Shown here: positions 1 to 64,000 of the stretch, in pieces
Layout: each line of letters begins with the position of its first letter
Numbering within the stretch: position 1 is the stretch's first letter
The notes under the pieces: generated by a model
Databases searched by the model: none
The model's input: only the letters and a program-made list of their open reading frames with translations
Told to the model about the DNA's origin: nothing
Origin: Flavobacteriales bacterium
GTDB taxonomy: Bacteria; Bacteroidota; Bacteroidia; UBA10329
NCBI GenBank assembly: GCA_016124845.1
Contig: WGMW01000008.1
Coordinates: forward strand, 62,001-126,000
DNA: 64,000 nt
Reading direction: 5' to 3'
Program-made: the position numbers and the translations under genes

Positions 1-1
1 G

Positions 2-1522
2 ACTAAGGATTTCTATGGACTGATTGGGTTTCTCTTCTTTGGGTATTTCCTATTGCTATCCATTGTATTCTACAAGGAGTGTATTGTCCATCAGGATTAC
101 GCGTGGGAACTGACCTGGATACTCAACGGAAATGGGCTAACCCCGGTTTACTTCAGATGGGGTGCCATACCATGGAGAATCTTTTTCATAATCGGACCAT
201 CCCTGGACTTATCCCTGAAAACAATTCTGATACTCAGTTCAGTCTGGTTCGTTTTCAGCAAATTCCTTACTTGGCTTGTATGCCATTTCTATTTCAGGAA
301 TCCAATCGCAGGGTTACTGGTTATAATTAGCATTCTCTTCAGCCATTCGGAAGGATTTTTCGCACAAAACCTACAGGTTTATAACGCTTCAGTCTATTTC
401 TGCCTCCTCTTTGCTGTAGTAACCGATGGTTTCAGAATAAAAAACGGTTGGCTCAAAATCGGTGTCATTTCCCTGTTGTTGATCTTGATAAAAGGAACCC
501 ACATTGCCGTCTTGATTGGTAGTGCCCCACTAATGCTGATTTATCTATTGGATGAATTCTCGCTCAAAAAGCTTGTCCCGCTTTTCTGTGTGACCGTATT
601 TGTGGTCATTTCTCAGTTTTGGTTTCCGGCTCCTTATGAAGGAAACCACATGTCATCCATGTTAATGGCGTTCCGAAACGCGAGAATATCTGACATGGGC
701 GGCATCCTCATGTATCTGGGCACACAGACGGTGGGGCTCGTTTATCTGATCCCATTGATGATGCTCATCGACACCGTCAGATTATGCATCGCTTCTCAGA
801 GACTGCTGTTTCTGGTCATCTATCTGATCATAGCGACTACATTTGGGCTGCTCATCATGTACAAACTGATAACATACGATGCAGATTATCCATTATCAAA
901 CGAAGTCGAATTTTACATTGAAGGTGCCTTCTACAGTCTGATTTTGATGTTTGCAAGCGTCTTTCTGTACCTCAACCAGACATCGGTCGATCTTTTAAAA
1001 CTTCCACAAATTCAAGCTGCCGTAGTTTTTTCGGTCCTGTTCTATTCCTCCAATATCACCAAGGCAGGTATTGAACATTACGAATACAACATCTATGAAA
1101 CCGAACTTATGGAGGAACTTTCGGGAAAATTCGATGAATCAATTTTCATTATTGATGAAAAGTACATACCTGCCAGATTCTCCAAAATCGATATGAACAT
1201 TGAGTTTGAGACACTTGTCAAAAGCAATGTCGAACTGGGTCACTCTGTAGTTCTAATTGTTACAGCTCATCCGGATACATTCCAATTAAGCGAGGTCGGC
1301 CCTGAGTTTATCATAAGCCTATCTTGTCTGGAGAAAGAGAACCAGATCAACCCCAAAATGAATACAGACAAATACTTGTACAAATCTTTTGCACCCAACA
1401 CACACTTCGAATCTCTGAACACAGATTATTTTCATTTCGAGAACTTCAGACATAGAACCGTACCACAAGAATTTCTTGCACGCTTCAACGCAAACTATGG
1501 CTTTGCAATTTCCGAATACTGA
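2..1522 (+). CDS. Polytopic membrane protein, 5'-partial
   Basis: The reading frame is open from base 2, so the gene starts before the window; a TTG at 53 is only an internal candidate start. The visible part encodes about 507 residues. The first two thirds consist of roughly nine to ten hydrophobic segments separated by short charged loops, and the last ~150 residues form a soluble tail rich in acidic and aromatic residues. I do not recognise the family with certainty; the layout (multi-pass body, soluble C-terminal tail, GT2 glycosyltransferase two bases downstream) resembles membrane glycosyltransferases or oligosaccharide polymerases of polysaccharide loci. The stop at 1520-1522 is followed almost directly by the next ATG at 1525, so the two genes are probably translated together. 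Function is inferred from context only. Confidence 0.7.
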   Translation, partial: TKDFYGLIGFLFFGYFLLLSIVFYKECIVHQDYAWELTWILNGNGLTPVYFRWGAIPWRIFFIIGPSLDLSLKTILILSSVWFVFSKFLTWLVCHFYFRNPIAGLLVIISILFSHSEGFFAQNLQVYNASVYFCLLFAVVTDGFRIKNGWLKIGVISLLLILIKGTHIAVLIGSAPLMLIYLLDEFSLKKLVPLFCVTVFVVISQFWFPAPYEGNHMSSMLMAFRNARISDMGGILMYLGTQTVGLVYLIPLMMLIDTVRLCIASQRLLFLVIYLIIATTFGLLIMYKLITYDADYPLSNEVEFYIEGAFYSLILMFASVFLYLNQTSVDLLKLPQIQAAVVFSVLFYSSNITKAGIEHYEYNIYETELMEELSGKFDESIFIIDEKYIPARFSKIDMNIEFETLVKSNVELGHSVVLIVTAHPDTFQLSEVGPEFIISLSCLEKENQINPKMNTDKYLYKSFAPNTHFESLNTDYFHFENFRHRTVPQEFLARFNANYGFAISEY

Positions 1523-1524
1523 AA

Positions 1525-2220
1525 ATGAAAGAAAAATCCATACCTGAAAATACCTGTGTTTGTCTACCAACTTATAACGAAGCTGAAAGTGTTAAGGCAG
1601 TAGTGGAGAACATTCGGCAAACCGGTTATTCAAGTCTGCTTTTCATAGTTGACGGGTTCTCCACGGACGGAACGTTGGAAATAGCCCGCAATCTGCAAGT
1701 CCCTGTTTTTCACAGACCTCGTTCCGGAAAGGGCTCTGCTCTTCGAATGGCTCTTGAAATTGCCCATGAGCAACAAAAGGAACACCTTATTTATCTCGAT
1801 TGTGACCAAACCTATGATGCTGCTGACCTCAGAAAATTTCTGGCTGTGGCGGAGGATGCAGATCTAATCATCGGTAAAAGACCTCCCAATCTTATACGTC
1901 CTTTCTTCCGAAGACTGGGCAACCGAATCGCAACGTCAATCGTGAATCTTAATGGAATAGATAAAATTGAAGATACTTTAACGGGATTCAAATGCCTTCG
2001 GGTAAGTAAATTCAGGACACTGTTAAATGAAGATGGATTTGTTGTGGATGCGTTAATATGCGTCCTTGCTTTACATTACAAAATGCGCATTCTTCATCTT
2101 CCAATAAGATTTAGTGAGCGAGTCGGTAAGAGCAAAATAGGGATATGGATTGGACTTAGGGAACTGGTAAAACTGATACACGCAGTTGTGAGGATCAAGC
2201 TGGGACTTACCAAACCATGA
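1525..2220 (+). CDS. GT2 family glycosyltransferase (DPM1/polyprenyl-phosphate sugar transferase-like)
   Basis: This 231-residue protein has the GT-A fold signature of family 2 glycosyltransferases: the N-terminal CVCLPTYNEAES motif, the nucleotide-sugar binding segment ending in VDGFSTDGT, the RSGKGSALRMAL motif and a D-x-D-like DCDQTYD near residues 96-102. This is the pattern of dolichyl- or undecaprenyl-phosphate glycosyltransferases that move a sugar from a nucleotide donor onto a lipid carrier at the cytoplasmic membrane face. It is short, with no C-terminal transmembrane pair, unlike the second GT2 of this window. It follows the upstream membrane protein with a two-base gap. Inference: it loads or extends the lipid-linked substrate handled by the dioxygenases downstream. 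Exact donor and acceptor cannot be read from sequence. Confidence 0.88.
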   Translation: MKEKSIPENTCVCLPTYNEAESVKAVVENIRQTGYSSLLFIVDGFSTDGTLEIARNLQVPVFHRPRSGKGSALRMALEIAHEQQKEHLIYLDCDQTYDAADLRKFLAVAEDADLIIGKRPPNLIRPFFRRLGNRIATSIVNLNGIDKIEDTLTGFKCLRVSKFRTLLNEDGFVVDALICVLALHYKMRILHLPIRFSERVGKSKIGIWIGLRELVKLIHAVVRIKLGLTKP

Positions 2221-2472
2221 GCCTCAAATAACAACAGCAGATACTGACGTTCGTCATTCCCAAGGCGGAGTCAAATCATGAACTTCGGCATGAAAGAATT
2301 CATTGGCCGTACAACGCACGAACGAGGGAGCATACGTGGTCGGTCATATAAAAGATAGTAGCTTTACAGCTGTACGGGACAACAGTAGGGTCAAGATTTG
2401 CCAAACGCGTAGAATTACCATGTTGAATACAAAAAGTTGATTTTCCATGCAATATTACAAATGAGATAGGGA

Positions 2473-3339
2473 ATGACATCCGCCAAACTTAAAAACAACA
2501 AACACTTTGACAAGCTGAGTACAAAAGGGGTTGTCAAGATTCCATTTCTTACGGAAAACGAATTGCAACAGCTTACTGAGTTGTACAATCAAACGCATGG
2601 TAAAGCTGCCCCTCCTACGCTTTACGATGGTATTCACATGACCATTTGGCATCACGACACCAAGTATAAACTTGATGTCAACAAAGGCATTCGTGAAATT
2701 ATTGAAGCAGCATGTGAAAGGACCTTTGAAAACTATCGGGCGGTTTCGCAACAATTCATAGTAAAAATGAACGGAAGCGAGACAACATTCCCCGTACATC
2801 AGGACTGGAGCATTGTGGATGAGGGTCGATACCGTTCATTCAATCTATGGATTCCCTTGAATGATGTGGATGAGACAAATGGGGCAATGTGGATCATTGA
2901 AGGGTCGCATAACATTGAAAGAAAAATCAGAGGGGCGGGCTACCTCTTTCCCAACTATATTCAAATACTTGACCAACTAAAACCCTATATGACGACCTAT
3001 AGTATGACAGCGGGGGAAGGTCTACTGTTTTATCACAACACAATTCATGGCTCTCCGTTCAACGCAGCTGTTACACCACGGATTGTTGCACAAGTTGCCA
3101 TCATTCCGAAGGAAGCACCGATGAATATCTACTTTCAAAAAGGCCCTGGTCACCAATTGGAGGTGCATCAACCAGCGGATGATTTCACTTTTTATTATCA
3201 AAAGATCAGGGAAGAATCAGAATCTCGTCCTCCAACGGATCATCCGGTCGAGATACGTCAGGGAATTGAAGTTAAACCAGTATTGCTCGAAGAGGTGCTG
3301 AATGCGATCGGTGAAACGGTTAAGCATAACGATAGTTAG
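2473..3339 (+). CDS. Phytanoyl-CoA dioxygenase family (PhyH) Fe(II)/2-oxoglutarate oxygenase, PhyH1
   Basis: This 288-residue protein has one double-stranded beta-helix PhyH domain. The iron triad is visible as H109-Q-D111 in the segment PVHQDWSIVDE and distal H192 in the segment around NTIHGSP, and R203 is the expected 2-oxoglutarate anchor. PhyH-family enzymes hydroxylate aliphatic or sugar C-H bonds using oxygen and 2-oxoglutarate. The N-terminal DKLSTKGVVKIPFL segment matches the start of the other array members. It lies 252 bases after the GT2 gene and begins the plus-strand run of five PhyH genes. Unlike PhyH3-5 it has no basic amphipathic C-terminal tail. Substrate is unknown; the locus suggests a lipid-linked glycan or acyl chain. 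Confidence 0.92.
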   Translation: MTSAKLKNNKHFDKLSTKGVVKIPFLTENELQQLTELYNQTHGKAAPPTLYDGIHMTIWHHDTKYKLDVNKGIREIIEAACERTFENYRAVSQQFIVKMNGSETTFPVHQDWSIVDEGRYRSFNLWIPLNDVDETNGAMWIIEGSHNIERKIRGAGYLFPNYIQILDQLKPYMTTYSMTAGEGLLFYHNTIHGSPFNAAVTPRIVAQVAIIPKEAPMNIYFQKGPGHQLEVHQPADDFTFYYQKIREESESRPPTDHPVEIRQGIEVKPVLLEEVLNAIGETVKHNDS

Positions 3340-3634
3340 TTACTGACGCATCATTGGCCACCACATACTGTCATAACGTGTTTCGCGCTGCTGTCTTCAA
3401 CAGAATCAATGGTGGTTTGATTGCAAGGTGAGTTTGAAGTCGATCGGCAAATAAATACGTTATCCATTTCCAGATTTCAGAAAACCTGCTCATTAAATCT
3501 GCCTTTCGCAAATTGCCCGGTTTCTCATCAGTTGCGAGATTCGACAAATCCACGGTCCTTCATGTCAAAAGTCAGGGTTCAGGTAAATCCAAATAGCGAC
3601 ATTCGTCAGTTGGTGTACGGCATCGGAGAAAGAA
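3340..3634. other. Intergenic gap inside the PhyH1-5 run
   Basis: This stretch of about 295 bases separates PhyH1 and PhyH2 and is the only large gap between members of the plus-strand array. I see no convincing gene, no tRNA and no clear TTTG/TAnnTTTG promoter. Short open frames on both strands show no recognisable protein features. A promoter for PhyH2-5 might lie here but I cannot point to one. Confidence 0.5.
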
Positions 3635-4486
3635 ATGAGAGAGATCATTATAGACAATAAGACGCAAAGAAATCTAAGAGACCTTGGCGTTGGGATTATT
3701 GACGGTCCATTACGATTTCCTACGACCGAACTTCGAGCAGCCTTCCAAAGGCTGCATCCAGAATTGAATGAAATGATGCGAAGCACATATTATGTCTCCA
3801 TGTTCGGTAATGGAAAGACGTACTACCGAACGGTACATAATACGTTCCATGCAATACTGAAACCCTACTTGGATCAAATATTTGAACATTACAAGGTACC
3901 TGTCATAGTTGCTCAGGTCAAAGGGGTCGGTTCTTCCTCCGCTGTTAACATTCATCAAGACCTTACCATTGTTGACGAGTCCAATTACCGCAGTTATGTT
4001 CTATGGATTCCATTGGAGGATTCATCAGATACTAACGGAACTCTCTCCTTCTTGGAAGGAAGTCATCGGGTATTCCGGAATTACCGGGTACATACGGCCC
4101 ACTACATGTTCGAAGAATCGGAACATTACATTATTGAACATGCAAGAAAATTTCTGGTCGAAGAGGGCGGTGCACTGCTGTTCGACCCTGCAACAATTCA
4201 CTTTTCGGGATTGAACACATCTGGTAAACCCAGACTATCATTGGGAATGGAAATTGTGGATAGTTCGGCTCCATTGGAGATACTTTATGACAGCCCAGAT
4301 GCTGACATTGGCAATATGGACATTTACCGTGTTCCAGAAAACTTTTGGTTGCAGTATGAGTGTTTTGAACGTGAACGCGAACTCCCACCCTCTTTCGGTG
4401 AGAAAATTGGAATGAAGACAGGTATCAGGGTGCATCCTTACAGCCATCGTGAGTTCTTAGAACTATACAGCCCCATTAAACCATGA
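3635..4486 (+). CDS. PhyH-family Fe(II)/2-oxoglutarate oxygenase, PhyH2
   Basis: This 283-residue single-domain PhyH enzyme has an iron triad of H107-Q-D109 (NIHQDLTIVDES) with distal H189 (ATIHFSG) and 2-oxoglutarate-binding R200. The N-terminal region is more divergent than in other array members: the usual G-Y/F-V-x-V-P-F-L opening strand is replaced by GVGIIDGPLRF. The C-terminus ends in LYSPIKP without the amphipathic tail seen in several paralogues. Its stop overlaps the start of PhyH3 (ATGA at 4483-4486), so the two are translationally coupled. Reaction class (2-oxoglutarate-dependent hydroxylation) follows from the family; the substrate is inferred only from the surface-glycan context. 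Confidence 0.92.
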   Translation: MREIIIDNKTQRNLRDLGVGIIDGPLRFPTTELRAAFQRLHPELNEMMRSTYYVSMFGNGKTYYRTVHNTFHAILKPYLDQIFEHYKVPVIVAQVKGVGSSSAVNIHQDLTIVDESNYRSYVLWIPLEDSSDTNGTLSFLEGSHRVFRNYRVHTAHYMFEESEHYIIEHARKFLVEEGGALLFDPATIHFSGLNTSGKPRLSLGMEIVDSSAPLEILYDSPDADIGNMDIYRVPENFWLQYECFERERELPPSFGEKIGMKTGIRVHPYSHREFLELYSPIKP

Positions 4487-5385
4487 ATACCCCGATAGCC
4501 ATATTGCAGGATGACCGCCTACAGACGCGCCTCAATGAGGATGGTTACATAGTTGTTGATTTATTGAACGAGGGAGAACTCTCACAACTTAGGGAACTCT
4601 TCCATTTCCAGAATAGTGGTAGAGATGATATTCCGCTCGACGTTCTTTATACATGCGAACACAACCCTGACCGAGGATACAGGGTGGAGATGAATAACCG
4701 CATAAAGGAAATAATCGACCCTACGTTAGCTCGTGTTTTCAAAGATGTCCGCAGTACGGTTTACACCTTTCAGATAAAAGGCATTGGGCCGAATTCGGAA
4801 CTCATGGTTCATCAGGATTGGAATTTTGCGCGGGCCGATGAAGGCTTCAGAACATATACCTTTTGGGTACCACTTGTCAATAGTACGGAGTCAAATGGCA
4901 CTCTTTCTGTCCTTCCTGGCTCACACATTAGATTTGACTGTATACGCGGTGCTGGAATAGTTACGCCAATCATGGGACATGAAAAGGAGATCTTACCCAA
5001 CCTTTTACCGCTAACAGTCCATGCTGGACAGCTGGTTCTATTTGACAGTGCTCTTGTACACGCCTCTGCCTCAAATCTTAGCAGAGACATCCGAGTGTCC
5101 GTCATGACCAATATTTTTGCTTCCAAAGCTGAAACGTATCTTTATTTCCCCAACAAGGAAAGGGGAAAAGTAGATGAATACCGGGTTCCCATCGACTTTT
5201 TCCTCCGTTACAGTAATTACCGAAATGAGTTTTACCAACCGCCTGTATTCGGAGTACTTGTCCGTACTACTGCAAATCCAATGAGCGAATTCTCAAGTAT
5301 TATAGCTGCCACAACATTCACCACACCCAACACCGGTTCCAAAGTGATCCGAGTGTTTAAAAAACTGATCAATGAAATTCTTTGA
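4483..5385 (+). CDS. PhyH-family Fe(II)/2-oxoglutarate oxygenase, PhyH3
   Basis: This 300-residue PhyH protein has triad H110-Q-D112 and distal H193 (LVHASAS), with R204 as likely 2-oxoglutarate anchor. The N-terminus carries the array-typical DDRLQTRLNEDGYIVVDLL opening. The last 15 residues form a basic amphipathic segment (KVIRVFKKLINEIL), separated from the domain by a Ser/Thr-rich linker, a pattern repeated in neighbouring enzymes. Translation is coupled to PhyH2 by an ATGA overlap and to PhyH4 by a 14-base overlap. An oddity is the insertion FARADEGF after the HQD motif where paralogues read IVDES. Substrate unknown. Confidence 0.92.
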   Translation: MNTPIAILQDDRLQTRLNEDGYIVVDLLNEGELSQLRELFHFQNSGRDDIPLDVLYTCEHNPDRGYRVEMNNRIKEIIDPTLARVFKDVRSTVYTFQIKGIGPNSELMVHQDWNFARADEGFRTYTFWVPLVNSTESNGTLSVLPGSHIRFDCIRGAGIVTPIMGHEKEILPNLLPLTVHAGQLVLFDSALVHASASNLSRDIRVSVMTNIFASKAETYLYFPNKERGKVDEYRVPIDFFLRYSNYRNEFYQPPVFGVLVRTTANPMSEFSSIIAATTFTTPNTGSKVIRVFKKLINEIL

Positions 5386-6415
5386 GTATTCGAATTACGA
5401 TTATGTCGGTTGGAACAGACCTGAGCATACAATCGTACGATCCAAGGAGCTGGGCAAGCAGATATTTGAGCAGGGCTATGCAGTTGTTGAGGATTTCATT
5501 GAGGCCGGCCAGCGAAAGGAATTGTTGAATTTTTTCTCAGAGAACCATTCTATCGAGGTTTTGAACGGAGGCTTTTTTGTAAGTATCTACTCAAAAAATC
5601 TCGAATACAGGAGCAAAGTACATCATTACCTGCTAGATCAGCTATCCGGTAAATTTGACCTTCTCTTGCACGGACACAAGTACACCTGTTTTAATTACGC
5701 AGCCAAATATCGAGGCGAAGCAGGTGAACTATTCGTTCATCAGGACATGGCCCAAGTAGATGAGTCCAAATACTCTCAAGTGGGAATTTGGATCCCATTG
5801 GTCGATGTAAATATTGAAAACGGCACATTGGGAATTCTTCCATACAGTCATTTTTCCATTCCCCCACACAGATCACTGTACCATCAGCTTCCATACAGCA
5901 AAATTTACGATAGGGTTCACAGCTATATGCAACCGCTTAACATCAAGGCGGGTGACCTTCTGCTTTTTGACATCAGACTTCTGCATAACTCATTCATAAA
6001 TCTAACAGATAATCCGCGAATCAGTATTGCAGCGAGTGCTGTGCCTGAAAAAGCCCCTTTTTGCATGGCGTACCGAGACGAAAGGCAACCTGAGAACAAG
6101 GAGTATGAATTGCTTGAACTGGAAGATGACTTCTATTTGACATTCAAGGATTTCAAAAGTGAGAAGATCGGTAAGCCGGGAAGAAGTACGGGGATTTTTG
6201 TAACCATAGATGAAGTTTTTGTGCTACCTGAAGAGTTCGATCTTTTCTGTAATTATCACAACTTAAAACCTACTGGGGCCGACCGTTATAAAAAAGGTAT
6301 GAACACCTATCCGATTCAGGAACCCGACCACAAAGAACCAATTCGGAAAAAGGATGACCCTGCTTCTGAAAAATTTGGCTTTTTTCAAAAATTGAAACAA
6401 TTAATCGTAAGATGA
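5372..6415 (+). CDS. PhyH-family Fe(II)/2-oxoglutarate oxygenase, PhyH4
   Basis: At 347 residues this is the longest single-domain member. Triad residues are H123-Q-D125 (FVHQDMAQVDES), distal H205 (LLHNSFI) and R216. It has a ~20-residue N-terminal extension before the usual opening, and a ~60-residue C-terminal extension that is charged and probably disordered, ending in the basic amphipathic segment FGFFQKLKQLIVR. The start lies inside the end of PhyH3 (14-base overlap) and the stop lies four bases before PhyH5, so it belongs to the same transcript. The enzyme class follows from the family; the role of the C-terminal helix as a membrane or partner anchor is inference. Confidence 0.92.
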   Translation: MKFFEYSNYDYVGWNRPEHTIVRSKELGKQIFEQGYAVVEDFIEAGQRKELLNFFSENHSIEVLNGGFFVSIYSKNLEYRSKVHHYLLDQLSGKFDLLLHGHKYTCFNYAAKYRGEAGELFVHQDMAQVDESKYSQVGIWIPLVDVNIENGTLGILPYSHFSIPPHRSLYHQLPYSKIYDRVHSYMQPLNIKAGDLLLFDIRLLHNSFINLTDNPRISIAASAVPEKAPFCMAYRDERQPENKEYELLELEDDFYLTFKDFKSEKIGKPGRSTGIFVTIDEVFVLPEEFDLFCNYHNLKPTGADRYKKGMNTYPIQEPDHKEPIRKKDDPASEKFGFFQKLKQLIVR

Positions 6416-6419
6416 TAGC

Positions 6420-7292
6420 ATGAAAGAAAGACCACTGATACATGCTCCAATAATGAAGGATCCTGAATTGGAGCGACAACTGAATATTGACGGGGTAGTG
6501 GTGATGCGCGATTTCCTGGACAAAAATGCGGTCAAGGAGCTTTTTGATTATAATACTGCCAATCAGCCCGAGTTTACACATAACTCCATCATCAATTCTG
6601 TTTGGCATTCTCACGATCAGGAATATAAGGCGAGAACAATAGAAAAAATAATTGATATCTACACCCCGTTCTGCGAAAAGTACTTTGACAACTATAATAT
6701 TTTCGGTGGTTCGTTTGTCATAAAACTGCCTAATGGTGGCGGGGTAAGCTGTCCTCATGTTGACTTTGGCATTGTGAATGAAGAGGTTTACAGATCGTTC
6801 AACCTATGGATTCCCCTTGTTCCGACAACCGATGATAACGGAGCTTTGAAAGTACTCAAGGGAAGTCACAGAATGAAGCAGTTGTTCCGAGGACCCAATA
6901 TTCCCGATCAGACGGTTGACATCAGAGATTGGCTTTGGCAGAATATGGAGACTTATGAATTGAACCCTGGTGATGCCATTCTTTATGACCATCGGGCCAT
7001 ACATGGTTCAAACCCGAACAACACAGAGATTCCTCGGGTGGCCACCTCCTGTGCCATGACCAATGCGGGGGCTGAAATGGTACTTTACTTTTGGGATGAG
7101 ACCAAACGGGCGGTTGTGGGTTATGTGACTGAACCGGAATATCTGCTGACACATAACCACGAACAGTTGCCAACAGATCTCGAGATCGTGGGGGAGTGGG
7201 GCTATAGCTTAGACCAAGTTACATTGAATGACCTGGGCATTATACCTGCACCTACCGGGTTATTCGATAGGTTGATGGCACTCATCAGGTGA
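6420..7292 (+). CDS. PhyH-family Fe(II)/2-oxoglutarate oxygenase, PhyH5
   Basis: This 290-residue PhyH enzyme has H113-V-D115 (CPHVDFGIVNEE), distal H195 (RAIHGSN) and R206. It opens with the motif MKDPELERQLNIDGVVVM, which matches the internal linker-plus-domain starts of the double-domain proteins PhyH8 and PhyH9, consistent with one ancestral unit. The C-terminus ends in TGLFDRLMALIR, another short basic amphipathic segment. It is the last gene of the plus-strand run and meets the minus-strand H-x-G dioxygenase gene tail to tail with a 28-base gap. Substrate unknown. Confidence 0.92.
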   Translation: MKERPLIHAPIMKDPELERQLNIDGVVVMRDFLDKNAVKELFDYNTANQPEFTHNSIINSVWHSHDQEYKARTIEKIIDIYTPFCEKYFDNYNIFGGSFVIKLPNGGGVSCPHVDFGIVNEEVYRSFNLWIPLVPTTDDNGALKVLKGSHRMKQLFRGPNIPDQTVDIRDWLWQNMETYELNPGDAILYDHRAIHGSNPNNTEIPRVATSCAMTNAGAEMVLYFWDETKRAVVGYVTEPEYLLTHNHEQLPTDLEIVGEWGYSLDQVTLNDLGIIPAPTGLFDRLMALIR

Positions 7293-7320
7293 GCCGCGTA
7301 AGTTAACTTGAAAGCAAACC

Positions 7321-8217
7321 CTAAGACCAGACCTGAACTTCCATATCATCATGGGTAAAGCCCATGAAACCACCAACAGTTATCCGTCCAGCGTGGCCTT
7401 TCACCTCATCCACCATGTGCCAGATTGGGCCACCGGCAAATGTCAGAAAATCTCCAGGCTCCAATCTGATGGTCATACGGTCAATGCCATACTCGGAACA
7501 GTCCACTACCTTGCCATTTTCGTCTGTAAACGTGTACATCTGTTCGAACTCCTTCTTATGTTGCCCCTCGGACCATTCCCTTGCAAACAGAATCAGGTCA
7601 CTTGACTCGGAGGGCTGAACCACATAAAAGTAGCTGAGTTGATCATAGGAGCCCACGTTATCGTCAATGAATTCATAGAACTTATTGTGCTGACCATGAA
7701 ACAGATTGCCGCAATGAACCTCCAATGCTCCCGTTAGTGGCTTGAGCAGACGAAGTCCATAAGGTATACAGGAGCCACCGAGTTCTTGCATTTCTGGACA
7801 GGAAACCCTGCGCCCTCCGGCCATATTGCTCAAGAGTTGGAATAGACGCTCTTCTATGTCGACACCACATTTCGATTCGAAACCGTCCCGTACTTTCTTG
7901 GTCTGCTCAAAATAGGTCTTGGGGTCTGGAATTTCATTTCCCAAACTAGAAAAGGGCTTTGGATAAACATAACCTTTAGAATGGTAGTGCACTTCCTTAA
8001 CACCGCTCACCATGCTCCTTGTAAAGCTATCTATCTTGGAAACCTCATCAGTAGTGAGAGCTCCCTTCACAATAATACCATCGATTTCCCTTTCCTGTAC
8101 CTGTTTCAACCCATTAGGGTAATCAGCAACACCATTCAATGTGATGGTTCGGAAATCGTATAGGTCAGGGACTTCACGCCCCTTAATCTTAAACATTCGC
8201 CTCATAAATCCGTTCAT
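7321..8217 (-). CDS. Prolyl-hydroxylase-like Fe(II)/2-oxoglutarate enzyme with H-x-G motif (possible halogenase)
   Basis: This 298-residue protein does not belong to the PhyH subfamily but shows the general 2-oxoglutarate-oxygenase layout: LRLLKPLTGALEVHCGN (residues 156-171) matches the usual L-x-x-Y-x-x-G-x-x-L-x-x-H-x-D-N strand, and PIWHMVDEV with GRITVGGF (residues 264-284) gives distal H267 and 2-oxoglutarate anchor R278. The proximal motif reads H168-C-G170, and I checked the codons (CAT TGC GGC, complement of 7708-7716). Replacement of the Asp ligand by Gly or Ala is the hallmark of Fe(II)/2-oxoglutarate halogenases (SyrB2, WelO5, BesD). It could instead be a hydroxylase using another ligand, or inactive. 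The N-terminus is basic and amphipathic (GFMRRMFKIKG). It lies 13 bases after wzt and is probably co-transcribed with it. Confidence 0.75.
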   Translation of the reverse strand: MNGFMRRMFKIKGREVPDLYDFRTITLNGVADYPNGLKQVQEREIDGIIVKGALTTDEVSKIDSFTRSMVSGVKEVHYHSKGYVYPKPFSSLGNEIPDPKTYFEQTKKVRDGFESKCGVDIEERLFQLLSNMAGGRRVSCPEMQELGGSCIPYGLRLLKPLTGALEVHCGNLFHGQHNKFYEFIDDNVGSYDQLSYFYVVQPSESSDLILFAREWSEGQHKKEFEQMYTFTDENGKVVDCSEYGIDRMTIRLEPGDFLTFAGGPIWHMVDEVKGHAGRITVGGFMGFTHDDMEVQVWS

Positions 8218-8230
8218 GCCTGAAATTAAA

Positions 8231-9451
8231 TTATTCTATTCGTATTCTATTCCAATCAAAGTTCTTTATGATCGGTGATGGTATGGTAGACCACCTTTCC
8301 TTCAACATCCATTCATCCAACACAACAGTAAATGCCAATATGGAATGATAAGTGCTAATTGGATGCCCGTCTAATCCACATATTACTGAAAGATAATACC
8401 TCCCCGTATTCAGGAAATTACCTGGAATGATTGTCGTCTCTTCGTATTTGCCCCTTGGCATTTCCGCCACGCGCATTTTCCTATCGAACAATGGAGAAGA
8501 GGCCATAAACATTACATCGTTCAGATCGAACAATTTCCAAATAAAAGTAAGCCTCCCTCTATCCAATAATTTTGTGTAGTTAATTTTTATAACTATCTCA
8601 TTACTATGAAGAAACTCAGTACTGGATGAACTACCGTTTTTTAGAAGTTGCAAATCATCGATTGAAAAATATTCATTGACCTGAGGAACCAACGGAGCAC
8701 TATTTTCAATCTTTTGGCCAGGCCTGACAACTATCCAACTATTGTCAATCAACTTTGGTTGATTGGGATAACTGGAAAGATATGAAAGAATCACATTTCG
8801 AATATTGAAACTGTCCATTTTCACTTCCTTGTCCAAATAGATAACCCGATCGCAGAAATTTTCAATATCATTGAGATTATGACTGACCAATACTACTGTT
8901 TTACTCCTGTTTCGGTACTCTGCCATACGGTCAAGTGACCTCCTTTTAAAGGATGCGTCCCCCACGCTAAGCACCTCATCAAGCAAAAGAATATCTGTTT
9001 CCAGCTGCATGTAGATAGAGAAGGCCAATCTCAGATACATGCCGCTACTGTAGTGTTTTACAGGTTTGCTCATGTGTTCACCCAGTTGGCTGAACTCCAT
9101 AATCTCTGAAACTCCTCGTTCTATTTCCTTCCTTGACTTGCCCATCAACTGTCCAGCGAAAAAGATATTCTCAAACCCTGTCAGGTCAGGATGAAGCCCC
9201 ATGCCAATTTCCAAAATAGAAGAAACGCTTCCATTCAGAATCACACTTCCCGAATCGGGTCTTAAAACTCCCGAAAGTATTTTGAAAAGGGTGCTTTTTC
9301 CAGCACCATTAGGTCCTATTATCCCAACATTCTCACCTTTCCTGATCGTAAAACTGACCGATTTAAACACAGTCGTACCTCCGAAACACTTGGAAAGGTC
9401 AACCGCTTCAATGGCCACTGTAGCATCATCATTGTTCGTATTCGTATGCAT
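8231..9451 (-). CDS. wzt: ABC transporter ATP-binding protein, O-antigen/polysaccharide export type (Wzt-like)
   Basis: The N-terminal ~240 residues form an ABC ATPase with Walker A GPNGAGKST (46-54), signature YSSGM (134-138), Walker B ILLLDE (154-159) and switch H191. The SSGM signature, the DEVLSVGD segment and the C-terminal extension of ~150 residues (about 255-406) are typical of Wzt/TagH ATPases, in which the extension folds as a beta-sandwich that can recognise the modified end of the exported glycan. It would energise flipping of a lipid-linked polymer through the inner membrane with the Wzm permease. Unusually, its permease partner is about 9 kb away (18258-19070). The upstream region is divergent with the FISUMP lipoprotein gene. 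Confidence 0.93.
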   Translation of the reverse strand: MHTNTNNDDATVAIEAVDLSKCFGGTTVFKSVSFTIRKGENVGIIGPNGAGKSTLFKILSGVLRPDSGSVILNGSVSSILEIGMGLHPDLTGFENIFFAGQLMGKSRKEIERGVSEIMEFSQLGEHMSKPVKHYSSGMYLRLAFSIYMQLETDILLLDEVLSVGDASFKRRSLDRMAEYRNRSKTVVLVSHNLNDIENFCDRVIYLDKEVKMDSFNIRNVILSYLSSYPNQPKLIDNSWIVVRPGQKIENSAPLVPQVNEYFSIDDLQLLKNGSSSSTEFLHSNEIVIKINYTKLLDRGRLTFIWKLFDLNDVMFMASSPLFDRKMRVAEMPRGKYEETTIIPGNFLNTGRYYLSVICGLDGHPISTYHSILAFTVVLDEWMLKERWSTIPSPIIKNFDWNRIRIE

Positions 9452-9766
9452 GAATGCTTGAACCTGTCACCAGTTTGCTTATTCGGAAAAACCATCGCAA
9501 TATCGCCAAATATTGTAGCCAAACAAAAGCGTTGAACCTATCTCTATCGAACGCTAGTCATCGCAAAAGTCGTTGTATCGCAACTTAACAAATACCAAAG
9601 TGCTTTCGGGAACGTGATCATTGAACTCAACCTGATCAGCTGTCATCAAGTAACCGGGTGCATGCAGCGAAGTTGAAGATACACGAACCAAGGCAGGAAG
9701 AATTTATCGATTTGCCAAACTGGTCAAAGTGGCTACATTTGAGCAGATTAATCAACCTTGAACTTT
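9452..9766. other. Divergent intergenic region between wzt and FISUMP lipoprotein gene
   Basis: About 315 bases carry the leader of wzt on the minus strand and of the lipoprotein gene on the plus strand. A strong plus-strand promoter candidate is listed separately at 9711-9741. For the minus strand I find only weak TTTG and TATTTG-like words and cannot assign a promoter. Confidence 0.55.
9711..9741 (+). promoter_or_regulatory. Bacteroidota sigma-ABfr-type promoter for the FISUMP lipoprotein gene
   Basis: TTTG at 9711-9714 and TACATTTG at 9734-9741 are separated by exactly 19 bases, matching the Bacteroidota primary sigma factor consensus TTTG-N19/20-TAnnTTTG. A transcription start near 9748 would leave a leader of about 19 bases before the ATG at 9767. 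Confidence 0.7.
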
Positions 9767-10447
9767 ATGAAAACTCCTATCACCTCATGTCTGATTCTGG
9801 CGGTCATTTTTTCTTCTTGCAATGAACATTCTATGAACAATGGGTCAGATCAGTCGGCCGCAAATGTTGATTCCACGTTAAAGGATTCCCTCTTGGATTT
9901 TGAATTCTCTGCTGCACCAGACCTTGTTGATGAACGTGATGGTCGAACTTATAAGACAGTGAAAATCGGAAATCAAGTTTGGATGGCTGAAAATCTTCGA
10001 TATAATGTTGGAGAAGGAAGCTACTGCTATGACGATAAAGAAGAAAATTGCGAAGAATATGGTCGACTGTATACATGGGCTACTGCAATGGGTGGTAATG
10101 CTAAAGAAGGCAGTCAGGGCGTCTGTCCTCACGGCTGGCATATACCAAGCAACCAAGATTGGGATATTCTAATTGCAACGGTAGGTGGTGAAACAGCAGG
10201 TAATCTCTTTAAGACGGGTGGCAAATTAGGATTCAATGGTGATCTTACCGGGGGAAGAATGGCTCTGCCTGATGGGGATCACAAATATATCAAGGAGGGA
10301 ACGGACGTTTGCTTTTGGAGTTCTGAGTCTGACAGCTCCGGTGCGTTCGATAGAAACTTGAGTAATCGAGATGATATTATCTCAAAACGACATTATCCCA
10401 AAAACTATGGCTTCTGTGTTCGATGTATACAAGATAAGGAACTTTAG
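9767..10447 (+). CDS. FISUMP-domain lipoprotein
   Basis: I chose ATG 9767 over an upstream in-frame TTG at 9758 because it gives a compact lipoprotein signal: MKT start, hydrophobic core, lipobox IFSSC with Cys18. After a Ser/Asp-rich spacer comes a Fibrobacter-succinogenes major paralogous (FISUMP) domain from about residue 62 to the end: DGRTYKTVKIGNQVWMAENL, a YGRLYTW segment, CPHGWHIPSNQDW and the closing GFCVRC. Such domains are common in secreted or surface Bacteroidota proteins; function is generally unknown. The gene is inserted between two operons of the glycan locus but has its own promoter. Its end overlaps the start of the next lipoprotein gene by about 41 bases. Confidence 0.85.
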   Translation: MKTPITSCLILAVIFSSCNEHSMNNGSDQSAANVDSTLKDSLLDFEFSAAPDLVDERDGRTYKTVKIGNQVWMAENLRYNVGEGSYCYDDKEENCEEYGRLYTWATAMGGNAKEGSQGVCPHGWHIPSNQDWDILIATVGGETAGNLFKTGGKLGFNGDLTGGRMALPDGDHKYIKEGTDVCFWSSESDSSGAFDRNLSNRDDIISKRHYPKNYGFCVRCIQDKEL

Positions 10448-10826
10448 CCTTTTTTGGGTATTTCTCGCTCTGTTATTTACAATTGGCTGTACAAAAAACA
10501 GTGAACAAAAGAAAGAAACTACAGTTCATAAGTTTTTTGTGGCCAGATACTCGATAAACAGGGTGAAACTGGATCGCATCTATTGTCAAAAGTTGGAAAA
10601 ACATGGCTTCTACTTTGATAGTTTGAACTCCGAAAATCTACTTCTGTATGCTGGTCCATTGAATGATTCTACCGGAATGGCCGTTTACAAGGCTGAAAAG
10701 GCCGAAACAGTTGAAGAATGGATTCAAAAAGATCCTGCGGTAATTGAACAATTGCTGTTTTACACCTTGCAACCCTGGGACGTGGTCATAGGTCGCACTC
10801 AACTTCTTAAAACACATAAAAACTGA
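10407..10826 (+). CDS. YciI-like domain lipoprotein
   Basis: The ATG at 10407 gives a 139-residue protein with a lipoprotein signal (KIRNFSLFWVFLALLF then TIGC, Cys near position 28); the longer start at 10371 would put 12 extra residues ahead and deepen the overlap with the upstream gene. The mature part is YciI-like (dimeric alpha-beta barrel): ARYSINRVKLD opening strand, YAGPLNDSTGMAVY strand pair, an AETVEEWIQKDPAV helix and a final LQPWDVVIGR strand. YciI proteins usually have a catalytic or binding His-Asp pair; function here is unknown. The gene overlaps the FISUMP gene, suggesting both lipoproteins are made from one mRNA. Confidence 0.78.
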   Translation: MASVFDVYKIRNFSLFWVFLALLFTIGCTKNSEQKKETTVHKFFVARYSINRVKLDRIYCQKLEKHGFYFDSLNSENLLLYAGPLNDSTGMAVYKAEKAETVEEWIQKDPAVIEQLLFYTLQPWDVVIGRTQLLKTHKN

Positions 10827-10896
10827 TGCTGGAATAAATTGTACCCAGCTTCTCGACCTTACTTACGTGAATGAGACAACGTAAGATGTTAGGAAA

Positions 10897-11808
10897 TTAT
10901 AAGTCCTCTTCCTTCTTTCCATGCACTTTCATGTACATGAGGTTCTGAAGAAAATACTTGTCCAGCCCATTACTCAGGTCAAATTCAGGTTTGATGCAGA
11001 ACACCTCGAAAAAATCAACTGGAAACACGTAATCATCCCAACTCTCAATCAAGGCTATTCCGGTCAGCTCCTGAAATTCGTTTGAAATCGTCAGGTTTTC
11101 AAATTCACCTAATGGAAGGTCGATGGTTTTGAATTTGGAAAGAATCCAGCCTTGCTTGCGTAAATGGGCAAGTACCTCATATAGATCAGCAATATTGTAA
11201 CGATACGACTCGTTGATCTTCTTGATCTCGCGCTCGATCTTCGCAGCATGTTCGGGCAACAACGGCTCTCTTCTGAACAGATCCTTGATGTAAAGCAGAC
11301 CTCCATTTTTCAAAACCTTCCAAGCTGAATCGATCGCCTTGTGGTGATACGGAGAGTGACCGAATGATTCAAGAAAGTAAACCACATCGAAACCGTCAGC
11401 CCCGATCACGTTTTTCAGGTCGTGATAATCTCCATTGTAGACAAAAACCTTGTCCTCAACACCAGCATCCTTGATTCGCTTTTTGGCAGCGTCAAACTGT
11501 TCTTTACTGATGGTTACAGCGTGAACTTCCACGCCTGCGTTCTTTGCAAAGTAAATGGCTGGACCACAAACTCCACAACCCGCATCCACCACCTTCATCC
11601 CTTCCTTCAATCCCATAACCTCGATCTGATAATCGAGGAGTTTATCCACGTTATGTGTTCGGAAAGCCTGAATCACATCTCCGTACACCTGAAGGAATTT
11701 ATCGTTGTATGTGTTATAAAAATCACCCACATCCGTAGCAGAATGGGTAGGTCGGTGTCTTTCAACAGCCGTTGATTCCGTCTTCTTCTTGAATAAATTC
11801 TTAAGCAT
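10897..11808 (-). CDS. SAM-dependent class I methyltransferase
   Basis: This 303-residue protein has the Rossmann methyltransferase motif I KVVDAGCGVCGPAIYFA (residues 72-88), followed by motif II near VEVHAVTIS and a central FDVVYFLESFGHS. The pattern resembles small-molecule and lipid methyltransferases of the sterol/cyclopropane type. The N-terminus MLKNLFKKKTES is basic and amphipathic, matching the terminal segments of the neighbouring dioxygenases. It is the last gene of the operon that starts at wzm, four bases after PhyH6. Inference: it methylates the hydroxylated glycan or lipid before export; capping methylation recognised by the Wzt C-domain is known for some O-antigens, but this cannot be shown here. 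Confidence 0.87.
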   Translation of the reverse strand: MLKNLFKKKTESTAVERHRPTHSATDVGDFYNTYNDKFLQVYGDVIQAFRTHNVDKLLDYQIEVMGLKEGMKVVDAGCGVCGPAIYFAKNAGVEVHAVTISKEQFDAAKKRIKDAGVEDKVFVYNGDYHDLKNVIGADGFDVVYFLESFGHSPYHHKAIDSAWKVLKNGGLLYIKDLFRREPLLPEHAAKIEREIKKINESYRYNIADLYEVLAHLRKQGWILSKFKTIDLPLGEFENLTISNEFQELTGIALIESWDDYVFPVDFFEVFCIKPEFDLSNGLDKYFLQNLMYMKVHGKKEEDL

Positions 11809-11812
11809 GCAT

Positions 11813-12703
11813 TCAGTTTAACATCCGTCTGAACCAGTTAACTATCCCTTGTTTCTCCTTCGAAGCAAACTGCTCAGCAGGTCTTTCTTCAATACAGGCC
11901 AAGGTAAAAAACTCTTCATCGTTCAATTGTTGCGGTTTGAAGTCCAATGTTCGAACTTTCCTTAATGTTCCTGGCCCGACCTTGGCTTCGGGAGTATTAT
12001 AAAAATCGTTCTCACCAACATATTCTTCCACTACTCCATCATTATTCCAATAAAATCGCATTTCCGGGTCTTTGGAAATGAGGCTGTGCGTGGCAGCAAT
12101 TCTCACCTTATCCGTTGTGTTAGGTTTTGAAGCGTGCCCCAACGCATGGTCGAAAACAATGGCTTCGCCAGCTTTGAGGTGCACGGGTTTCATGTGTTTC
12201 CAGACCGTGTCGTAAATTTTTCCGAACACGCTATCAATGGAAATATGACGGTAGCCGCGAACATATTCATGGCTCTTCGGAAGCACGTACATGCACCCAT
12301 TTTCCTCAGAAACGTCATCCAGCGGAACCCAAATGGTGAACGAACGGTAGCGTGATTCATCCACAATGCTCCAATCCTGATGCGGCTGGAGCGGTTCAGT
12401 CTGATGTGGCGGTTTTGAAATGAACGTTCCGCCAAGCGTCATTCCATTTTCAATGTGCTCATTGATTGCCCGCTTGAAAATCTGCTGAATGGCATCGCTT
12501 ATCTGATGGATCTGGGCATCATTCTTAAAGTGGGCTGAAACATAAAGCCCCTCCACTTCATCTTGGGAATGATGTTCCCAGAAAAGTTCCTTTAGCTGAT
12601 CAATTTCCTTCATATTGAGAAAAGGCAAGGTGATGTAGCCTTCTTCAAAAAGCCGCTGATTGAGAACAGAATCTCTGAAAATCGGTTCGTGATCGATCAT
12701 CAA
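11813..12703 (-). CDS. PhyH-family Fe(II)/2-oxoglutarate oxygenase, PhyH6
   Basis: This 296-residue protein is a single PhyH domain with H108-Q-D110 (QPHQDWSIVDES), distal H190 (ALGHASKPN) and R201. It is a close paralogue of PhyH7: both share LPKSH then VRGYRH, KAGEA and FYWNNDG followed by an EYVGEN/QYESNV segment. The C-terminus ends in GIVNWFRRMLN, a basic amphipathic segment after a charged linker. Start and stop are tightly packed: ATGA overlap with PhyH7 at 12700-12703 and four bases to the methyltransferase. The enzyme class is firm; substrate unknown. Confidence 0.93.
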   Translation of the reverse strand: MMIDHEPIFRDSVLNQRLFEEGYITLPFLNMKEIDQLKELFWEHHSQDEVEGLYVSAHFKNDAQIHQISDAIQQIFKRAINEHIENGMTLGGTFISKPPHQTEPLQPHQDWSIVDESRYRSFTIWVPLDDVSEENGCMYVLPKSHEYVRGYRHISIDSVFGKIYDTVWKHMKPVHLKAGEAIVFDHALGHASKPNTTDKVRIAATHSLISKDPEMRFYWNNDGVVEEYVGENDFYNTPEAKVGPGTLRKVRTLDFKPQQLNDEEFFTLACIEERPAEQFASKEKQGIVNWFRRMLN

Positions 12704-13647
12704 TTGCCTGAAGTGATTCTGAAATGGATCTCGCGAAGGATGTTCATCGGAGTATAGGTTTGCCAGAATGAACGGCTGTCTATTTCCTGTTCAGGCTGAA
12801 CCAAAACCTCTTCCACAACTGGTTCAGATTTTGGCATTTCCTTTCCAATGAATCGATAGAATTCAGCCTCCTCCACTGTAGGAAAATCATATTCCAACTC
12901 AGCCACTTTTTTCAGACCATTCGGGCCTTCGAAAATGTTCTGCGTCATGAAGAATTCCACATTGCTTTCGTACTGCTCGATGGTTCCATCGTTGTTCCAA
13001 TAGAAGTACATCTGCGCTTCGGCTGGCATTACACCGCTGGCGCAGGCAATACGCTTTTCATCCGTTCTGTTGGCCTTTGAAGCGTGGAGCAATGAGTGGT
13101 CGTATATCAATGCTTCGCCCGCTTTCATGTAAAGGGGCTTCATGTTCTCCCAAACAAGGTCATGCACCTTTCGATAAGCACAATCGATGCTTGAGTGGCG
13201 ATAACCCCGAACCCAATCATGGCTTTTCGGTAGCACCTCAATTGCTCCATTTTCTTCGGTAAGATCAACCAACGGAATCCAAAGGTTGAATGAGCGGAAT
13301 TCGTTCTCATCCACAATGTTCCAATCCTGATGCGGTTGGAGTTTGCTGTCATCATCTTTCGACTTGGAAATGAACGAAGCACCAAGCAAATTGCAGTTAT
13401 TGAATACCTCATCGCAATGCGGTTGCAACACGTTCGAAATGGCCGCGCTCATCTTCTTTCTGAAATCCGAATCTTGGTGATGTGCTGTAGCATAAAAAGG
13501 AGCGTGCTGTTCGGGATGCGCTTCTTCAAAAACCTGTTTCAGCGAAAGAACCTCCTCATCACTCAGAAATGGAATGACCACATAACCCCGTTCGGCCAAC
13601 TGTTTGTCCAGTTGGGAATCCTTCAAATATTGGCGATTCTGTTTCAC
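12700..13647 (-). CDS. PhyH-family Fe(II)/2-oxoglutarate oxygenase with conserved C-terminal tail, PhyH7
   Basis: I prefer the GTG start at 13647, which overlaps the TAG stop of PhyH8 by one base and gives the array-typical opening RQYLKDSQLDKQLAERGYVVIPFL; an ATG at 13707 would add 20 residues read out of frame from the conserved tail of PhyH8. From the GTG the protein has 315 residues. The triad is H-Q-D in QPHQDWNIVDEN, distal His in SLLHASKAN and Arg in EKRIACA. After the domain comes an acidic, proline-containing linker and the tail RSFWQTYTPMNILREI, which recurs in PhyH8 and PhyH9. It is a close paralogue of PhyH6 and translationally coupled on both sides. Confidence 0.92.
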   Translation of the reverse strand: MKQNRQYLKDSQLDKQLAERGYVVIPFLSDEEVLSLKQVFEEAHPEQHAPFYATAHHQDSDFRKKMSAAISNVLQPHCDEVFNNCNLLGASFISKSKDDDSKLQPHQDWNIVDENEFRSFNLWIPLVDLTEENGAIEVLPKSHDWVRGYRHSSIDCAYRKVHDLVWENMKPLYMKAGEALIYDHSLLHASKANRTDEKRIACASGVMPAEAQMYFYWNNDGTIEQYESNVEFFMTQNIFEGPNGLKKVAELEYDFPTVEEAEFYRFIGKEMPKSEPVVEEVLVQPEQEIDSRSFWQTYTPMNILREIHFRITSGN

Positions 13648-15467
13648 TAATTGGTAAGTCTGCTTTTGATCTCGCTCAGAATATTGCCAGGTGTGTAGGT
13701 CTCCCAAAAAGTTCTCGTGTCAACTTCCTCATGAGCTTCTACTGGTACGGACTCCGTTTCCAGAATTTCCTCACCTGCAAACTTGGCCAGCAATCGTTCC
13801 ATTTCCTTTTTATCTGGCTGCGGAAGTTTGTATTCAATGGTCCTGACCTTCTTTCCGTGTTTTGGTGGAAGGAAAATATCGGTGCCAAAATCATCGAACA
13901 TGATCAGGAAATTCTCGTCCATTTCATAAACATCCAATTCAGGTCTGGCAGCCGCTCTATCGTAATAATAGAACATCATTGGAGCACCTTTTGTCTTGAT
14001 GCCCGAAGTAATGGCCTTTCTGATCTTGCCAGAACGGTTCGGTGGCGAGTAATGGATCAGACTCTGATTGAGAATAACAGCCTCGCCAGCCTTCGCATTC
14101 ATCGGAACCAATTTCTCTCTTACGAGGTCATCATTCCCATTGAAAAAGAAATCCAATGTTGGTGCACGATGAACCGGAAAGTTAGAATACTGTGAACCAG
14201 GCAGTACCATCAGCGTACCATTGTTCTCATCCGTATCGCACAGCGGAACCCAACAGTTCAGCGCAACATACTTTTCCTCATCCACAATGGTCCAATCCTG
14301 ATGAAGAACAAGGTCTGAATTCTCAGATGGCATCTTGAACAGGAACGAACCACCGAAAGGTGTGTAATCCTTAAAGATCCGCTCGTAGCTATCGTGAAAA
14401 ACACGTTTGAAATAATCGGAGGCTTTCTGCTTGTATTCTATATCTGGCGAGTAGCTGCCAGAAATAAAACCCTCATTTGGAAGTTCGGGATGAAGTTCAT
14501 CGAACAACTCATCCAACTCTTTGATCTGCGCTTCATTCAGGAATGGAACTTTCACAAAGCCGTTCTCATCAAATTGCTCCTGTAGTTCAGGGTCTTTGAA
14601 AATCTCTGGAACCTTTCGCGGTTTGCCGTAAGCTTTCTCCAGGTCTTCTACCGTAAGTCGCTTAAAATGGTAATCGAATTTGCCGAGGCTCTTCCCGATC
14701 TTCGGACGGTCGTAAATGTTGTCTCCAAACTGCTCGAAATCGGTCATGAAGGATTCGTCCTGTTCAAACAGTTCGATTTTCTCCGAATCTTCTTCCTTGT
14801 TGTAGTAAGCCGTTCTGAACCGTGCATCCTTGTGAGTGAAATAGATGTTGGTCACCACGCGTCTCTCATCAGAAAAATTGGGTGGCGAATAATGAATAAT
14901 ACTCTGATCGAAGATGACCGCTTCGCCCGCTTTGAGGTAAAGTGGCGTCATGAAATCAACGATCTCCTTCGTTACACCCTGATAAATATTCGGCACCGTT
15001 GCTCCACGATAGGTCGGATACATCCGATGGCTTTTTGGCAGCGCGTAAATGGCTCCGTTCGTATCGGTAAGATCCACCAACGGACACCAGATATTTATAC
15101 CCGTGAACTCCGTTTCATCCACCAATGTCATGTCCTGATGCACACACATTTCGCTATCAGGACCTGGATATTTTACAATGAAACTGCCGCAGACCACCTT
15201 CTGATCCTGAAGCACATTGGAAATGGTTCTGTTGCCTATTCTGCGTATTTCCTCATCGGCTTTCTGACGGTAATTCTTGTCTTGCGAGAACGTGCTTGGG
15301 TAGAATCCTTTCTCATCTACTGGATGCAGATCATCGTACAATTTGTTCAGCTCCGCAATCTCTTCTGGTGTGTAGAACTGAACCGTAACATAACCTCTTT
15401 CCTCAAAGGTTTTCTGCATTTCAGGGTCTTTGAAAACCCGCTTCATCTTGTCTGGAAAACTGAACAT
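13647..15467 (-). CDS. Double-domain PhyH oxygenase with conserved C-terminal tail, PhyH8
   Basis: This 606-residue protein is a head-to-tail fusion of two PhyH domains, about twice the usual family length. Domain 1 (about 10-265) has H110-Q-D112, H192 and R203; domain 2 (about 288-545) has H389-Q-D391, H472 and R483, so both look competent for iron and 2-oxoglutarate binding. The linker GKPRKVPEIFKDPELQEQF leads straight into a second array-type opening (NGFVKVPFL). An acidic linker then leads to the C-terminal tail RTFWETYTPGNILSEI. The stop of PhyH9 lies two bases before its ATG. Architecture is the same as PhyH9. Two active sites on one chain suggest two hydroxylations of one substrate or of adjacent repeat units (inference). 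Confidence 0.93.
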   Translation of the reverse strand: MFSFPDKMKRVFKDPEMQKTFEERGYVTVQFYTPEEIAELNKLYDDLHPVDEKGFYPSTFSQDKNYRQKADEEIRRIGNRTISNVLQDQKVVCGSFIVKYPGPDSEMCVHQDMTLVDETEFTGINIWCPLVDLTDTNGAIYALPKSHRMYPTYRGATVPNIYQGVTKEIVDFMTPLYLKAGEAVIFDQSIIHYSPPNFSDERRVVTNIYFTHKDARFRTAYYNKEEDSEKIELFEQDESFMTDFEQFGDNIYDRPKIGKSLGKFDYHFKRLTVEDLEKAYGKPRKVPEIFKDPELQEQFDENGFVKVPFLNEAQIKELDELFDELHPELPNEGFISGSYSPDIEYKQKASDYFKRVFHDSYERIFKDYTPFGGSFLFKMPSENSDLVLHQDWTIVDEEKYVALNCWVPLCDTDENNGTLMVLPGSQYSNFPVHRAPTLDFFFNGNDDLVREKLVPMNAKAGEAVILNQSLIHYSPPNRSGKIRKAITSGIKTKGAPMMFYYYDRAAARPELDVYEMDENFLIMFDDFGTDIFLPPKHGKKVRTIEYKLPQPDKKEMERLLAKFAGEEILETESVPVEAHEEVDTRTFWETYTPGNILSEIKSRLTN

Positions 15468-15469
15468 GG

Positions 15470-17350
15470 CTATGCTTTTCCCGTCAATCTGAATTTCACT
15501 TCTCGAATGATGTTCATGGGAGTGTACATCTCCCAGAACGTTCGACCATCTCCGTTTGAAATCGGCTCTGGTTGGCTTTCAACCACAGGCTCCGGTTCCG
15601 GCTGCTTTTCTTCCTGTTGTGGTTGCTGAACAAACAGCTTGGTCATAGTTTCTACCAACGGAGCATTGAACTTATTTCCCGCACTTTCCATCAGTTCCCG
15701 CATTTCTGCTTCGGAGAGGTTTTCCCACTCGTACTTCATCTCGCCAAGCAGTTCGTAACCCTCAATGTTCTTGCCTGCATCATACATTTTCGAAAGACCG
15801 AGATTATCGTACTTGAGGAAAAACCCAGGATCGATCTTGTATTTGAGAAGCGTATCCTCTGTACCCGGTTTCAGATAATAATGTCGGATTTCTGCTTCCG
15901 CTTGCGTGAAACCAAGACCAACCGCCAAGCGTGCCGAATCGGTCGTATTCGGAGGTGAAGCATGGAACGTTCGGTTATCGAAGATCAGCGCCTCTCCAGC
16001 CTTCATTTCCAGCAATTCCAAGTACGGGAAAATGGTGTACATGTGGCGTTTTAGCGGTGTCTCCACCTGTGGCGATGGCGAAGGGCGCACGTTCGTAAAA
16101 AAACGGTTGCTCCCTTTGATCACACCGATACAGCCGTTTTCCATATTCACATCCTGCAAAGGAATCCAACACGTAACCGAACAATGCTTTTTCTCATCTT
16201 CTACAAACGACCAATCTTGATGCGGTGGCACAACGCCTTGCGGATTCGGCTCTTTGATGACGAATGACGCTGTAAACACCTGCGCACCGGTCAGATTGCC
16301 CTCCACTTTTGGCATGGCGATCTCCTTGATGCGATTGACCATGTTCGTGACCAATTGCTTGTCCGCATTGTCCATTCCCACATGGAAACCGTAGCCTTTC
16401 TCATCCTTGAGGTTGAGTTCTTTGTGCAATGCGATGAGCTGATCGATCTGCTCCTGCTCCAATGCAGGAATCTTCACAAATCCATTCTTCTCAAAATGCT
16501 CCTGTAACTCTGGATCTTTGAAAAGTGGAACCATCTGCGATTTCGGTTTGCCGAGTTGTTCTTCTACTTCAGCCATGGTCATATCTTTTATTTGATAATC
16601 AAATTCTTCTGCGAACTCACCAATAAGTGGTTCATTTCTAATTTCAGGATACTTGATGAACATGTCATCAGGCATGTTGTACTTCTTCACTTTGCCATCT
16701 TCTGTACCGTAATACATGAACAGATCCACAGCTTTTGGCACTAACCCGAACGTAACGGCAACACGCGGATCTTGCGAAAGATTGGCTGGTGATGCATGCA
16801 TCAGTGCATGATTGAATAGAATCGCTTCTCCGGCTTTTAGCGGAACATCGATCAAATATGCTCTGAGTTCTTTTCTGATTCCCTCAAAATCAACCGGCAA
16901 AGAAGGACTTCTCAGTTGGCTGTTCAGTTTATGACTTCCCGGAATGACCTGAAGACAACCGTTTTGAGTGGTCGTGTCTTGAAGCGGCATCCAGAATGTA
17001 TACGAACCGAATTTCGATTCATCCACAACCGTCCAATCCTGATGAATGGGCATTTCCGAATATTCACCAGGTTGCTTTACCAGAAAACTGGAACCAAGTG
17101 GTTTGAATTCAGAGAGTAATTGCTGCAAACTTGAATCGAGAACCTCGCCAACAGAATCACTCAGTTCTTTTTTGAAGTCGGTATCTGAGAGAAACGAAGA
17201 CGACCAGAAAGGGCTGCTTTCATCCGCAGGAACCCGTTGAAACAGCTTCTGCAATTGTCCTATTTGCTCCGAGGAACATAGAGAAACAACCACATACCCA
17301 TCCCTTTCGAGACGCGCAGCCAGGTCGCTATCCTTCAAAAAGTCGATCAT
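15470..17350 (-). CDS. Double-domain PhyH oxygenase with conserved C-terminal tail, PhyH9
   Basis: This 626-residue fusion has two complete PhyH domains. Domain 1 carries H103-Q-D105, H185 and R196; domain 2 carries H377-Q-D379, H463 and R474. The interdomain linker (GKPKSQMVPLFKDPELQEHF) is clearly homologous to that of PhyH8, so the fusion arose once and was duplicated, or was exchanged. Domain 2 shares CWIPLQD and a KK-rich segment after HQDW with the PhyH10 domain. The C-terminal linker (565-602) is rich in Gln, Glu and Pro and ends in the tail RTFWEMYTPMNIIREV. The gene overlaps PhyH10 by an ATGA and precedes PhyH8 by two bases. Confidence 0.93.
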   Translation of the reverse strand: MIDFLKDSDLAARLERDGYVVVSLCSSEQIGQLQKLFQRVPADESSPFWSSSFLSDTDFKKELSDSVGEVLDSSLQQLLSEFKPLGSSFLVKQPGEYSEMPIHQDWTVVDESKFGSYTFWMPLQDTTTQNGCLQVIPGSHKLNSQLRSPSLPVDFEGIRKELRAYLIDVPLKAGEAILFNHALMHASPANLSQDPRVAVTFGLVPKAVDLFMYYGTEDGKVKKYNMPDDMFIKYPEIRNEPLIGEFAEEFDYQIKDMTMAEVEEQLGKPKSQMVPLFKDPELQEHFEKNGFVKIPALEQEQIDQLIALHKELNLKDEKGYGFHVGMDNADKQLVTNMVNRIKEIAMPKVEGNLTGAQVFTASFVIKEPNPQGVVPPHQDWSFVEDEKKHCSVTCWIPLQDVNMENGCIGVIKGSNRFFTNVRPSPSPQVETPLKRHMYTIFPYLELLEMKAGEALIFDNRTFHASPPNTTDSARLAVGLGFTQAEAEIRHYYLKPGTEDTLLKYKIDPGFFLKYDNLGLSKMYDAGKNIEGYELLGEMKYEWENLSEAEMRELMESAGNKFNAPLVETMTKLFVQQPQQEEKQPEPEPVVESQPEPISNGDGRTFWEMYTPMNIIREVKFRLTGKA

Positions 17351-18258
17351 GAAAAAACGGCTTTCATTCGTTGCATGAATGATGGTTTCTCATCATAGCG
17401 CGGTCCGTTCAACTTCTTCTTGAACTCTTCGTAGGTCAGGTCTTTCTGAACATATGGTACTTCTCCGATCTTCTTGAATTCCGTGGGCTGTTTCCATGGA
17501 TTGAACTCCATGAAGAAATCCTGCTCCACTTCAAGCACATTTACGGTCTTGTTGTCAACTGCTTGGTTCATGTGAAAATGAATGGCTGGCTCTTCTTCCG
17601 GAATCAAAATCAATTGTATGGCAATTCGTAGATCGTTGGTGGTGTTCGGATAGGAATAATGAACAATGCTGTCATCGAGAATAATAGCCTCGCCCGCTTT
17701 GATGTCGCATGTAACCAGGTCGTTTTTGATGATATCATCTTTGATTCCCTCCAACTCCCATGGCACCATTGGTCCACGATGCTGTCCGAAACGCTTGTGC
17801 GAACCGGGCACAACCTCCAATGCTCCGTTTCCTCTATGACTATCCACCAACGGACACCAAATGGAAACGGTACAACACTTTTTCTCATCGGCAAACGCCC
17901 AATTCTCATGCAACGGCACTTCGCCCGTTTGTTCTTCCTTGCGGATGTAATTGGCAATGATCGGCTTGTAATCGGCCAGCAGTTTCTCGTAGTGCGGACG
18001 GAAAACCTCGTCAATGATCTTCAGCACTTCGCGCTTGTGATCAGGATTTCGGTCAATGAATGTGAAATCGTACGTGATGGTATAATCCATATCCAACCCT
18101 GCATCCTTAGGTGAAACGTGACCTCCGCTGGTTTTCAAAACCTCAAAGAACTTATCCCACAGGTATTTCACCTCTTCCTTTTTCAAGAAAGGGACATGAA
18201 CGTATCCGTTCTTCTGGAATTCCTTTTCCAGATTTTCATCTCTTAGTACAGGTCTCAT
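17347..18258 (-). CDS. PhyH-family protein with altered iron motif H-E-N, PhyH10
   Basis: This 303-residue PhyH domain protein differs from its eleven sister domains at the iron site: the motif is H117-E-N119 (PLHENWAFADE) instead of H-x-D. I checked the codons (CAT GAG AAT on the minus strand near 17900-17910). Distal H200 (SIVHYSYPN) and R211 are kept. Asn could still be a weak ligand, or the protein may be a non-catalytic partner. The C-terminus ends in the basic amphipathic segment SFMQRMKAVFS. The gene is the first after wzm and overlaps it by one base (TAATG), and overlaps PhyH9 by ATGA. Confidence 0.9.
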   Translation of the reverse strand: MRPVLRDENLEKEFQKNGYVHVPFLKKEEVKYLWDKFFEVLKTSGGHVSPKDAGLDMDYTITYDFTFIDRNPDHKREVLKIIDEVFRPHYEKLLADYKPIIANYIRKEEQTGEVPLHENWAFADEKKCCTVSIWCPLVDSHRGNGALEVVPGSHKRFGQHRGPMVPWELEGIKDDIIKNDLVTCDIKAGEAIILDDSIVHYSYPNTTNDLRIAIQLILIPEEEPAIHFHMNQAVDNKTVNVLEVEQDFFMEFNPWKQPTEFKKIGEVPYVQKDLTYEEFKKKLNGPRYDEKPSFMQRMKAVFS

Positions 18259-19070
18259 TATACGAGTTCAGCTATTTTATCTTCGACACGCTTAAAGTAT
18301 AGTAGGCCAATAAGCAGTACAATGACCGAAATCATCAATCCTGTAAGAGCCATCACATTCATTTCTTCTCCGAACAATGACCATCGCATCATTTCAATGA
18401 GCGAAGCCATTGGATTGAGATAAATTAATTCGGAATATTCTGCCGGAATCAGCGACACAGGGTAAAAGACCGGTGTGAACCAGATTCCAAAATTGACAAG
18501 GAATGGAATAATGTGGTGAAGATCCCTGTAACGTAACGTGGCAGCCGCAAGTATTAAACTCACACCCAATCCCAAAACGGCTGTAAAGCAAAGGACAAAT
18601 GGCACGGCTAACATTCGAAGCGAAAACGGTATTCCTGACCAGGCCATCATAGGAATAATGAGCAGCAGTGTGAGCCCTACCTCTACAAATGCCACCAACA
18701 CCTTTGATGCCGGGAGAATGAGTTTTGGAAACGACAACTTTCTAATAAGATCCTGATTGTTCATCAGACTTGTGCTGCCATGACTGAAAATATAAATGAA
18801 CAGGTTCCAGCATAGCACTCCACCGAATACGAACAATGCATACGGATAACCAACATTCACATCCAAAAGCAAACCGAAGAATAGACTGAAAACGATAACG
18901 GCCGTCAGTGGTTGCAAAAAGGACCAAGCAATGCCCAGCGCGGTCTGCGCGTATTTGATCTTCAGATCGCGCTTGGCCAAGGTCACAATCAATCCTCGAT
19001 ACTTCCATATATTGCGGAAATACTCCGAAAAACTTGGAGCTTCGGCAGTTATTACCGTACGTTTCGACAT
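18258..19070 (-). CDS. wzm: ABC transporter permease, O-antigen/polysaccharide export type (Wzm-like)
   Basis: This 270-residue polytopic protein has about six transmembrane segments and the ABC2-type permease pattern of Wzm/TagG/KpsM proteins, including the N-terminal RGLIVTLAKRDLKIKYAQT interface segment and the FTPVFYPVSLIP and LIYLNPMASLIEMMRW segments near residues 193-232. It would form the channel for lipid-linked glycan export with the Wzt ATPase encoded at 8231-9451. It is the first gene of the seven-gene operon, followed by PhyH10 with a one-base overlap. The upstream 75 bases separate it from a divergent gene; I see a partial minus-7-like TAAGTTTC there but no well-spaced minus-33 element. 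Confidence 0.93.
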   Translation of the reverse strand: MSKRTVITAEAPSFSEYFRNIWKYRGLIVTLAKRDLKIKYAQTALGIAWSFLQPLTAVIVFSLFFGLLLDVNVGYPYALFVFGGVLCWNLFIYIFSHGSTSLMNNQDLIRKLSFPKLILPASKVLVAFVEVGLTLLLIIPMMAWSGIPFSLRMLAVPFVLCFTAVLGLGVSLILAAATLRYRDLHHIIPFLVNFGIWFTPVFYPVSLIPAEYSELIYLNPMASLIEMMRWSLFGEEMNVMALTGLMISVIVLLIGLLYFKRVEDKIAELV

Positions 19071-19145
19071 CTATTCACAAAGAAACGAAACTTAGCCATG
19101 CATTTTTTCGGATAAGGTCAAATCGCGTTCTTTGAGTACTCATCA

Positions 19146-20018
19146 ATGCCATTGATAGCTCATATCATCAACATTTTTCACCCATCGGAAAACTCCGACC
19201 TTAAACTTGCGCAGGAGGTTACTGTCGCCTCAATGGCAAGGGCTCGAAACATATGTCGCCAACCTAATGCCATTGAACTCCTATCGGCTCAAACAGAGGA
19301 TGACCGAAAAATGGTCCCTTTTGAATTTAAAGCCACAGCCGATCTGGACCGTGACGTGACGGACATTCATCCGTTTGAGAAGCAGATGCATTTGCCTCTT
19401 TTGTTTGACATTCTGAACCGGGCTTATAGCGAATCAGACGCGGATTACATCATCTATTCAAATGTTGATATCGGTGTTCAACCTCATTTCTACGAGACGG
19501 TTCTGGAACTCATTGATCAGGGATTCGATGCATTTATGATCAACCGTAGGAGAATACCCGCCAAATTCCATTCGGTGGAAGAAATGGAGCAGATGTTTGC
19601 CGAAAAAGGACTGAAACATCCAGGATTCGACTGTTTCGTATTCAAGCGAGAACTGTTCCCAAAATTCTCGCTCGAAAATGTCTGCATCGGAGTTCCGTAT
19701 GTTGAAATGACCTTATCTCAGAATCTGTTCTGCTTCGCGCAAAATCCTAAGGTTTTCACCGATGAATTTCTCACTTTCCACATCGGGATGGAGATCTTCA
19801 AGGGTCGGGCACCAAAGGAATATTTGAAATACAACGGCAACCAGTTTTGGAACGCAATGAGTAAGATCGAGAATCAACTCGATTCAAGAAAATGGACCTT
19901 TGGGCGGCTTTGGTTCCCTTTTCGGATAATCTATTGGGGATTGCATCCATGCTTCCCAATACGATTAGCACTGAAATTGGAACCTCGAAGGTGGAAATTC
20001 AATCAAGTTTCGGACTGA
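19146..20018 (+). CDS. Hypothetical protein, possible GT-A-type glycosyltransferase
   Basis: This 290-residue soluble protein is not confidently recognised. The N-terminus IAHIINIFHPSENSD could be the first beta strand of a nucleotide-binding fold, and YIIYSNVDIGVQPHFYETV (about residues 100-118) resembles the donor-binding strand of GT-A glycosyltransferases with N-V-D in place of D-x-D. The C-terminal part is rich in Trp, Arg and aromatic residues. It stands alone on the plus strand, divergent from wzm and convergent with the GNAT gene, whose end overlaps its own by 20 bases. The setting within the glycan locus supports a sugar-related role, but this is inference. Confidence 0.7.
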   Translation: MPLIAHIINIFHPSENSDLKLAQEVTVASMARARNICRQPNAIELLSAQTEDDRKMVPFEFKATADLDRDVTDIHPFEKQMHLPLLFDILNRAYSESDADYIIYSNVDIGVQPHFYETVLELIDQGFDAFMINRRRIPAKFHSVEEMEQMFAEKGLKHPGFDCFVFKRELFPKFSLENVCIGVPYVEMTLSQNLFCFAQNPKVFTDEFLTFHIGMEIFKGRAPKEYLKYNGNQFWNAMSKIENQLDSRKWTFGRLWFPFRIIYWGLHPCFPIRLALKLEPRRWKFNQVSD

Positions 20019-20634
20019 AGTATCTGCTTTGTTCCAGCAGCCCTTTCAATAAATCGCTTTGGAGCGAATTGAGATCCGCTACATTCTGAACAACGGTACC
20101 TGAACCGAACATTTTTGCCGATTGGGCCCGCAAATGCTCCGTAGCCTGTTCAAAATCATTTTCATTGACGGTGTAATACTGAAAATCGGAGGGTTGATCA
20201 GGCTGTAGTTTATATCCCAGCTTCAAATTAAATGAGATGGCAAAGCTGTTTCCACTCCGGATCTTCGCCTTCAATCGCTTAAGCCCTAAAGCATAGAATG
20301 CCATTTCCATCATGAACAGAATGGCCAGCATGGGCTGAGGCATTTCCAAGTAACTCGGTTCTCCCACAAAAATGCCAGCTTCCCCTTCAGCTAAACTGAT
20401 ATCGATATCTTTTATATGAATAAGTCCAATAGGATATTTGTGGGTTCTGATAACCCAGTAAAGGTTGCGCTCACTGTCCAGTTTGGTGAACCATTGTTCT
20501 TGATCCTCACGCGTCAATAATCCTTGGAACTGCATATTATTCCGAACATAATCCTGATTTCGCCACAACCGAACCATTTCCAAATGGTCAGGTCGTAATG
20601 ATTCAAGTTGTATACCATAACGCTGTAGCCGCAT
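19999..20634 (-). CDS. GNAT family N-acyltransferase
   Basis: This 211-residue protein has the GNAT layout: ESLRPDHLEMVRLWRNQDYVR at the N-terminus, a beta-strand block YWVIRTHKYPIGLIHIKDI, an EAGIFVGEP strand and the acceptor region RLKAKIRSGNSFAISFNLKLGY, which is the usual end of the acetyl-CoA fold. It most resembles ribosomal-protein-type or sugar-amine acetyltransferases (Acetyltransf_3). It would transfer an acyl group from CoA to an amine. Its start overlaps the stop of the upstream GT2 gene by one base (TAATG), so it is the last gene of the sulfotransferase operon. An amino-sugar target is inferred from context. Confidence 0.82.
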   Translation of the reverse strand: MRLQRYGIQLESLRPDHLEMVRLWRNQDYVRNNMQFQGLLTREDQEQWFTKLDSERNLYWVIRTHKYPIGLIHIKDIDISLAEGEAGIFVGEPSYLEMPQPMLAILFMMEMAFYALGLKRLKAKIRSGNSFAISFNLKLGYKLQPDQPSDFQYYTVNENDFEQATEHLRAQSAKMFGSGTVVQNVADLNSLQSDLLKGLLEQSRYFSPKLD

Positions 20635-21554
20635 TACAATCGGGTTTTTATGGAATACACAGGTTTTCGAATCCTATCTGCATAGATTCGGCTGATGTAT
20701 GCACCAAGCACGCTCAAACAGATCATAATGAGTCCAGTTGCAAAGAACAAGGCGGTTATAATGGAGGCAAATCCTGCCTCGGCACCGAAAACCAGTTTCT
20801 GATAGATGTAGTAGATGCCGACACCGAAGCACACAAAGGCAATAAGAAATCCTGAGGCGCTCATCACTCTAAGAGGAAAATCCGTGTAGAAGAAAATGAG
20901 TTTCAATGCCAAGTAGATCAGACCGAAATAGGAATAGCCAGAACGACCTTCGGACCTTGATTCGTGAATCACTTCCACTTTTTCCACCTCGTCAGTATAC
21001 CAATGAATGACCTGATTGAGAAAGAGTTGATCGTGGGTCTGCTTGTCCAGTTTACCTTTCAGTTCGGGAGAAATGAGTCGGAAGGAAGAGCCGATATCGG
21101 AACCATCCACCCAGTCAAAGATCTTTTTGATCAACCAAGACCCAGCTCTTTTGAATAGAGGATTATTCTGAGATGCCGTCACTCCAAAAACTATGGCAGC
21201 TGACGTTTCTTGCGCACAACCGATGAGTTTTTCGATTTCTTCTGGAGGAGTTTGCAGGTCATCGTCAATGGTAATGACCGAAGCCCCTTTGGCATGCGTG
21301 ATACCACAGACCGTGGCAGCATTTTGTCCATAATTTCTACCCAAGCGAATGAGCGAAACCATTTCAGGATAAGCCGTCTTTATCGATTTCAACTCATTCC
21401 AACTCGTTTCCGGACCGCCATCCTCTACAAAAAGCACTTCAAAGCTCTTTCCGAGTTTGGTCAGGGTTTCAGCGGTGCGTTCGTACAGCGGACGCAACGT
21501 TTCCACCGAATTGTAAACCGGAACAACTACTGTTATGTCTATCTGTCGGCTCAA
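20634..21554 (-). CDS. Membrane GT2 glycosyltransferase (GtrB/ArnC/DPM1-like)
   Basis: I place the start at the TTG at 21554, whose TTGA overlaps the stop of the ketosynthase gene; an ATG at 21611 would add 19 residues read through the end of that gene. The ~306-residue protein has the GT2 motifs VVVPVYNSVETL, FVEDGGPETSW, NYGQNAATVCGI and the D-x-D motif TIDDDLQTPPEE, followed by two C-terminal transmembrane segments near residues 212-235 and 244-272. This is the arrangement of GtrB/ArnC-type enzymes that build polyprenyl-phosphate-linked sugars at the inner membrane. It sits inside the sulfotransferase-ACP-ketosynthase operon. Confidence 0.9.
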   Translation of the reverse strand: MSRQIDITVVVPVYNSVETLRPLYERTAETLTKLGKSFEVLFVEDGGPETSWNELKSIKTAYPEMVSLIRLGRNYGQNAATVCGITHAKGASVITIDDDLQTPPEEIEKLIGCAQETSAAIVFGVTASQNNPLFKRAGSWLIKKIFDWVDGSDIGSSFRLISPELKGKLDKQTHDQLFLNQVIHWYTDEVEKVEVIHESRSEGRSGYSYFGLIYLALKLIFFYTDFPLRVMSASGFLIAFVCFGVGIYYIYQKLVFGAEAGFASIITALFFATGLIMICLSVLGAYISRIYADRIRKPVYSIKTRL

Positions 21555-22606
21555 ACTTGGATCATCGGCAGACAAGCCACCTTGTCTGTTTCCAAAATTA
21601 CATTTCCCCACGACAGCCCAACACCGAATCCGGAAAGCATCAATCTGAGATGTTTTGATCTGAGCTGATCACTAAGCTGCGAAACCAAGGTGACAGGAAC
21701 GGTTGCGCAACTTGTATTTCCATAATAGTGAAGTGAACTCGGGGTTTTGTCTTTGGAGAAACCAACCTTACGCGCGATGCTATCATTCAGAAATTGGTTG
21801 GCCTGATGAAGCACCAGATAATCGATGTCTTCGGGACTCTTTTCCATGGTGCTCATCAATTTACCGATCTCTGATGCAACCGTTGAAAGCCCGAACGTGA
21901 AAACCGCCTGACCGTTCATGGCCAGTTGGTTGAGGTTTCTCTGTACTCCTTCTGAAACTTCCTGCAGTCGCAGAGACTCTTCCGTTGTAGGATTTCTGAA
22001 TCCACCGAACGGAACATGGATTGCTTCAAAATCCGCACCCTTCGAACCGATTCCGAAAGTCATTTTCGGAGCATTTTCGTCCAATTCAAAAGCAGTCGCA
22101 CTCCCTGCATCCGCAAAAATCGGATAGATGGAATTGTCCTTCTTCGAAACCATTTTGGTGATCGTATCGCCAACCAGCATCAAGCCTTTTTGGATACCGA
22201 AAGAGTTCATCATCCCCACAATCACCGACATTCCATACACATAACCCGCACAGCCTTGATTCAAATCCAAACAGATGGAATTTTGCGGTAATCCAAGCTT
22301 GTTCTGTAGCTGTGTGGCAGTTCCTGGAACAATATGATCCGGTGTCTGTGTAACAAAAATCAGAATACCGATCTCAGAAGCACTCCAACCAAGTTCCTTC
22401 AACAATGGCTTTGCCGATGCTTCGCACAGATCCGCTGCTGTTACACCATCAGGCGCCACATGACGATAACGGATTCCAACTTGGTTGATGATCTCGTTCT
22501 TCGATTTTTCTGACAATGATGTGAGTTCGGCATTATCCTCCCGCTGTTTTGGGACCGCGGCCGCGATTCCCGCAAACCGAACATGATGTCCTTCAAAACC
22601 GGACAT
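21551..22606 (-). CDS. 3-oxoacyl-ACP synthase III family protein (KAS III, FabH-like)
   Basis: The ATG at 22606 lies one base after the ACP stop and gives 351 residues; an upstream start at 22642 would overlap the ACP gene. The thiolase-fold triad is complete: Cys119 (NQGCAGYVYG), His267 (VLHQANQF) and Asn297 (YYGNTSCATVP). FabH-type enzymes condense an acyl-CoA with malonyl-ACP or transfer an acyl group from CoA to other acceptors. Because the gene directly follows a dedicated acyl carrier protein and lies beside a sulfotransferase and a lipid-linked sugar transferase, it more likely serves a specialised acyl modification than primary fatty-acid synthesis (inference). Confidence 0.9.
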   Translation of the reverse strand: MSGFEGHHVRFAGIAAAVPKQREDNAELTSLSEKSKNEIINQVGIRYRHVAPDGVTAADLCEASAKPLLKELGWSASEIGILIFVTQTPDHIVPGTATQLQNKLGLPQNSICLDLNQGCAGYVYGMSVIVGMMNSFGIQKGLMLVGDTITKMVSKKDNSIYPIFADAGSATAFELDENAPKMTFGIGSKGADFEAIHVPFGGFRNPTTEESLRLQEVSEGVQRNLNQLAMNGQAVFTFGLSTVASEIGKLMSTMEKSPEDIDYLVLHQANQFLNDSIARKVGFSKDKTPSSLHYYGNTSCATVPVTLVSQLSDQLRSKHLRLMLSGFGVGLSWGNVILETDKVACLPMIQV

Positions 22607-22607
22607 T

Positions 22608-22838
22608 TCAACCGTTTTTGGTGAGTTGGTAGAGGTCGCCAACCGTTTTTGCCTCTCTGAATTCCCGTTCAGGAATCGTCACTCCAAAATGCTCATCAAT
22701 GGCAGCAATAACGATCAGCGCCTGCATGGACGACCACTCTTCCAGTTCTCGGAAAAGTGTATTCTGGTCAATATCACCCGCATCCTGAAAAAGCGAGCTG
22801 AAGACCTTTAGAAACTGTTCTGAACTTTCTGGCATCAA
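22608..22838 (-). CDS. Acyl carrier protein
   Basis: This 76-residue acidic protein has the four-helix carrier-protein layout. The phosphopantetheine attachment serine is most likely Ser37 in EEWSSMQAL, which replaces the more usual D-S-L with S-S-M, a variant seen in specialised carrier proteins. The following helix AALIDEHFG-like segment (IVIAAIDEHFGVTIPE) and EFREAKTVGDLYQL are typical. It would carry an acyl thioester for the adjacent FabH-like enzyme. It lies 42 bases after the sulfotransferase gene and one base before the ketosynthase ATG. Confidence 0.9.
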   Translation of the reverse strand: MMPESSEQFLKVFSSLFQDAGDIDQNTLFRELEEWSSMQALIVIAAIDEHFGVTIPEREFREAKTVGDLYQLTKNG

Positions 22839-22880
22839 TGAACTGTTGCTTAACGCGAATGTAGCAAACCGCGAATAGTT

Positions 22881-24074
22881 TTAGTTCAAGGAGATGTTGA
22901 ACCGTTCGATATAATCTTTGAATCGTTCTTTGATGGCATCCACATCCAACCCGTAATGGTCAGCAGCGTACTTGTGTTTTCCACGGTCATCAGGCCGATC
23001 TGTTGTCAAGTATTCCCTCATCTTTTCCTCATCAACAGGAGTAAGTCCGAAATGCGATGTGATCCGGTTCACGGCTTCTATCGGTTCATTCAACAGGGTT
23101 CGGAAATTCACATCCAAAAACCGTTCGTCCCCTACCCGCTCACGAACAGCAAGACCGCGCTCAATTCCCTGCATGAATCGGTCTTCGATGTACGGCCCCA
23201 TTTCCTTTGGGTCAAATTCTCCGTATAGCAATCGCCAATTCAGCGAAGCCAAACTACAGTAGCTCGGTATACTTCTGCTTGGATCTCGATGGGTCCAAAT
23301 AATGCAGGCATCGGGGAACACTTCCAACAGCGCATCCAAATGCCACATGTGGTCGGGACACTTCAGAATCAACTGCTTGTCGGGAACGCGTGAAACCATG
23401 ACCTGCAAGAACTTCTTGTACTCGCGGTATGCAGGCCGTAGGTCATGTTGCAACATCCATTCTCCGTAATCGGGCCAACGCCCCGTCATATCCCAGTTGG
23501 GAACCGCAAACTGCGGAATGAACAGCGACCAGCATTCTTCGAGAGAATCATGTCGAACTTCGTGGATGAATTTCATTTCGGGCACCACAAAATTTGCAAC
23601 TGCAAGACGTGATCTTGTGATCCGCTGACGCTTTTTAACATCGGCCTTCGGGTCTGAATGAACAGGAATCGGGTTGGTGAGTTCCCAGAATTCCAACGCC
23701 CGTCTGTCCGCGCTCAAATGAAGCAGATTCTGCAAAAGCGTGGTTCCAGTTCTCGGAAATCCTACAATAAAAACGGGACGCTCGATCTTTACATCCTCCA
23801 CTTCTGGATGACGCTTCAAGTGTTCTACCAAACGCAACCGATTGGAAAGTGCGTCAACTCCAAAGCCTGTAGATGTGAATTTCCCGAAATCAGTAACTGG
23901 CGAACGATTTACGGCCTTCACCAACTGGTGCATTCCCTCAACATGCATTCCCGAACCCGCATCCTTGAAACCAGTTCTTCGTTGGGCTTTCTTTGCAATG
24001 GAATCCACATCGAGTTTTCGGGGCGTGACCCCGAAGGGTTGCAGCCAACCGATAAGCACGTTAAGCACGCGCAT
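22881..24074 (-). CDS. Sulfotransferase family protein (PAPS-dependent)
   Basis: The ATG at 24074 gives a 397-residue protein; TTG 24113 would add 13 residues. The PAPS 5'-phosphosulfate loop is FIVGFPRTGTTLLQNLL (GFPRTGTT at about 105-112) and the 3'-phosphate site is WTHRDPSRSIPSY (about 259-271), the Sulfotransfer_3 pattern. Such enzymes move sulfate from PAPS to a hydroxyl or amine of a sugar or lipid. The N-terminus MRVLNVLIGWLQPFG is hydrophobic and amphipathic, suggesting membrane association. It is the first gene of the operon with ACP, ketosynthase, GT2 and GNAT. Hydroxyl groups installed by the dioxygenase array would be natural acceptors (inference). Confidence 0.9.
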   Translation of the reverse strand: MRVLNVLIGWLQPFGVTPRKLDVDSIAKKAQRRTGFKDAGSGMHVEGMHQLVKAVNRSPVTDFGKFTSTGFGVDALSNRLRLVEHLKRHPEVEDVKIERPVFIVGFPRTGTTLLQNLLHLSADRRALEFWELTNPIPVHSDPKADVKKRQRITRSRLAVANFVVPEMKFIHEVRHDSLEECWSLFIPQFAVPNWDMTGRWPDYGEWMLQHDLRPAYREYKKFLQVMVSRVPDKQLILKCPDHMWHLDALLEVFPDACIIWTHRDPSRSIPSYCSLASLNWRLLYGEFDPKEMGPYIEDRFMQGIERGLAVRERVGDERFLDVNFRTLLNEPIEAVNRITSHFGLTPVDEEKMREYLTTDRPDDRGKHKYAADHYGLDVDAIKERFKDYIERFNISLN

Positions 24075-24179
24075 CACAAAACTGTATGAATTATCTCTTA
24101 CCCTCCGAGCCAAAATCTGATTGAATGGGCGCGCAAGGTATCGATTATGGCGATTTCAGAGGAATGAAAGAATCAATCG

Positions 24180-27100
24180 CTATCGGAGCAGCATTACCCT
24201 GCCCACATACTGGTGTTCATTGCCTTCCCAATCCGATATGAGGAATTTGTAAATGTACTGTCCAGCCTGCACCTGTTTTCCTTCATACGTTCCGTCCCAA
24301 TGAAAATCCTTCTGGTTCGACTCAAATATCATATCGCCCCACCGATCGAATATCTGCATGTGATACTTGGTTCCGTAGGTTCCCTGACCGAAAAAGGAAT
24401 CATTGAATCCATCATCGTTCGGGGTAAAAGCATCAGGAATATAGAAGGTGAAATATGGCTCAACCTTGACCGTATATGAAATGGTATCCAGACACCCAAA
24501 CGTTGTTTCCACTATCAACCGAACTCTGTAGCTACCACTATCCGCATACGTATGCTGTGGATCTTGCACCGCTGCACCCTGTCCGTCACCGAAGGTCCAG
24601 TTCCAATCTACCACGTTGGCCGAACTCTCATCTGTAAATTCAAACAGCGGATTTATCATGGTGGCCAATTTTTCAGGATCGGAACTGAAAGATGCATTCG
24701 GTACGGGATGTACCGTGATCATATCTTGAACCAATGAAGAACTGACACACCCATTTGTACTGGTTACGGTCAGACTTACATCATAGATGAACGCCTGAAA
24801 CGGGTCTGTGAAGTCTGGATCATAAACATAGAAAGGAGAAGGAACTTGAGGATAAGCAGAGGAATCTCCCAGATCCCACTGCCACTGAGAAAGGACATAG
24901 GGTGAAGGAATGGAAGAACCATCTGTGAACTGAACCCGAAGCGGTTCGCAACCCTCTTTCGGGTCAGCTTCGAACGAAACTTCTGGCAAAGGATAGACCT
25001 CCACGGTCTTGGTCTCGGTATCTGTGCAACCGTGATTGGTGGTCACCTCCAATTCCACTTGGTAAAAACCTGGATCGGAATAGACATATTGATAATTCGG
25101 GACCTGCGCGCTACTGCCATCACCGAGATCATAATGCCAAAGCACAAGTGCGTCATCAGAAAGAACAGGGGTTGATGATTCATCCGTCAAGACCAACGTA
25201 TCATTGAGGCAATGCCCCAAATTGGCTTGATAATCAGCCGTGGGAAGCGGATGAACAAGTGCATCACCCAATGTGATAAGATCTTTACACCCAGCTTGAT
25301 TGGTTACGGTAAGCGTAGCAGAATATGCTCCATACGATAGGTAGGTTATCTGAGGTGAAGCATTGGTAGAGCTTTGACCATCGCTGAATTGCCATGCCCA
25401 TTGTGTGATGGGGTAAGCTCCATTTGCATCTGAAAGATCGGTGTATGAAATCGGAAGCAAATAACAGACACTGTCAAAAGCAAAGTTTGCGAGGGGTGAA
25501 GGATAGATCTCGATCGTGTCAACCATGGTAACCACACAATTGCTGTCGGAAGTTGTGGTCAATGAAACCTGATAGAAGCCATCCGCAGGATAGGTTTGAT
25601 ACGGTGGATCTGCGCCAGCGTAAATCTGACCATTTCCGAAATCCCATTGCCAGAGGACGATACTTCCCTGTGCAATAGAACTCTGATCGGTGAAGAGTGC
25701 GGAGTCCGTTTCACAGATGTTTTGAAATGTAAAATTCGGTTCTGGAAGTGCATGTACATAAACCGTTTCCGAAATCTGATCGGTGCATCCTTGCTGTGTT
25801 TCCACATTGAGTTGAACCGTGTACGCACCAAAATCAGCATACTGATAACCTGTCAGAACGGTATCACTCAGCGAATTCCCATCTCCCATTGTCCAATTGG
25901 AAGACAAAAGTTGTCCTGGCGATGGAACCGAACTCAACTCTTGAAATGGCATGATCTCATCATCGCACACATTCGACCATTGGAAAGCCGCTGTCGGGTT
26001 CGGAAAAACCTCCACCTGAAAGGAAGTGTCTGAATCGCATCCGTACTCACTTTCCATGTAAACCACTACATCGTAAACTCCGTAGTCTGTGTAAATGTGC
26101 GTTGGAGCGGAAACAGTGTAGGTGGTACCATCGCCAACATCCCAGTGTACAGAATCGATGATTCCATTGCTGATAGTTGAGTTGTTCTGAAAAGGAAATT
26201 GTTCATTTTCACAGTCATCTGCCACAGAAACATCAATGTCGGGTCTTACATGAACGGTAACCGTTTGCTCAATACTGTCAGAACAGCCAAACTGATCGAC
26301 AACGGTAAGTTGTACCTGATGATCCCCCTCAGTGGCAAACAAATGGTTGACCGAAGATCCTGAAAGTGTACTCCCGTCATCAATATTCCAAGTCCAATTG
26401 TTGATATTCCAATCGCCATCTGTAGAAGTGTCAATCAACGGCATCGGGTCGTTTATACAATTGTTGGGAAGAGCAAAACCAGCCTGCGGAAGCACATAAG
26501 AATCAACATCCTGTACCAATGTATCTGAACAGCCAAAGTCCGTAGTGACCACCAACTCGACCGAGTAAGTGCTGGCGGCAGCATAGGTGTGGCTTGGATT
26601 CTGCTGCGAATCGGTGTTTGAATCACCAAAATCCCAAGAATAGCCGTTTATCGTGCCCTCATTGGCTATACTCTGCTCAATGAAATTGTTGGGTTGCCCG
26701 AAGCATGTGTCATTGAAAGAGAACGCTGCGGTCGGCTTATCATGAATTCGAATCTGGTGAGTTACTGTGTCAGAACATTGGAAATAATTGGTGACCACTA
26801 ACTGAATGTCATAATACCCAGAGTCCGTATAGGTGTGCTGGGCCGATGCTCCGGCAGCTGTACCTCCGTCACCAAAATCCCATTGCCATTGCACGGGATA
26901 AATTGCTGAAGTATCATTAACTGTGATCGGCTGTTCATTGACACAGGCGTCTTCAAACTCAAACCCTGGAAGTGGTTTGGGTAGCACAAAAATTGTAACG
27001 GTATCAGCGTTGATGATCCCTCCACAATTTGCATTCAGGACAATATTGTAAAATCCAGGCTCACTGAAAGAGTAAACGGCTGTGTCGGCTCCGGCCAGGG

Positions 27101-28553
27101 AAGACACATTTGAACCCAAACTGTCTTCAATAAACCATTCTTGGGAACAGATCAATCCCACAGATGTCTGATTTATCAGATAAAGGGATTCACCTTGACA
27201 GATAACCGAGTCACTGATAATGAACTGAGGTTCGTTGACACAACTGAAACATACAAGCTCGTCATCAGGAACAATATCAATAACTGTAGGAGAATAATTG
27301 CCTGTGAATTGATTGACATCGTAAACGGTAAAGTTCAACGCGGCAATGGAGTAGTTGGCATCGACAATGTTTGCAGGTGGCGTTTGAAAGTTCGGGCAAT
27401 TGACCAATCCTCCGACAGAATCGGTCTTAATGAACATGGGGTCGTAATAGAGCGCACCAAAGCTTGTAGTAAGCGTTGATAGCAAATATCCATTGTCGCT
27501 CGTTTGCTGAACCCCCCAACCCTTGTCGATTCCTGTACCACCATAGATCTTTGTCCAAAGCTGATTACCATTAGGATCGAAACGATTTACGATAATGTCA
27601 TAATCGCCAAATCCCCAACTATTGGTCGTGCCACTCTGAACATAGCCACCATCATCCGTCTGGTTAATGAAATGGCATTTGTCAATTCCTCCGCCATAGA
27701 TCCGCTTTCTCCAAATAAGGTTGCCCGCTTCAGTAAACTTGCTGATGGTCATATCCTGATCGGTCCCGAAACCACTCATGGTGGCGCTGAGAACAAAATC
27801 TCCCGATCCGATCTTTCCTGCAACATCCCAATCGATACCGTCATCTCCAGATGTGCCCAACTGTTTTGCCCACTGCAGGTTCCCATTTCCGTCCAATCGG
27901 GCAACAAACACATCTCTTCCACCATATGGTCCGACAAAATCTCCGATTGCGAGTATGTCACCATTTGGGAAGAACTCCACATAATTGCAGATACCATTGT
28001 TAAGGTCAAATTCCTTTTGCCAAATGATGTTTCCAGACAGATCGACCCGATACATGACCGGCCGATGAGCATTTCGAAAACCCGAAAAAAGAATATCACC
28101 GTTTGGGGCCTGCGCCACGCATCGACCATGATCACCTGCGCCAGCTCCGAACGTTTTGCTCCAAAGTAGATTTCCAGAACCATCGAGCCTCAAAAGCCAG
28201 TTATCGTAATCACCGGCACCACTACTTGCGCAGAGTCCGCCAACGGCATAACCACCGTCCGCCAATTGTGTCACGAATTTTCCACCGTCTTCATGTGGCC
28301 CACCATAACGTTTGTACCACTGCGTTTCGCCACACTCATCTATTTTGTGGAGGTACAGGTCACAGCTACCATGTCCACCGGCACCATCATCTTGCCCCGT
28401 ACCGATCATACCTCCATCCGCTGTCTCAGTGAAGGACAGACCGAAATTCAAGCCATCTACTTTGGCCAATCGCATAAACGTTGAATTCTGCGCCAACCCA
28501 AATCGGGTCTCAACACACAAAAAGAGAATACATAGAAGGATTCTAATCCTCAT
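24180..28553 (-). CDS. Large PKD-repeat secreted protein with T9SS type B (CHU_C) sorting domain
   Basis: This 1457-residue protein starts with a signal peptide (RIRILLCILFLCVETRFGLAQ-like, cleavage near residue 22). Residues ~25-390 hold repeated motifs such as DGGYV, GNLLW and WTKIYGGTG, typical of a beta-propeller-like repeat region. Residues ~440-1360 contain ten clear PKD domains recognisable by W-x-W/F-x-F-G-D-G followed by H-x-Y and Y-x-V-x-L, plus one degenerate copy. The end (about 1365-1457) is a CHU_C gliding/type B sorting domain: YIPDAFTPNDDGFND, FDRWG, and a final GRVMLLR. It would be exported by Sec, crossed through the outer membrane by T9SS, and act at or beyond the cell surface, probably as an adhesin. 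It overlaps the next gene's end by 11 bases. Confidence 0.93.
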   Translation of the reverse strand: MRIRILLCILFLCVETRFGLAQNSTFMRLAKVDGLNFGLSFTETADGGMIGTGQDDGAGGHGSCDLYLHKIDECGETQWYKRYGGPHEDGGKFVTQLADGGYAVGGLCASSGAGDYDNWLLRLDGSGNLLWSKTFGAGAGDHGRCVAQAPNGDILFSGFRNAHRPVMYRVDLSGNIIWQKEFDLNNGICNYVEFFPNGDILAIGDFVGPYGGRDVFVARLDGNGNLQWAKQLGTSGDDGIDWDVAGKIGSGDFVLSATMSGFGTDQDMTISKFTEAGNLIWRKRIYGGGIDKCHFINQTDDGGYVQSGTTNSWGFGDYDIIVNRFDPNGNQLWTKIYGGTGIDKGWGVQQTSDNGYLLSTLTTSFGALYYDPMFIKTDSVGGLVNCPNFQTPPANIVDANYSIAALNFTVYDVNQFTGNYSPTVIDIVPDDELVCFSCVNEPQFIISDSVICQGESLYLINQTSVGLICSQEWFIEDSLGSNVSSLAGADTAVYSFSEPGFYNIVLNANCGGIINADTVTIFVLPKPLPGFEFEDACVNEQPITVNDTSAIYPVQWQWDFGDGGTAAGASAQHTYTDSGYYDIQLVVTNYFQCSDTVTHQIRIHDKPTAAFSFNDTCFGQPNNFIEQSIANEGTINGYSWDFGDSNTDSQQNPSHTYAAASTYSVELVVTTDFGCSDTLVQDVDSYVLPQAGFALPNNCINDPMPLIDTSTDGDWNINNWTWNIDDGSTLSGSSVNHLFATEGDHQVQLTVVDQFGCSDSIEQTVTVHVRPDIDVSVADDCENEQFPFQNNSTISNGIIDSVHWDVGDGTTYTVSAPTHIYTDYGVYDVVVYMESEYGCDSDTSFQVEVFPNPTAAFQWSNVCDDEIMPFQELSSVPSPGQLLSSNWTMGDGNSLSDTVLTGYQYADFGAYTVQLNVETQQGCTDQISETVYVHALPEPNFTFQNICETDSALFTDQSSIAQGSIVLWQWDFGNGQIYAGADPPYQTYPADGFYQVSLTTTSDSNCVVTMVDTIEIYPSPLANFAFDSVCYLLPISYTDLSDANGAYPITQWAWQFSDGQSSTNASPQITYLSYGAYSATLTVTNQAGCKDLITLGDALVHPLPTADYQANLGHCLNDTLVLTDESSTPVLSDDALVLWHYDLGDGSSAQVPNYQYVYSDPGFYQVELEVTTNHGCTDTETKTVEVYPLPEVSFEADPKEGCEPLRVQFTDGSSIPSPYVLSQWQWDLGDSSAYPQVPSPFYVYDPDFTDPFQAFIYDVSLTVTSTNGCVSSSLVQDMITVHPVPNASFSSDPEKLATMINPLFEFTDESSANVVDWNWTFGDGQGAAVQDPQHTYADSGSYRVRLIVETTFGCLDTISYTVKVEPYFTFYIPDAFTPNDDGFNDSFFGQGTYGTKYHMQIFDRWGDMIFESNQKDFHWDGTYEGKQVQAGQYIYKFLISDWEGNEHQYVGRVMLLR

Positions 28554-28848
28554 TTCGGATGATGGCTTTTATCTCTGGTTCAGGATAACCGACCTTATGT
28601 ACCACAACATCCCTTATTTGATCATCTCCAAGTTCTCCTCCCGATTTAAGATAGAGTGTACCGATGCTGTTCTCAGAATCAACATACACGCTATCCACAC
28701 TTTCCAACTCTGTAAATCGCTCCTTGAACTTTGGCCCCAAGTGTGGACAATGAAGACCTCCGTGATCAATATGGATCTGTATCACTTCCTGACCCATTGC
28801 AGAGGAAATCATCAGGAAAACAAATAGTAGGGGTTGTATCAATTTCAT
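28543..28848 (-). CDS. Small exported protein with HMA-like fold
   Basis: ATG 28848 gives a 101-residue protein with a clean signal peptide (KLIQPLLFVFLMISSAMGQ). The mature part looks like a heavy-metal-associated (HMA) ferredoxin-like fold: IQIHIDHGGLHCPHLGPKFKERF, VDSVYVDSE, GTLYLKSG, and a final VVVHKVGYPEPEI. The usual C-x-x-C is reduced to a single Cys34 with nearby His29, His33 and His36, so metal binding would be non-canonical if it occurs. It lies directly upstream of, and overlaps by 11 bases, the PKD-repeat protein gene. Function unknown. Confidence 0.8.
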   Translation of the reverse strand: MKLIQPLLFVFLMISSAMGQEVIQIHIDHGGLHCPHLGPKFKERFTELESVDSVYVDSENSIGTLYLKSGGELGDDQIRDVVVHKVGYPEPEIKAIIRNED

Positions 28849-28917
28849 TGTAGGAATAAAGGTAATAGATTGAAGATTAATCGCAGGCAATAATTGAAGG
28901 GCTTATTTTGCAGCCGG

Positions 28918-30390
28918 ATGAAAAACCAGCAGGCCATCGCGGCCGGACATGAGGTAACGCTGGAAGTTGCCAAGGAAATTCTATTGGATGGTGGAAATGC
29001 TTTCGATGCCAGCATCGCAGCTGCCGTGGCCATGTTCATTACAGAACCGTGCATGGCCTCGGCAGGTGCCGGAGGATTTGCCATGTGTCATAAGGTCGGT
29101 GAGGCTCCGGTGATGCTCGATTTCTTTGCTCAGACACCTCAAGAGAAACCCATTCTCGAAAAACGCGACTTCTACCCTATTCATGTCAACTTTGGGATTG
29201 AAACAGAGACATTTCATGTCGGATTGGCCTCAGCTGCGGTTCCCGGAACCATTGCCGGCCTGTACACCATGCACCGGAAATTCGGAACCATGCCGATGGA
29301 AGTGCTTCTGCAACCCGCCATGGAACTTGCCAAGAAAGGCGTTGTACTGAACACATTCCAAGGCATCGACCTCGAATTGCTGGAGGTGATTTTCCTAGTA
29401 GATCCAACGGTGCGTGATGTCTTTTTCACGAACGACATTATCAAGAAAAAAGGAGAACTACTTCAACTTCCGCACTTTGGAAGTTTCTTGGATTTCCTGA
29501 AAGATGAAGGCGAGAAAGGATTCTACCGTGGCGAGATAAGCCAAACAGTAGCCAATGATTCCATTGAACGTGGCGGTTATCTGCGCAGACACGACTTCGA
29601 AAACTATTCTGCCAAATGGCGAAAGCCGCTTAATATTCCGTGGCACGATAAGGAGCTTTATCTACCCAACGGCCCCAGTTTGGGCGGTGCCATCATGGCG
29701 CTGATCTTCGGTTACTTGGATATTTTTGATGGCGACTGGGTGAAGACCATCTCGAAGGTAAAGAACCGCTACCAGCACCCGCGTGAGATCTCTAAACGGT
29801 TGGAAACCCTACACCCCGAACTGGACTTCCACATGGAAGGACCCGAAGTTTCCACCAAAGGCACCTCACACTTCAATGTGGTAGACAAATGGGGAAATGC
29901 AGTGAGTCTGACAACTTCGATGGGTGAAGGAAGCGGCTATTTCATTCCGGGAACGGACATGCAGTTGAACAACATGATGGGCGAATCCTTCCTCCTGCCC
30001 GGTGGCTTCCATTCTTGGACGCCCAATGTCCGTCTCAATTCCATGATGACACCGACTCTCGTGCTGGATGGAGAAGGGAAATTCCGCTACGCGGGAGGTT
30101 CTGGCGGTGCGGGAAGAATTCCATTCATGATCGCACAGGTGGTGAAAGCGCTATTCGATGAAAAGCTCAGTTTGGAAGAGGCCACACAGAAAGCACGCAT
30201 CCATGTGCAGGAACGTGTACTGCATTTCGAGAAAGGCGCTTCACCGAACACTGAAGGTTTTGAACACATCAAAGAATGGGACTACGAATCGCTGTTTTTC
30301 GGTGGCGTTCATTCTATTTTCCGAGGGAATGACGACCACTTGGAAGCCGCTGGAGATTCGCGCAGATATGGCGTAGCCGATGTGTTTTAG
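28918..30390 (+). CDS. ggt: Gamma-glutamyltransferase family protein
   Basis: ATG 28918 gives 490 residues; a TTG at 28894 is less likely. The gamma-glutamyltranspeptidase family is shown by GGNAFDASIAAAVA (25-38), the PSLGGAIMAL segment (253-262), the autocatalytic cleavage site with Thr316 in GTSHFNVVDKWGNAVSLT, and GYFIPGTDMQLNNMMGE, which is the usual C-terminal-subunit motif. These enzymes cleave or transfer the gamma-glutamyl group of glutathione and related peptides after self-processing into two subunits. There is no signal peptide, which is unusual since most family members are exported, so a cytoplasmic role or an export route not seen here is possible. It is monocistronic and convergent with the HD-domain gene (5-base gap). 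Confidence 0.88.
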   Translation: MKNQQAIAAGHEVTLEVAKEILLDGGNAFDASIAAAVAMFITEPCMASAGAGGFAMCHKVGEAPVMLDFFAQTPQEKPILEKRDFYPIHVNFGIETETFHVGLASAAVPGTIAGLYTMHRKFGTMPMEVLLQPAMELAKKGVVLNTFQGIDLELLEVIFLVDPTVRDVFFTNDIIKKKGELLQLPHFGSFLDFLKDEGEKGFYRGEISQTVANDSIERGGYLRRHDFENYSAKWRKPLNIPWHDKELYLPNGPSLGGAIMALIFGYLDIFDGDWVKTISKVKNRYQHPREISKRLETLHPELDFHMEGPEVSTKGTSHFNVVDKWGNAVSLTTSMGEGSGYFIPGTDMQLNNMMGESFLLPGGFHSWTPNVRLNSMMTPTLVLDGEGKFRYAGGSGGAGRIPFMIAQVVKALFDEKLSLEEATQKARIHVQERVLHFEKGASPNTEGFEHIKEWDYESLFFGGVHSIFRGNDDHLEAAGDSRRYGVADVF

Positions 30391-30395
30391 ACCTT

Positions 30396-30977
30396 TTACA
30401 AACTCAGCAAATGCTGAATATTCCGCTGCTTCTGTTCTTGAAAAAGTGCCTTTGCAGCTTCCGTAAAGTAATTATGTGAGGTCAGGAAATGAACCTGCGA
30501 TTCGAGCCACTCTTCATCCGTGAACGTAGCCCCCTGAAACAACTCCTGTTCCTTCCGTAACTCATGGCCTTCTTCCATAAAATGGAGACTGCCCAAACCG
30601 CTCAGATCGGCATCACAGATAATCTGCTGCATCAGGTTGGAAGGCGTTTGCGGCATTTTAGTGGCCATCAGGCAATTGCAGATGACATCGATCCGTTCGG
30701 GCGAAACGCCCTCACCCGAAAGAAACTTTCTGGCAACAGCCGCACTCTTTTCTTCGTGATCATCCTTGCCAGAAACATAACCCGCATCATGAAACCACGC
30801 GGCAATAAGCAGTTCTTCCAACTGCGTATCCGTTACACCAGTTTTTTCCGCAATCTCCTTGCACGCTTTTACCACACGGATGGTGTGTCGCAGATCGTGA
30901 AACACATAACCATTCACCGACTGGTCTTTCAGAAGGTTGCGTACGTAGCGTTCAACTCTTTGAAGCAGTTCCGTCAT
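30396..30977 (-). CDS. HD-domain phosphohydrolase-like protein
   Basis: This 193-residue protein has the HD superfamily metal site: H31 in FHDLRHT, H63-D64 in AAWFHDAGY and a later Asp (D122 or D124, ICDADLSGLG). The order H...HD...D fits metal-dependent phosphohydrolases acting on nucleotides or second messengers. The N-terminal HDLRHTIRVV segment resembles predicted HD-superfamily proteins, which often act alone. The ATG overlaps the stop of the GH13 gene (ATGA), so both are translated from one mRNA, although a functional link is not obvious. Substrate unknown. Confidence 0.85.
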   Translation of the reverse strand: MTELLQRVERYVRNLLKDQSVNGYVFHDLRHTIRVVKACKEIAEKTGVTDTQLEELLIAAWFHDAGYVSGKDDHEEKSAAVARKFLSGEGVSPERIDVICNCLMATKMPQTPSNLMQQIICDADLSGLGSLHFMEEGHELRKEQELFQGATFTDEEWLESQVHFLTSHNYFTEAAKALFQEQKQRNIQHLLSL

Positions 30978-32662
30978 TTTATTCGGATAATCCGTCCTTC
31001 CAATGGTTTCAAGGCGTTCAATTCAGGTTTGGATGCGGTGGAAAACGCAACTTCTCCATCAATTGTTTCCACCTTTTGTGGTCTTTCTGAAAAATTCAAC
31101 AGCACAAGGAATTTATCACTACCCAGTTCTCGGTAATAGGCAAGAATGTTTGCCGTGCAGTTCCCTTCATCTATAGAAAGTGTTCCCTCTTTCAGAGCTG
31201 GATTTTCGTTTCTGAATTGAATGAGACGCTGGTAGAAATTCATCAACGAATTCGCGTCTTCCGATTCAACCTCCACATTCTTATCCTTAAAATTCTCATT
31301 CACAGGAAGCCACGGTTTTCCCGAAGTGAACCCCGCATTGGCTGTTGTGTCCCATTGCATGGGAGTTCTGCATTCATCGCGGTTGAGTGATTGTCCTGTC
31401 CAATTGACCATGAACTGCGGGATGCTCTTGTAGCGTTGCGCCAAGGGATCTAACCCCGTTTTGAGCGGAAGTGTGGGTTTCTCAATTCCCAATTCCTCAC
31501 CGTAATACGTAAATGGTATTCCTCGCACCGTGAATTGCAGCAATGCCATCAGTTTGGCCTTGCGGACATCATTTCCAAGCGGTGTGATGCTTCGCCTTCT
31601 ATCATGATTACTGAACACATAAGTTGGCACAAACGGTTCGGGAAAATTCTCTTCGAAATGCGCAATGGTCTTCCGCCACTTTTTGGCTTTGAATGGTGTG
31701 GAAAGCGTTTGAAAAAGGAAAATGGTGTGCAAACCATTTTTGCCTTCATAAGAGCAGAATTTCTTGGTGGTCTCCACATCTCCGAACACCTCACCGACCA
31801 TGAAACGTTCTGGGTTCTGGAACGAATCCACCAACGCGCGGAGTTCGGTTGCAAAACGGAAACTTCCCTCTTGGTTCACATTATACTTCATCTTCTGAAA
31901 GAACCCATCAGGCGATTCTTCGGACGGAACAATCTTCAAACTCGCAGGGTTTTTCGTAAATGAAGTGTCTTCATAAATGGAGTTGAAAATATCCAGTCGA
32001 AAACCGTCAACACCTTTCGAAAGCCAGAAGCGCGCTACATCCAGCATCGCATTTTTCACTTCGAGGTTACTGTAATTCAGATCGGGTTGGAATTCCAAAA
32101 ACGAAGCCCAATAGAACTGCTTTCTCCCTTCGTGCCAATGCCAACCGCTGCCGCCAATGGTGGCTTTCCAGTTGTTCGGTGGTTTACGACCATCCTTTCC
32201 TCTTCCATCCTTCCACACGTACCAATCCGCTTTCGGATTGTCCTTGCTTGAAGCCGATTCCTTGAACCAATCATGCTCCTCAGAGGTGTGATTCATCACC
32301 AGATCGAACACGACCTTCATATCTCGTGCATGAATCTCATCAATCAATTTGAGACACGTTTCCATGTCGCCATACTCAGGCGCAATACTCCTATAATCGC
32401 TGATGTCGTAGCCAAAATCCCGTTGTGGACTTTTGAAGAAAGGCGAGATCCAGATGGTTTCGAAACCAAGATCCTTTACATGATCCAGTTTCTGCATGAT
32501 GCCTTTCAGATCGCCCAAACCATCTCCATCGGTATCATAGAATGAACGCGGATAGATCTGGTAAACCGTTGTCGATTTCCACGAAACGGACCCATTGTTC
32601 TGTGCGAAGCCCGAATACCAACTGCATGTAAATAACCATAAGGTTGGGAGGAACTGTTTCAT
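30974..32662 (-). CDS. GH13 family alpha-glucosidase/alpha-amylase, exported
   Basis: ATG 32662 is preferred over the TTG at 32671 and gives 562 residues with a signal peptide ending near WYSGFAQ. The GH13 (beta/alpha)8 barrel shows VYQIYPRSF, the DVVMNH-type motif as VFDLVMNHTS (118-127), nucleophile D224 in GVDGFRLDIF, acid/base E291 in FMVGEVFG and transition-state D354 in FSNHDRRR. The GDGLGDLKGI calcium-like site and overall length match oligo-1,6-glucosidases and alpha-glucosidases (GH13 subfamilies 17/31 type). It would hydrolyse alpha-glucosidic bonds of starch-derived oligosaccharides in the periplasm. It is followed by the HD protein gene with an ATGA overlap. Confidence 0.92.
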   Translation of the reverse strand: MKQFLPTLWLFTCSWYSGFAQNNGSVSWKSTTVYQIYPRSFYDTDGDGLGDLKGIMQKLDHVKDLGFETIWISPFFKSPQRDFGYDISDYRSIAPEYGDMETCLKLIDEIHARDMKVVFDLVMNHTSEEHDWFKESASSKDNPKADWYVWKDGRGKDGRKPPNNWKATIGGSGWHWHEGRKQFYWASFLEFQPDLNYSNLEVKNAMLDVARFWLSKGVDGFRLDIFNSIYEDTSFTKNPASLKIVPSEESPDGFFQKMKYNVNQEGSFRFATELRALVDSFQNPERFMVGEVFGDVETTKKFCSYEGKNGLHTIFLFQTLSTPFKAKKWRKTIAHFEENFPEPFVPTYVFSNHDRRRSITPLGNDVRKAKLMALLQFTVRGIPFTYYGEELGIEKPTLPLKTGLDPLAQRYKSIPQFMVNWTGQSLNRDECRTPMQWDTTANAGFTSGKPWLPVNENFKDKNVEVESEDANSLMNFYQRLIQFRNENPALKEGTLSIDEGNCTANILAYYRELGSDKFLVLLNFSERPQKVETIDGEVAFSTASKPELNALKPLEGRIIRIK

Positions 32663-32676
32663 CAAACGCAAGAAAC

Positions 32677-32703
32677 AAAAAAGCCCGACCTGTGTGGTCA
32701 GGC
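32677..32703 (-). terminator. Intrinsic terminator downstream of tmRNA
   Basis: Read on the minus strand, GCCTGACC-ACACA-GGTCGGGC (complement of 32683-32703) forms an 8-bp stem with one G-T pair and is followed by T-rich TTTTTTG. It lies about 70 bases beyond the mature tmRNA 3' end and just before the GH13 start. Confidence 0.75.
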
Positions 32704-32712
32704 AATTTGTTC

Positions 32713-32730
32713 GTGGAGCCGGAGGGATTC
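32713..32730. repeat. 18-bp direct repeat of the tmRNA 3' end, distal copy
   Basis: GTGGAGCCGGAGGGATTC occurs here and again at 32773-32790, where it is the complement of the last bases of the tmRNA T-stem and acceptor. The copies are 60 bases apart. The distal copy lacks the rest of the T-loop so it is not a second RNA gene; it may be the scar of an integrative element that used the tmRNA end as attachment site. Confidence 0.6.
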
Positions 32731-32773
32731 ACTTCGACCTTGCTCAGTGTAAACTTCTCACCCCTCCGTTCAG

Positions 32774-33134
32774 TGGAGCCGGAGGGATTCGAACCCTCGT
32801 CCAAACAACAGACCTGTGGGCCTTCTACATGTTTATTCTCAACTTAATTGTCGGGGCCGCTCTGGCAAGAGACAACCGAAACGGCCCTTATCCTCTAAGG
32901 TTTTCGTCCGTGGGCCGAGAAAACCCTTGGCTTATTCCTACCTGATGATGCCTCATAAGTTGCACTGTAGGACACTGTTGCAACCGAGACAGCTACTGCG
33001 TAATTCTAAATTAGGCAGCGAGCGCGAAGTTAGATTCGCCTATTATTGTTTAGAAAGATTGTTCACGGATGGTCTTCCCAACACCCGACATGCTTACCTC
33101 ACCGACCTTGCTGCTGTCAAAACCTGTCGGCCCC
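32774..33134 (-). ncRNA. ssrA: tmRNA (transfer-messenger RNA)
   Basis: On the minus strand the 5' end is GGGGCCGACAGG at 33134 and the 3' end is TTCGAATCCCTCCGGCTCC followed by the discriminator A at 32774. The seven-base acceptor pairs GGGGCCG with CGGCTCC, and GGTTCGAATCC is the T-arm. The 3'-CCA is not encoded: the genome continues with CTG. An internal tag reading frame at 33040-33011 encodes GESNFALAA and a TAA stop, a Bacteroidota-type degradation tag. tmRNA with SmpB frees ribosomes stalled on broken mRNA and marks the nascent protein for proteolysis. Pairing of internal pseudoknots was not traced. The terminator is at 32677-32703. Confidence 0.95.
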
Positions 33135-33153
33135 AGAAATAAAGAACGGACCA

Positions 33154-33161
33154 CAAAAGTA
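33154..33161 (-). promoter_or_regulatory. Possible minus-7 element for tmRNA
   Basis: The minus-strand word TACTTTTG (complement of 33154-33161) matches TAnnTTTG and lies 19 bases upstream of the mature 5' end, which would allow a short leader removed by RNase P. No good TTTG element was found 19-20 bases further upstream, so this is weak. Confidence 0.35.
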
Positions 33162-33293
33162 GCCATTCCCATCCCTACACATTCCATACCTCAATGCTAT
33201 AACTGAAATATTGTCAGGTAGGCTTCATCTTACCTCTGGCAATATGTAGTGACTTTTCGCTGGTCACTTATCACTGGTCACTATTTTCGCAGC

Positions 33294-34505
33294 ATGAAAT
33301 TCGGCATCATCAGAGAAGGCAAAACGCCACCAGACAAACGCACACCATTCATTCCCTCGCATTGCGAGCAATTGGTAGAAGCGTATGGCCATACGCCCCT
33401 ACAGGTCTTTGTTCAAAGGAGTCCCATCCGTTGCTTTTCCGATGAACTGTACCAAGAAGCGGGAGCAACCTTGGTTGATGATGTCAGCGATTGCGATGTC
33501 ATTTTTGGGGTGAAGGAAGTTCCGTACGACATACTGGCTGAAGGAAAGACCATGCTGTTCTTCTCCCATACGATCAAGAAACAACCTTACAACCGAACGC
33601 TTCTACAGGAAATCTTGAAAAGGAGGGTCCGTCTTATCGATTACGAAACTCTCACCTACTCCAACGGTGTTCGCGTGCTTGGTTTTGGCCGCTATGCGGG
33701 AATAGTTGGTGCTTACAATGCACTCATCGCTTACGGAAAACGGAACGCAACTTTTGACATGAAACCCGCTTACCAGTGCGAGGACATGAAGGAAATGGGG
33801 CGCGAATTACAGAACGTTCAACTCGGAAATGCCAAGATCATCATTTCAGGTGGCGGAAAAGTGGCCAACGGTGCCAAGGAAACCATGGCACAAGCCAACA
33901 TTCGCGAAGTTTCCATTTCTGAATTTCTGAATGAGGAATTCAACGAACCTGTTTACTGCAATGCCGACATTCTGGATTACCACGAAAAGGATGGAAAACC
34001 ACCTGTGGATTTTGCGGAATTCGTGAAAGACAGCACGGTTTGGGAAAACACGTTCATCAAATTTTTGAAGGTGGCTGACATCTTTATTTCAGCACATTTT
34101 TGGGACAACAAGAGTGCGCATTTCTTCACTGAAGAGGATGTGAAGCAAGATGATTTCAAAACCCGTGTTATAGCTGATATTACTTGCGACATCAAGGGTT
34201 CTGTTCCAACTACGCTTCGCGCCTCCACAATCGAAGATCCCGTGTACGGCTACAACCGATTTTCGGGAGAAGAAGCAAAACCTTACGCTGATGACAGCAT
34301 TACCATTATGGCTGTTGACAACCTTCCGTGTGAGGTTCCAAAGGATGCATCCTCAGGTTTTGGTCAGGATCTTATTGATAAGGTTGTTCCGTTGTTTTTC
34401 GGCAATGACCCTGAGAAAATCCTTGAACGCGCCACAATTGCACGAGACGGAAAACTGACTGAACGGTTCAGCTATTTGCAGGATTACGTTGATGGCAAGT
34501 CGTGA
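33294..34505 (+). CDS. Saccharopine dehydrogenase-like / alanine dehydrogenase-PNT family protein
   Basis: ATG 33294 gives 403 residues with an AlaDh/PNT N-terminal domain: KFGIIREGKTPPDKRTPFIP, GATLVDDVSDCDVIFGVKEV and FFSHTIKKQPYN (about 92-103), the last typical of LYS1-type saccharopine dehydrogenases. A nucleotide-binding segment around KIIISGGGKVANGAKE and the C-terminal IADITCDIKGSVPTTLRASTIEDPVY motif fit the same group. Likely an NAD(P)-dependent oxidoreductase acting on an amino-acid-derived substrate such as saccharopine or a related opine; the exact substrate is not certain. It stands alone and is convergent with rpe, separated by a palindromic element. Confidence 0.8.
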   Translation: MKFGIIREGKTPPDKRTPFIPSHCEQLVEAYGHTPLQVFVQRSPIRCFSDELYQEAGATLVDDVSDCDVIFGVKEVPYDILAEGKTMLFFSHTIKKQPYNRTLLQEILKRRVRLIDYETLTYSNGVRVLGFGRYAGIVGAYNALIAYGKRNATFDMKPAYQCEDMKEMGRELQNVQLGNAKIIISGGGKVANGAKETMAQANIREVSISEFLNEEFNEPVYCNADILDYHEKDGKPPVDFAEFVKDSTVWENTFIKFLKVADIFISAHFWDNKSAHFFTEEDVKQDDFKTRVIADITCDIKGSVPTTLRASTIEDPVYGYNRFSGEEAKPYADDSITIMAVDNLPCEVPKDASSGFGQDLIDKVVPLFFGNDPEKILERATIARDGKLTERFSYLQDYVDGKS

Positions 34506-34506
34506 T

Positions 34507-34563
34507 GTCATGCTGAACTTGTTTCAGCATCTTACAAGACCCTGAAATAAATTCAGGGTGACG
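34507..34563. repeat. REP-like double-hairpin element, possible bidirectional terminator
   Basis: Two short hairpins lie side by side: TGCTGAA/TTCAGCA with loop CTTGT and CCCTGAA/TTCAGGG with loop ATAAA. The outer ends GTCATGCTGAA and TTCAGGGTGAC form an imperfect inverted repeat. From memory, very similar elements are dispersed in many Bacteroidota genomes. It sits between two convergent genes, where it may act as a terminator. Confidence 0.65.
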
Positions 34564-34564
34564 A

Positions 34565-35212
34565 TTACGAATTCTTCAACCCAGCAATAACCGCTTCTGG
34601 GTTTTCAGCCTTGAAAACCGAACTACCTGCAACCAACGCATTGGCTCCAGCGGCAACAAGCTTCGGAGCGTTCTCCAAATTCACACCGCCATCAACTTCA
34701 ATAATAAGGTCAGGATTCAACTCATTGGCCATTTCGCGCAGCTTGCCAACCTTGGCATACGTATGCTCAATGAACTTCTGTCCGCCAAAACCCGGATTTA
34801 CAGACATGATGAGCACCATATCCAACTCTGGCAGAACGTTTTCCAACGAATTGATGGATGTGTGCGGATTGAGCGAAACAGCCGCTTTCATGCCCAATTC
34901 CTTAATGGCTCCGATGGTTCTGTGAAGGTGCGTGCACGCTTCATAATGAACTGTCAATACATCCGCTCCCAGATCCTTGAAATACTGCAGGTAACGGTCT
35001 GGATCAACGATCATCAAATGCACATCGAACGGCTTCTTGCAGATCTTCTTCAGCGGCTTCATCACGGGCTCACCGAAGGAAATATTCGGAACGAAAACGC
35101 CATCCATCACGTCCACATGAAGCCAATCGGCCTCGCTGCGGTTTATCATTTCAATCTCTTCACCCAATCGGGTAAAATCTGCTGCTAAAAGCGATGGTGC
35201 TACAATGGGCAT
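34565..35212 (-). CDS. rpe: Ribulose-phosphate 3-epimerase
   Basis: The ATG at 35212 gives 215 residues, the normal size; 10 extra upstream residues would be read from the 35242 start. The TIM-barrel epimerase motifs are clear: APSLLAADF at the N-terminus, the metal-site segment DWLHVDVMDGVFVPNISFG, FDVHLMIVDP, VLIMSVNPGFGGQKF and the phosphate-binding IEVDGGVNLENAPKL and GANALVAGSSVF. It interconverts D-ribulose 5-phosphate and D-xylulose 5-phosphate in the pentose phosphate pathway, in the cytoplasm. It lies downstream of pnp in the same direction but behind a strong terminator. Confidence 0.96.
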   Translation of the reverse strand: MPIVAPSLLAADFTRLGEEIEMINRSEADWLHVDVMDGVFVPNISFGEPVMKPLKKICKKPFDVHLMIVDPDRYLQYFKDLGADVLTVHYEACTHLHRTIGAIKELGMKAAVSLNPHTSINSLENVLPELDMVLIMSVNPGFGGQKFIEHTYAKVGKLREMANELNPDLIIEVDGGVNLENAPKLVAAGANALVAGSSVFKAENPEAVIAGLKNS

Positions 35213-35240
35213 TTCGATGTGTTTGATTGCGAAGTAAAAC

Positions 35241-35267
35241 AAAAAAGCCCCGCAATTGCGGGGCTTT
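35241..35267 (-). terminator. Intrinsic terminator of pnp
   Basis: Read on the minus strand, GCCCCGCAATTGCGGGGC (complement of 35247-35264) is a perfect palindrome followed by TTTTTT. It lies between the pnp stop and the rpe start. Confidence 0.9.
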
Positions 35268-35271
35268 CAGG

Positions 35272-37410
35272 TTAGTTTTTGCTTGGTTCTTCCTTTCGCT
35301 CAGGCTTCGGAAGCAACACCTTTCGAGATAGTTTCAGTTTGCCTGTCTTCTCATCGATCGCGATCAACTTCACGTCAACCATGTCGCCTTCTTTCAGCGC
35401 ATCTTCCACTTTTTCCAAACGCTTCCACTCAATTTCTGAGATGTGAAGCAATCCGTCTTTCCCTGGCATGATCTCAATGAATGCTCCAAATGGTTGAATG
35501 TTCTTCACTTTTCCGTGATAAACCTCGCCTACTTCTGGAACAGCTGTGATGGCTTTGATACGTCCCACAGCAGCATCGATCGATTGCTTATTGTCCGCCA
35601 TGATCTGGATGTGTCCTTTGCCATCGATCTCTTCGATATTGATCGTGGCGCCAGTAACCTCCTGCATCTCTTGGATGATCTTACCTCCAGGTCCGATCAC
35701 CGCACCGATCATATCCTTAGGAATGACCATGGAAACGATACGTGGCGCATGATCTTTCATTTCTGGCTTAGCCGCTGCGATGGTCTTGTTCATCTCGTTC
35801 AAGATGTGCGCACGACCATCTTTCGCTTGGTGCAATGCCTCGGCAAGCACTTCATAAGGAAGTCCATCCACTTTCATGTCCATCTGAACAGCCGTGATCC
35901 CGTCTTTGGTACCAGCTACTTTGAAGTCCATATCTCCTAAGAAATCCTCATCTCCGAGAATGTCTGAAAGGATGGCGTATTTGCCTTCGTCATAGATCAA
36001 TCCCATGGCGATACCCGAAACACCGCTCTTGATCGGAACACCAGCATCCATCAACGCCAACGAACCAGCGCAAACAGTTGCCATGGAAGACGAACCGTTC
36101 GATTCAAGAATCTCCGAAACAACTCTTGTGGTGTAAGGGAAATCAGATGGCATGGCCTTTTTCAATGCGCGCTCTGCCAAGTTTCCGTGACCGATCTCTC
36201 TACGTCCAACTCCTCTAAGGAAACGAGCCTCACCCGTTGAGAATGGAGGGAAGTTGTAGTGTAGATAGAAGTTATCGAAACCTTCGTGCGTTACACTATC
36301 CACACGCTGTTCATCCAATTTACCACCAAGGGTAACGGTTGTCAATGACTGCGTTTCGCCCCGTGTGAATATGGAAGAACCGTGAGTTGATGGCAAGTAA
36401 TCGATCTCTGTCCAAATTGGGCGGATATCGGTTGTCTTTCTTCCATCCAAACGAACTCTTTCGTTCAATACGCAATCGCGAACGGCACGCTTCTGCGCGT
36501 ACTTAAAGTAACCTCCCAACAATGGAAGAAGTGTTTCCTTCTCTTCGTCAGAAAGTGTCTCAACGAATTTCTCTTTGATCTCGCTCAACGCAGCCGAACG
36601 CTCCTGCTTGGCAGAACCAGACTTCGCCATTTCGTAGATCAATGGGTAGCAGAAATCGTAAACCTTCTGCTTGAAATCCGCATCGTTGGTCTCGTGATTG
36701 TACTCACGCTTCACCTTCGACTTCTCAACTTTAGCAGCAAGGTCAAGCTGTGCTTGGATCTGCTTCTTGATGGCCTCATGACCAACCTTGATGGCTTCCA
36801 ACATCTGCTCTTCTGAGCATTCGTTCATTTCGCCCTCAACCATGTTGATGTCTGTTGCAGTACCTGCAATGATCATATCCATATCGGCACCAGCAAGCTG
36901 CGATTTTGATGGATTTACCACATACTGTCCGTTGATCAACGCAACGCGTACTTCCGAGATCGGACCTCCGAATGGAATGTCAGAAACGGCCAATGCAGCA
37001 CTTGCAGCAAAACCAGCCAATGCATCAGGCATGATGTTCTCATCGTGCGAGATCAATTGAATGATCATCTGTGTTTCTGAATGGTAATCCGATGGGAACA
37101 TCGGACGCAAAGCGCGGTCAACCAAACGGCTTACCAAGATCTCTGAGTTCGATGGACGTGCCTCTCTTTTAAAGAATCCGCCTGGGAATTTTCCCGCAGC
37201 GTAATATTTCTCAAGATAATCTACCGATAGCGGTAGGAAATCTGTTCCTTCTCTTGCTTCTGTGGCCGATACAACTGTGGCCATCAACATGCAGTTTCCT
37301 GCACGGACAATTACCGAACCATCGGCCTGCTTGGCCAACTTTCCGGTTTCAAGGGTAATGGTTACGCCATTACCTACATCTACTGTTTGTTTAATTGCTT
37401 CTGGAATCAT
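35272..37410 (-). CDS. pnp: Polyribonucleotide nucleotidyltransferase (PNPase)
   Basis: This 712-residue protein has the full PNPase order: RNase PH domain 1 (about 12-145, with MATVV and FLPLSVDY), an alpha-helical region, RNase PH domain 2 (about 320-460, with [20 protein letters not shown] and [10 protein letters not shown]-like motifs), a KH domain (about 555-615, [15 protein letters not shown]) and an S1 domain (about 620-690, [15 protein letters not shown] and GLLHISEI). It degrades RNA 3' to 5' using phosphate and takes part in mRNA turnover. It follows rpsO in the conserved rpsO-pnp order with a hairpin between them and ends at a strong terminator. Confidence 0.97.
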
Positions 37411-37500
37411 CTTTTCCTCTTTTTACTTCTGTTTTTATTCTTCTTTTCTCTCTTGTTTACTTACATCTTGTGTTGGTTTCAGAACCAAACCTCCAAATAC

Positions 37501-37528
37501 GCGAAAAGGCAATTCGAGATTGCCTTTT
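37501..37528 (-). terminator. Hairpin between rpsO and pnp (terminator/attenuator)
   Basis: AAAAGGCAAT (complement side) and ATTGCCTTTT at 37504-37513 and 37519-37528 form a perfect 10-bp stem with a five-base loop, with T residues at the end on the minus strand. It lies 25 bases after the rpsO stop and could end rpsO transcripts or tune read-through into pnp. Confidence 0.75.
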
Positions 37529-37554
37529 CACATATTCTATCGTTTTCAATACGA

Positions 37555-37824
37555 TTATTTTCTGATGTTCAACTCCTTGATCAGCGCACGATATTTCTCA
37601 ATATCCTTGTTCTTCAAGTAGTCAAGCAGCTTACGTCTTTTACCTACAAGGTCAAGCAAAGCCTTCTGTGTTCCGAAATCCTTACGGTTGTTTTTCAGGT
37701 GATCTGTAAGGTGATTGATGCGGTGCGTGAACAACGCGATCTGCCCTTCTGTGCTACCTGTATTGGTATCAGCACCACCGTGCTTTTTGAAAATATCCTT
37801 CTTAACTTCTGATGTCAAATACAT
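37555..37824 (-). CDS. rpsO: 30S ribosomal protein S15
   Basis: The 89-residue protein matches S15 over its whole length: NTGSTEGQIALFTHRINHLTDHLK, the DFGTQKALLDLVGKRRKLLDYL core and YRALIKELNIRK at the end. It binds the central domain of 16S rRNA and organises the 30S platform. Its own promoter is listed at 37859-37889; pnp follows in the same direction, the arrangement conserved in most bacteria. Length and motif order are normal. Confidence 0.98.
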   Translation of the reverse strand: MYLTSEVKKDIFKKHGGADTNTGSTEGQIALFTHRINHLTDHLKNNRKDFGTQKALLDLVGKRRKLLDYLKNKDIEKYRALIKELNIRK

Positions 37825-37858
37825 CGCTTCTGATTATGGTCGTACAAAATTCGAGGCG

Positions 37859-37889
37859 CAAAGATAGAAAATGGTTTTGTTTCCACAAT
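37859..37889 (-). promoter_or_regulatory. Bacteroidota promoter of rpsO
   Basis: On the minus strand, ATTG (complement of 37886-37889) and TATCTTTG (complement of 37859-37866) are 19 bases apart, fitting TTTG-N19-TAnnTTTG apart from one change in the first box. The expected start near 37852 lies about 28 bases before the ATG at 37824. Confidence 0.65.
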
Positions 37890-37924
37890 CAGCCCCAATG
37901 CAAGTTTTTTAGTGTCGATTTTTG

Positions 37925-38036
37925 GGGCGTTCCCCCGCACATAACGCTTCGCGATCATGTGCGCGGTCGGGCTGTACGCTATATCTTTTTTACCTGCGGA
38001 CAAAAAAGGATGCCGCTTCCATCCCTAACGCTGGGC
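37925..38036 (-). ncRNA. Structured RNA resembling the Flavo-1 motif
   Basis: Read on the minus strand, the segment contains GTTAGGGATGGAAGCGGCATCC, then TTTTTTG, a short loop and AAAAAAGATATAGCG followed by ACAGCCCGACC. This order (TAGGGAT, AGCGGCATCC, T-run, paired A-run, GATATAGCG, AGCCCGACC) matches, from memory, the Flavo-1 RNA found downstream of genes in Flavobacteriia; a covariance search would settle it. The GGATG/CATCC helix followed by six T residues could also end accD transcription. Boundaries are approximate. Function of Flavo-1 is unknown. Confidence 0.5.
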
Positions 38037-38042
38037 GCAGCC

Positions 38043-38894
38043 TCAATCCCGAAGCAACTGAAGCACATGCACCAGTTTCTCCTTCAAATCTTTGCGCTCA
38101 ATGATCATATCCAAGAACCCGTGCTCCAATAGGAATTCAGATGTCTGAAACCCTTCAGGCAATTCCTTTCCAATAGTTTCCTTGATCACGCGTGGCCCCG
38201 CAAAACCGATCAATGCACCAGGTTCGGCCACGTTCAGATCGCCAAGCATGGCATAAGAAGCAGTAACACCTCCAGTGGTCGGATCCGTCATTAACGAAAT
38301 GTAAGGCAATTTGGCATCTGCCAATTGCGCCAGTTTCGCAGAGGTTTTTGCCAACTGCATCAAACTCAACGCAGCTTCCATCATCCGTGCACCGCCCGAT
38401 TTGGAAATGATCAACAGCGGAGCTTTTTCCTCAATGCAGCGGTCAACTGCGCGAGCGATCTTCTCTCCCACAACCGAACCCATCGATCCGCCAATGAAAT
38501 TGAAATCCATACAGGCAATGATGATCTTCTCGCCTTCCATCAATCCAATAGCTGTTCTGATGGCATCGTTCAATCCTGTCTTTTCCGTGGTCTCCTCCAA
38601 GCGGGTGGTGTACGGCTTGCTGTCCACAAACCCCAACGGGTCGGCCGATTTCAACTGTTCGTTGAAAATCTCAAACCGCCCATCATCAAACAGGAGATGG
38701 AAATACTCGCGGGAACCGATACGCTGATGATGCCCGCAATTGCTGCAAACCCAAAGATTCTCCTCGTTATCGCTGGCCGAAATAATGGCACCACAGGCCT
38801 TCCCAGGACACTTCACCCAAAGTCCTTCAGGAGTCTCCTTCTTGTTCTTGGTAGAAGTGGTTATGCCCTCTTTTATGCGCTTGAACCAGCTCAT
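38043..38894 (-). CDS. accD: Acetyl-CoA carboxylase carboxyltransferase subunit beta
   Basis: This 283-residue protein has the N-terminal zinc ribbon and the carboxyltransferase crotonase-like fold. The zinc ligands appear as C29-x4-C34 and C50-x2-C53, so the first pair has four rather than the usual two residues between cysteines. Fold motifs follow: [20 protein letters not shown], the oxyanion-type [19 protein letters not shown], and [20 protein letters not shown]. It carries carboxyl transfer to acetyl-CoA to make malonyl-CoA for fatty-acid synthesis together with AccA, which is not in this window. It lies downstream of fbaB in the same direction and before the Flavo-1-like RNA. Confidence 0.96.
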
Positions 38895-38962
38895 GCTACG
38901 GGAGGATGGATTTAGAGATTGAACGAAGCTACGAGAATTATCGCGTAGCGCGAAAAGAGCGA

Positions 38963-40021
38963 TCAGGCAAGTGTGATCTTATCATCCAAGTAAACATCCT
39001 GAATGGTGTTCAGCAATTCAACACCCTCAGTCATCGGTTTTTGGAACGCTTTACGACCAGAGATCAATCCATGGCCGCCAGCACGTTTGTTGATAACGGC
39101 CGTTTCAACCGCCTCAGCAAGGTCTGTTGCACCAGAAGATGCACCACCAGAATTGATCAATCCAACTTTGCCCATGTAGCAGTTGGCTGCCTGATAACGA
39201 CAAAGATCGATCGGATGATCCGAACTCAATTCAGAGTAAACCTTTGGATGTGTTTTACCGAAACCGATGGCGTTGAAACCACCGTTGTTTGTAGGTAGCT
39301 TTTGCTTGATGATGTCGGCCTGAATGGTCACACCAATGTGGTTTGCCTGACCAGTAAGATCTGCAGCAGTATGGTAATCCACACCATCTTTCTTAAATGC
39401 AGGATTACGCAGGTAGCACCAAAGCACCGTGGCCATTCCCAACTCATGGGCATATTCAAAAGCCTTCGCCACTTCCTGAATCTGACGGTCACTTTCCTCT
39501 GAGCCGAAATAGATGGTAGCACCAACGGCTTTCGCGCCCATGTTCCAAGCACTTTCAATGGTCCCAAACATGATCTGATCGAACGTGTTCGGATAGGTCA
39601 TCAACTCATTGTGGTTGATCTTTACAATGAACGGGATCTGGTGCGCATACTTTCTTGAGCAAGCAGCCAGAACACCATAGGTTGAAGCAACCGCGTTGCA
39701 ACCTCCTTCAATGGCCAACTTCACAATATTCTCTGGATCGAAATAGATCGGATTTGGCGCGAAACTCGCAGCAGCGGAATGCTCTATTCCCTGATCTACA
39801 GGAAGAATGGAAACATATCCTGTTCCGCCCAAACGGCCGTGGCCGTAAATGGACTGCATGCTTCCCAACACCTGATTGCTTCTGTTGGTATCACCGAAAA
39901 CGCGTCCTACGAAATCGCCACTTGGTTTGGTGAGCATTTCGGCAGGAATCGTTGTGCTTTTGTGGTTCAGCAGGCTGTCCGCCTTATCTCCTAACAGGTC
40001 AACAATCTTATCGTAAGCCAT
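38963..40021 (-). CDS. fbaB: Class I fructose-bisphosphate aldolase (FbaB/DhnA type)
   Basis: This 352-residue protein matches the DhnA-type class I aldolases: [23 protein letters not shown] near residues 69-92, [11 protein letters not shown] (candidate Schiff-base Lys region), [13 protein letters not shown] and the phosphate-binding [21 protein letters not shown]. It cleaves fructose 1,6-bisphosphate into the two triose phosphates via a lysine Schiff base and works in glycolysis or gluconeogenesis. It lies 68 bases upstream of accD and in the same direction, so they may share a transcript. Confidence 0.93.
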
Positions 40022-40083
40022 GGTATGATTCTTTTTTTGAGCGTGCGAATTTAAGAATTTCTATAGCCCACGAACGGATGCCA

Positions 40084-42486
40084 TCAGAACGGATAACCGA
40101 TACCCAGATTCAGGTTCACATCCGACCATTTGAAGTACTTGATGGCCCAACGGTCGTTCACAGGGCGGCCAGGATCATGGAACGGGGTGGCCGCATCCAA
40201 ACGGATGATGAAGAAGCTGAAGTCCAAGCGCAGACCGACACCCGCGCCAAGCGCCAATTCCTTGTAAAAATCCTTGAATTGAAAGAGACCGCCAGGACGG
40301 TCCTCGTCCTTCTTGATGAGCCAAACGTTGCCCGCATCGGCAAAGAGAGCACCTTTGAACCAACGGTAAATATCAAAACGATATTCCAAGTTCAATTCGA
40401 GCTTGATGTCTCCGAACTGATCCTGAAGGTTCAACGAATCGGGTAGCGCACCTGGACCGAGCGAACGGGCAGACCAAGCACGGATGCCGTTGGCACCACC
40501 ACCAAAGAAGGCGCTTTCAAAAGGTAACGCTCCGAGGTTCTGTAATGGAAGTCCCAACCCTTGATCGACCCTGAAAACCATCTGACTGAAATTGCTCACC
40601 TGCCAATATTTACGGTAATCGACCTCATACTTGAGATACTGCGCAAACGGCACGTTGAAAATTCGGTAGCTGTTATTCGTGTCGGTTTTTGCCTGAACGG
40701 CCGCAAATGCACCTCGCAATATGTTTCCCGAACTCTCCAGTTTCAGTCTGAAATAGCTGAAGTTGCCCTTCTTGTTCACCTGCTGATTGGAGAACGTATA
40801 CGTGTAATTGGTGGTTGTGGTAAGGTGAGAACTGAACGTATTGAGCAGCAGCTTATCCTTGAGGCTATGCAATCGTGTGACGAATGCGTCCGCCTCATTC
40901 GAGATCTTCACAAAGTTGACCTCAATGGGGTTCAATGTGTGATTGGCGAACTGATTCTGCCGCCATTGGTAACCGAACTTGGCGTTGAAGATGGAACGGG
41001 TGTAGTCAGGTCGCTGCTGGAAGTTGTAACCTACGGAAATCAGCGATTTTGGATCGCCATATCGGATAATACGCGTGGGCTTGAACGGCACCAGCATCTT
41101 TGGAAAAATAAGGCTGATCTCAGGTTTCACCTCGATGGTGTTGAAAGGAAGCACACGATTGATGTTGTTGGTCTGGATATTACTTCCCACCACCTGCGTT
41201 TCCAAACCTCCCGATAGTTTGAACTGCAGGATCTCCGCTCCACGGAACACATTCTTGTTACTGTAAATAAATGAACCAGAAACACCGAGATTTCCTTCCG
41301 TGTTGGTTCCTTGCAACGAGATGGAATAACCCTGTCGCAAGCTTGGCGTCAGATTAATATGAACGTCCAGCACATGGCTGCCATCATCCTCAATATCATC
41401 GGTGTAGAGAATATTGATGAATTTGAAGGCACGCAGACTTGAAAGATAGCTGTAGGTCAGTTCTCCCCGCTTCACGCGATACAGGTCACCTGTTTTAAAG
41501 AAGATCTTGTCCAACAGCATTTCGGGGCGATGCTTGAATTTTCCCCTGTAAATGAAATGCACACCATTGTAAATGAGCGTGTCATAATCGATGCTGCGCG
41601 AAAGTTTCTGATCAAAATCCGTATTCACATAAATATCGCGGATGGTGTACGTATGGTGTCCTTTCGTCTTCTCCCTCGTTGTGTCTGAAACCACCGGATC
41701 GGCAATATCCAACTCCACATCCACCTGATGATCGCCTACGGCAGAATCGACCCTGAAACGCACGTATTCATCCGAGAACGCGTAGTAACCGTTGCTCTTG
41801 AGATTCCGCTCAATCCGATCCCGCTCTTCCTGAAACTTGTCCACATCATAGGTCATTCCCGAACGTAGCACGCGTTCGCGGCCACGGGTCGGACGGGAAA
41901 GTCGCGCCAATCTTGGATCCGTGATGTTGTATTTGATGTCGCGCAGCTTGTAAACTGGGCCACTTTTGATCGTGTAATACACTTTGGCCATTTTCCGCTT
42001 ATCGTTGAAGATGGTCGTGTCCGTTACCTGCGCTCGGAAATGACCTTTTCCACGAAGAAAGATCTCCAACTGCTCGGAAGATTTCACAACCGAAAGATGG
42101 TCATAGATCACAGGCTCCTCGCCTACTTCTTCCAGCCATTCCCAAAAAGACCTGCGTCTGTCTTTCGGTTCCTTTCCCTTTTTCCTGCGCCTCTCGTTCC
42201 GCTTTTCGTTCTTCTCTTCGAGGATGGCCACGCGTTCATTCAACTTCTTCTGATTCACGAGGTTGTAAACCTGCAAGTGGAAGCGGTAAAAACGGAAGAT
42301 CTTTCTGTTAGGCTTCTGGCGCAGAAACCCTTCCAGATCGCTTTTATCCACGGACTTACTGTCGTTGTGAATGACATTCTTCACCAAGAGATACTCGCCA
42401 TCGGCCAACTTTCGGGTAGGCGAACAGGAGGCTGCCATGACAGCGATGGCCAGAAATAAATACTGTAATTGGCTCTTGATGGTCAA
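40084..42486 (-). CDS. Omp85/BamA-TamA family outer-membrane lipoprotein
   Basis: I prefer the TTG start at 42486 because it places a normal lipoprotein signal (TIKSQLQYLFLAIAVMAASC, Cys near 22) at the N-terminus; an ATG at 42576 adds 30 unlike residues and would overlap the divergent gene. The ~800-residue protein has POTRA-like repeats in its first half (for example LRDIKYNITDP, DVDKFQEERDRIERNLKSNGYY, and the YRVKRGELTYSYLSSLRAF segment) and a C-terminal 16-strand barrel with Omp85 features: FFGGGANGIRAWSARSLGPG and a final NLNLGIGYPF. Such proteins insert or translocate proteins at the outer membrane. The lipobox plus Omp85 fold is a common Bacteroidota variant. Divergent from the SpoU gene. 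Confidence 0.87.
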   Translation of the reverse strand: MTIKSQLQYLFLAIAVMAASCSPTRKLADGEYLLVKNVIHNDSKSVDKSDLEGFLRQKPNRKIFRFYRFHLQVYNLVNQKKLNERVAILEEKNEKRNERRRKKGKEPKDRRRSFWEWLEEVGEEPVIYDHLSVVKSSEQLEIFLRGKGHFRAQVTDTTIFNDKRKMAKVYYTIKSGPVYKLRDIKYNITDPRLARLSRPTRGRERVLRSGMTYDVDKFQEERDRIERNLKSNGYYAFSDEYVRFRVDSAVGDHQVDVELDIADPVVSDTTREKTKGHHTYTIRDIYVNTDFDQKLSRSIDYDTLIYNGVHFIYRGKFKHRPEMLLDKIFFKTGDLYRVKRGELTYSYLSSLRAFKFINILYTDDIEDDGSHVLDVHINLTPSLRQGYSISLQGTNTEGNLGVSGSFIYSNKNVFRGAEILQFKLSGGLETQVVGSNIQTNNINRVLPFNTIEVKPEISLIFPKMLVPFKPTRIIRYGDPKSLISVGYNFQQRPDYTRSIFNAKFGYQWRQNQFANHTLNPIEVNFVKISNEADAFVTRLHSLKDKLLLNTFSSHLTTTTNYTYTFSNQQVNKKGNFSYFRLKLESSGNILRGAFAAVQAKTDTNNSYRIFNVPFAQYLKYEVDYRKYWQVSNFSQMVFRVDQGLGLPLQNLGALPFESAFFGGGANGIRAWSARSLGPGALPDSLNLQDQFGDIKLELNLEYRFDIYRWFKGALFADAGNVWLIKKDEDRPGGLFQFKDFYKELALGAGVGLRLDFSFFIIRLDAATPFHDPGRPVNDRWAIKYFKWSDVNLNLGIGYPF

Positions 42487-42560
42487 TATTATTTTGAATT
42501 TCTGACCTTTAGGCAAAGTTAGGATAGCTTCTTTACGAACCGCAAACATCACACCAGCCC

Positions 42561-43304
42561 TTGGCACTCTCTGCATCTGAAATCAAGCAAATTCGGGCTT
42601 TACAGCAGAAAAAATTCAGGAAAGAGACCAACCGATTTGTGGTTGAGGGCGTGAAAACCGTTGCCGAACTGCTGGCTTCCGAATTTGAAGTTGACGCGAT
42701 CTATACGACTGAACCTGATGTTTATTCGGAGAATGACCACCACGTCATTTCCATTTCTGCAAAGGAACTGGAACGCATTTCTGGATTGAAGTCTCCGAAC
42801 AAGGTTTTGGCTGTGGCCGAAATTCCACCTTCAAAACCAATGAACTGGGAGCAACCATTGATGGTGATGTTGGACAGTATTCGCGACCCTGGAAACTTGG
42901 GAACCACCATTCGCACCGCGCGGTGGTTCGGTGTAAACACCATTGTTTGTTCGGAAGATTGCGCGGATGTCTGGGACCGAAAAGTCGTACAGAGTACGAT
43001 GGGTGCACTCTTTCACGTTGAAGTTGTCTACACCGATCTTGAACATGCGATGACCGAAGCCCAACAGAACGGATTTGAGATTCTCGGAGCGGCCATGAAT
43101 GGAAATTCCATTTACGAGGTTGGGAAAATGGACAAAACTGCGCTTCTCATAGGAAGTGAATCACACGGAATCCGAAAAGAGCTCATGGAAAAGTGCAACC
43201 AACTGATCACGATTCCGAATAGGGAAGATCATCAGCGCGTGGAATCATTAAATGCGGCTGTGGCCACGTCCATCATTCTTTCGGAGCTGACGCGAAAAGC
43301 ATGA
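42561..43304 (+). CDS. SpoU/TrmH family RNA methyltransferase
   Basis: This 247-residue protein has an N-terminal substrate-binding domain (KKFRKETNRFVVEGVKTVAELL) and the knotted SPOUT fold with its three motifs: DSIRDPGNLGTTIRTARWFG (motif 1), LLIGSESHGI (motif 2) and ESLNAAVATSIILSE (motif 3). Such enzymes 2'-O-methylate ribose in rRNA or tRNA using SAM; RlmB- or TrmH-type activity cannot be separated here. The start is TTG at 42561, with no ATG nearby. Its stop overlaps the ruvC start (ATGA), so the two are coupled. Confidence 0.92.
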   Translation: MALSASEIKQIRALQQKKFRKETNRFVVEGVKTVAELLASEFEVDAIYTTEPDVYSENDHHVISISAKELERISGLKSPNKVLAVAEIPPSKPMNWEQPLMVMLDSIRDPGNLGTTIRTARWFGVNTIVCSEDCADVWDRKVVQSTMGALFHVEVVYTDLEHAMTEAQQNGFEILGAAMNGNSIYEVGKMDKTALLIGSESHGIRKELMEKCNQLITIPNREDHQRVESLNAAVATSIILSELTRKA

Positions 43305-43855
43305 AAACGGATAAGGTCATATTGGGAATCGACCCTGGAACAGTCGTGATGGGCTATGGTCTCGTTCATATTCAGGGCAATGAAATGAAAGTGCTGAGCA
43401 TGGGCGTCATCAAACTCGACAAGTTCCAAGATCATCCGACCCGCTTGAAAAAAATCTTTGACCGAACGGTGGAGATCATCCGAGAATACAAACCAGACGA
43501 AATGGCCATCGAAGCTCCATTCTTCGGAAAGAATGTTCAGTCGATGCTGAAACTTGGGCGGGCGCAAGGAGTTGCTATCGCTGCAGCATTGTCACTCAAC
43601 ATTCCCATTTCTGAGTATTCTCCACGAAAGATAAAGCAATCGATAACGGGCAACGGAAATGCCAGCAAGGAGCAGGTAAGCGGCATGCTTCAGACCCTGC
43701 TCAACACCAAAATGGACGACTTTCCACTGGATGCTACGGACGGGCTGGCAGCAGCAATCTGCCACCATTTCAATTCGAAAGGGCGTTCTTCCAGTTCAAA
43801 AAGTTATTCGGGTTGGGCGGCCTTTCTGAAGGAAAACCCAGAGAGAAAGGGTTAG
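43301..43855 (+). CDS. ruvC: Crossover junction endodeoxyribonuclease RuvC
   Basis: This 184-residue protein matches RuvC: RNase H-like fold with catalytic D11 (LGIDPGTVVMGYG), E71 (MAIEAPFFGKN), D144 and D147 (LDATDGLAAAICH). It cuts Holliday junctions symmetrically as a dimer together with RuvAB. The SPRKIKQSITGNGNASKEQV segment is the usual conserved helix. It overlaps the SpoU gene (ATGA) and meets the HIT gene tail to tail with a four-base overlap of ends. Confidence 0.97.
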   Translation: MKTDKVILGIDPGTVVMGYGLVHIQGNEMKVLSMGVIKLDKFQDHPTRLKKIFDRTVEIIREYKPDEMAIEAPFFGKNVQSMLKLGRAQGVAIAAALSLNIPISEYSPRKIKQSITGNGNASKEQVSGMLQTLLNTKMDDFPLDATDGLAAAICHHFNSKGRSSSSKSYSGWAAFLKENPERKG

Positions 43856-44247
43856 TTAATGGCTGCTGCGATCTTGGAGGCCAATTCTGAGAATTCCTCT
43901 TGCGACAGTTGAAGTTTCGGCTTCGCGAAATTCATGTCATTCAAGGCGTTGATGGGAATGAGATGCACGTGCGCATGCGGAACTTCGAGACCTATGACGG
44001 TCACTCCCATTCGTTCGCACGGAACAACAGACTCAATGGCCAATGCAACTTTCTTCGCAAATGCCATCAACTCCAAATAGAGTTCATCTTCTACATCAAA
44101 CAGGTAATCCACTTCCTTTTTCGGAACAACCAACGTGTGTCCTTTTGCAAGCGGATTGATATCGAGAAACGCAAAGCAGGTTTCCGATTCGGCCACTTTG
44201 TAGCAGGGAATCTCACCATTGATGATGCGCGTGAAGATGCTGTCCAT
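43852..44247 (-). CDS. HIT family nucleotide-binding protein
   Basis: This 131-residue protein has the histidine-triad motif HAHVHLIP near residues 92-99 and the family opening SIFTRIINGEIPCYKV with FLDINPLAKGHTLVVPK. HIT proteins hydrolyse or transfer nucleotide phosphoramidates and similar compounds; most bacterial members act as purine nucleoside phosphoramidases. Its start overlaps the greA stop by one base, so both probably share a transcript. Substrate unknown. Confidence 0.95.
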   Translation of the reverse strand: MDSIFTRIINGEIPCYKVAESETCFAFLDINPLAKGHTLVVPKKEVDYLFDVEDELYLELMAFAKKVALAIESVVPCERMGVTVIGLEVPHAHVHLIPINALNDMNFAKPKLQLSQEEFSELASKIAAAIN

Positions 44248-44714
44248 TATCTACTGATCTCCAGAATCTCGAATTTTACCATTCCGTTTGGAATCTGAAT
44301 CTCAGCCACTTCATCCTTCTTCTTGCCCAACAGCCCTTTACCGATTGGCGATTCGACCGAGATCTTCTTGGCCTTCAGATCGGCCTCATTCTCTGGTACG
44401 ATCGTGTATTCCAATTCCATTCCGTTGGCCACGTTCTTCAGTTTTACTTTGCTCAGTATCAGAACCTTATCCGTATCCAATTTCGATTCATCAATGACAA
44501 CCGCGTCACCTAATGTCGCTTCCATCTTGGAGATCTTCAATTCCAAAAGTCCCTGTGCTTCCTTGGCTGCATCATATTCTGCATTCTCCGATAGGTCACC
44601 TTTATCCCGTGCTTCGGCTATCTGTTGCGAAATGGCTGGACGCTCCACTCTTTTCAGGTGATCCAGCTCCTTTTTCAATTTGTCAAGCCCCTCTTGTGTC
44701 AAATATGTACTCAT
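44247..44714 (-). CDS. greA: Transcription elongation factor GreA
   Basis: The 155-residue protein has the N-terminal coiled coil (LTQEGLDKLKKELDHLKRVE through DLSENAEYDAAKEAQ) carrying the acidic tip, and the C-terminal FKBP-like domain (IVPENEADLKAKKISVESPIG, GLLGKKKDEVAEI). It enters the RNA polymerase secondary channel and stimulates cleavage of backtracked RNA. It is followed directly by the HIT gene and preceded by the terminator of the PorV-like gene. Confidence 0.97.
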   Translation of the reverse strand: MSTYLTQEGLDKLKKELDHLKRVERPAISQQIAEARDKGDLSENAEYDAAKEAQGLLELKISKMEATLGDAVVIDESKLDTDKVLILSKVKLKNVANGMELEYTIVPENEADLKAKKISVESPIGKGLLGKKKDEVAEIQIPNGMVKFEILEISR

Positions 44715-44740
44715 GACCGCGTTTTTAATAGCTGTATATA

Positions 44741-44769
44741 AAACAAAAGAATCCCGAATGCTTCGGGAT
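44741..44769 (-). terminator. Intrinsic terminator of the PorV-like gene
   Basis: On the minus strand, ATCCCGAA-GCA-TTCGGGAT (complement of 44751-44769) is an 8-bp perfect stem followed by the T-rich TCTTTTGTTT. It lies about 28 bases downstream of the PorV-like stop and ends the TonB receptor operon. Confidence 0.85.
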
Positions 44770-44796
44770 CCTTTGTTCGAAGGTATGAAATTTTAC

Positions 44797-45882
44797 TTAG
44801 AGTGCGAGTCTGATGCCAATGGAATGAACACCAGAGAATGGATTGGTAAGGCGGTATGAATAATCGATACCGAGTTTGGTTTTCTTTTCCGTTCCTTTCT
44901 TTCCAATACCAACCTCTACCGTTGCACCAGCTGTTGGGCCGACCAAAGCAGAGGCTGCAATATCCTTTCCTCCACGACCGAACTGCGCTACATACCCGCC
45001 ACGGAGCATGAAAATCTCCTTAAATGAATACTCCAGACCAACACTTACTTGGTCTTTAGAAAAGCTGTTCGAAGTAAAATTGGCAGCGCCCGTCACTCGG
45101 TTCATCAACTTGCTATCTCTCCAATGATAGGTAACGCCAATGTTCAACGAAGATGGCATCTCATACTTTGCAGCACGATATTCCAGCGTCATCGTATTAT
45201 CGCTTCCTGGAAGACTCCCACGAAGCGAATGTCCATCACCGCTATACTTCATTGGCGGACCAACATTCTTGAGTGAGATACCGAACTGAAGATTGTCTTT
45301 GTTCTTTTCCTTGTCGCGATTACCAAGGGTTGTGGTGTAAGAAACACCTGCATCAAAGGCAACACCTGATGCATGAAGGTTTGCGATGTTCTCGTTGATG
45401 ATTCGAACAGTAATACCTCCATTGATACTATTTGAGAAGTTCTTGGCATACGAAACACCGATGTTCAAATAGTTGGGAGAAAAGGTACCGGCACCACCAT
45501 CAGGAAGATCGGTGGTTGTGATATCGATCTGACCAAAGCTCATGTTCATGATCCCGATACCAAGCACGCCAGCGTCTCCGACCTTTTGAGAAAGACCGAA
45601 CGCATTGATCATCGTTCCGGAACCGACCAACCATTGGGTATTGCTGAAAAGCACCTCCGTCTTGGTGGTAAACGCCATACCTGCCACGTTAAGGTATTGT
45701 GCTTCCAGCCCTCTAACAGCAGCGGTGTTTGCACTCGCGAAACCTGAACTCCTCGCCCAAGGGTTTATAAGCAGCTCGGTCGCACCTGCCTGACCAGCAC
45801 GGTCAGCATTCCCTGCAAAAACATGCAAGGAAACCAATCCTGAAAGCAGGGCGATGAAACTTGGTCTTAAAACTCTTCTCAT
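44797..45882 (-). CDS. PorV/PorQ family outer-membrane protein
   Basis: ATG 45882 gives 361 residues with a signal peptide ending near LVSLHVFAG. The mature part resembles PorV/PorQ (FadL-like) barrels: GATELLINPWARSSGFASANTA with the following VRGLEAQYLNVAGMAF opening, many amphipathic strands, and a terminal SGVHSIGIRLAL. PorV-family proteins act with T9SS, collecting cargo after its translocation. It is the last gene of the TonB receptor / T9SS cargo / PorV-like operon, ending at a strong terminator. A link between this particular copy and T9SS is supported by its neighbour but not proven. Confidence 0.85.
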   Translation of the reverse strand: MRRVLRPSFIALLSGLVSLHVFAGNADRAGQAGATELLINPWARSSGFASANTAAVRGLEAQYLNVAGMAFTTKTEVLFSNTQWLVGSGTMINAFGLSQKVGDAGVLGIGIMNMSFGQIDITTTDLPDGGAGTFSPNYLNIGVSYAKNFSNSINGGITVRIINENIANLHASGVAFDAGVSYTTTLGNRDKEKNKDNLQFGISLKNVGPPMKYSGDGHSLRGSLPGSDNTMTLEYRAAKYEMPSSLNIGVTYHWRDSKLMNRVTGAANFTSNSFSKDQVSVGLEYSFKEIFMLRGGYVAQFGRGGKDIAASALVGPTAGATVEVGIGKKGTEKKTKLGIDYSYRLTNPFSGVHSIGIRLAL

Positions 45883-45915
45883 ATCTCTTTTCTTCAATAG
45901 GATCAATGACAATTT

Positions 45916-48900
45916 TTAGAATGCGTTGAGGTCCAATTGTCTGATAGAACCGAACCAACGGATAACCTTCTCGCCTATGCCAGGGGCATCGATGTGAATC
46001 AGGTAGACACCGCTCGCAACTGGAATACGCTTATGGTTGTTCAAGTCCCAATCAAGCGAAGTGATAGGAGAATCTTTCTTGAACTGACGCACAAGTATTC
46101 CGTTTACCGTATAAATGCTTACCGTACACGTTTTAGGCAGATTCACGATCTTGACAATGTTCTGCAATTGTGACTGCTCGTAATCTGAGTGAGCATAATA
46201 CGGGTTCGGAACTGCACGAATAAGATCCAGCGCACTTTTCGCAGTTGGGTTATCGTCCACAACCGTAGCAAAATCTGCGGTGGAGAATGTATACATCGGC
46301 AAATTGTCATTCTCTGGTTGCGCCACAGACCACCCGGGAGAGAAATTCTGACGATAAGGCTTCGTAACCCTTATCTCTATGTTCACCACATTCTCAAACA
46401 ATGTTGAATTCTGAGCCAACAGCGGCATGCCAACCCACATGGCATCTTTGAACACCCTTCGTTTTGCTGGGTCGCCAGGATTGTAGTCATTCTCGGACAG
46501 TTTTCCGAAAATGTATGCTCCTTCATCGTATGCCGGGACATCATCAGTAGGGCTGTCTCCATTATGTCCGAAAACATAGATGTAATGTCCTCCACCGAAG
46601 ATCGGATTCACGAACGGATTGGCCAGATCGGGATCGAAGTTCCCATCGAACAATTGATCTGTTGGATTCCAAAGCATGTCTGCCCCATTGTTCTGCTGAA
46701 GCCATGAGTCTTCACTGAAGGCCATGTTCAAGCGTTCTCCAGTTTCCACATTGATCGCAAATCCTGGGAACCATCCCATACCCTTGGTGCCCGAACCATC
46801 AGGTTTTCCATCCTTGTCTACCGATGGGCTCATACGCAGATTGAAACGCTTGGCATCACCAATTGTCGGAACAAAGTCGTCTCCGATCTCCAATACCGGG
46901 CAGCGCGTCCACTTAGATTTATCTGACGTGATCTCTATATCAACACTTGCCAAGTTCTCCAACTTGTTCAACGACTTGAATTTGCTCCAAGTTGGCGACA
47001 TGACACTATCAGCGTGACTGGCCAATTTCCAAGGTGCCCAAGTACCGTTGAGGACTTTCTCATATACCTGATTCTTGTCTCCCAGGTAATCGGTTCCAGA
47101 AACACTTCCGCTTCGAATCCAGTTCAGCGGGCTTGTTCCATCCACATCCGAAATTCCTGTGAGCCAGAAATTGGTTCCCGAATAAGATATTCTACCGGCA
47201 ATCAGTCCATTTCCTGCATCTTCATTTCCGGGATCGATACTCTGCTCAAGGAACACAGAAAGTCCCCATTCTGGAATCAATTGCTCATTTCCATTGGACA
47301 TGCCGACAGGTTTGTCCGCATAGACAATGGTCGAATTTCCAATTTGCGGACAATCATCTCCTACACATTCCAAAGACCAATAAGCATCCGACAAGTCATC
47401 TGTTCCGGTCGTATCAAGCATCTTGAACACAAAGTCTGCATTAGGCAGATTCTTCGGATCGATGACCTTGATGTCAACCGGCCCCTGTCCGGACTCATAG
47501 GTTATCTGCTGAACTCGACCTTCAGAACTCTCGACAATGTCAAGTACGCTTTCTCTAATGAGAGACACGTCTCGTCCTCCATTTCCTTGTCCTTCGACAC
47601 GGGTTAGCCTTGGTCCATCGCCATACTGTGCAGAAAGTACCATACCATTTTCCTCTGGCTCTGTCTTGTGTGGAATACCAACTGCAGCCTCAATGGCACT
47701 ACCATACGCATTCTTTCTACCCGCCAAGTATGGTTTTTTCTGTCCATCGATCTGAAGCGGATTGTTCTGATCGTAAGGCTTATAGTTATTGTAAGAATAA
47801 GCCACGGCCATGTAGTAGTACTTCTTGTGATTGATCAGCTGACGGTCTCCCGTTGCAAACTGGTCTTGTGTGATATTAAACGAATGTTGAATCCCTGCAT
47901 TTGCCCCATTCACCATTTCAACAGGAATACTTGCATTCAGCTCATCTGAGAATGTGAAATTCACCAGCTGCGCAATTGGCGCACCATTCAATTGTGACTC
48001 GTAGTTTTCAATATCGCATTGTGCGACCAACCTCGCAACATCTGGATTTGTCAACTCAGAAGAGGAAACGCTTGCATCCTTCAATTGGAAGATCTGATAT
48101 CCTTCGAAGTGGTAAACGTTCAATCCCGAATCCGCCCAAACTGGTGGAATGAACGGATCGACCTGGGCATAGTCCTCGTTGGCATTATTGGAAGCTGCAG
48201 GATTAGTGAGGGTAAGCACCAATTCACGGTCAAGCTCTACAATTCCTAACTCAGGTGCATCAGGACCATCTATAAGCACAAAACAGTTGTCAAAAAGCGA
48301 CTGTGCCTTATCGTCTACTACACGTAACTTTTCTACCGATTGGAAGGGGTCGCTTGCATTGGAGGCACGTGCCCAAACAACGCCTACGGTAATATTATTT
48401 GAGGCACCAGGTTCCAAAGTAAACGGACCTGCCGATTGCATAAAACGTCTGTCATAGGGAACATTGCCTGCGGTCTGCTCGGTCCAAATAGGTTGAGGCG
48501 CACCTCCGGTTCCCCAACCACATGGATCTGAATCGCCAGGGAACATATAACCTGCCAATACCCCTACATCACAACCACCGGAGGGGTGACCAGTCATTCC
48601 ATAACACATCGGAGCTCCGTCTTTCCAGATACCACGCATGTAATTATAATGGTCAGCAGCAGTCCGTGGATCTTGCTGAGCCGGGTTGCCCTGTCCTGAA
48701 TTATTATGGTAGATAAACCGTCTCATACCATAGCGTTCGTTATCTACATAACCATCGCCATAACCTACACCAATTCCGCCATAAACGATTCCGCCTTCAC
48801 TGATGGCCTGATTCACTTCGCAATTGTTGTACAGCGGGTTATCCAAACCATCACGGTCCTGATAAGGTCCTTGAAAGAAATCCACACCAACCGCAGGTGG

Positions 48901-49950
48901 GTTAGCACCGTACTGCTGTGGGCCACCGGTACCATCAACGGCATAACCATTGTAACAGTAGCCAAGACCACGCTGCACATCGCATCCCACATAATCATCC
49001 TGAGCGAAGCCAAGGTCAGGATCCACCCACTGCGCAAAATAGGTATTGGTCAACGTAAAAGAACCGCGGTTGATCAGCTCATAGTTGTAAAAGGTCATGT
49101 CATTGATCTCATCATTTGTTGCAAAAGCAAACGCCTGACCTCGGATCTCCATGCCGATAGGATTTGCACCTGTCTCGGTATGAATGTTACCCTTATCATT
49201 GAACACCCACCAAAGCGTTTCATCACCGAATAGCTTCACTTGCGGGTCGATAAGACAGTTGAAATTGGTCGGATTCAGATCGTAGTACGGATAGTCACCT
49301 CCATCTTCCGGGTTGTAATTACCGCTTCCATCGGCATCGTAATATGGTGCCAAGTTGTAATCCTGCCCCAAGCTGAGATCTCCATGTGCTGGCCAATCAA
49401 GGATAGATTGCGGAATGATGTACCCTGCATAATCAGTAGCATCGCAATTCGGGTCATTGGTACACAGATACCATGCGACAAATGCATCAACCTCAGATCT
49501 GGTGATCTGGAAGAACTTATCGTATTTGGCACATGTCGCTGGATCCACATCGGCAGTTAGCGTGTTCAGCGGGCCTGGCCAAAAATCGAATCCGTCCTGA
49601 CGGAAACGCATGGCGGCCACTTTCAACTGACCGTTTACGTCAACTCCACCCATCCAAAGTGAACCTGCGTAAAGTGAGTGAACGCCTCCGCCTTTGGGAA
49701 CCTCGTAGCGGGCATTACCAATAAGGTCCCACCACATGTCTCCTCCTGTGTGTATCATACACTTGACGTTATTCAGGTCCAGTGTTATTGATGATGCAGG
49801 TGGCGCACATTCAGCGGCAACTCCCTCCGAACCGGAGGTCTTGTTACTGGAATTCTCCAGTCCCTTTGTCTTTTCAGCAAACGTCATGCTGGTCGATCCC
49901 ACGACCAGTACCGCTGCCAATAAAATTCTTACTTGTGTTAACATGACCAT
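45916..49950 (-). CDS. Large secreted protein with T9SS type A sorting domain
   Basis: This 1344-residue protein has an N-terminal signal (MLTQVRILLAAVLVVGSTSMTFA) and a C-terminal Por_Secre_tail-like domain of about 85 residues: AVPNPYYAHS, IVNLPKTCTVSIYTVNGILVR, then PVASGVYLIHID and IRWFGSIRQ. The body is rich in Gly, Asn and Asp with no recognised enzymatic motif. It lies between the TonB receptor (upstream) and the PorV-like gene (downstream) with gaps of 16 and 33 bases. Proteins of this size and setting are common in Bacteroidota; function unknown. Export by Sec, then T9SS, then surface attachment is expected. Confidence 0.88.
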   Translation of the reverse strand: MVMLTQVRILLAAVLVVGSTSMTFAEKTKGLENSSNKTSGSEGVAAECAPPASSITLDLNNVKCMIHTGGDMWWDLIGNARYEVPKGGGVHSLYAGSLWMGGVDVNGQLKVAAMRFRQDGFDFWPGPLNTLTADVDPATCAKYDKFFQITRSEVDAFVAWYLCTNDPNCDATDYAGYIIPQSILDWPAHGDLSLGQDYNLAPYYDADGSGNYNPEDGGDYPYYDLNPTNFNCLIDPQVKLFGDETLWWVFNDKGNIHTETGANPIGMEIRGQAFAFATNDEINDMTFYNYELINRGSFTLTNTYFAQWVDPDLGFAQDDYVGCDVQRGLGYCYNGYAVDGTGGPQQYGANPPAVGVDFFQGPYQDRDGLDNPLYNNCEVNQAISEGGIVYGGIGVGYGDGYVDNERYGMRRFIYHNNSGQGNPAQQDPRTAADHYNYMRGIWKDGAPMCYGMTGHPSGGCDVGVLAGYMFPGDSDPCGWGTGGAPQPIWTEQTAGNVPYDRRFMQSAGPFTLEPGASNNITVGVVWARASNASDPFQSVEKLRVVDDKAQSLFDNCFVLIDGPDAPELGIVELDRELVLTLTNPAASNNANEDYAQVDPFIPPVWADSGLNVYHFEGYQIFQLKDASVSSSELTNPDVARLVAQCDIENYESQLNGAPIAQLVNFTFSDELNASIPVEMVNGANAGIQHSFNITQDQFATGDRQLINHKKYYYMAVAYSYNNYKPYDQNNPLQIDGQKKPYLAGRKNAYGSAIEAAVGIPHKTEPEENGMVLSAQYGDGPRLTRVEGQGNGGRDVSLIRESVLDIVESSEGRVQQITYESGQGPVDIKVIDPKNLPNADFVFKMLDTTGTDDLSDAYWSLECVGDDCPQIGNSTIVYADKPVGMSNGNEQLIPEWGLSVFLEQSIDPGNEDAGNGLIAGRISYSGTNFWLTGISDVDGTSPLNWIRSGSVSGTDYLGDKNQVYEKVLNGTWAPWKLASHADSVMSPTWSKFKSLNKLENLASVDIEITSDKSKWTRCPVLEIGDDFVPTIGDAKRFNLRMSPSVDKDGKPDGSGTKGMGWFPGFAINVETGERLNMAFSEDSWLQQNNGADMLWNPTDQLFDGNFDPDLANPFVNPIFGGGHYIYVFGHNGDSPTDDVPAYDEGAYIFGKLSENDYNPGDPAKRRVFKDAMWVGMPLLAQNSTLFENVVNIEIRVTKPYRQNFSPGWSVAQPENDNLPMYTFSTADFATVVDDNPTAKSALDLIRAVPNPYYAHSDYEQSQLQNIVKIVNLPKTCTVSIYTVNGILVRQFKKDSPITSLDWDLNNHKRIPVASGVYLIHIDAPGIGEKVIRWFGSIRQLDLNAF

Positions 49951-49966
49951 AATTTTTTTATCCGAA

Positions 49967-52900
49967 TCAGAAGTTTAATATGAATCCTAAACGCACTCTT
50001 CGCGGAAGCGAATAATTGCCTGGATTATTGACTGCCACTGCGTACAGGTCACGGAATGATTGTTCGTTGGTTTGAGCTGCTATGGAAGACTGGAACTCAG
50101 CTGCTGCCAAGTATCCGTCATCCTCTGGGTTACCGGTCTTACGATAAACCGAAAGTATGTTCTTGGTGTTGAGCAGGTTCTGGAAGTCAACATACACGTT
50201 GAGATTAGAACTTTTTGCCTTCTTACCTACTTTGCCTTTTGTCCAGTTGATAGTTATGTCCTTATCAACACGCATGTCTATCCTGAACTGCCAAGGTTTG
50301 TTGGAACCGTTCACAGACCCAGCGAGGAATGGAGTGGATCCACCCAAAACCGCTGCAGTCGTATTGGACTGACGTGAATACGGATTACCTGAACCGGCTC
50401 TGATAACCGCGTTAACTCCAAATCCCTGTAACCAGTTAATTGTTTTGCCATTCTTGGTTATCGACTTTGGTCCAGTATACTTATCTCCCATGAAGAAACG
50501 ATAGTCAAAGTTCAATACTATATTATGCCTTTGATCGAAATCCAACGGTTGAATGACCCTGAGGTTAGGAAAACCAGAGTTGACCAGATTGATGCCTGTG
50601 TTCACGTTTGACCCCGTACCATCTGCGAATTGCAAGGTATAGGCTAATGTCAATCTAATATTCTTGGTTCTTCTGAGGTCGTATGATACAGTCAATCCCT
50701 TCACCGTTCCAAAATCAATATTTCCGTACGTCAGGTATGTTTTCGGATAAGCCTCCGAAATACGGATCGTAGCGATCTGATTTCGCATCTCACGGTAGAA
50801 TCCATTCAACTGAATGGCTGAGTTTTTCCCAATCTGCTGCTTGAAACCTACAGAATATTCAATGGTCATCGAAGGTTTCAGATCAGGGTTGTTGATCGGA
50901 GTCGTACCGGTCCTGTTCTTCAGGTAGAGGTAATCAATCAAATTTAGTCGGTTTCCGGTCAAAGGTCGTTGGGTCAGCACGTCATAGTTCGCATAGAAAA
51001 GTGAGTTGTCAGAAATTGGGAATGAGAACGAGATACGCGGCATCACATTCACCTGCGGTTGGTAATCTTTAAATGCCCCGGATGAAATGGTTTCCTGATT
51101 TGGATCCACCAGATACGGGGCAATACCGGTTCCAGCACGCAATGTTGATGGATCTGTGATCTCAACCCCCTGCGCGTTGTACCAGACCGCGCCTTCACGA
51201 TAGCCGACAATCGCTGTAGGATTCTTGATGTCATTTACATAAACGACCGCGTCACTGGCGATATTACTTGGATGTGTAACCGCCTCGCCATTCATGGTAG
51301 TGACCTGTCCAGCCGTGTACGCTTCATAAAGCAGATATGGGTCTTTGAGAACCTTTTGGTTCGCGTCATACCTATCCACACGAACACCAACACGGAAGAT
51401 AAGATCCTTGAATGTGAACTCATCCTGAATATACCCAGCCATGTAGATCGGGTTGAATGCCGCCACCCTACGGGTAAAGTTTCCGTATTCGTCCTTCTCG
51501 TTGAAGAAATCATCGAACGTTGGCTTCGACTTGATCTTCTTACCTGTATAGTCATAACCGTAATATGACACAAGACTGTTGCCGTTGTTTAGGAGTTCGC
51601 TTGCGCTGAACCAATTCACCTTGAAGAAATCAGGGTCATAAGAGTCGATATCGATCCAATCTGTTCCTTTCGGGTCCAATCCCAAAGCCTTTCGGATGTT
51701 ATAATCAACGTAGTACTGCCCAGTATTATGCTCGGGATGGTCAGGATCGGTTACAACCAAATGGTTGTACGAAATCGTATCTGTGTAATTGCCATTGGAA
51801 TCAAAATGAACAATCGGGTTATTAAGATCCAGAACATCTTGGAAGTGGTTGTTTACATACTGCCTTGCAAGCGTCCACATGGAGTATGGTGCGTATCCAA
51901 TATACGAATCCGAACGTTGTTCATATTCGAATCCAAGCATAATAGAATGGTTTTTAATATCGAACGACCCTGTTCCCATAACCCGGAACTGCGTTTGATC
52001 AAGAATACTGTAACTATTGAACTGCGTACCAGTATTGTCCCAAATGTTATAAACCTGTCGTGGAAAGTCACCATTCCTGATGGCACCTCGGTCTTGCAAA
52101 ATCTGAGTCAGGTTCTCATACTTTCCTGTCTTTTCAGGATTCTGCGCATAATACTGAGCAGTATAAGCAGAGAGATATGGATTAATGTCCGTTGCTTGGA
52201 AAGTCACCATGGTATCACGGTCCGGACCTTGGATGAATCCGGGCAGACCTGTTGTATTATCCACACCGAAACTATAAGCATCTTCTTTGTATGTAGTGAA
52301 CTTACCTACATATCCATAACGGAAAAGATTGGCTTTATGGTCGGCATCCTGAGTCTTCTGACGAACACTTGAGTAGTCAGCCTGAATGCTGTAATAAGCG
52401 TTAGTGATCCCCGTCTTCTTGACCTCTCCGTCTGCGTTTGGCTTGGGAGTGAACCGCTGTGTAAAACGACCATACACCCTCCATGTCTGGTTGATCACCT
52501 GTCCATTGTTGTCAGAATTGAACATGGAACCAGAGTAGCTGTAGTTCATGTAATCGTTGAAATCAAGGTTACCACCGACCTTCAACGTTACGTTTCCAGG
52601 CAGGTAAAAGTCCAAATTACCGGATGCTACGACACTTCTTCGTGCCACGTTCTTGCGCTGAGCAGTCCATTGGAGATCACTCTTGCGGATCAACTCTGAA
52701 CGAAGTAATGAGGCTCCCTGTGCCGACTGAACGATCGGATCTGTTCGAAGATCCTTCAAGACGTCATCCTTCACGTAGTACGAACCAATAGCCGATGGAC
52801 GTGGATCCTTCTGGTAATTGATCTCCGTGGCCAAGAAATACCCCATAATTGGTTTCTTCTTCTTACCTTCTGGATCTGTCTTGTCCTTGATACTTATAAG

Positions 52901-53701
52901 CGGTCCGGAAATGTTTGCGGCAATCAGATGATACCCTTGAGGGTCGAACAAGTAGTGGTTCTTGTTGTCATACTTTGCTCCAATGGAACTCAACGCTTCA
53001 ATACCACCATAGGTAACACGCGAAGCACCTTTGGTCGTAATGGAAATCACGCCACCCGTTGCATCACCGTACTGAGCCGGAATACCACCAGTTACCACAC
53101 TTACCTGTTCGTAAGCTGCCTGAGGCAGATTAACATTGCCACGAACCTTAACCCCATCTATATAGGTGTTGGTTGCACCATCGCGCGAACCTTTGATACT
53201 ACCCACCTGACCGTCATTGTCCTGCACAGCCGCTGCTGTGGTAACTGCCGCAACATAACCACGATTGGCCATTTTCGTGATTGTTTCTCCACTGATCGTC
53301 ACAGATGACCCTGCATCTTTTTTAATCAACGGATCTTTGTACTCACTGACCACCACCTGATCTAATTGAACTCCAGTTGTCATGGAAATATTCAAGAAAG
53401 TTTGGCCTGCACCAGTAATAGAAATACCACGTTCTTCGTGAGAAGCGTATCCAACCGCTGAGACAATCAAAGTGTAGTTGTTCCCAGGTTTCACCGCCTT
53501 AATCTTGTACTTTCCATCAATATCCGCAGAAGTGCCGGCAACCTGTTCTCCGGCTTCCATCAATACCACATTGGCGAACGGAATAGAATTATTCTTTTCG
53601 TCCTGCACAATTCCTTCAATACCTCCGGTACCTACCTGGGCCCGAACGATGGTAAATGCACTGACTACGAGTACGCTAAGTAGTAGAAGTCTTTTTGTCA
53701 T
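49967..53701 (-). CDS. TonB-dependent receptor
   Basis: The 1244-residue protein begins with a signal peptide (TKRLLLLSVLVVSAFTIVRAQ) and a CarboxypepD_reg-like domain (GIEGIVQDEKNNSIPFANVVLMEAG, VSAVGYASHEERGISI). The plug domain follows (VQDNDGQVGSIKGSRDGATNTYIDGVKVRG, SVVTGGIPAQYGDATGGVISITTKG) and then a 22-strand barrel ending in PRRVRLGFILNF. It would take up a ligand through the outer membrane using TonB energy. No SusD-like partner is present; the downstream genes are a T9SS cargo protein and a PorV-like protein. A good promoter lies just upstream (53740-53771). Confidence 0.95.
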   Translation of the reverse strand: MTKRLLLLSVLVVSAFTIVRAQVGTGGIEGIVQDEKNNSIPFANVVLMEAGEQVAGTSADIDGKYKIKAVKPGNNYTLIVSAVGYASHEERGISITGAGQTFLNISMTTGVQLDQVVVSEYKDPLIKKDAGSSVTISGETITKMANRGYVAAVTTAAAVQDNDGQVGSIKGSRDGATNTYIDGVKVRGNVNLPQAAYEQVSVVTGGIPAQYGDATGGVISITTKGASRVTYGGIEALSSIGAKYDNKNHYLFDPQGYHLIAANISGPLISIKDKTDPEGKKKKPIMGYFLATEINYQKDPRPSAIGSYYVKDDVLKDLRTDPIVQSAQGASLLRSELIRKSDLQWTAQRKNVARRSVVASGNLDFYLPGNVTLKVGGNLDFNDYMNYSYSGSMFNSDNNGQVINQTWRVYGRFTQRFTPKPNADGEVKKTGITNAYYSIQADYSSVRQKTQDADHKANLFRYGYVGKFTTYKEDAYSFGVDNTTGLPGFIQGPDRDTMVTFQATDINPYLSAYTAQYYAQNPEKTGKYENLTQILQDRGAIRNGDFPRQVYNIWDNTGTQFNSYSILDQTQFRVMGTGSFDIKNHSIMLGFEYEQRSDSYIGYAPYSMWTLARQYVNNHFQDVLDLNNPIVHFDSNGNYTDTISYNHLVVTDPDHPEHNTGQYYVDYNIRKALGLDPKGTDWIDIDSYDPDFFKVNWFSASELLNNGNSLVSYYGYDYTGKKIKSKPTFDDFFNEKDEYGNFTRRVAAFNPIYMAGYIQDEFTFKDLIFRVGVRVDRYDANQKVLKDPYLLYEAYTAGQVTTMNGEAVTHPSNIASDAVVYVNDIKNPTAIVGYREGAVWYNAQGVEITDPSTLRAGTGIAPYLVDPNQETISSGAFKDYQPQVNVMPRISFSFPISDNSLFYANYDVLTQRPLTGNRLNLIDYLYLKNRTGTTPINNPDLKPSMTIEYSVGFKQQIGKNSAIQLNGFYREMRNQIATIRISEAYPKTYLTYGNIDFGTVKGLTVSYDLRRTKNIRLTLAYTLQFADGTGSNVNTGINLVNSGFPNLRVIQPLDFDQRHNIVLNFDYRFFMGDKYTGPKSITKNGKTINWLQGFGVNAVIRAGSGNPYSRQSNTTAAVLGGSTPFLAGSVNGSNKPWQFRIDMRVDKDITINWTKGKVGKKAKSSNLNVYVDFQNLLNTKNILSVYRKTGNPEDDGYLAAAEFQSSIAAQTNEQSFRDLYAVAVNNPGNYSLPRRVRLGFILNF

Positions 53702-53739
53702 TCCTTTTACATTTCAGTTACGCTCCGCAAAAAGCGCGG

Positions 53740-53771
53740 CTAAAGTAGCAAAGATCAATTCGTGTGTCAAA
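53740..53771 (-). promoter_or_regulatory. Bacteroidota promoter of the TonB receptor operon
   Basis: On the minus strand TTTG (complement of 53768-53771) and TACTTTAG (complement of 53740-53747) are 20 bases apart, fitting TTTG-N20-TAnnTTTG with one change. The expected start near 53733 lies about 32 bases before the ATG. Confidence 0.55.
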
Positions 53772-53865
53772 ATTTGTTAAACAATTGTTAAAGCGTGTTA
53801 ATCAAACTCATTTCTGAGGTTTTTGGCATGCTGGCAATTGAAGTTTCAAACACCACACTCACGTA

Positions 53866-54138
53866 TTATTCCTTTCTCTTTTTCACCGACCATTTTTTGG
53901 GTCTGTTCAGTCGTTTAGATTTCTTTTTCGTTTCCTTCATCCGCTTGCGCGTTTCCTTGTCCTGACCGTTCCAATGCCGCTTCACCGCCTTCTCGTGCGC
54001 TTCCTTCTCTTCCTTTTTCAAGGCGTCCTGTTTCTTTTCTGTCTCTTTCTGTGCCTTGGTGGCAGCGGATTGAGCAAAAGCTGCATTGGTAAGTACTGAT
54101 AAGAAGATGATGACGGCAAGTCGAACAAGAATTTTCAT
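53866..54138 (-). CDS. Small basic exported protein, probably coiled coil
   Basis: ATG 54138 gives 90 residues with a signal peptide (KILVRLAVIIFLSVLTNAAFAQ); a start at 54189 would add 17 residues before it. The mature part is almost entirely charged and very Lys/Glu-rich (SAATKAQKETEKKQDALK and similar repeats), consistent with a long helix or coiled coil. Small Lys-rich exported proteins of this kind are common in Bacteroidota; function unknown. It is divergent from the Rieske-like lipoprotein gene. Confidence 0.72.
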   Translation of the reverse strand: MKILVRLAVIIFLSVLTNAAFAQSAATKAQKETEKKQDALKKEEKEAHEKAVKRHWNGQDKETRKRMKETKKKSKRLNRPKKWSVKKRKE

Positions 54139-54281
54139 GGTCGGCAAAAATGAATTTCGTGTAATATCTGAATGTATCTGAGTTGACACAAAGCCGCTCT
54201 CGCAGAATCGGCAAAGGCCGCCAAGATAATTGAATACAATAAACCCTGCCGAAGGTGGTTTTAACCAATTACCTTTGCAGC

Positions 54282-54710
54282 ATGCGACCGATCAAACAGA
54301 TCACATTGGTTTTCATCATGCTTTCGGCAGGTCTTTTCTCATGCCAGAAAAACAACCGAAGCGGCATTCCGTATGTGCCTGTTAATTACCAATTGACGGT
54401 TTCCAACCCAGAATTTTCCAAACTGCTTGCGGTTGGAGGCTGGGTCTACATCAACGGTGGTTCACGTGGAATTATCGTTTACCGTTATTCTCCAGATGAG
54501 TTCCGTGCTTACGACCGCCATTGCACATGGCAGATCCAAGACAATTGCCAAGTTAGCGTTGACAACTCGGATGTGACCATTGTAGACACCGATTGCTGCC
54601 ATTCAAAGTTCCTCATCATAGATGGAGGTCCCATTGAAGGCAAAGCCGTTATCGGCCTTCAGCAATACAACACCAACTTTGACGGCAACACGCTTTACAT
54701 CTTCAATTGA
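54282..54710 (+). CDS. Lipoprotein with degenerate Rieske-like fold
   Basis: ATG 54282 gives 142 residues with a lipoprotein signal (Cys21 in GLFSCQ). The strand pattern and the end segment SKFLIIDGGPIEGKAVIGLQQY resemble a Rieske domain, but the cluster sites look lost: the first box is H80-C81-T-W and the second is C105-C106-H107-S-K109, instead of C-x-H and C-x2-H. An iron-sulfur cluster is therefore unlikely; the fold may have been reused. The stop overlaps the hldD start by one base (TGATG), so the two are linked. Confidence 0.68.
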   Translation: MRPIKQITLVFIMLSAGLFSCQKNNRSGIPYVPVNYQLTVSNPEFSKLLAVGGWVYINGGSRGIIVYRYSPDEFRAYDRHCTWQIQDNCQVSVDNSDVTIVDTDCCHSKFLIIDGGPIEGKAVIGLQQYNTNFDGNTLYIFN

Positions 54711-55675
54711 TGATCGTTGTAACGGGTGCCGCGGGTTTTATCGGAAGTTGTCTTTTGGCAGGCCTTCGCGATGCTGGCTATACTGACCTTGTTGCTGTAG
54801 ATGATTTCAGCAATGAGGCCAAGAACAAGAACCTTGCAGGCAAAGAACTGAGTGCCAAGGTCGATAGAACTGAATTCTTCGATTGGATCGAAGAGAACCA
54901 TCGGTTCATTCAGATCATCTTCCATTTGGGAGCACGAACCGATACCACCGAATTCGACCACCGGATCTTCGAAAAGTGGAATGTCAATTACTCAAAGCAG
55001 GTCTGGGATCTGTGTGTCGAATTCGGCCTTCCTCTGATATATGCTTCGTCTGCAGCGACCTACGGCTTGGGCGAACTGGGATTTGAGGACAATCATTCCG
55101 TGATACAAAACCTCAAGCCCCTGAACCCTTACGGAGAGTCGAAGAACGAATTCGATCGTTGGGCCGTTGACCAGAGAACCAAACCACACTTCTGGGCAGG
55201 GCTGAAATTTTTCAACGTTTACGGCCCCAACGAATATCATAAAGGAAGAATGGCATCTGTTGTCTTCCACGCCTTCAACCAGATCGGTCGTACGGGCGGC
55301 ATGAAACTCTTCCGTTCTCACAACCCCGATTATCGGGATGGTGAGCAACTACGCGACTTCATTTATGTGAAGGACGTAGTTTCTGTTTGCATCTATCTCA
55401 TGGAAACGAGAAACCATTCGGGCATCTACAACCTTGGTACAGGTGAGGCCAGAACTTTTCTCGACCTGACCAAAGCCACATTCAAGGCCATGGGCAAGGA
55501 GGAGAACATCGGTTTCATCGATACGCCTGAGGACATCAGAGACAAGTACCAGTATTTTACGGAAGCCAACATGACCAAACTACGGACCATCGGTTACAAC
55601 CGCCCCTTCCGAAGTTTGGAAGACGGCATTGCCGATTATGTTGGCAACTATCTGTTACCTGGCAAGTATCTCTGA
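54710..55675 (+). CDS. hldD: ADP-L-glycero-D-manno-heptose 6-epimerase
   Basis: ATG 54710 gives 321 residues; TTG 54707 would add one. It is an extended short-chain dehydrogenase: Rossmann GAAGFIGSCL, FHLGARTDTTE, catalytic SSAATYG with the Y-x-x-x-K motif in NPYGESK, then FFNVYGPNEYHKGRMASVVF, which is typical of HldD. It interconverts the two ADP-heptose epimers to give the L-glycero form used in lipopolysaccharide cores. This shows the organism makes heptose-containing LPS. It overlaps the Rieske-like gene by one base. Confidence 0.92.
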   Translation: MIVVTGAAGFIGSCLLAGLRDAGYTDLVAVDDFSNEAKNKNLAGKELSAKVDRTEFFDWIEENHRFIQIIFHLGARTDTTEFDHRIFEKWNVNYSKQVWDLCVEFGLPLIYASSAATYGLGELGFEDNHSVIQNLKPLNPYGESKNEFDRWAVDQRTKPHFWAGLKFFNVYGPNEYHKGRMASVVFHAFNQIGRTGGMKLFRSHNPDYRDGEQLRDFIYVKDVVSVCIYLMETRNHSGIYNLGTGEARTFLDLTKATFKAMGKEENIGFIDTPEDIRDKYQYFTEANMTKLRTIGYNRPFRSLEDGIADYVGNYLLPGKYL

Positions 55676-55683
55676 GTTAGAAG

Positions 55684-55699
55684 AAACGGGATTACAGTC
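55684..55699 (+). repeat. 16-bp inverted repeat, left copy
   Basis: AAACGGGATTACAGTC here is the exact reverse complement of 56372-56387. The pair flanks the small T9SS protein gene, 672 bases apart. Immediately around the left copy, AGAAGAA and TTCTTCT also form a 7-bp stem. Origin unknown. Confidence 0.75.
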
Positions 55700-55744
55700 T
55701 ATTCTTCTTATCAGTATGTCAAAGAACGAGGTGTACGCAATAAT

Positions 55745-56257
55745 TTATTTCTTGATGACCCTTCTCACCTCCACCCTGTTTCCAAGGTCGAGACGCACCA
55801 GGTACATGCCTGTCTGATATTTGGAGAAATCGAGTTTCTGTGAATTGAGACCTGGTTGGAACACTTGCTGATCCACCAATCTTCCGAGCGGATCGTAGAT
55901 CTGCACAGGAATGGCAGTTCTCACCGTAAATTCAAAATCGAATACCAGATCGGTCTGCACGGGATTCGGTTTGATGACGAAACCTCCATCATCACTCGGT
56001 GGAACGCCACCACCTTCTCCTCCGCTGCCTTCTCCACCATCACCGCCATCACCACCATCGCCACCTTTAAACTGTGGAGACTGAATAGTTTGCGGATGAA
56101 GTGTCTTGGACACGGAACTGACCTTGGCGGCATTCTGTCCGTAGATGTTTCCCTTATCAATGAGAATCCACACCATTACCATGATGACAACGGCTGAGAT
56201 CTTCAGCAATCTGCTTACCGCCCGTTCTCCGTCTGAGTCTTTGTAAATCTTGTTCAT
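55745..56257 (-). CDS. Small secreted protein with Gly/Asp repeat and T9SS type A sorting domain
   Basis: This 170-residue protein has an N-terminal hydrophobic signal/anchor (residues ~17-38), a low-complexity stretch of repeated G-G-D and G-G-E units (about 66-85) and a C-terminal Por_Secre_tail-like domain of ~75 residues (IKPNPVQTDLVFDFEF, IPVQIYDPLGRLV, FSKYQTGMYLVRLDLG). It has almost no other folded part, so it may be a short surface peptide or a linker-only cargo. A promoter is listed at 56307-56338 and the gene is flanked by 16-bp inverted repeats. Confidence 0.85.
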   Translation of the reverse strand: MNKIYKDSDGERAVSRLLKISAVVIMVMVWILIDKGNIYGQNAAKVSSVSKTLHPQTIQSPQFKGGDGGDGGDGGEGSGGEGGGVPPSDDGGFVIKPNPVQTDLVFDFEFTVRTAIPVQIYDPLGRLVDQQVFQPGLNSQKLDFSKYQTGMYLVRLDLGNRVEVRRVIKK

Positions 56258-56306
56258 GACAATTGTTTTAAATGGTTCAACTTCTTGTTTTTCTCATTCG
56301 CTGAGC

Positions 56307-56338
56307 TAAAGTTAGGTAGGCTCTGGAGGCTGGTCAAA
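56307..56338 (-). promoter_or_regulatory. Bacteroidota promoter of the small T9SS protein gene
   Basis: On the minus strand TTTG (complement of 56335-56338) and TAACTTTA (complement of 56307-56314) are 20 bases apart, fitting TTTG-N20-TAnnTTTG with one change at the last position. The ATG at 56257 lies about 43 bases beyond the expected start. Confidence 0.55.
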
Positions 56339-56371
56339 CCACGTAAGTGGCCATTCTATACACCTCAAAAC

Positions 56372-56387
56372 GACTGTAATCCCGTTT
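56372..56387 (-). repeat. 16-bp inverted repeat, right copy
   Basis: GACTGTAATCCCGTTT is the exact reverse complement of 55684-55699. It lies just upstream of the minus-33 box of the small T9SS protein gene, so it could also be a regulatory site. Confidence 0.75.
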
Positions 56388-56728
56388 TTCATAATTGTAT
56401 ACTATTCATTATCAATTCGTTACCTCGAATAATCCTTAACAATTCCATTACATTTCTAAGGCATTTCAACAATTCGGCCTTTTATTACACATCAAAGCTC
56501 TAAAAGACACTCCCCAAACTCTTTAATTACACGTCTAAAACCTCAGAAATAGACGTTAACTTAAAGTTAGATAAAACAATTGAGCGATGAAAGCATCTTT
56601 TTATACTCAACTCAGGGCGTTCTACACAAAAGAACTTGCATGGAGGCACCATCGAAAGAAATGGTCGGTGCGTTATTAATTACGCCTCTAAGCAATTTTC
56701 GAGCTACAAATTCATTAATTTAAATTAC
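56388..56728. other. AT-rich upstream region of the alpha-solenoid gene
   Basis: This stretch of about 340 bases is AT-rich, with many short T- and A-runs, and holds no gene that I can support. No well-spaced TTTG/TAnnTTTG pair was found for the plus-strand gene at 56729. An upstream in-frame start at 56636 exists but gives no conserved extension. Confidence 0.5.
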
Positions 56729-58282
56729 ATGTCTAAGACATCTTCAGATAAGGTTTTTCAACTGATAAAGTCGCTCAGCAAAGCTGAAAAGCGGTACTTT
56801 AAAGTTTACACCTCTAAGCAGGCTGGCGACAAGAACAATCACCAACTTCTCTTCGATGCCATTGACAGGTTTGATGAGTATGATGAAGACCAGGTGAAGA
56901 AGGTTTTGAAGAACCCGACCTTGGTTCGGTCGCTGCCCATTGCCAAAACACGTCTTTATGATGTGATCCTGCGCGCGCTGGATGCTTACCATTCTAACAG
57001 TTCTATCGATGCGCAGCTGAAACGCACATTGCATTGCGCAGAGATCCTCTATAAGAAGAGTTTGTATCAGCAAAGTCAGAAACTATTGGACAGCGCGAAG
57101 ACGCTCGCCTATAAATATGATAAACACACCTCGCTACTTGAGATCTTCATGTGGGAAAAGCTCCTAATTGAAAAGGACAATTACGAGCACGTGGGCGATG
57201 AGGAGCTGGAGGCGATGATGGAAGAGAATACCCGCATCACCAAACTGATTGAGGTTTACAACGATTTCTGGGGAATCAAGAGCCGTCTGTTCAATATTCT
57301 GAACAAACGTGGCAAGGCCAGAACCACTGAAGGTTTGGAAAAATTGAAATCAATTATTGATGATACGCTTCTGAACCGTGAGCCCGAACACATCTTCTAC
57401 CAATCAGAATACCTCTACAATCATATTTATAGTGCATACTATTTTGGAGTGGGTGATTACGCCAATTCGTTCAAGTATCTGAAAGCGAATGTGGATCACA
57501 TTGAGGCCAACTTGGACAAATTCCAAGAGGAACCGAATATCTATTTCTCTATTCTGACCAATATCGTTTACGTGGCCAGCCAGCTGAAAGACTTTGAGGC
57601 CGTTTTCTTCTATCTGAAGAAGCTGCGCGAATTGCCTGAAACGATGGAAATTAAGAACAATGAGGATCTGGAGATCAAACTCTTTTCCAGCGCCAACAGC
57701 ATTGAGTTGACCATTTACTTCCTAACAGGCGAATTTGAAAAGGGGCTGGATCTGATCCCGCAGATCGAGAACGGACTGATGCTCTACGAGAACAAGTTGA
57801 ACAGCGTTCGGAAAGCGTTCTTCTACTTCAATATTGCCATCATTTACTTTGGTGCCAAGAAGTACAACGATGCGCTGAAGTGGACAAACCGACTGCTGAA
57901 TGACATCGACATCAGCAAGAGTTTGGACATCTACTGTTTCGGACAGTTGCTCAATCTGCTCATTCACATTGAGTTGAACAACAAGAATCTGCTACCTTAT
58001 GCATTGCGTTCTGCCCAGCGTTACCTGAACACGCGTAACCGCTATTTTAAATTCGAATCATCGTTCTTGGACCTGATCGGACGACTGTTGAAATCGCCCG
58101 ACCGCGTTTCGGAAAATGAACAGTACGAGGTTTTCCTTGAACAGATGAAGGATCTGCAAGATGATCCGCTGGAAAGCAGCGCGTTCGAATACTTCGATTT
58201 CATTTCGTGGGCCGAGGCGAAATCAAAAGGAAAGGACTTTGGAGAAATTGTACGCGAGAAGGCCGATCTGCCACAAGTGTGA
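56729..58282 (+). CDS. Alpha-solenoid (TPR-like) protein of unknown function
   Basis: ATG 56729 gives 517 residues, starting with MSKTSSDKVFQLIKSLSKAEKRYFKVY, an opening I recognise as conserved in a family of Bacteroidota proteins. The rest is a long alpha-helical repeat protein with TPR-like helix pairs (ILYKKSLYQQSQKLLDSA, NIAIIYFGAKKYNDALKW) and no signal peptide or membrane segment, so it is probably a cytoplasmic scaffold or regulator. An in-frame start at 56636 would add 31 unlike residues. It is convergent with the MerR gene, which begins where it ends. Function unknown. Confidence 0.85.
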   Translation: MSKTSSDKVFQLIKSLSKAEKRYFKVYTSKQAGDKNNHQLLFDAIDRFDEYDEDQVKKVLKNPTLVRSLPIAKTRLYDVILRALDAYHSNSSIDAQLKRTLHCAEILYKKSLYQQSQKLLDSAKTLAYKYDKHTSLLEIFMWEKLLIEKDNYEHVGDEELEAMMEENTRITKLIEVYNDFWGIKSRLFNILNKRGKARTTEGLEKLKSIIDDTLLNREPEHIFYQSEYLYNHIYSAYYFGVGDYANSFKYLKANVDHIEANLDKFQEEPNIYFSILTNIVYVASQLKDFEAVFFYLKKLRELPETMEIKNNEDLEIKLFSSANSIELTIYFLTGEFEKGLDLIPQIENGLMLYENKLNSVRKAFFYFNIAIIYFGAKKYNDALKWTNRLLNDIDISKSLDIYCFGQLLNLLIHIELNNKNLLPYALRSAQRYLNTRNRYFKFESSFLDLIGRLLKSPDRVSENEQYEVFLEQMKDLQDDPLESSAFEYFDFISWAEAKSKGKDFGEIVREKADLPQV

Positions 58283-58618
58283 TCAAAGATTGTCGCGAAG
58301 CTCAATCAAAAAGCTGCGTATCTCTTTCAATCGCTCCACAATCTCTTCGTTCTGAATCGTGTCACCTTTATTCTCGCGAAGCTTCTTTTTGGCGCCATCA
58401 AGCGTAAAACCGCGCTCTTTCACCAAATGATAGATCACCTTCAGGTTGTCCACATCTTTCTGCGTGAACAGGCGGTTTCCCTTCTTGTTCTTCTTGGGTT
58501 TGAGAATATCGAACTCTTTCTCCCAAAAACGGATGAGCGATGCATTCACATCGAACATCTTGGCCACTTCGCCAATGGAATAGTACAATTTGGTTATGGG
58601 CCGTTCCTTGTAAGGCAT
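58283..58618 (-). CDS. MerR family transcriptional regulator
   Basis: This 111-residue protein has the N-terminal winged helix-turn-helix of MerR: YYSIGEVAKMFDVNASLIRFWEKEF, then NKKGNRLFTQKDVDNLKVIYHL, followed by a short helix that would form the dimer. It lacks a long effector-binding domain and a metal-binding loop, so it may respond through dimerisation or a partner. It lies seven bases after the M23 peptidase gene, so the two may be co-transcribed. Targets unknown. Confidence 0.9.
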   Translation of the reverse strand: MPYKERPITKLYYSIGEVAKMFDVNASLIRFWEKEFDILKPKKNKKGNRLFTQKDVDNLKVIYHLVKERGFTLDGAKKKLRENKGDTIQNEEIVERLKEIRSFLIELRDNL

Positions 58619-58625
58619 AACCGTA

Positions 58626-59597
58626 TCAGTCGAAAGATTGGTTGGCTTTGGACGAAAGTTCGATGACCTTCTCGTACTCTTCAGGGCTTAGATCGTTGAA
58701 GAAGAAATTCATCGGATTGATCTTCTCCCCGTTCTTGATCACCTCGTAATGCAAGTGCGGAGCCGTGCTCGTCCCCGTACTTCCTACATAGCCGATAACA
58801 TCGCCACGCTTCACCTTCTCGCCCTTGCGCACCTTGAACTTGCTCATGTGACCATAAAGCGTTTCATAACCGAAACCATGGTCGATGATGATATGATTTC
58901 CGTAGCCGCGGCCTTTGGAAATTACGTCTTCCACAACGCCATCGCCTGTCGCATAGATCTCCGTTCCGCGCGGAGCGGTAAAATCAATTCCTGTATGGAA
59001 ATGGCGCACCTTATATATGGGATGAATCCGCCAGTTGAAACCAGATGCCACACGCGTCAACTTCTCGTTGGAAACAGGCTGAATGGCAGGAATACTCGCC
59101 AGCATCGCCTCCTTGTTCTTCGCCAAGGCGATCACCTCATCGAATGAACGCGACTGCACGACCAATTTCTTGGTGAGTCCGTCCAACCGCTCGGTTGTCG
59201 CTATCACAATATCCGAATTGGCCAACTGCTCCAGTTCCTTATAGCGGTTGACGCCACCGAAACCAGCCTCACGGACCGAATGCGGAATCGGCTCCGCTTC
59301 GAAGATCACGCGGTAAATGTCATCGTCCTTTTCCTGCAATTCCGCCAGCACTTGATCGACTCGCGCCATGCGGTTATTGAGCAATTTGTACTGCAACTCC
59401 AACTGTGCGATCTCACGCTTCAGCTGCTTCTCTTTCGGACTGTCAAAAAAAGTAGTGAAGAGAACGATAACGATGAAGGCAAACACGGAAGCACCGGCCA
59501 CATAACCCAGCACGCGAAGCAGGATCTGCTTCGTTCCCACCTCTACCTTTCGGTACGTGAGTGTACGTTTATCAAACTGGAATTTGACCTTAGACAT
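58626..59597 (-). CDS. M23 family metallopeptidase (LytM/DipM-like)
   Basis: ATG 59597 gives 323 residues; TTG 59639 would add 14. The N-terminus is basic with one transmembrane segment (GYVAGASVFAFIVIVLFTTFF, about 31-51), followed by a coiled coil (KEKQLKREIAQLELQYKLLN) and a C-terminal peptidase M23 domain with the zinc sites in HFHTGIDFTAPRGTEIYA and STAPHLHYEV. It would cut peptidoglycan cross-links at the periplasmic side, possibly as a cell-wall remodelling factor. The MerR gene follows directly. It is divergent from alaS. Confidence 0.9.
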   Translation of the reverse strand: MSKVKFQFDKRTLTYRKVEVGTKQILLRVLGYVAGASVFAFIVIVLFTTFFDSPKEKQLKREIAQLELQYKLLNNRMARVDQVLAELQEKDDDIYRVIFEAEPIPHSVREAGFGGVNRYKELEQLANSDIVIATTERLDGLTKKLVVQSRSFDEVIALAKNKEAMLASIPAIQPVSNEKLTRVASGFNWRIHPIYKVRHFHTGIDFTAPRGTEIYATGDGVVEDVISKGRGYGNHIIIDHGFGYETLYGHMSKFKVRKGEKVKRGDVIGYVGSTGTSTAPHLHYEVIKNGEKINPMNFFFNDLSPEEYEKVIELSSKANQSFD

Positions 59598-59723
59598 TCC
59601 CTTCCGATCCTTAATTTTGGCCGCGTTTTCTGCACGCAAGCCGTGCGAATTTAAGAAAATTGCTCAACGCACTATCTTACAAGAACTTAAGGGCAAGAAC
59701 CTGAAACATAGATCAAACCACGC

Positions 59724-62336
59724 ATGACCAGCAACGAGATCCGCCAGAAATTCCTCGACTTTTTCGAAGCAAAACAGCACCGAATTGTGCCGTCTGCGCC
59801 CATGGTTGTGAAGGACGACCCAACGCTGATGTTCACCAATGCGGGCATGAACCAGTTCAAGGATATTTTCCTCGGAAACAGAACTGCGAAAGATGTGCGC
59901 GTGGCCGATACACAAAAGTGTCTGCGCGTGTCGGGCAAGCACAACGATCTGGAGGAAGTGGGCGTGGACACCTATCACCACACCATGTTCGAAATGCTCG
60001 GCAACTGGAGTTTCGGAGATTACTTCAAGAAGGAAGCAATAGAATGGGCCTGGGAGCTTTTGGTGGATGTTTACGGTCTTGATCCAGAGCGGCTGTACGC
60101 CACCGTTTTTGAAGGCGATGCATCGGACAATCTGGAAGCAGACACCGAAGCGGAAGACCTTTGGAAGCAGTTCCTTCCTGCTGATAGAATTCTTCGCGCC
60201 AGCAAAAAGGACAATTTCTGGGAAATGGGCGACCAAGGTCCGTGCGGTCCATGCTCCGAAATCCATGTGGATCTGCGCTCAGCCGAAGAACGAAACGCAA
60301 AACCTGGAAGAGAATTGGTGAATGCCGATCATCCGCAGGTTGTAGAGATCTGGAACCTGGTTTTCATTCAGTTCAACCGAAAGGCTGATGGCTCGCTGGA
60401 AAGCCTTCCCGCCAAACACGTGGACACAGGAATGGGATTTGAACGCCTCTGCATGGCGCTTCAAGGAAAAACATCGAACTATGACACCGATGTTTTCGGA
60501 CCGATGATCTCGAAAGTTTCGGAATTGAGCGGTGTGAAATACACTTCCTCCAATAGCCAAACAGATATTGCCATCCGTGTCATTTCCGATCACATTCGTG
60601 CGGTTTCGTTTGCCATTTGTGATGGGCAGATCCCTGGAAATTCTGGTGCAGGTTACGTCATCAAACGCATTTTGCGTAGAGCCATCCGCTACGGTTACAG
60701 CTTTCTCGGTTTCAAAGAAGGGTTCATGCACCAATTGGTCGGAACTTTGGCCGATCAAATGGGCGATGCATTCCCTGAGCTGAAGAAGCAGCAGGAACTT
60801 GTAACACGCGTTATCCAAGAAGAAGAAACCTCCTTTCTGCGAACGTTGGAGAAAGGTATCGACCGATTCAACAATTACGTTTCGGGACTGAAAAGTAAAA
60901 CCATTGATGGTGCTTTCGCCTTCGAACTCTACGATACGTTCGGCTTTCCGATCGATCTTACCGAACTCATGGCACGCGAAAAAGGCCTTTCGGTCGATCT
61001 TCAAGGGTTTGAAGCTGGTTTGAACGAGCAGAAAGAGCGTTCGCGTGCGGCAACAGCCACCGAAAGCTCCGATTGGACGGTTCTGCGTCAGGATGACCGC
61101 GAGGAATTTGTGGGGTATGATCTTCTGGAAACCGAGGTCTTCATTACACGCTACCGAAAGGTTTCTGCCAAAGGCAAGGAGTTCTACCAACTCGTATTCA
61201 ATATCACGCCATTTTATGCAGAAAGTGGTGGTCAGGTAGGCGATACTGGTTTCATCGAAGCGAATGGAGAAAAGACCTTCATCTTCGACACGAAGAAAGA
61301 AAACGATCTTATCGTTCATTTCTGCGAGAAGCTTCCGACCGATCCGAAAGCAACTTTTAAAGCAGTTGTAAATGCGTCAAAACGAAAAGCGACTGCCCTC
61401 AATCATTCGGCCACTCACCTGCTGCATGCTGTGCTCCGCGAAGTGTTGGGTGACCACGTTGAACAGAAAGGTTCGTTGGTGAATGCCGACCACTTACGTT
61501 TCGACTTCTCGCATTTCAGTAAAGTTTCTGAGGATGAACTGGCAGCGATTGAAACGAAGATCAACGCCAAGATCCGTGAGAACATTTCGTTGGATGAAAA
61601 ACGGAATGTGCCCATCAATTCAGCAAAGGAAATGGGCGCAATGGCGCTTTTCGGGGAGAAGTATGGCGACCTGGTCCGTGTCATTACATTCGATAAGGAT
61701 TTCTCTGTGGAGCTGTGTGGTGGAACCCACGTGAAAGCAACGGGCGATATCGGTCTTCTGAAAATCGTTTCCGAAGGTTCTGTTGCTGCGGGAATCCGAA
61801 GAATTGAAGCGGTAACAGGACAAAGAGCGTTTGAGGAATTGAACTCAGCTTACGAACAGGTTAATGAATTGAAGAATCTGCTGAAATCAAAGGACGCGTT
61901 GAAGGGAGTTCAGCAACTTCAAACACAGTTAAAAGAACTCCAGCAAAAGATAGAAAGCCTGAATGCGCAGGCTGCAGCTGGACTGAAAGATGAACTTCTT
62001 GCTAAAGCGGTGGATAAAGGTGATTTCAGATTGATCGCTGAGAAGATCGATCTGGATGATTCTTCCGCAATCAAAAACCTATGCTTCGACCTGAAAAAGG
62101 AAAATGGTCTGGTTGCGCTTCTTGGTGTTATTTCAAACGGAAAACCAGGACTTCACTTGGTGATCAGCCAAGATCTCGTGGACTCGAAAGGTTGGAAAGC
62201 AGGAGAACTTATCAGACCGCTGGCCGCGTTGATCAAAGGTGGCGGTGGCGGTCAACCAACGTATGCATCAGCAGGTGGAAGCGATGCGAATGGATTGGCC
62301 AAAGCGTTTGACCAAGTGTCAACTATCTTGAAATAA
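59724..62336 (+). CDS. alaS: Alanine-tRNA ligase
   Basis: The 870-residue protein has the full AlaRS order: class II catalytic core (RQKFLDFFEAKQHRIVPSAP, LMFTNAGMNQFKDIFLG, GPCGPCSEIHVD), the tRNA-recognition region, the editing domain with the zinc site HSATHLLH near residue 558 and CGGTHV near 664, and the C-Ala region ending in GGGGGQPTYASAGGSDANGL. It attaches alanine to tRNA-Ala and hydrolyses Ser- or Gly-tRNA-Ala. Length is normal. It is divergent from the M23 gene and convergent with the PhoD-like gene. Confidence 0.98.
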   Translation: MTSNEIRQKFLDFFEAKQHRIVPSAPMVVKDDPTLMFTNAGMNQFKDIFLGNRTAKDVRVADTQKCLRVSGKHNDLEEVGVDTYHHTMFEMLGNWSFGDYFKKEAIEWAWELLVDVYGLDPERLYATVFEGDASDNLEADTEAEDLWKQFLPADRILRASKKDNFWEMGDQGPCGPCSEIHVDLRSAEERNAKPGRELVNADHPQVVEIWNLVFIQFNRKADGSLESLPAKHVDTGMGFERLCMALQGKTSNYDTDVFGPMISKVSELSGVKYTSSNSQTDIAIRVISDHIRAVSFAICDGQIPGNSGAGYVIKRILRRAIRYGYSFLGFKEGFMHQLVGTLADQMGDAFPELKKQQELVTRVIQEEETSFLRTLEKGIDRFNNYVSGLKSKTIDGAFAFELYDTFGFPIDLTELMAREKGLSVDLQGFEAGLNEQKERSRAATATESSDWTVLRQDDREEFVGYDLLETEVFITRYRKVSAKGKEFYQLVFNITPFYAESGGQVGDTGFIEANGEKTFIFDTKKENDLIVHFCEKLPTDPKATFKAVVNASKRKATALNHSATHLLHAVLREVLGDHVEQKGSLVNADHLRFDFSHFSKVSEDELAAIETKINAKIRENISLDEKRNVPINSAKEMGAMALFGEKYGDLVRVITFDKDFSVELCGGTHVKATGDIGLLKIVSEGSVAAGIRRIEAVTGQRAFEELNSAYEQVNELKNLLKSKDALKGVQQLQTQLKELQQKIESLNAQAAAGLKDELLAKAVDKGDFRLIAEKIDLDDSSAIKNLCFDLKKENGLVALLGVISNGKPGLHLVISQDLVDSKGWKAGELIRPLAALIKGGGGGQPTYASAGGSDANGLAKAFDQVSTILK

Positions 62337-62343
62337 GACAGTC

Positions 62344-63318
62344 TTACCAACCGATCTCGGAGAACAGAACCTCTTGCTGGTACTTCTGTTTTCCATGCTG
62401 GCTGAATTCGGTGAAGGTGAGTTTCTGACCTTCCCAATCAAATTCTATGAAACCGAAATTGTGGCGGCCGTAGCGGGATTTTCCAAGACGATACGGATTC
62501 TGGTTCAAACCCATCACGTTATTTCCGTGAGTCAGACCGCTTGAAGTGAAATCGTAGATCGGATAACTGATCTGATCGTATTTGCGTTTTGATGTTTCCG
62601 TAAAATGAACATCACCGCTAAGGAAAACCACGCCTTTCACTCCAGTTTCTCCAATGAGTTTGATCATACGTTCATGCGACTTCGGGAACTTGGCCCAGTT
62701 CTCAAATGAAGGAACTTCGGCCACAAATTGAATGCTTGACCCAATGACATTGATCTTTGCATCGGAGTTTTTCAATTCATCTTCCAACCACTTCCATTGT
62801 TCCTCGCCCAACATATCTGTTTCAGGTCCAGGGTCTTCTCGATTGAAGCGCGTGTCCAACAGAATGAACTTCACTTTTCGTTCACCTGAACTGTATTCGA
62901 AACTGTTGTAGATCCCTTGTCGCTTCCAACGGGGGTCATCCTCTTTCGCTCCGAAAAAATCCAGAAAAATTTTTCTGCTCTCCTCTTTCTGAGGAAAATC
63001 CTTACCAATATTATTTGCCCCGAAATCATGATCATCCCACGTTCCAATGGTCGGACACGCTTCTTTAAGCAGATTGTAATTCGGGTTGGCCTGCATCATG
63101 GCATATCGCTCAGCCAAACTCTTTCCTGAATTGCCAATGTCTCCATAGACAATGTCACCGAGCCACACCCAAAGCTGCGGTTTCTTTGACACCACGCTTT
63201 TCCAGATGTTCTGTTTGGTGAACTGAAAGCTGCACGAACCGAAGGCAAAACGATCTATCTCCTGTGCCTTTCCAACAAAAGTGGATAGAAATACTGCGAG
63301 AAAAAGGATATTTTTCAT
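62344..63318 (-). CDS. PhoD-like metallophosphatase
   Basis: This 324-residue protein has a signal peptide (KNILFLAVFLSTFVGKAQ) and the PhoD/metallophosphatase pattern: FAFGSCSFQF, VWLGDIVYGD (metal ligand Asp), GTWDDHDFGANN, FILLDTRF and FLSGDVHFTE (ligands Asp and His). The DWDDHD-type motif is typical of alkaline phosphatase D. It would hydrolyse phosphate mono- or diesters in the periplasm or outside the cell. It is convergent with alaS and divergent from the last gene. Confidence 0.93.
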   Translation of the reverse strand: MKNILFLAVFLSTFVGKAQEIDRFAFGSCSFQFTKQNIWKSVVSKKPQLWVWLGDIVYGDIGNSGKSLAERYAMMQANPNYNLLKEACPTIGTWDDHDFGANNIGKDFPQKEESRKIFLDFFGAKEDDPRWKRQGIYNSFEYSSGERKVKFILLDTRFNREDPGPETDMLGEEQWKWLEDELKNSDAKINVIGSSIQFVAEVPSFENWAKFPKSHERMIKLIGETGVKGVVFLSGDVHFTETSKRKYDQISYPIYDFTSSGLTHGNNVMGLNQNPYRLGKSRYGRHNFGFIEFDWEGQKLTFTEFSQHGKQKYQQEVLFSEIGW

Positions 63319-63369
63319 GCGAACAAATGTCGATTTAATTGTTTTAAATCACCGTAAAGTTTAGGCTAA

Positions 63370-64000
63370 ATGAAACTCGTTTTTGCTTCCCTGCTGGTTC
63401 TCGCCTGTTTTGTTCCGATGGCGCAGAATCTACCGATCGGACATCAATCCATCACTTACAATGATCCTTCGCGAAGCAACCGCGCCATTGCGTGCGAGGT
63501 TTATTATCCAGGAACTGCTTCTGGCGACAACGTGGCGGTTGCGGCAGGTGAATTTCCGTTGGTGGTGGTCGGACACGGGTTTTCCATGGCTGTTTCCGCC
63601 TATCAGAACTGGTGGGAAGAATTTGTTCCGAAAGGATACATCTTTGTGCTCCCAACAACCGAAGGCGGTCTTTTCACGGTGAGCCATGGGGATTTTGGAA
63701 TGGATCTCGCTTTCGTGGCGGAACAGATGCAGGCCGCGAACACAAACTCCAATTCGGCTTTCTACGGAAAAGTGAAACCACGGACGGCCATCATGGGCCA
63801 TAGCATGGGCGGTGGAGCCACCATTCTTGCGGCAGCCAACAATACCAACATCGATTGCATTGTGGGATTGGCACCTGCCGAAACCACGCCTTCAGCAGCC
63901 AGCGCAGGAGCGAATGTGAGCGTGCCAGCACTCATTCTTCACGGCAATCAAGATCAGGTTACGCCCGAAGCGGATCACGCGCTGCTCATCTACAACGGAC
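63370..64000 (+). CDS. Alpha/beta hydrolase (chlorophyllase/dienelactone hydrolase-like), 3'-partial
   Basis: The frame from ATG 63370 stays open to the window end, so about 210 residues are visible. The start MKLVFASLLVLACFVPMAQ is a signal peptide. The fold shows VVVGHGFSMAVSAYQNWW, the oxyanion/nucleophile motif IMGHSMGGGATILAAA and ALILHGNQDQVTPEADH, which carries the catalytic Asp; the catalytic His should lie beyond the window. It resembles chlorophyllase-like or dienelactone-hydrolase-like exported esterases. Substrate unknown. Confidence 0.85.
   Translation, partial: MKLVFASLLVLACFVPMAQNLPIGHQSITYNDPSRSNRAIACEVYYPGTASGDNVAVAAGEFPLVVVGHGFSMAVSAYQNWWEEFVPKGYIFVLPTTEGGLFTVSHGDFGMDLAFVAEQMQAANTNSNSAFYGKVKPRTAIMGHSMGGGATILAAANNTNIDCIVGLAPAETTPSAASAGANVSVPALILHGNQDQVTPEADHALLIYNG

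Follow-up and report, generated by a model that had tools for sequence, protein, structure and literature searches.

An array of oxygenase genes beside an ABC exporter

Why should one genomic region hold a dozen PhyH-type oxygenase domains among the genes of a polysaccharide exporter, and do the copies have separate roles or stem from a recent expansion? A first-pass annotation of the window (the whole 64,000-nucleotide stretch of Flavobacteriales contig WGMW01000008.1 analysed here) had described ten PhyH proteins with 12 domains, encoded by two operons that face opposite ways and are interspersed with Wzm/Wzt genes. A Pfam scan bears out the count, with PF05721 matches in ten window ORFs (57–174 bits against a curated cut-off of 22), two of which carry two domains apiece, and the ORF layout shows the two opposed operons (Table 1). 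The five plus-strand PhyH genes are mostly contiguous, overlapping or standing only a few bases apart, as are Wzm, P10, P9, P8, P7, P6 and the methyltransferase (MT) on the minus strand. The size given for the array was right for the window but too small for its full extent: the region ~7–17 kb upstream of the window start contains three additional PhyH genes, another WelO5-family gene and another Wzt, which brings the array to 15 PhyH domains in ~33 kb. The whole source genome has 18 PF05721 domains. The WelO5-family gene in the window, the upstream genes, and the KASIII-like and sulfotransferase genes on the right were absent from the earlier description. Adjoining sugar-nucleotide genes encode a CDP-glucose 4,6-dehydratase-like protein, a C-methyltransferase and GNAT, with DegT in relatives; B12 radical SAM enzymes and C-methyl/deoxy sugar genes are found upstream.

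Table 1 Features of the array and its flanks, in window coordinates
Feature	Position	Strand	Evidence and relatives
Multi-spanning membrane protein, GT-C-like by sequence	2–1522	+	Begins upstream of window; complete as L020 11970–13523; no NCBIfam match
Likely GT2-type glycosyltransferase	1525–2220	+	By sequence reading; relatives in L051, L085
PhyH1, left operon domain 1	2473–3339	+	PF05721 E 2.8e-15; paralog of L019 PhyH_u2; orthologs in L037, L041, L043
PhyH2	3635–4486	+	PF05721 E 3.3e-16; clade of 4, support 1.0; fused to PhyH3 in L037
PhyH3	4483–5385	+	PF05721 E 2.5e-20; clade of 4, support 1.0
PhyH4	5372–6415	+	PF05721 E 2.5e-18; L041 ortholog
PhyH5	6420–7292	+	PF05721 E 7.9e-16; L041 ortholog, similar gene in L036
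WelO5a, WelO5-family Fe(II)/2OG enzyme, H-C-G site	7321–8217	-	PF22814 E 7.6e-49
Wzt, ABC-exporter ATPase	8231–9451	-	ABC_tran E 6.7e-21; weak Wzt_C (cap-binding type) E 4.5e-4, below cut-off
MT, core SAM methyltransferase, RebM/MitM/CMAS-like	10897–11808	-	Profile match and solved relatives
PhyH6, duplicate inside P7 clade	11813–12703	-	PF05721 E 5.1e-24; tree
PhyH7, core P7	12700–13707	-	PF05721 E 1.2e-22; P7 clade of 56, support 0.989
PhyH8, core P8a and P8b, two domains	13647–15467	-	PF05721 141 bits, 2 stretches; clades of 55 (P8a, support 0.967) and 50 (P8b, 0.993); mostly two separate genes in relatives
PhyH9, core P9a and P9b, two domains	15470–17350	-	PF05721 174 bits, 2 stretches; clades of 36 (P9a, support 0.999) and 67 (P9b, 0.943)
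PhyH10, core P10, H-x-N replacing H-x-D	17347–18258	-	PF05721 E 6.9e-19
Wzm, ABC-2 permease, right operon gene 1	18258–19070	-	PF01061 E 1.8e-15
Conserved protein labelled GTunk, recurs next to Wzm	19146–20018	+	In 18 of 68 P10 loci; no match in Pfam or NCBIfam scans
GNAT, PseH-like amino-sugar acyltransferase	19999–20634	-	PF13302 E 8e-9; TIGR03585 PseH E 5.8e-18, below equivalog cut-off
GT2, ArnC/dolichyl-P-sugar-synthase type	20634–21611	-	PF00535 E 1.1e-21; NF007986-like E 1e-46, below cut-off
KASIII (FabH-like) ketosynthase	21551–22642	-	PF08541 E 5e-23
Sulfotransfer_3 sulfotransferase	22881–24113		Right of array, after KASIII

Among 59 relatives searched, 29 have any PF05721 match; most have 0–5 and eight, the source genome included, have 7–18, counts that led us to reject chance or background PhyH abundance. 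The locus is real and under-described: in open-licence papers, where absence is weak evidence, we found neither PhyH arrays with Wzt nor WelO5 enzymes in Bacteroidetes, nor comparable halogenated polysaccharide loci.

The core copies are old, distinct and ordered

Another 64 loci, almost all of them from aquatic Bacteroidota, have the core genes in the order seen here (Wzm, P10, P9a and P9b, P8a, P8b, P7, MT, Wzt); the domain order 10-9a-9b-8a-8b-7 is found in 20 loci, and close variants in most others. Every core domain forms its own supported clade in the domain tree, and dN/dS is ~0.03–0.18 for PhyH domains, as calculated from closer pairs (the window genome is mostly saturated in dS against G001, and the pair u3, L040/L042, with a dS of 0.01, was left out). 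Distinct clades and low dN/dS indicate that the copies are ancient, differ from one another and are being kept, in agreement with the proposal of the first-pass annotation that they are not decaying. It had also looked to distinct clades conserved in order across genomes as the pattern that would support position-specific roles, and this is the pattern seen; a recent species-specific expansion is ruled out by the tree and by dN/dS values that are not near 1. Independent movement of the PhyH and transporter genes, raised there as the contrary outcome, is mostly not observed, as Wzm lies at most 9 kb from P10 in 50 of 68 P10 loci (and MT does so in 38), but in a minority (for example L053, L065, L068 and L072) the core, or P10 alone, has no nearby Wzm. 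Taken together, the distinct ordered clades, the low dN/dS and the proximity of Wzm make separate, maintained roles for the copies well supported, and a coupling of the array to glycan export likely. The first-pass interpretation is thereby supported in part; action at successive positions of one molecule, which it proposed, would be a further step.

P10 is the most conserved gene measured at the locus. For the same locus pairs its identity is 53–60%, as against 35% for Wzm, 34% for Wzt, 35% for GNAT and 43% for GT2. The higher conservation of the core relative to the exporter and to GNAT and GT2 suggests that the core meets a constant part of the substrate.

Active sites and the P10 variant

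All 12 window domains have the distal His and the 2-oxoglutarate (2OG) Arg, and 11 have an intact H-x-D, as had been stated before; the exception is P10, with H-E-N. Across 429 aligned domains both His positions are kept in 427, the third motif position is always Asp, or Asn in P10, and the Arg is absent in just three entries, each of which is gapped at that position. The P10 clade has H-x-N in 64 of 65 members and retains the distal His and the Arg, and N119 of P10 is invariant in alignment A3. The window alone could not have revealed that the lone exception comes from a clade in which the variant motif is fixed. P10 does not carry the H-x-D/E triad and is placed in the PhyH family by fold and sequence.

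AlphaFold models of P10 (pLDDT 92) and of a P8a ortholog (pLDDT 91) have the double-stranded beta-helix fold and match solved PhyH-type oxygenases at Z ~17–18. The nearest solved folds include the sugar-tailoring 2OG oxygenases SnoK, SnoN, EvdO2, AviO1, HygX and EvdMO1, with SnoK and SnoN (nogalamycin sugar carbocyclase and epimerase) as the top matches of P10 and P8a at Z 18.6 and 18.5. SnoK and SnoN differ, however, in being single-copy antibiotic-tailoring enzymes of distant sequence, and amino-acid, terpenoid and alkaloid oxygenases and human PHYHD1 are tied with these folds within ~1–2 Z. Because of such ties between enzymes with different substrates the fold leaves the substrate unfixed, and assignment of a substrate from fold was rejected.

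WelO5-family enzymes in the array

The extended array holds two WelO5-family enzymes: WelO5a, which starts 13 bp downstream of Wzt, and an upstream copy (L019 11188–12042; PF22814 E 1.3e-49). Against WelO5 crystal sequences, WelO5a scores E ~8e-18 alone and 1e-50 as a family profile, and it retains H168-C-G170, H267, R278 and a Ser equivalent to WelO5 S189. H-x-G is present in WelO5a and 12 of 16 other aligned relatives; the upstream copy has H-C-E and so is without the halogenase-type motif. The array enzymes resemble the carrier-independent WelO5 halogenases of cyanobacteria (hapalindole/welwitindolinone) in their PF22814 matches (E 1e-49 to 1e-77), H-x-G, and equivalents of the distal His, Arg and Ser189, but they are distant in sequence and located in Bacteroidota glycan-export arrays, and in some array paralogs the motif is H-x-E or otherwise altered. 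H-x-G alone is no proof of halogenation, since AspH, whose two-His site is similar, does not halogenate (PMC13168262). A WelO5-type enzyme joins the array in some relatives: among 395 genomes, WelO5 and P10 occur in ten each and share five (Fisher p 8e-7), which is only supportive since the statistic ignores shared ancestry.

Links to methylation and export

The window contains an ABC-2 permease and ATPase pair. Wzt_C scores are 20.6 bits for the window Wzt, 27.7 for the upstream Wzt2 (L019) and 33 for a PhyH–Wzt fusion (L122), the cut-off being 30.4. This fusion has PhyH and Wzt in one ORF, with ABC_tran and the above-cut-off Wzt_C, and a similar one in L121 means that PhyH–Wzt fusions occur in two genomes. 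P7 is fused to MT in L046 and L099 (by Pfam) and in L091, L102, L106 and L108 (by similarity), and neighbouring PhyH domains are often fused across loci. The best solved relatives of MT include MitM and a D-glucose O-methyltransferase.

ABC-dependent O-polysaccharide loci, for example that of Aquifex aeolicus, have in common with this array Wzm, a Wzt (here with a putative C-terminal carbohydrate-binding domain), a methyltransferase, glycosyltransferases and, in the model proposed below, cytosolic modification before export; in known O antigens, the chain end is methylated or modified in some other way in the cytosol and is then recognised by the carbohydrate-binding domain of Wzt (PMC9445017). 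The caps known for such polysaccharides arise by methylation or (methyl)phosphorylation or consist of a special sugar, for example Kdo, whereas here there are at least five conserved 2OG oxygenases, often a WelO5-type enzyme and, in two genomes, a PhyH–Wzt fusion.

Discussion

The reading that we favour, with somewhat better than even confidence, is that the enzymes of the locus modify a lipid-linked surface glycan in the cytosol before ABC export, with the core acting on a constant part. It builds on the gene order, separate clades, purifying selection, MT and Wzt fusions and intact residues observed above; the glycan substrate, the cap, the individual reactions and the halogenation are what we infer. 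The lipid-linked glycan would leave via the O-antigen-type Wzm/Wzt exporter after tailoring in the cytosol. Together with MT, the core set of five or six PhyH domains (P10, P9a, P9b, P8a, P8b and P7) would perform fixed oxidative and methylation steps, most likely on a part that the exporter recognises, be it the cap at the non-reducing end or some other conserved segment. P7 and MT may act jointly, by hydroxylation and then O-methylation or by methylation and then oxidation, and P10 could either be catalytic, with iron held at an unusual 2-His/Asn site, or serve the other PhyH proteins as a structural partner. The accessory PhyH proteins (P1–P5 and the upstream ones) and the WelO5-type enzymes would be variable modules that introduce further oxygen and, in the case of enzymes bearing H-x-G, probably chlorine. 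This suggests a surface glycan so modified that none known resembles it. Counting against the model are the below-cut-off Wzt_C of the locus's own Wzt and the cores lacking Wzm, and KASIII and the sulfotransferase could indicate a lipid. A fuller version is possible but on the unlikely side: in it, ordered 2OG oxygenases, among them an H-x-N subfamily that is catalytic, and WelO5-type halogenases that act on glycan are coupled to the ABC exporter and write a polyoxygenated, chlorinated cap or segment on a surface polysaccharide.

The array might instead make a soluble nucleotide sugar or monosaccharide by successive oxidation, with the exporter a mere neighbour. PhyH enzymes are cytosolic, some have small-molecule substrates, and the core occurs without Wzm in some loci; nevertheless, the PhyH–Wzt and PhyH–MT fusions and the frequent adjacency of Wzm make this unlikely. 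It also seems rather improbable that KASIII, the sulfotransferase, PhyH and WelO5-type enzymes make a polyhydroxylated, perhaps chlorinated and sulfated, long-chain lipid for ABC export, although the first two genes adjoin the array, an acyl-CoA is the substrate of the founding PhyH enzyme, and chlorosulfolipids occur in algae. The sulfotransferase is found only in the source genome and one of the same genus, and KASIII in 14 of the 68 P10 loci; KASIII co-occurs with GNAT and a glycosyltransferase, and in relatives with a DegT aminotransferase, a pattern as for an acylated amino sugar. Furthermore, neither an acyl carrier protein nor an acyl-CoA ligase was noticed within the array. As the substrate, a glycan is a better match than a long acyl chain, given the Wzt_C domain, weak in the window Wzt but above cut-off in the PhyH–Wzt fusion, the fusion itself, and the sugar-nucleotide and glycosyltransferase genes.

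A secreted, orthosomycin-like oligosaccharide secondary metabolite, in which PhyH enzymes form orthoesters or acetal bridges, would account for the presence of EvdO2, AviO1, HygX and EvdMO1 among the nearest solved folds, for the oxygenase–methyltransferase fusions and the oxidative oligosaccharide tailoring, putative here, that the two systems share, and for the upstream C-methyl/deoxy sugar and B12 radical SAM genes. Identity to the orthosomycin oxygenases is, however, only ~14–23%, the PhyH–MT fusion has the opposite domain order to EvdMO1, and close kinship fails, with the P8a profile matching EvdO2 at E 5e-7, behind MysH and SnoK. The core is also old, present in many lineages and under strong constraint, unlike most antibiotic clusters, and the exporter is of O-antigen type; we know of no ABC polysaccharide exporter in orthosomycin clusters. 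We consider this explanation quite doubtful. Finally, P10 lacks the usual carboxylate ligand and adjacent domains are frequently fused, as in a complex, but that most PhyH copies are non-catalytic scaffold or binding proteins with few enzymes among them is very improbable given the near-complete retention of both His residues, the third motif position and the Arg.

If the array does tailor an exported surface glycan, then widespread, mostly uncultured aquatic Bacteroidota would make a glycan whose synthesis takes more oxidation steps than that of any glycan described so far, and the possible halogenation of carbohydrate would be a new substrate class for WelO5-type enzymes. The P10 clade, with a natural 2-His/Asn site and the strongest constraint in the locus, offers a test case for carboxylate-free 2OG enzymes, and the PhyH–Wzt fusions would allow a direct test of how oxidation is tied to export.

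An oxygenase array larger than first annotated

The first-pass annotation placed ten PhyH proteins with twelve domains among exporter genes, and this is borne out: in a Pfam scan of the listed ORFs, ten proteins at 2473-18258 far exceed the curated cut-off for PF05721, two of them carrying the domain twice. When residues were checked, the distal His and 2OG-binding Arg were present in all twelve window domains, and H-x-D in 11. The genes form two convergent groups, the minus-strand one running Wzm, P10, P9 (two domains), P8 (two domains), P7, P6, methyltransferase (P6-P10 denoting PhyH6-10), and many adjoining array genes overlap by a few bases.

The array is thus real, but larger than the 2473-18258 originally assigned to it: the window start falls inside the locus, which extends upstream. 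The upstream part, ~7-17 kb before the window start, adds three PhyH genes, another WelO5-family gene (with H-C-E), another Wzt, a UbiA-like gene and an LMF1-like gene. The stretch from these genes to the window contains CDP-sugar, C-methyltransferase and KedN5-like B12 radical SAM genes. The genome totals 18 PF05721 domains; in a search of 59 relatives, most genomes have 0-5, and eight, this one included, have 7-18.

Several neighbouring genes are listed in the table. Relatives of the LMF1-like and similar-looking membrane proteins recur close to arrays in other genomes, and FibSucc-like ORFs are also present in two other loci (L029, L069). The Sulfotransfer_3 gene accompanies an array in just one other genome, of the same genus.

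Features of the array locus and its surroundings (L019 and L020, stretches of the same genome upstream of the window)
Feature	Position	Strand	Remark
PhyH1-5		+	left group, one operon
WelO5-family gene	7321-8217	-	beyond Wzt; PF22814
Wzt	8231-9451	-	after the two + strand ORFs
Two ORFs	9758-10826	+	interrupt right group between methyltransferase and Wzt
Fib_succ_major-domain protein	9758-10447	+	opposite strand; lies between the right operon's two halves
Wzm permease	18258-19070	-	first gene of - strand group
Sulfotransfer_3-family gene	22881-24113		adjoins KASIII gene
PKD-repeat protein	24180-28553		beside locus; 1457 aa, CHU_C type IX secretion signal
Two KedN5-like B12 radical SAM enzymes	L020:7751-11906		just upstream of window; tandem, adjoin CDP-glucose 4,6-dehydratase-like gene
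LMF1-like (lipase maturation factor) protein	L019:12835-14487
Large membrane protein	L019:231-2108		similar-looking

A conserved core under strong constraint

A scan with a P10 profile yielded 64 loci, almost all from metagenomes and, by record title, from Bacteroidota (Chitinophagales, Flavobacteriales, Fluviicola, Crocinitomicaceae, Sphingobacteriales, unclassified), with one record each titled Verrucomicrobia (L069) and Lysobacterales (L101); array genes in these two may reflect lateral transfer or misbinning. In gene maps of the relatives' loci, a core of Wzm, P10, P9a+P9b, P8a, P8b, P7, methyltransferase and Wzt recurs repeatedly. A tree of 429 PhyH domains resolves clades for P10 (65 members, support 0.988), P9b (67, 0.943), P9a (36, 0.999), P8a (55, 0.967), P8b (50, 0.993) and P7 (56, 0.989), P8a and P8b being sisters (0.942). 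The exact order 10-9a-9b-8a-8b-7 is found in 20 loci and most others are variants (9b before 10, or without 9a); many of the loci are truncated by contig ends. The left operon is partly conserved, as u3-1-2-3-4-5 in L041 (u3 being an upstream PhyH gene), u3-1-2-3 as far as the contig end in L043, and u3-1-(2+3 fused) in L037. P10 in L086 (9992-10939) and P6 in L036 (4202-4982) are each split into two ORFs, by frameshift or assembly error.

Pairwise dN/dS of PhyH domains in close pairs is mostly 0.03-0.13, with a few values up to ~0.18, and is lowest for P10 (0.03-0.055). Together with the distinct clades in conserved order, these low values support the earlier proposal that the PhyH copies are maintained in separate roles. 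The copies may, as was also proposed, act on successive positions of one molecule. Over the same locus pairs, P10 identity is 53-60% vs 35% for Wzm, 34% for Wzt, 35% for GNAT and 43% for GT2; closest to P10 are the methyltransferase (52%), the protein of 19146-20018 (52%) and P8a (50%). The core oxygenases thus vary less than the exporter and most assembly genes, from which we infer that their target is more likely a constant part, such as a cap, than the variable repeat unit.

Fusions offer a further view of the array. PhyH-PhyH fusions comprise P9a+P9b (35), P10+P9b (11), P8a+P8b (3) and P9b+P8a (1), and the fusion of adjacent domains suggests that PhyH neighbours cooperate. P7 and the methyltransferase form a single protein in L046 and L099 by Pfam, and by similarity in L091, L102, L106 and L108 (the last from the same genome as L046). 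In L122 (8175-10331) and L121 (6559-8640), one ORF encodes a PhyH domain, the Wzt ATPase (ABC_tran) and a C-terminal Wzt_C, which directly links oxygenase to exporter.

The P10 clade, into which the upstream PhyH_u1 falls, carries H-x-N in 64 of 65 members. Loss of the carboxylate usually abolishes activity, as in prolyl hydroxylase D414A/G (PMC2767507); human AspH is active with just two His ligands (PMC13168262). The invariance of H117, N119, H200 and R211 (window numbering) in 36 aligned members argues for a functional P10, whose role may be catalytic or structural.

WelO5-type enzymes

The gene at 7321-8217, absent from the first-pass annotation, encodes a WelO5-family Fe(II)/2OG enzyme (PF22814, E 7.6e-49), which matches WelO5 crystal sequences at E 8e-18 by itself and at 1e-50 when a family profile is used. 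It has H-C-G at the hydroxylase H-x-D/E position, retains the distal His and Arg, and has a serine that aligns with WelO5 Ser189, by our own numbering on the alignment. PF22814 exceeds the cut-off in 10 of 395 genomes in a class-wide sample. Nine have the gene within an array that also contains PhyH and ABC-exporter genes, or else on a PhyH-rich contig; in the remaining one the match is remote (E 1e-10) and has no such genes around it. An alignment of 17 full-length relatives shows H-C-G in 13, H-C-E in three and an altered motif in the remaining one; nine of the 17 directly adjoin Wzt. Given the prevalence of H-C-G and the location in PhyH/exporter arrays, halogenation by these enzymes is plausible.

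A possible role before export

PhyH enzymes require cytosolic iron and 2OG, and inspection by eye revealed no obvious signal peptide in the array proteins. To our knowledge no locus of this kind has been described, and a search of open-licence papers found none. The nearest folds are compatible with sugar tailoring (SnoK, SnoN, EvdO2, AviO1, HygX, EvdMO1), with folds acting on other substrates tying. Glycans of the ABC-dependent pathway are completed on their lipid carrier in the cytosol and then exported, and the Wzt C-terminal domain often reads a modified chain end before export (PMC9445017). In the simplest reading, the core oxygenases and methyltransferase would build a conserved feature of the chain-end type that is read before export, and accessory PhyH and WelO5-type modules would add strain-specific features.
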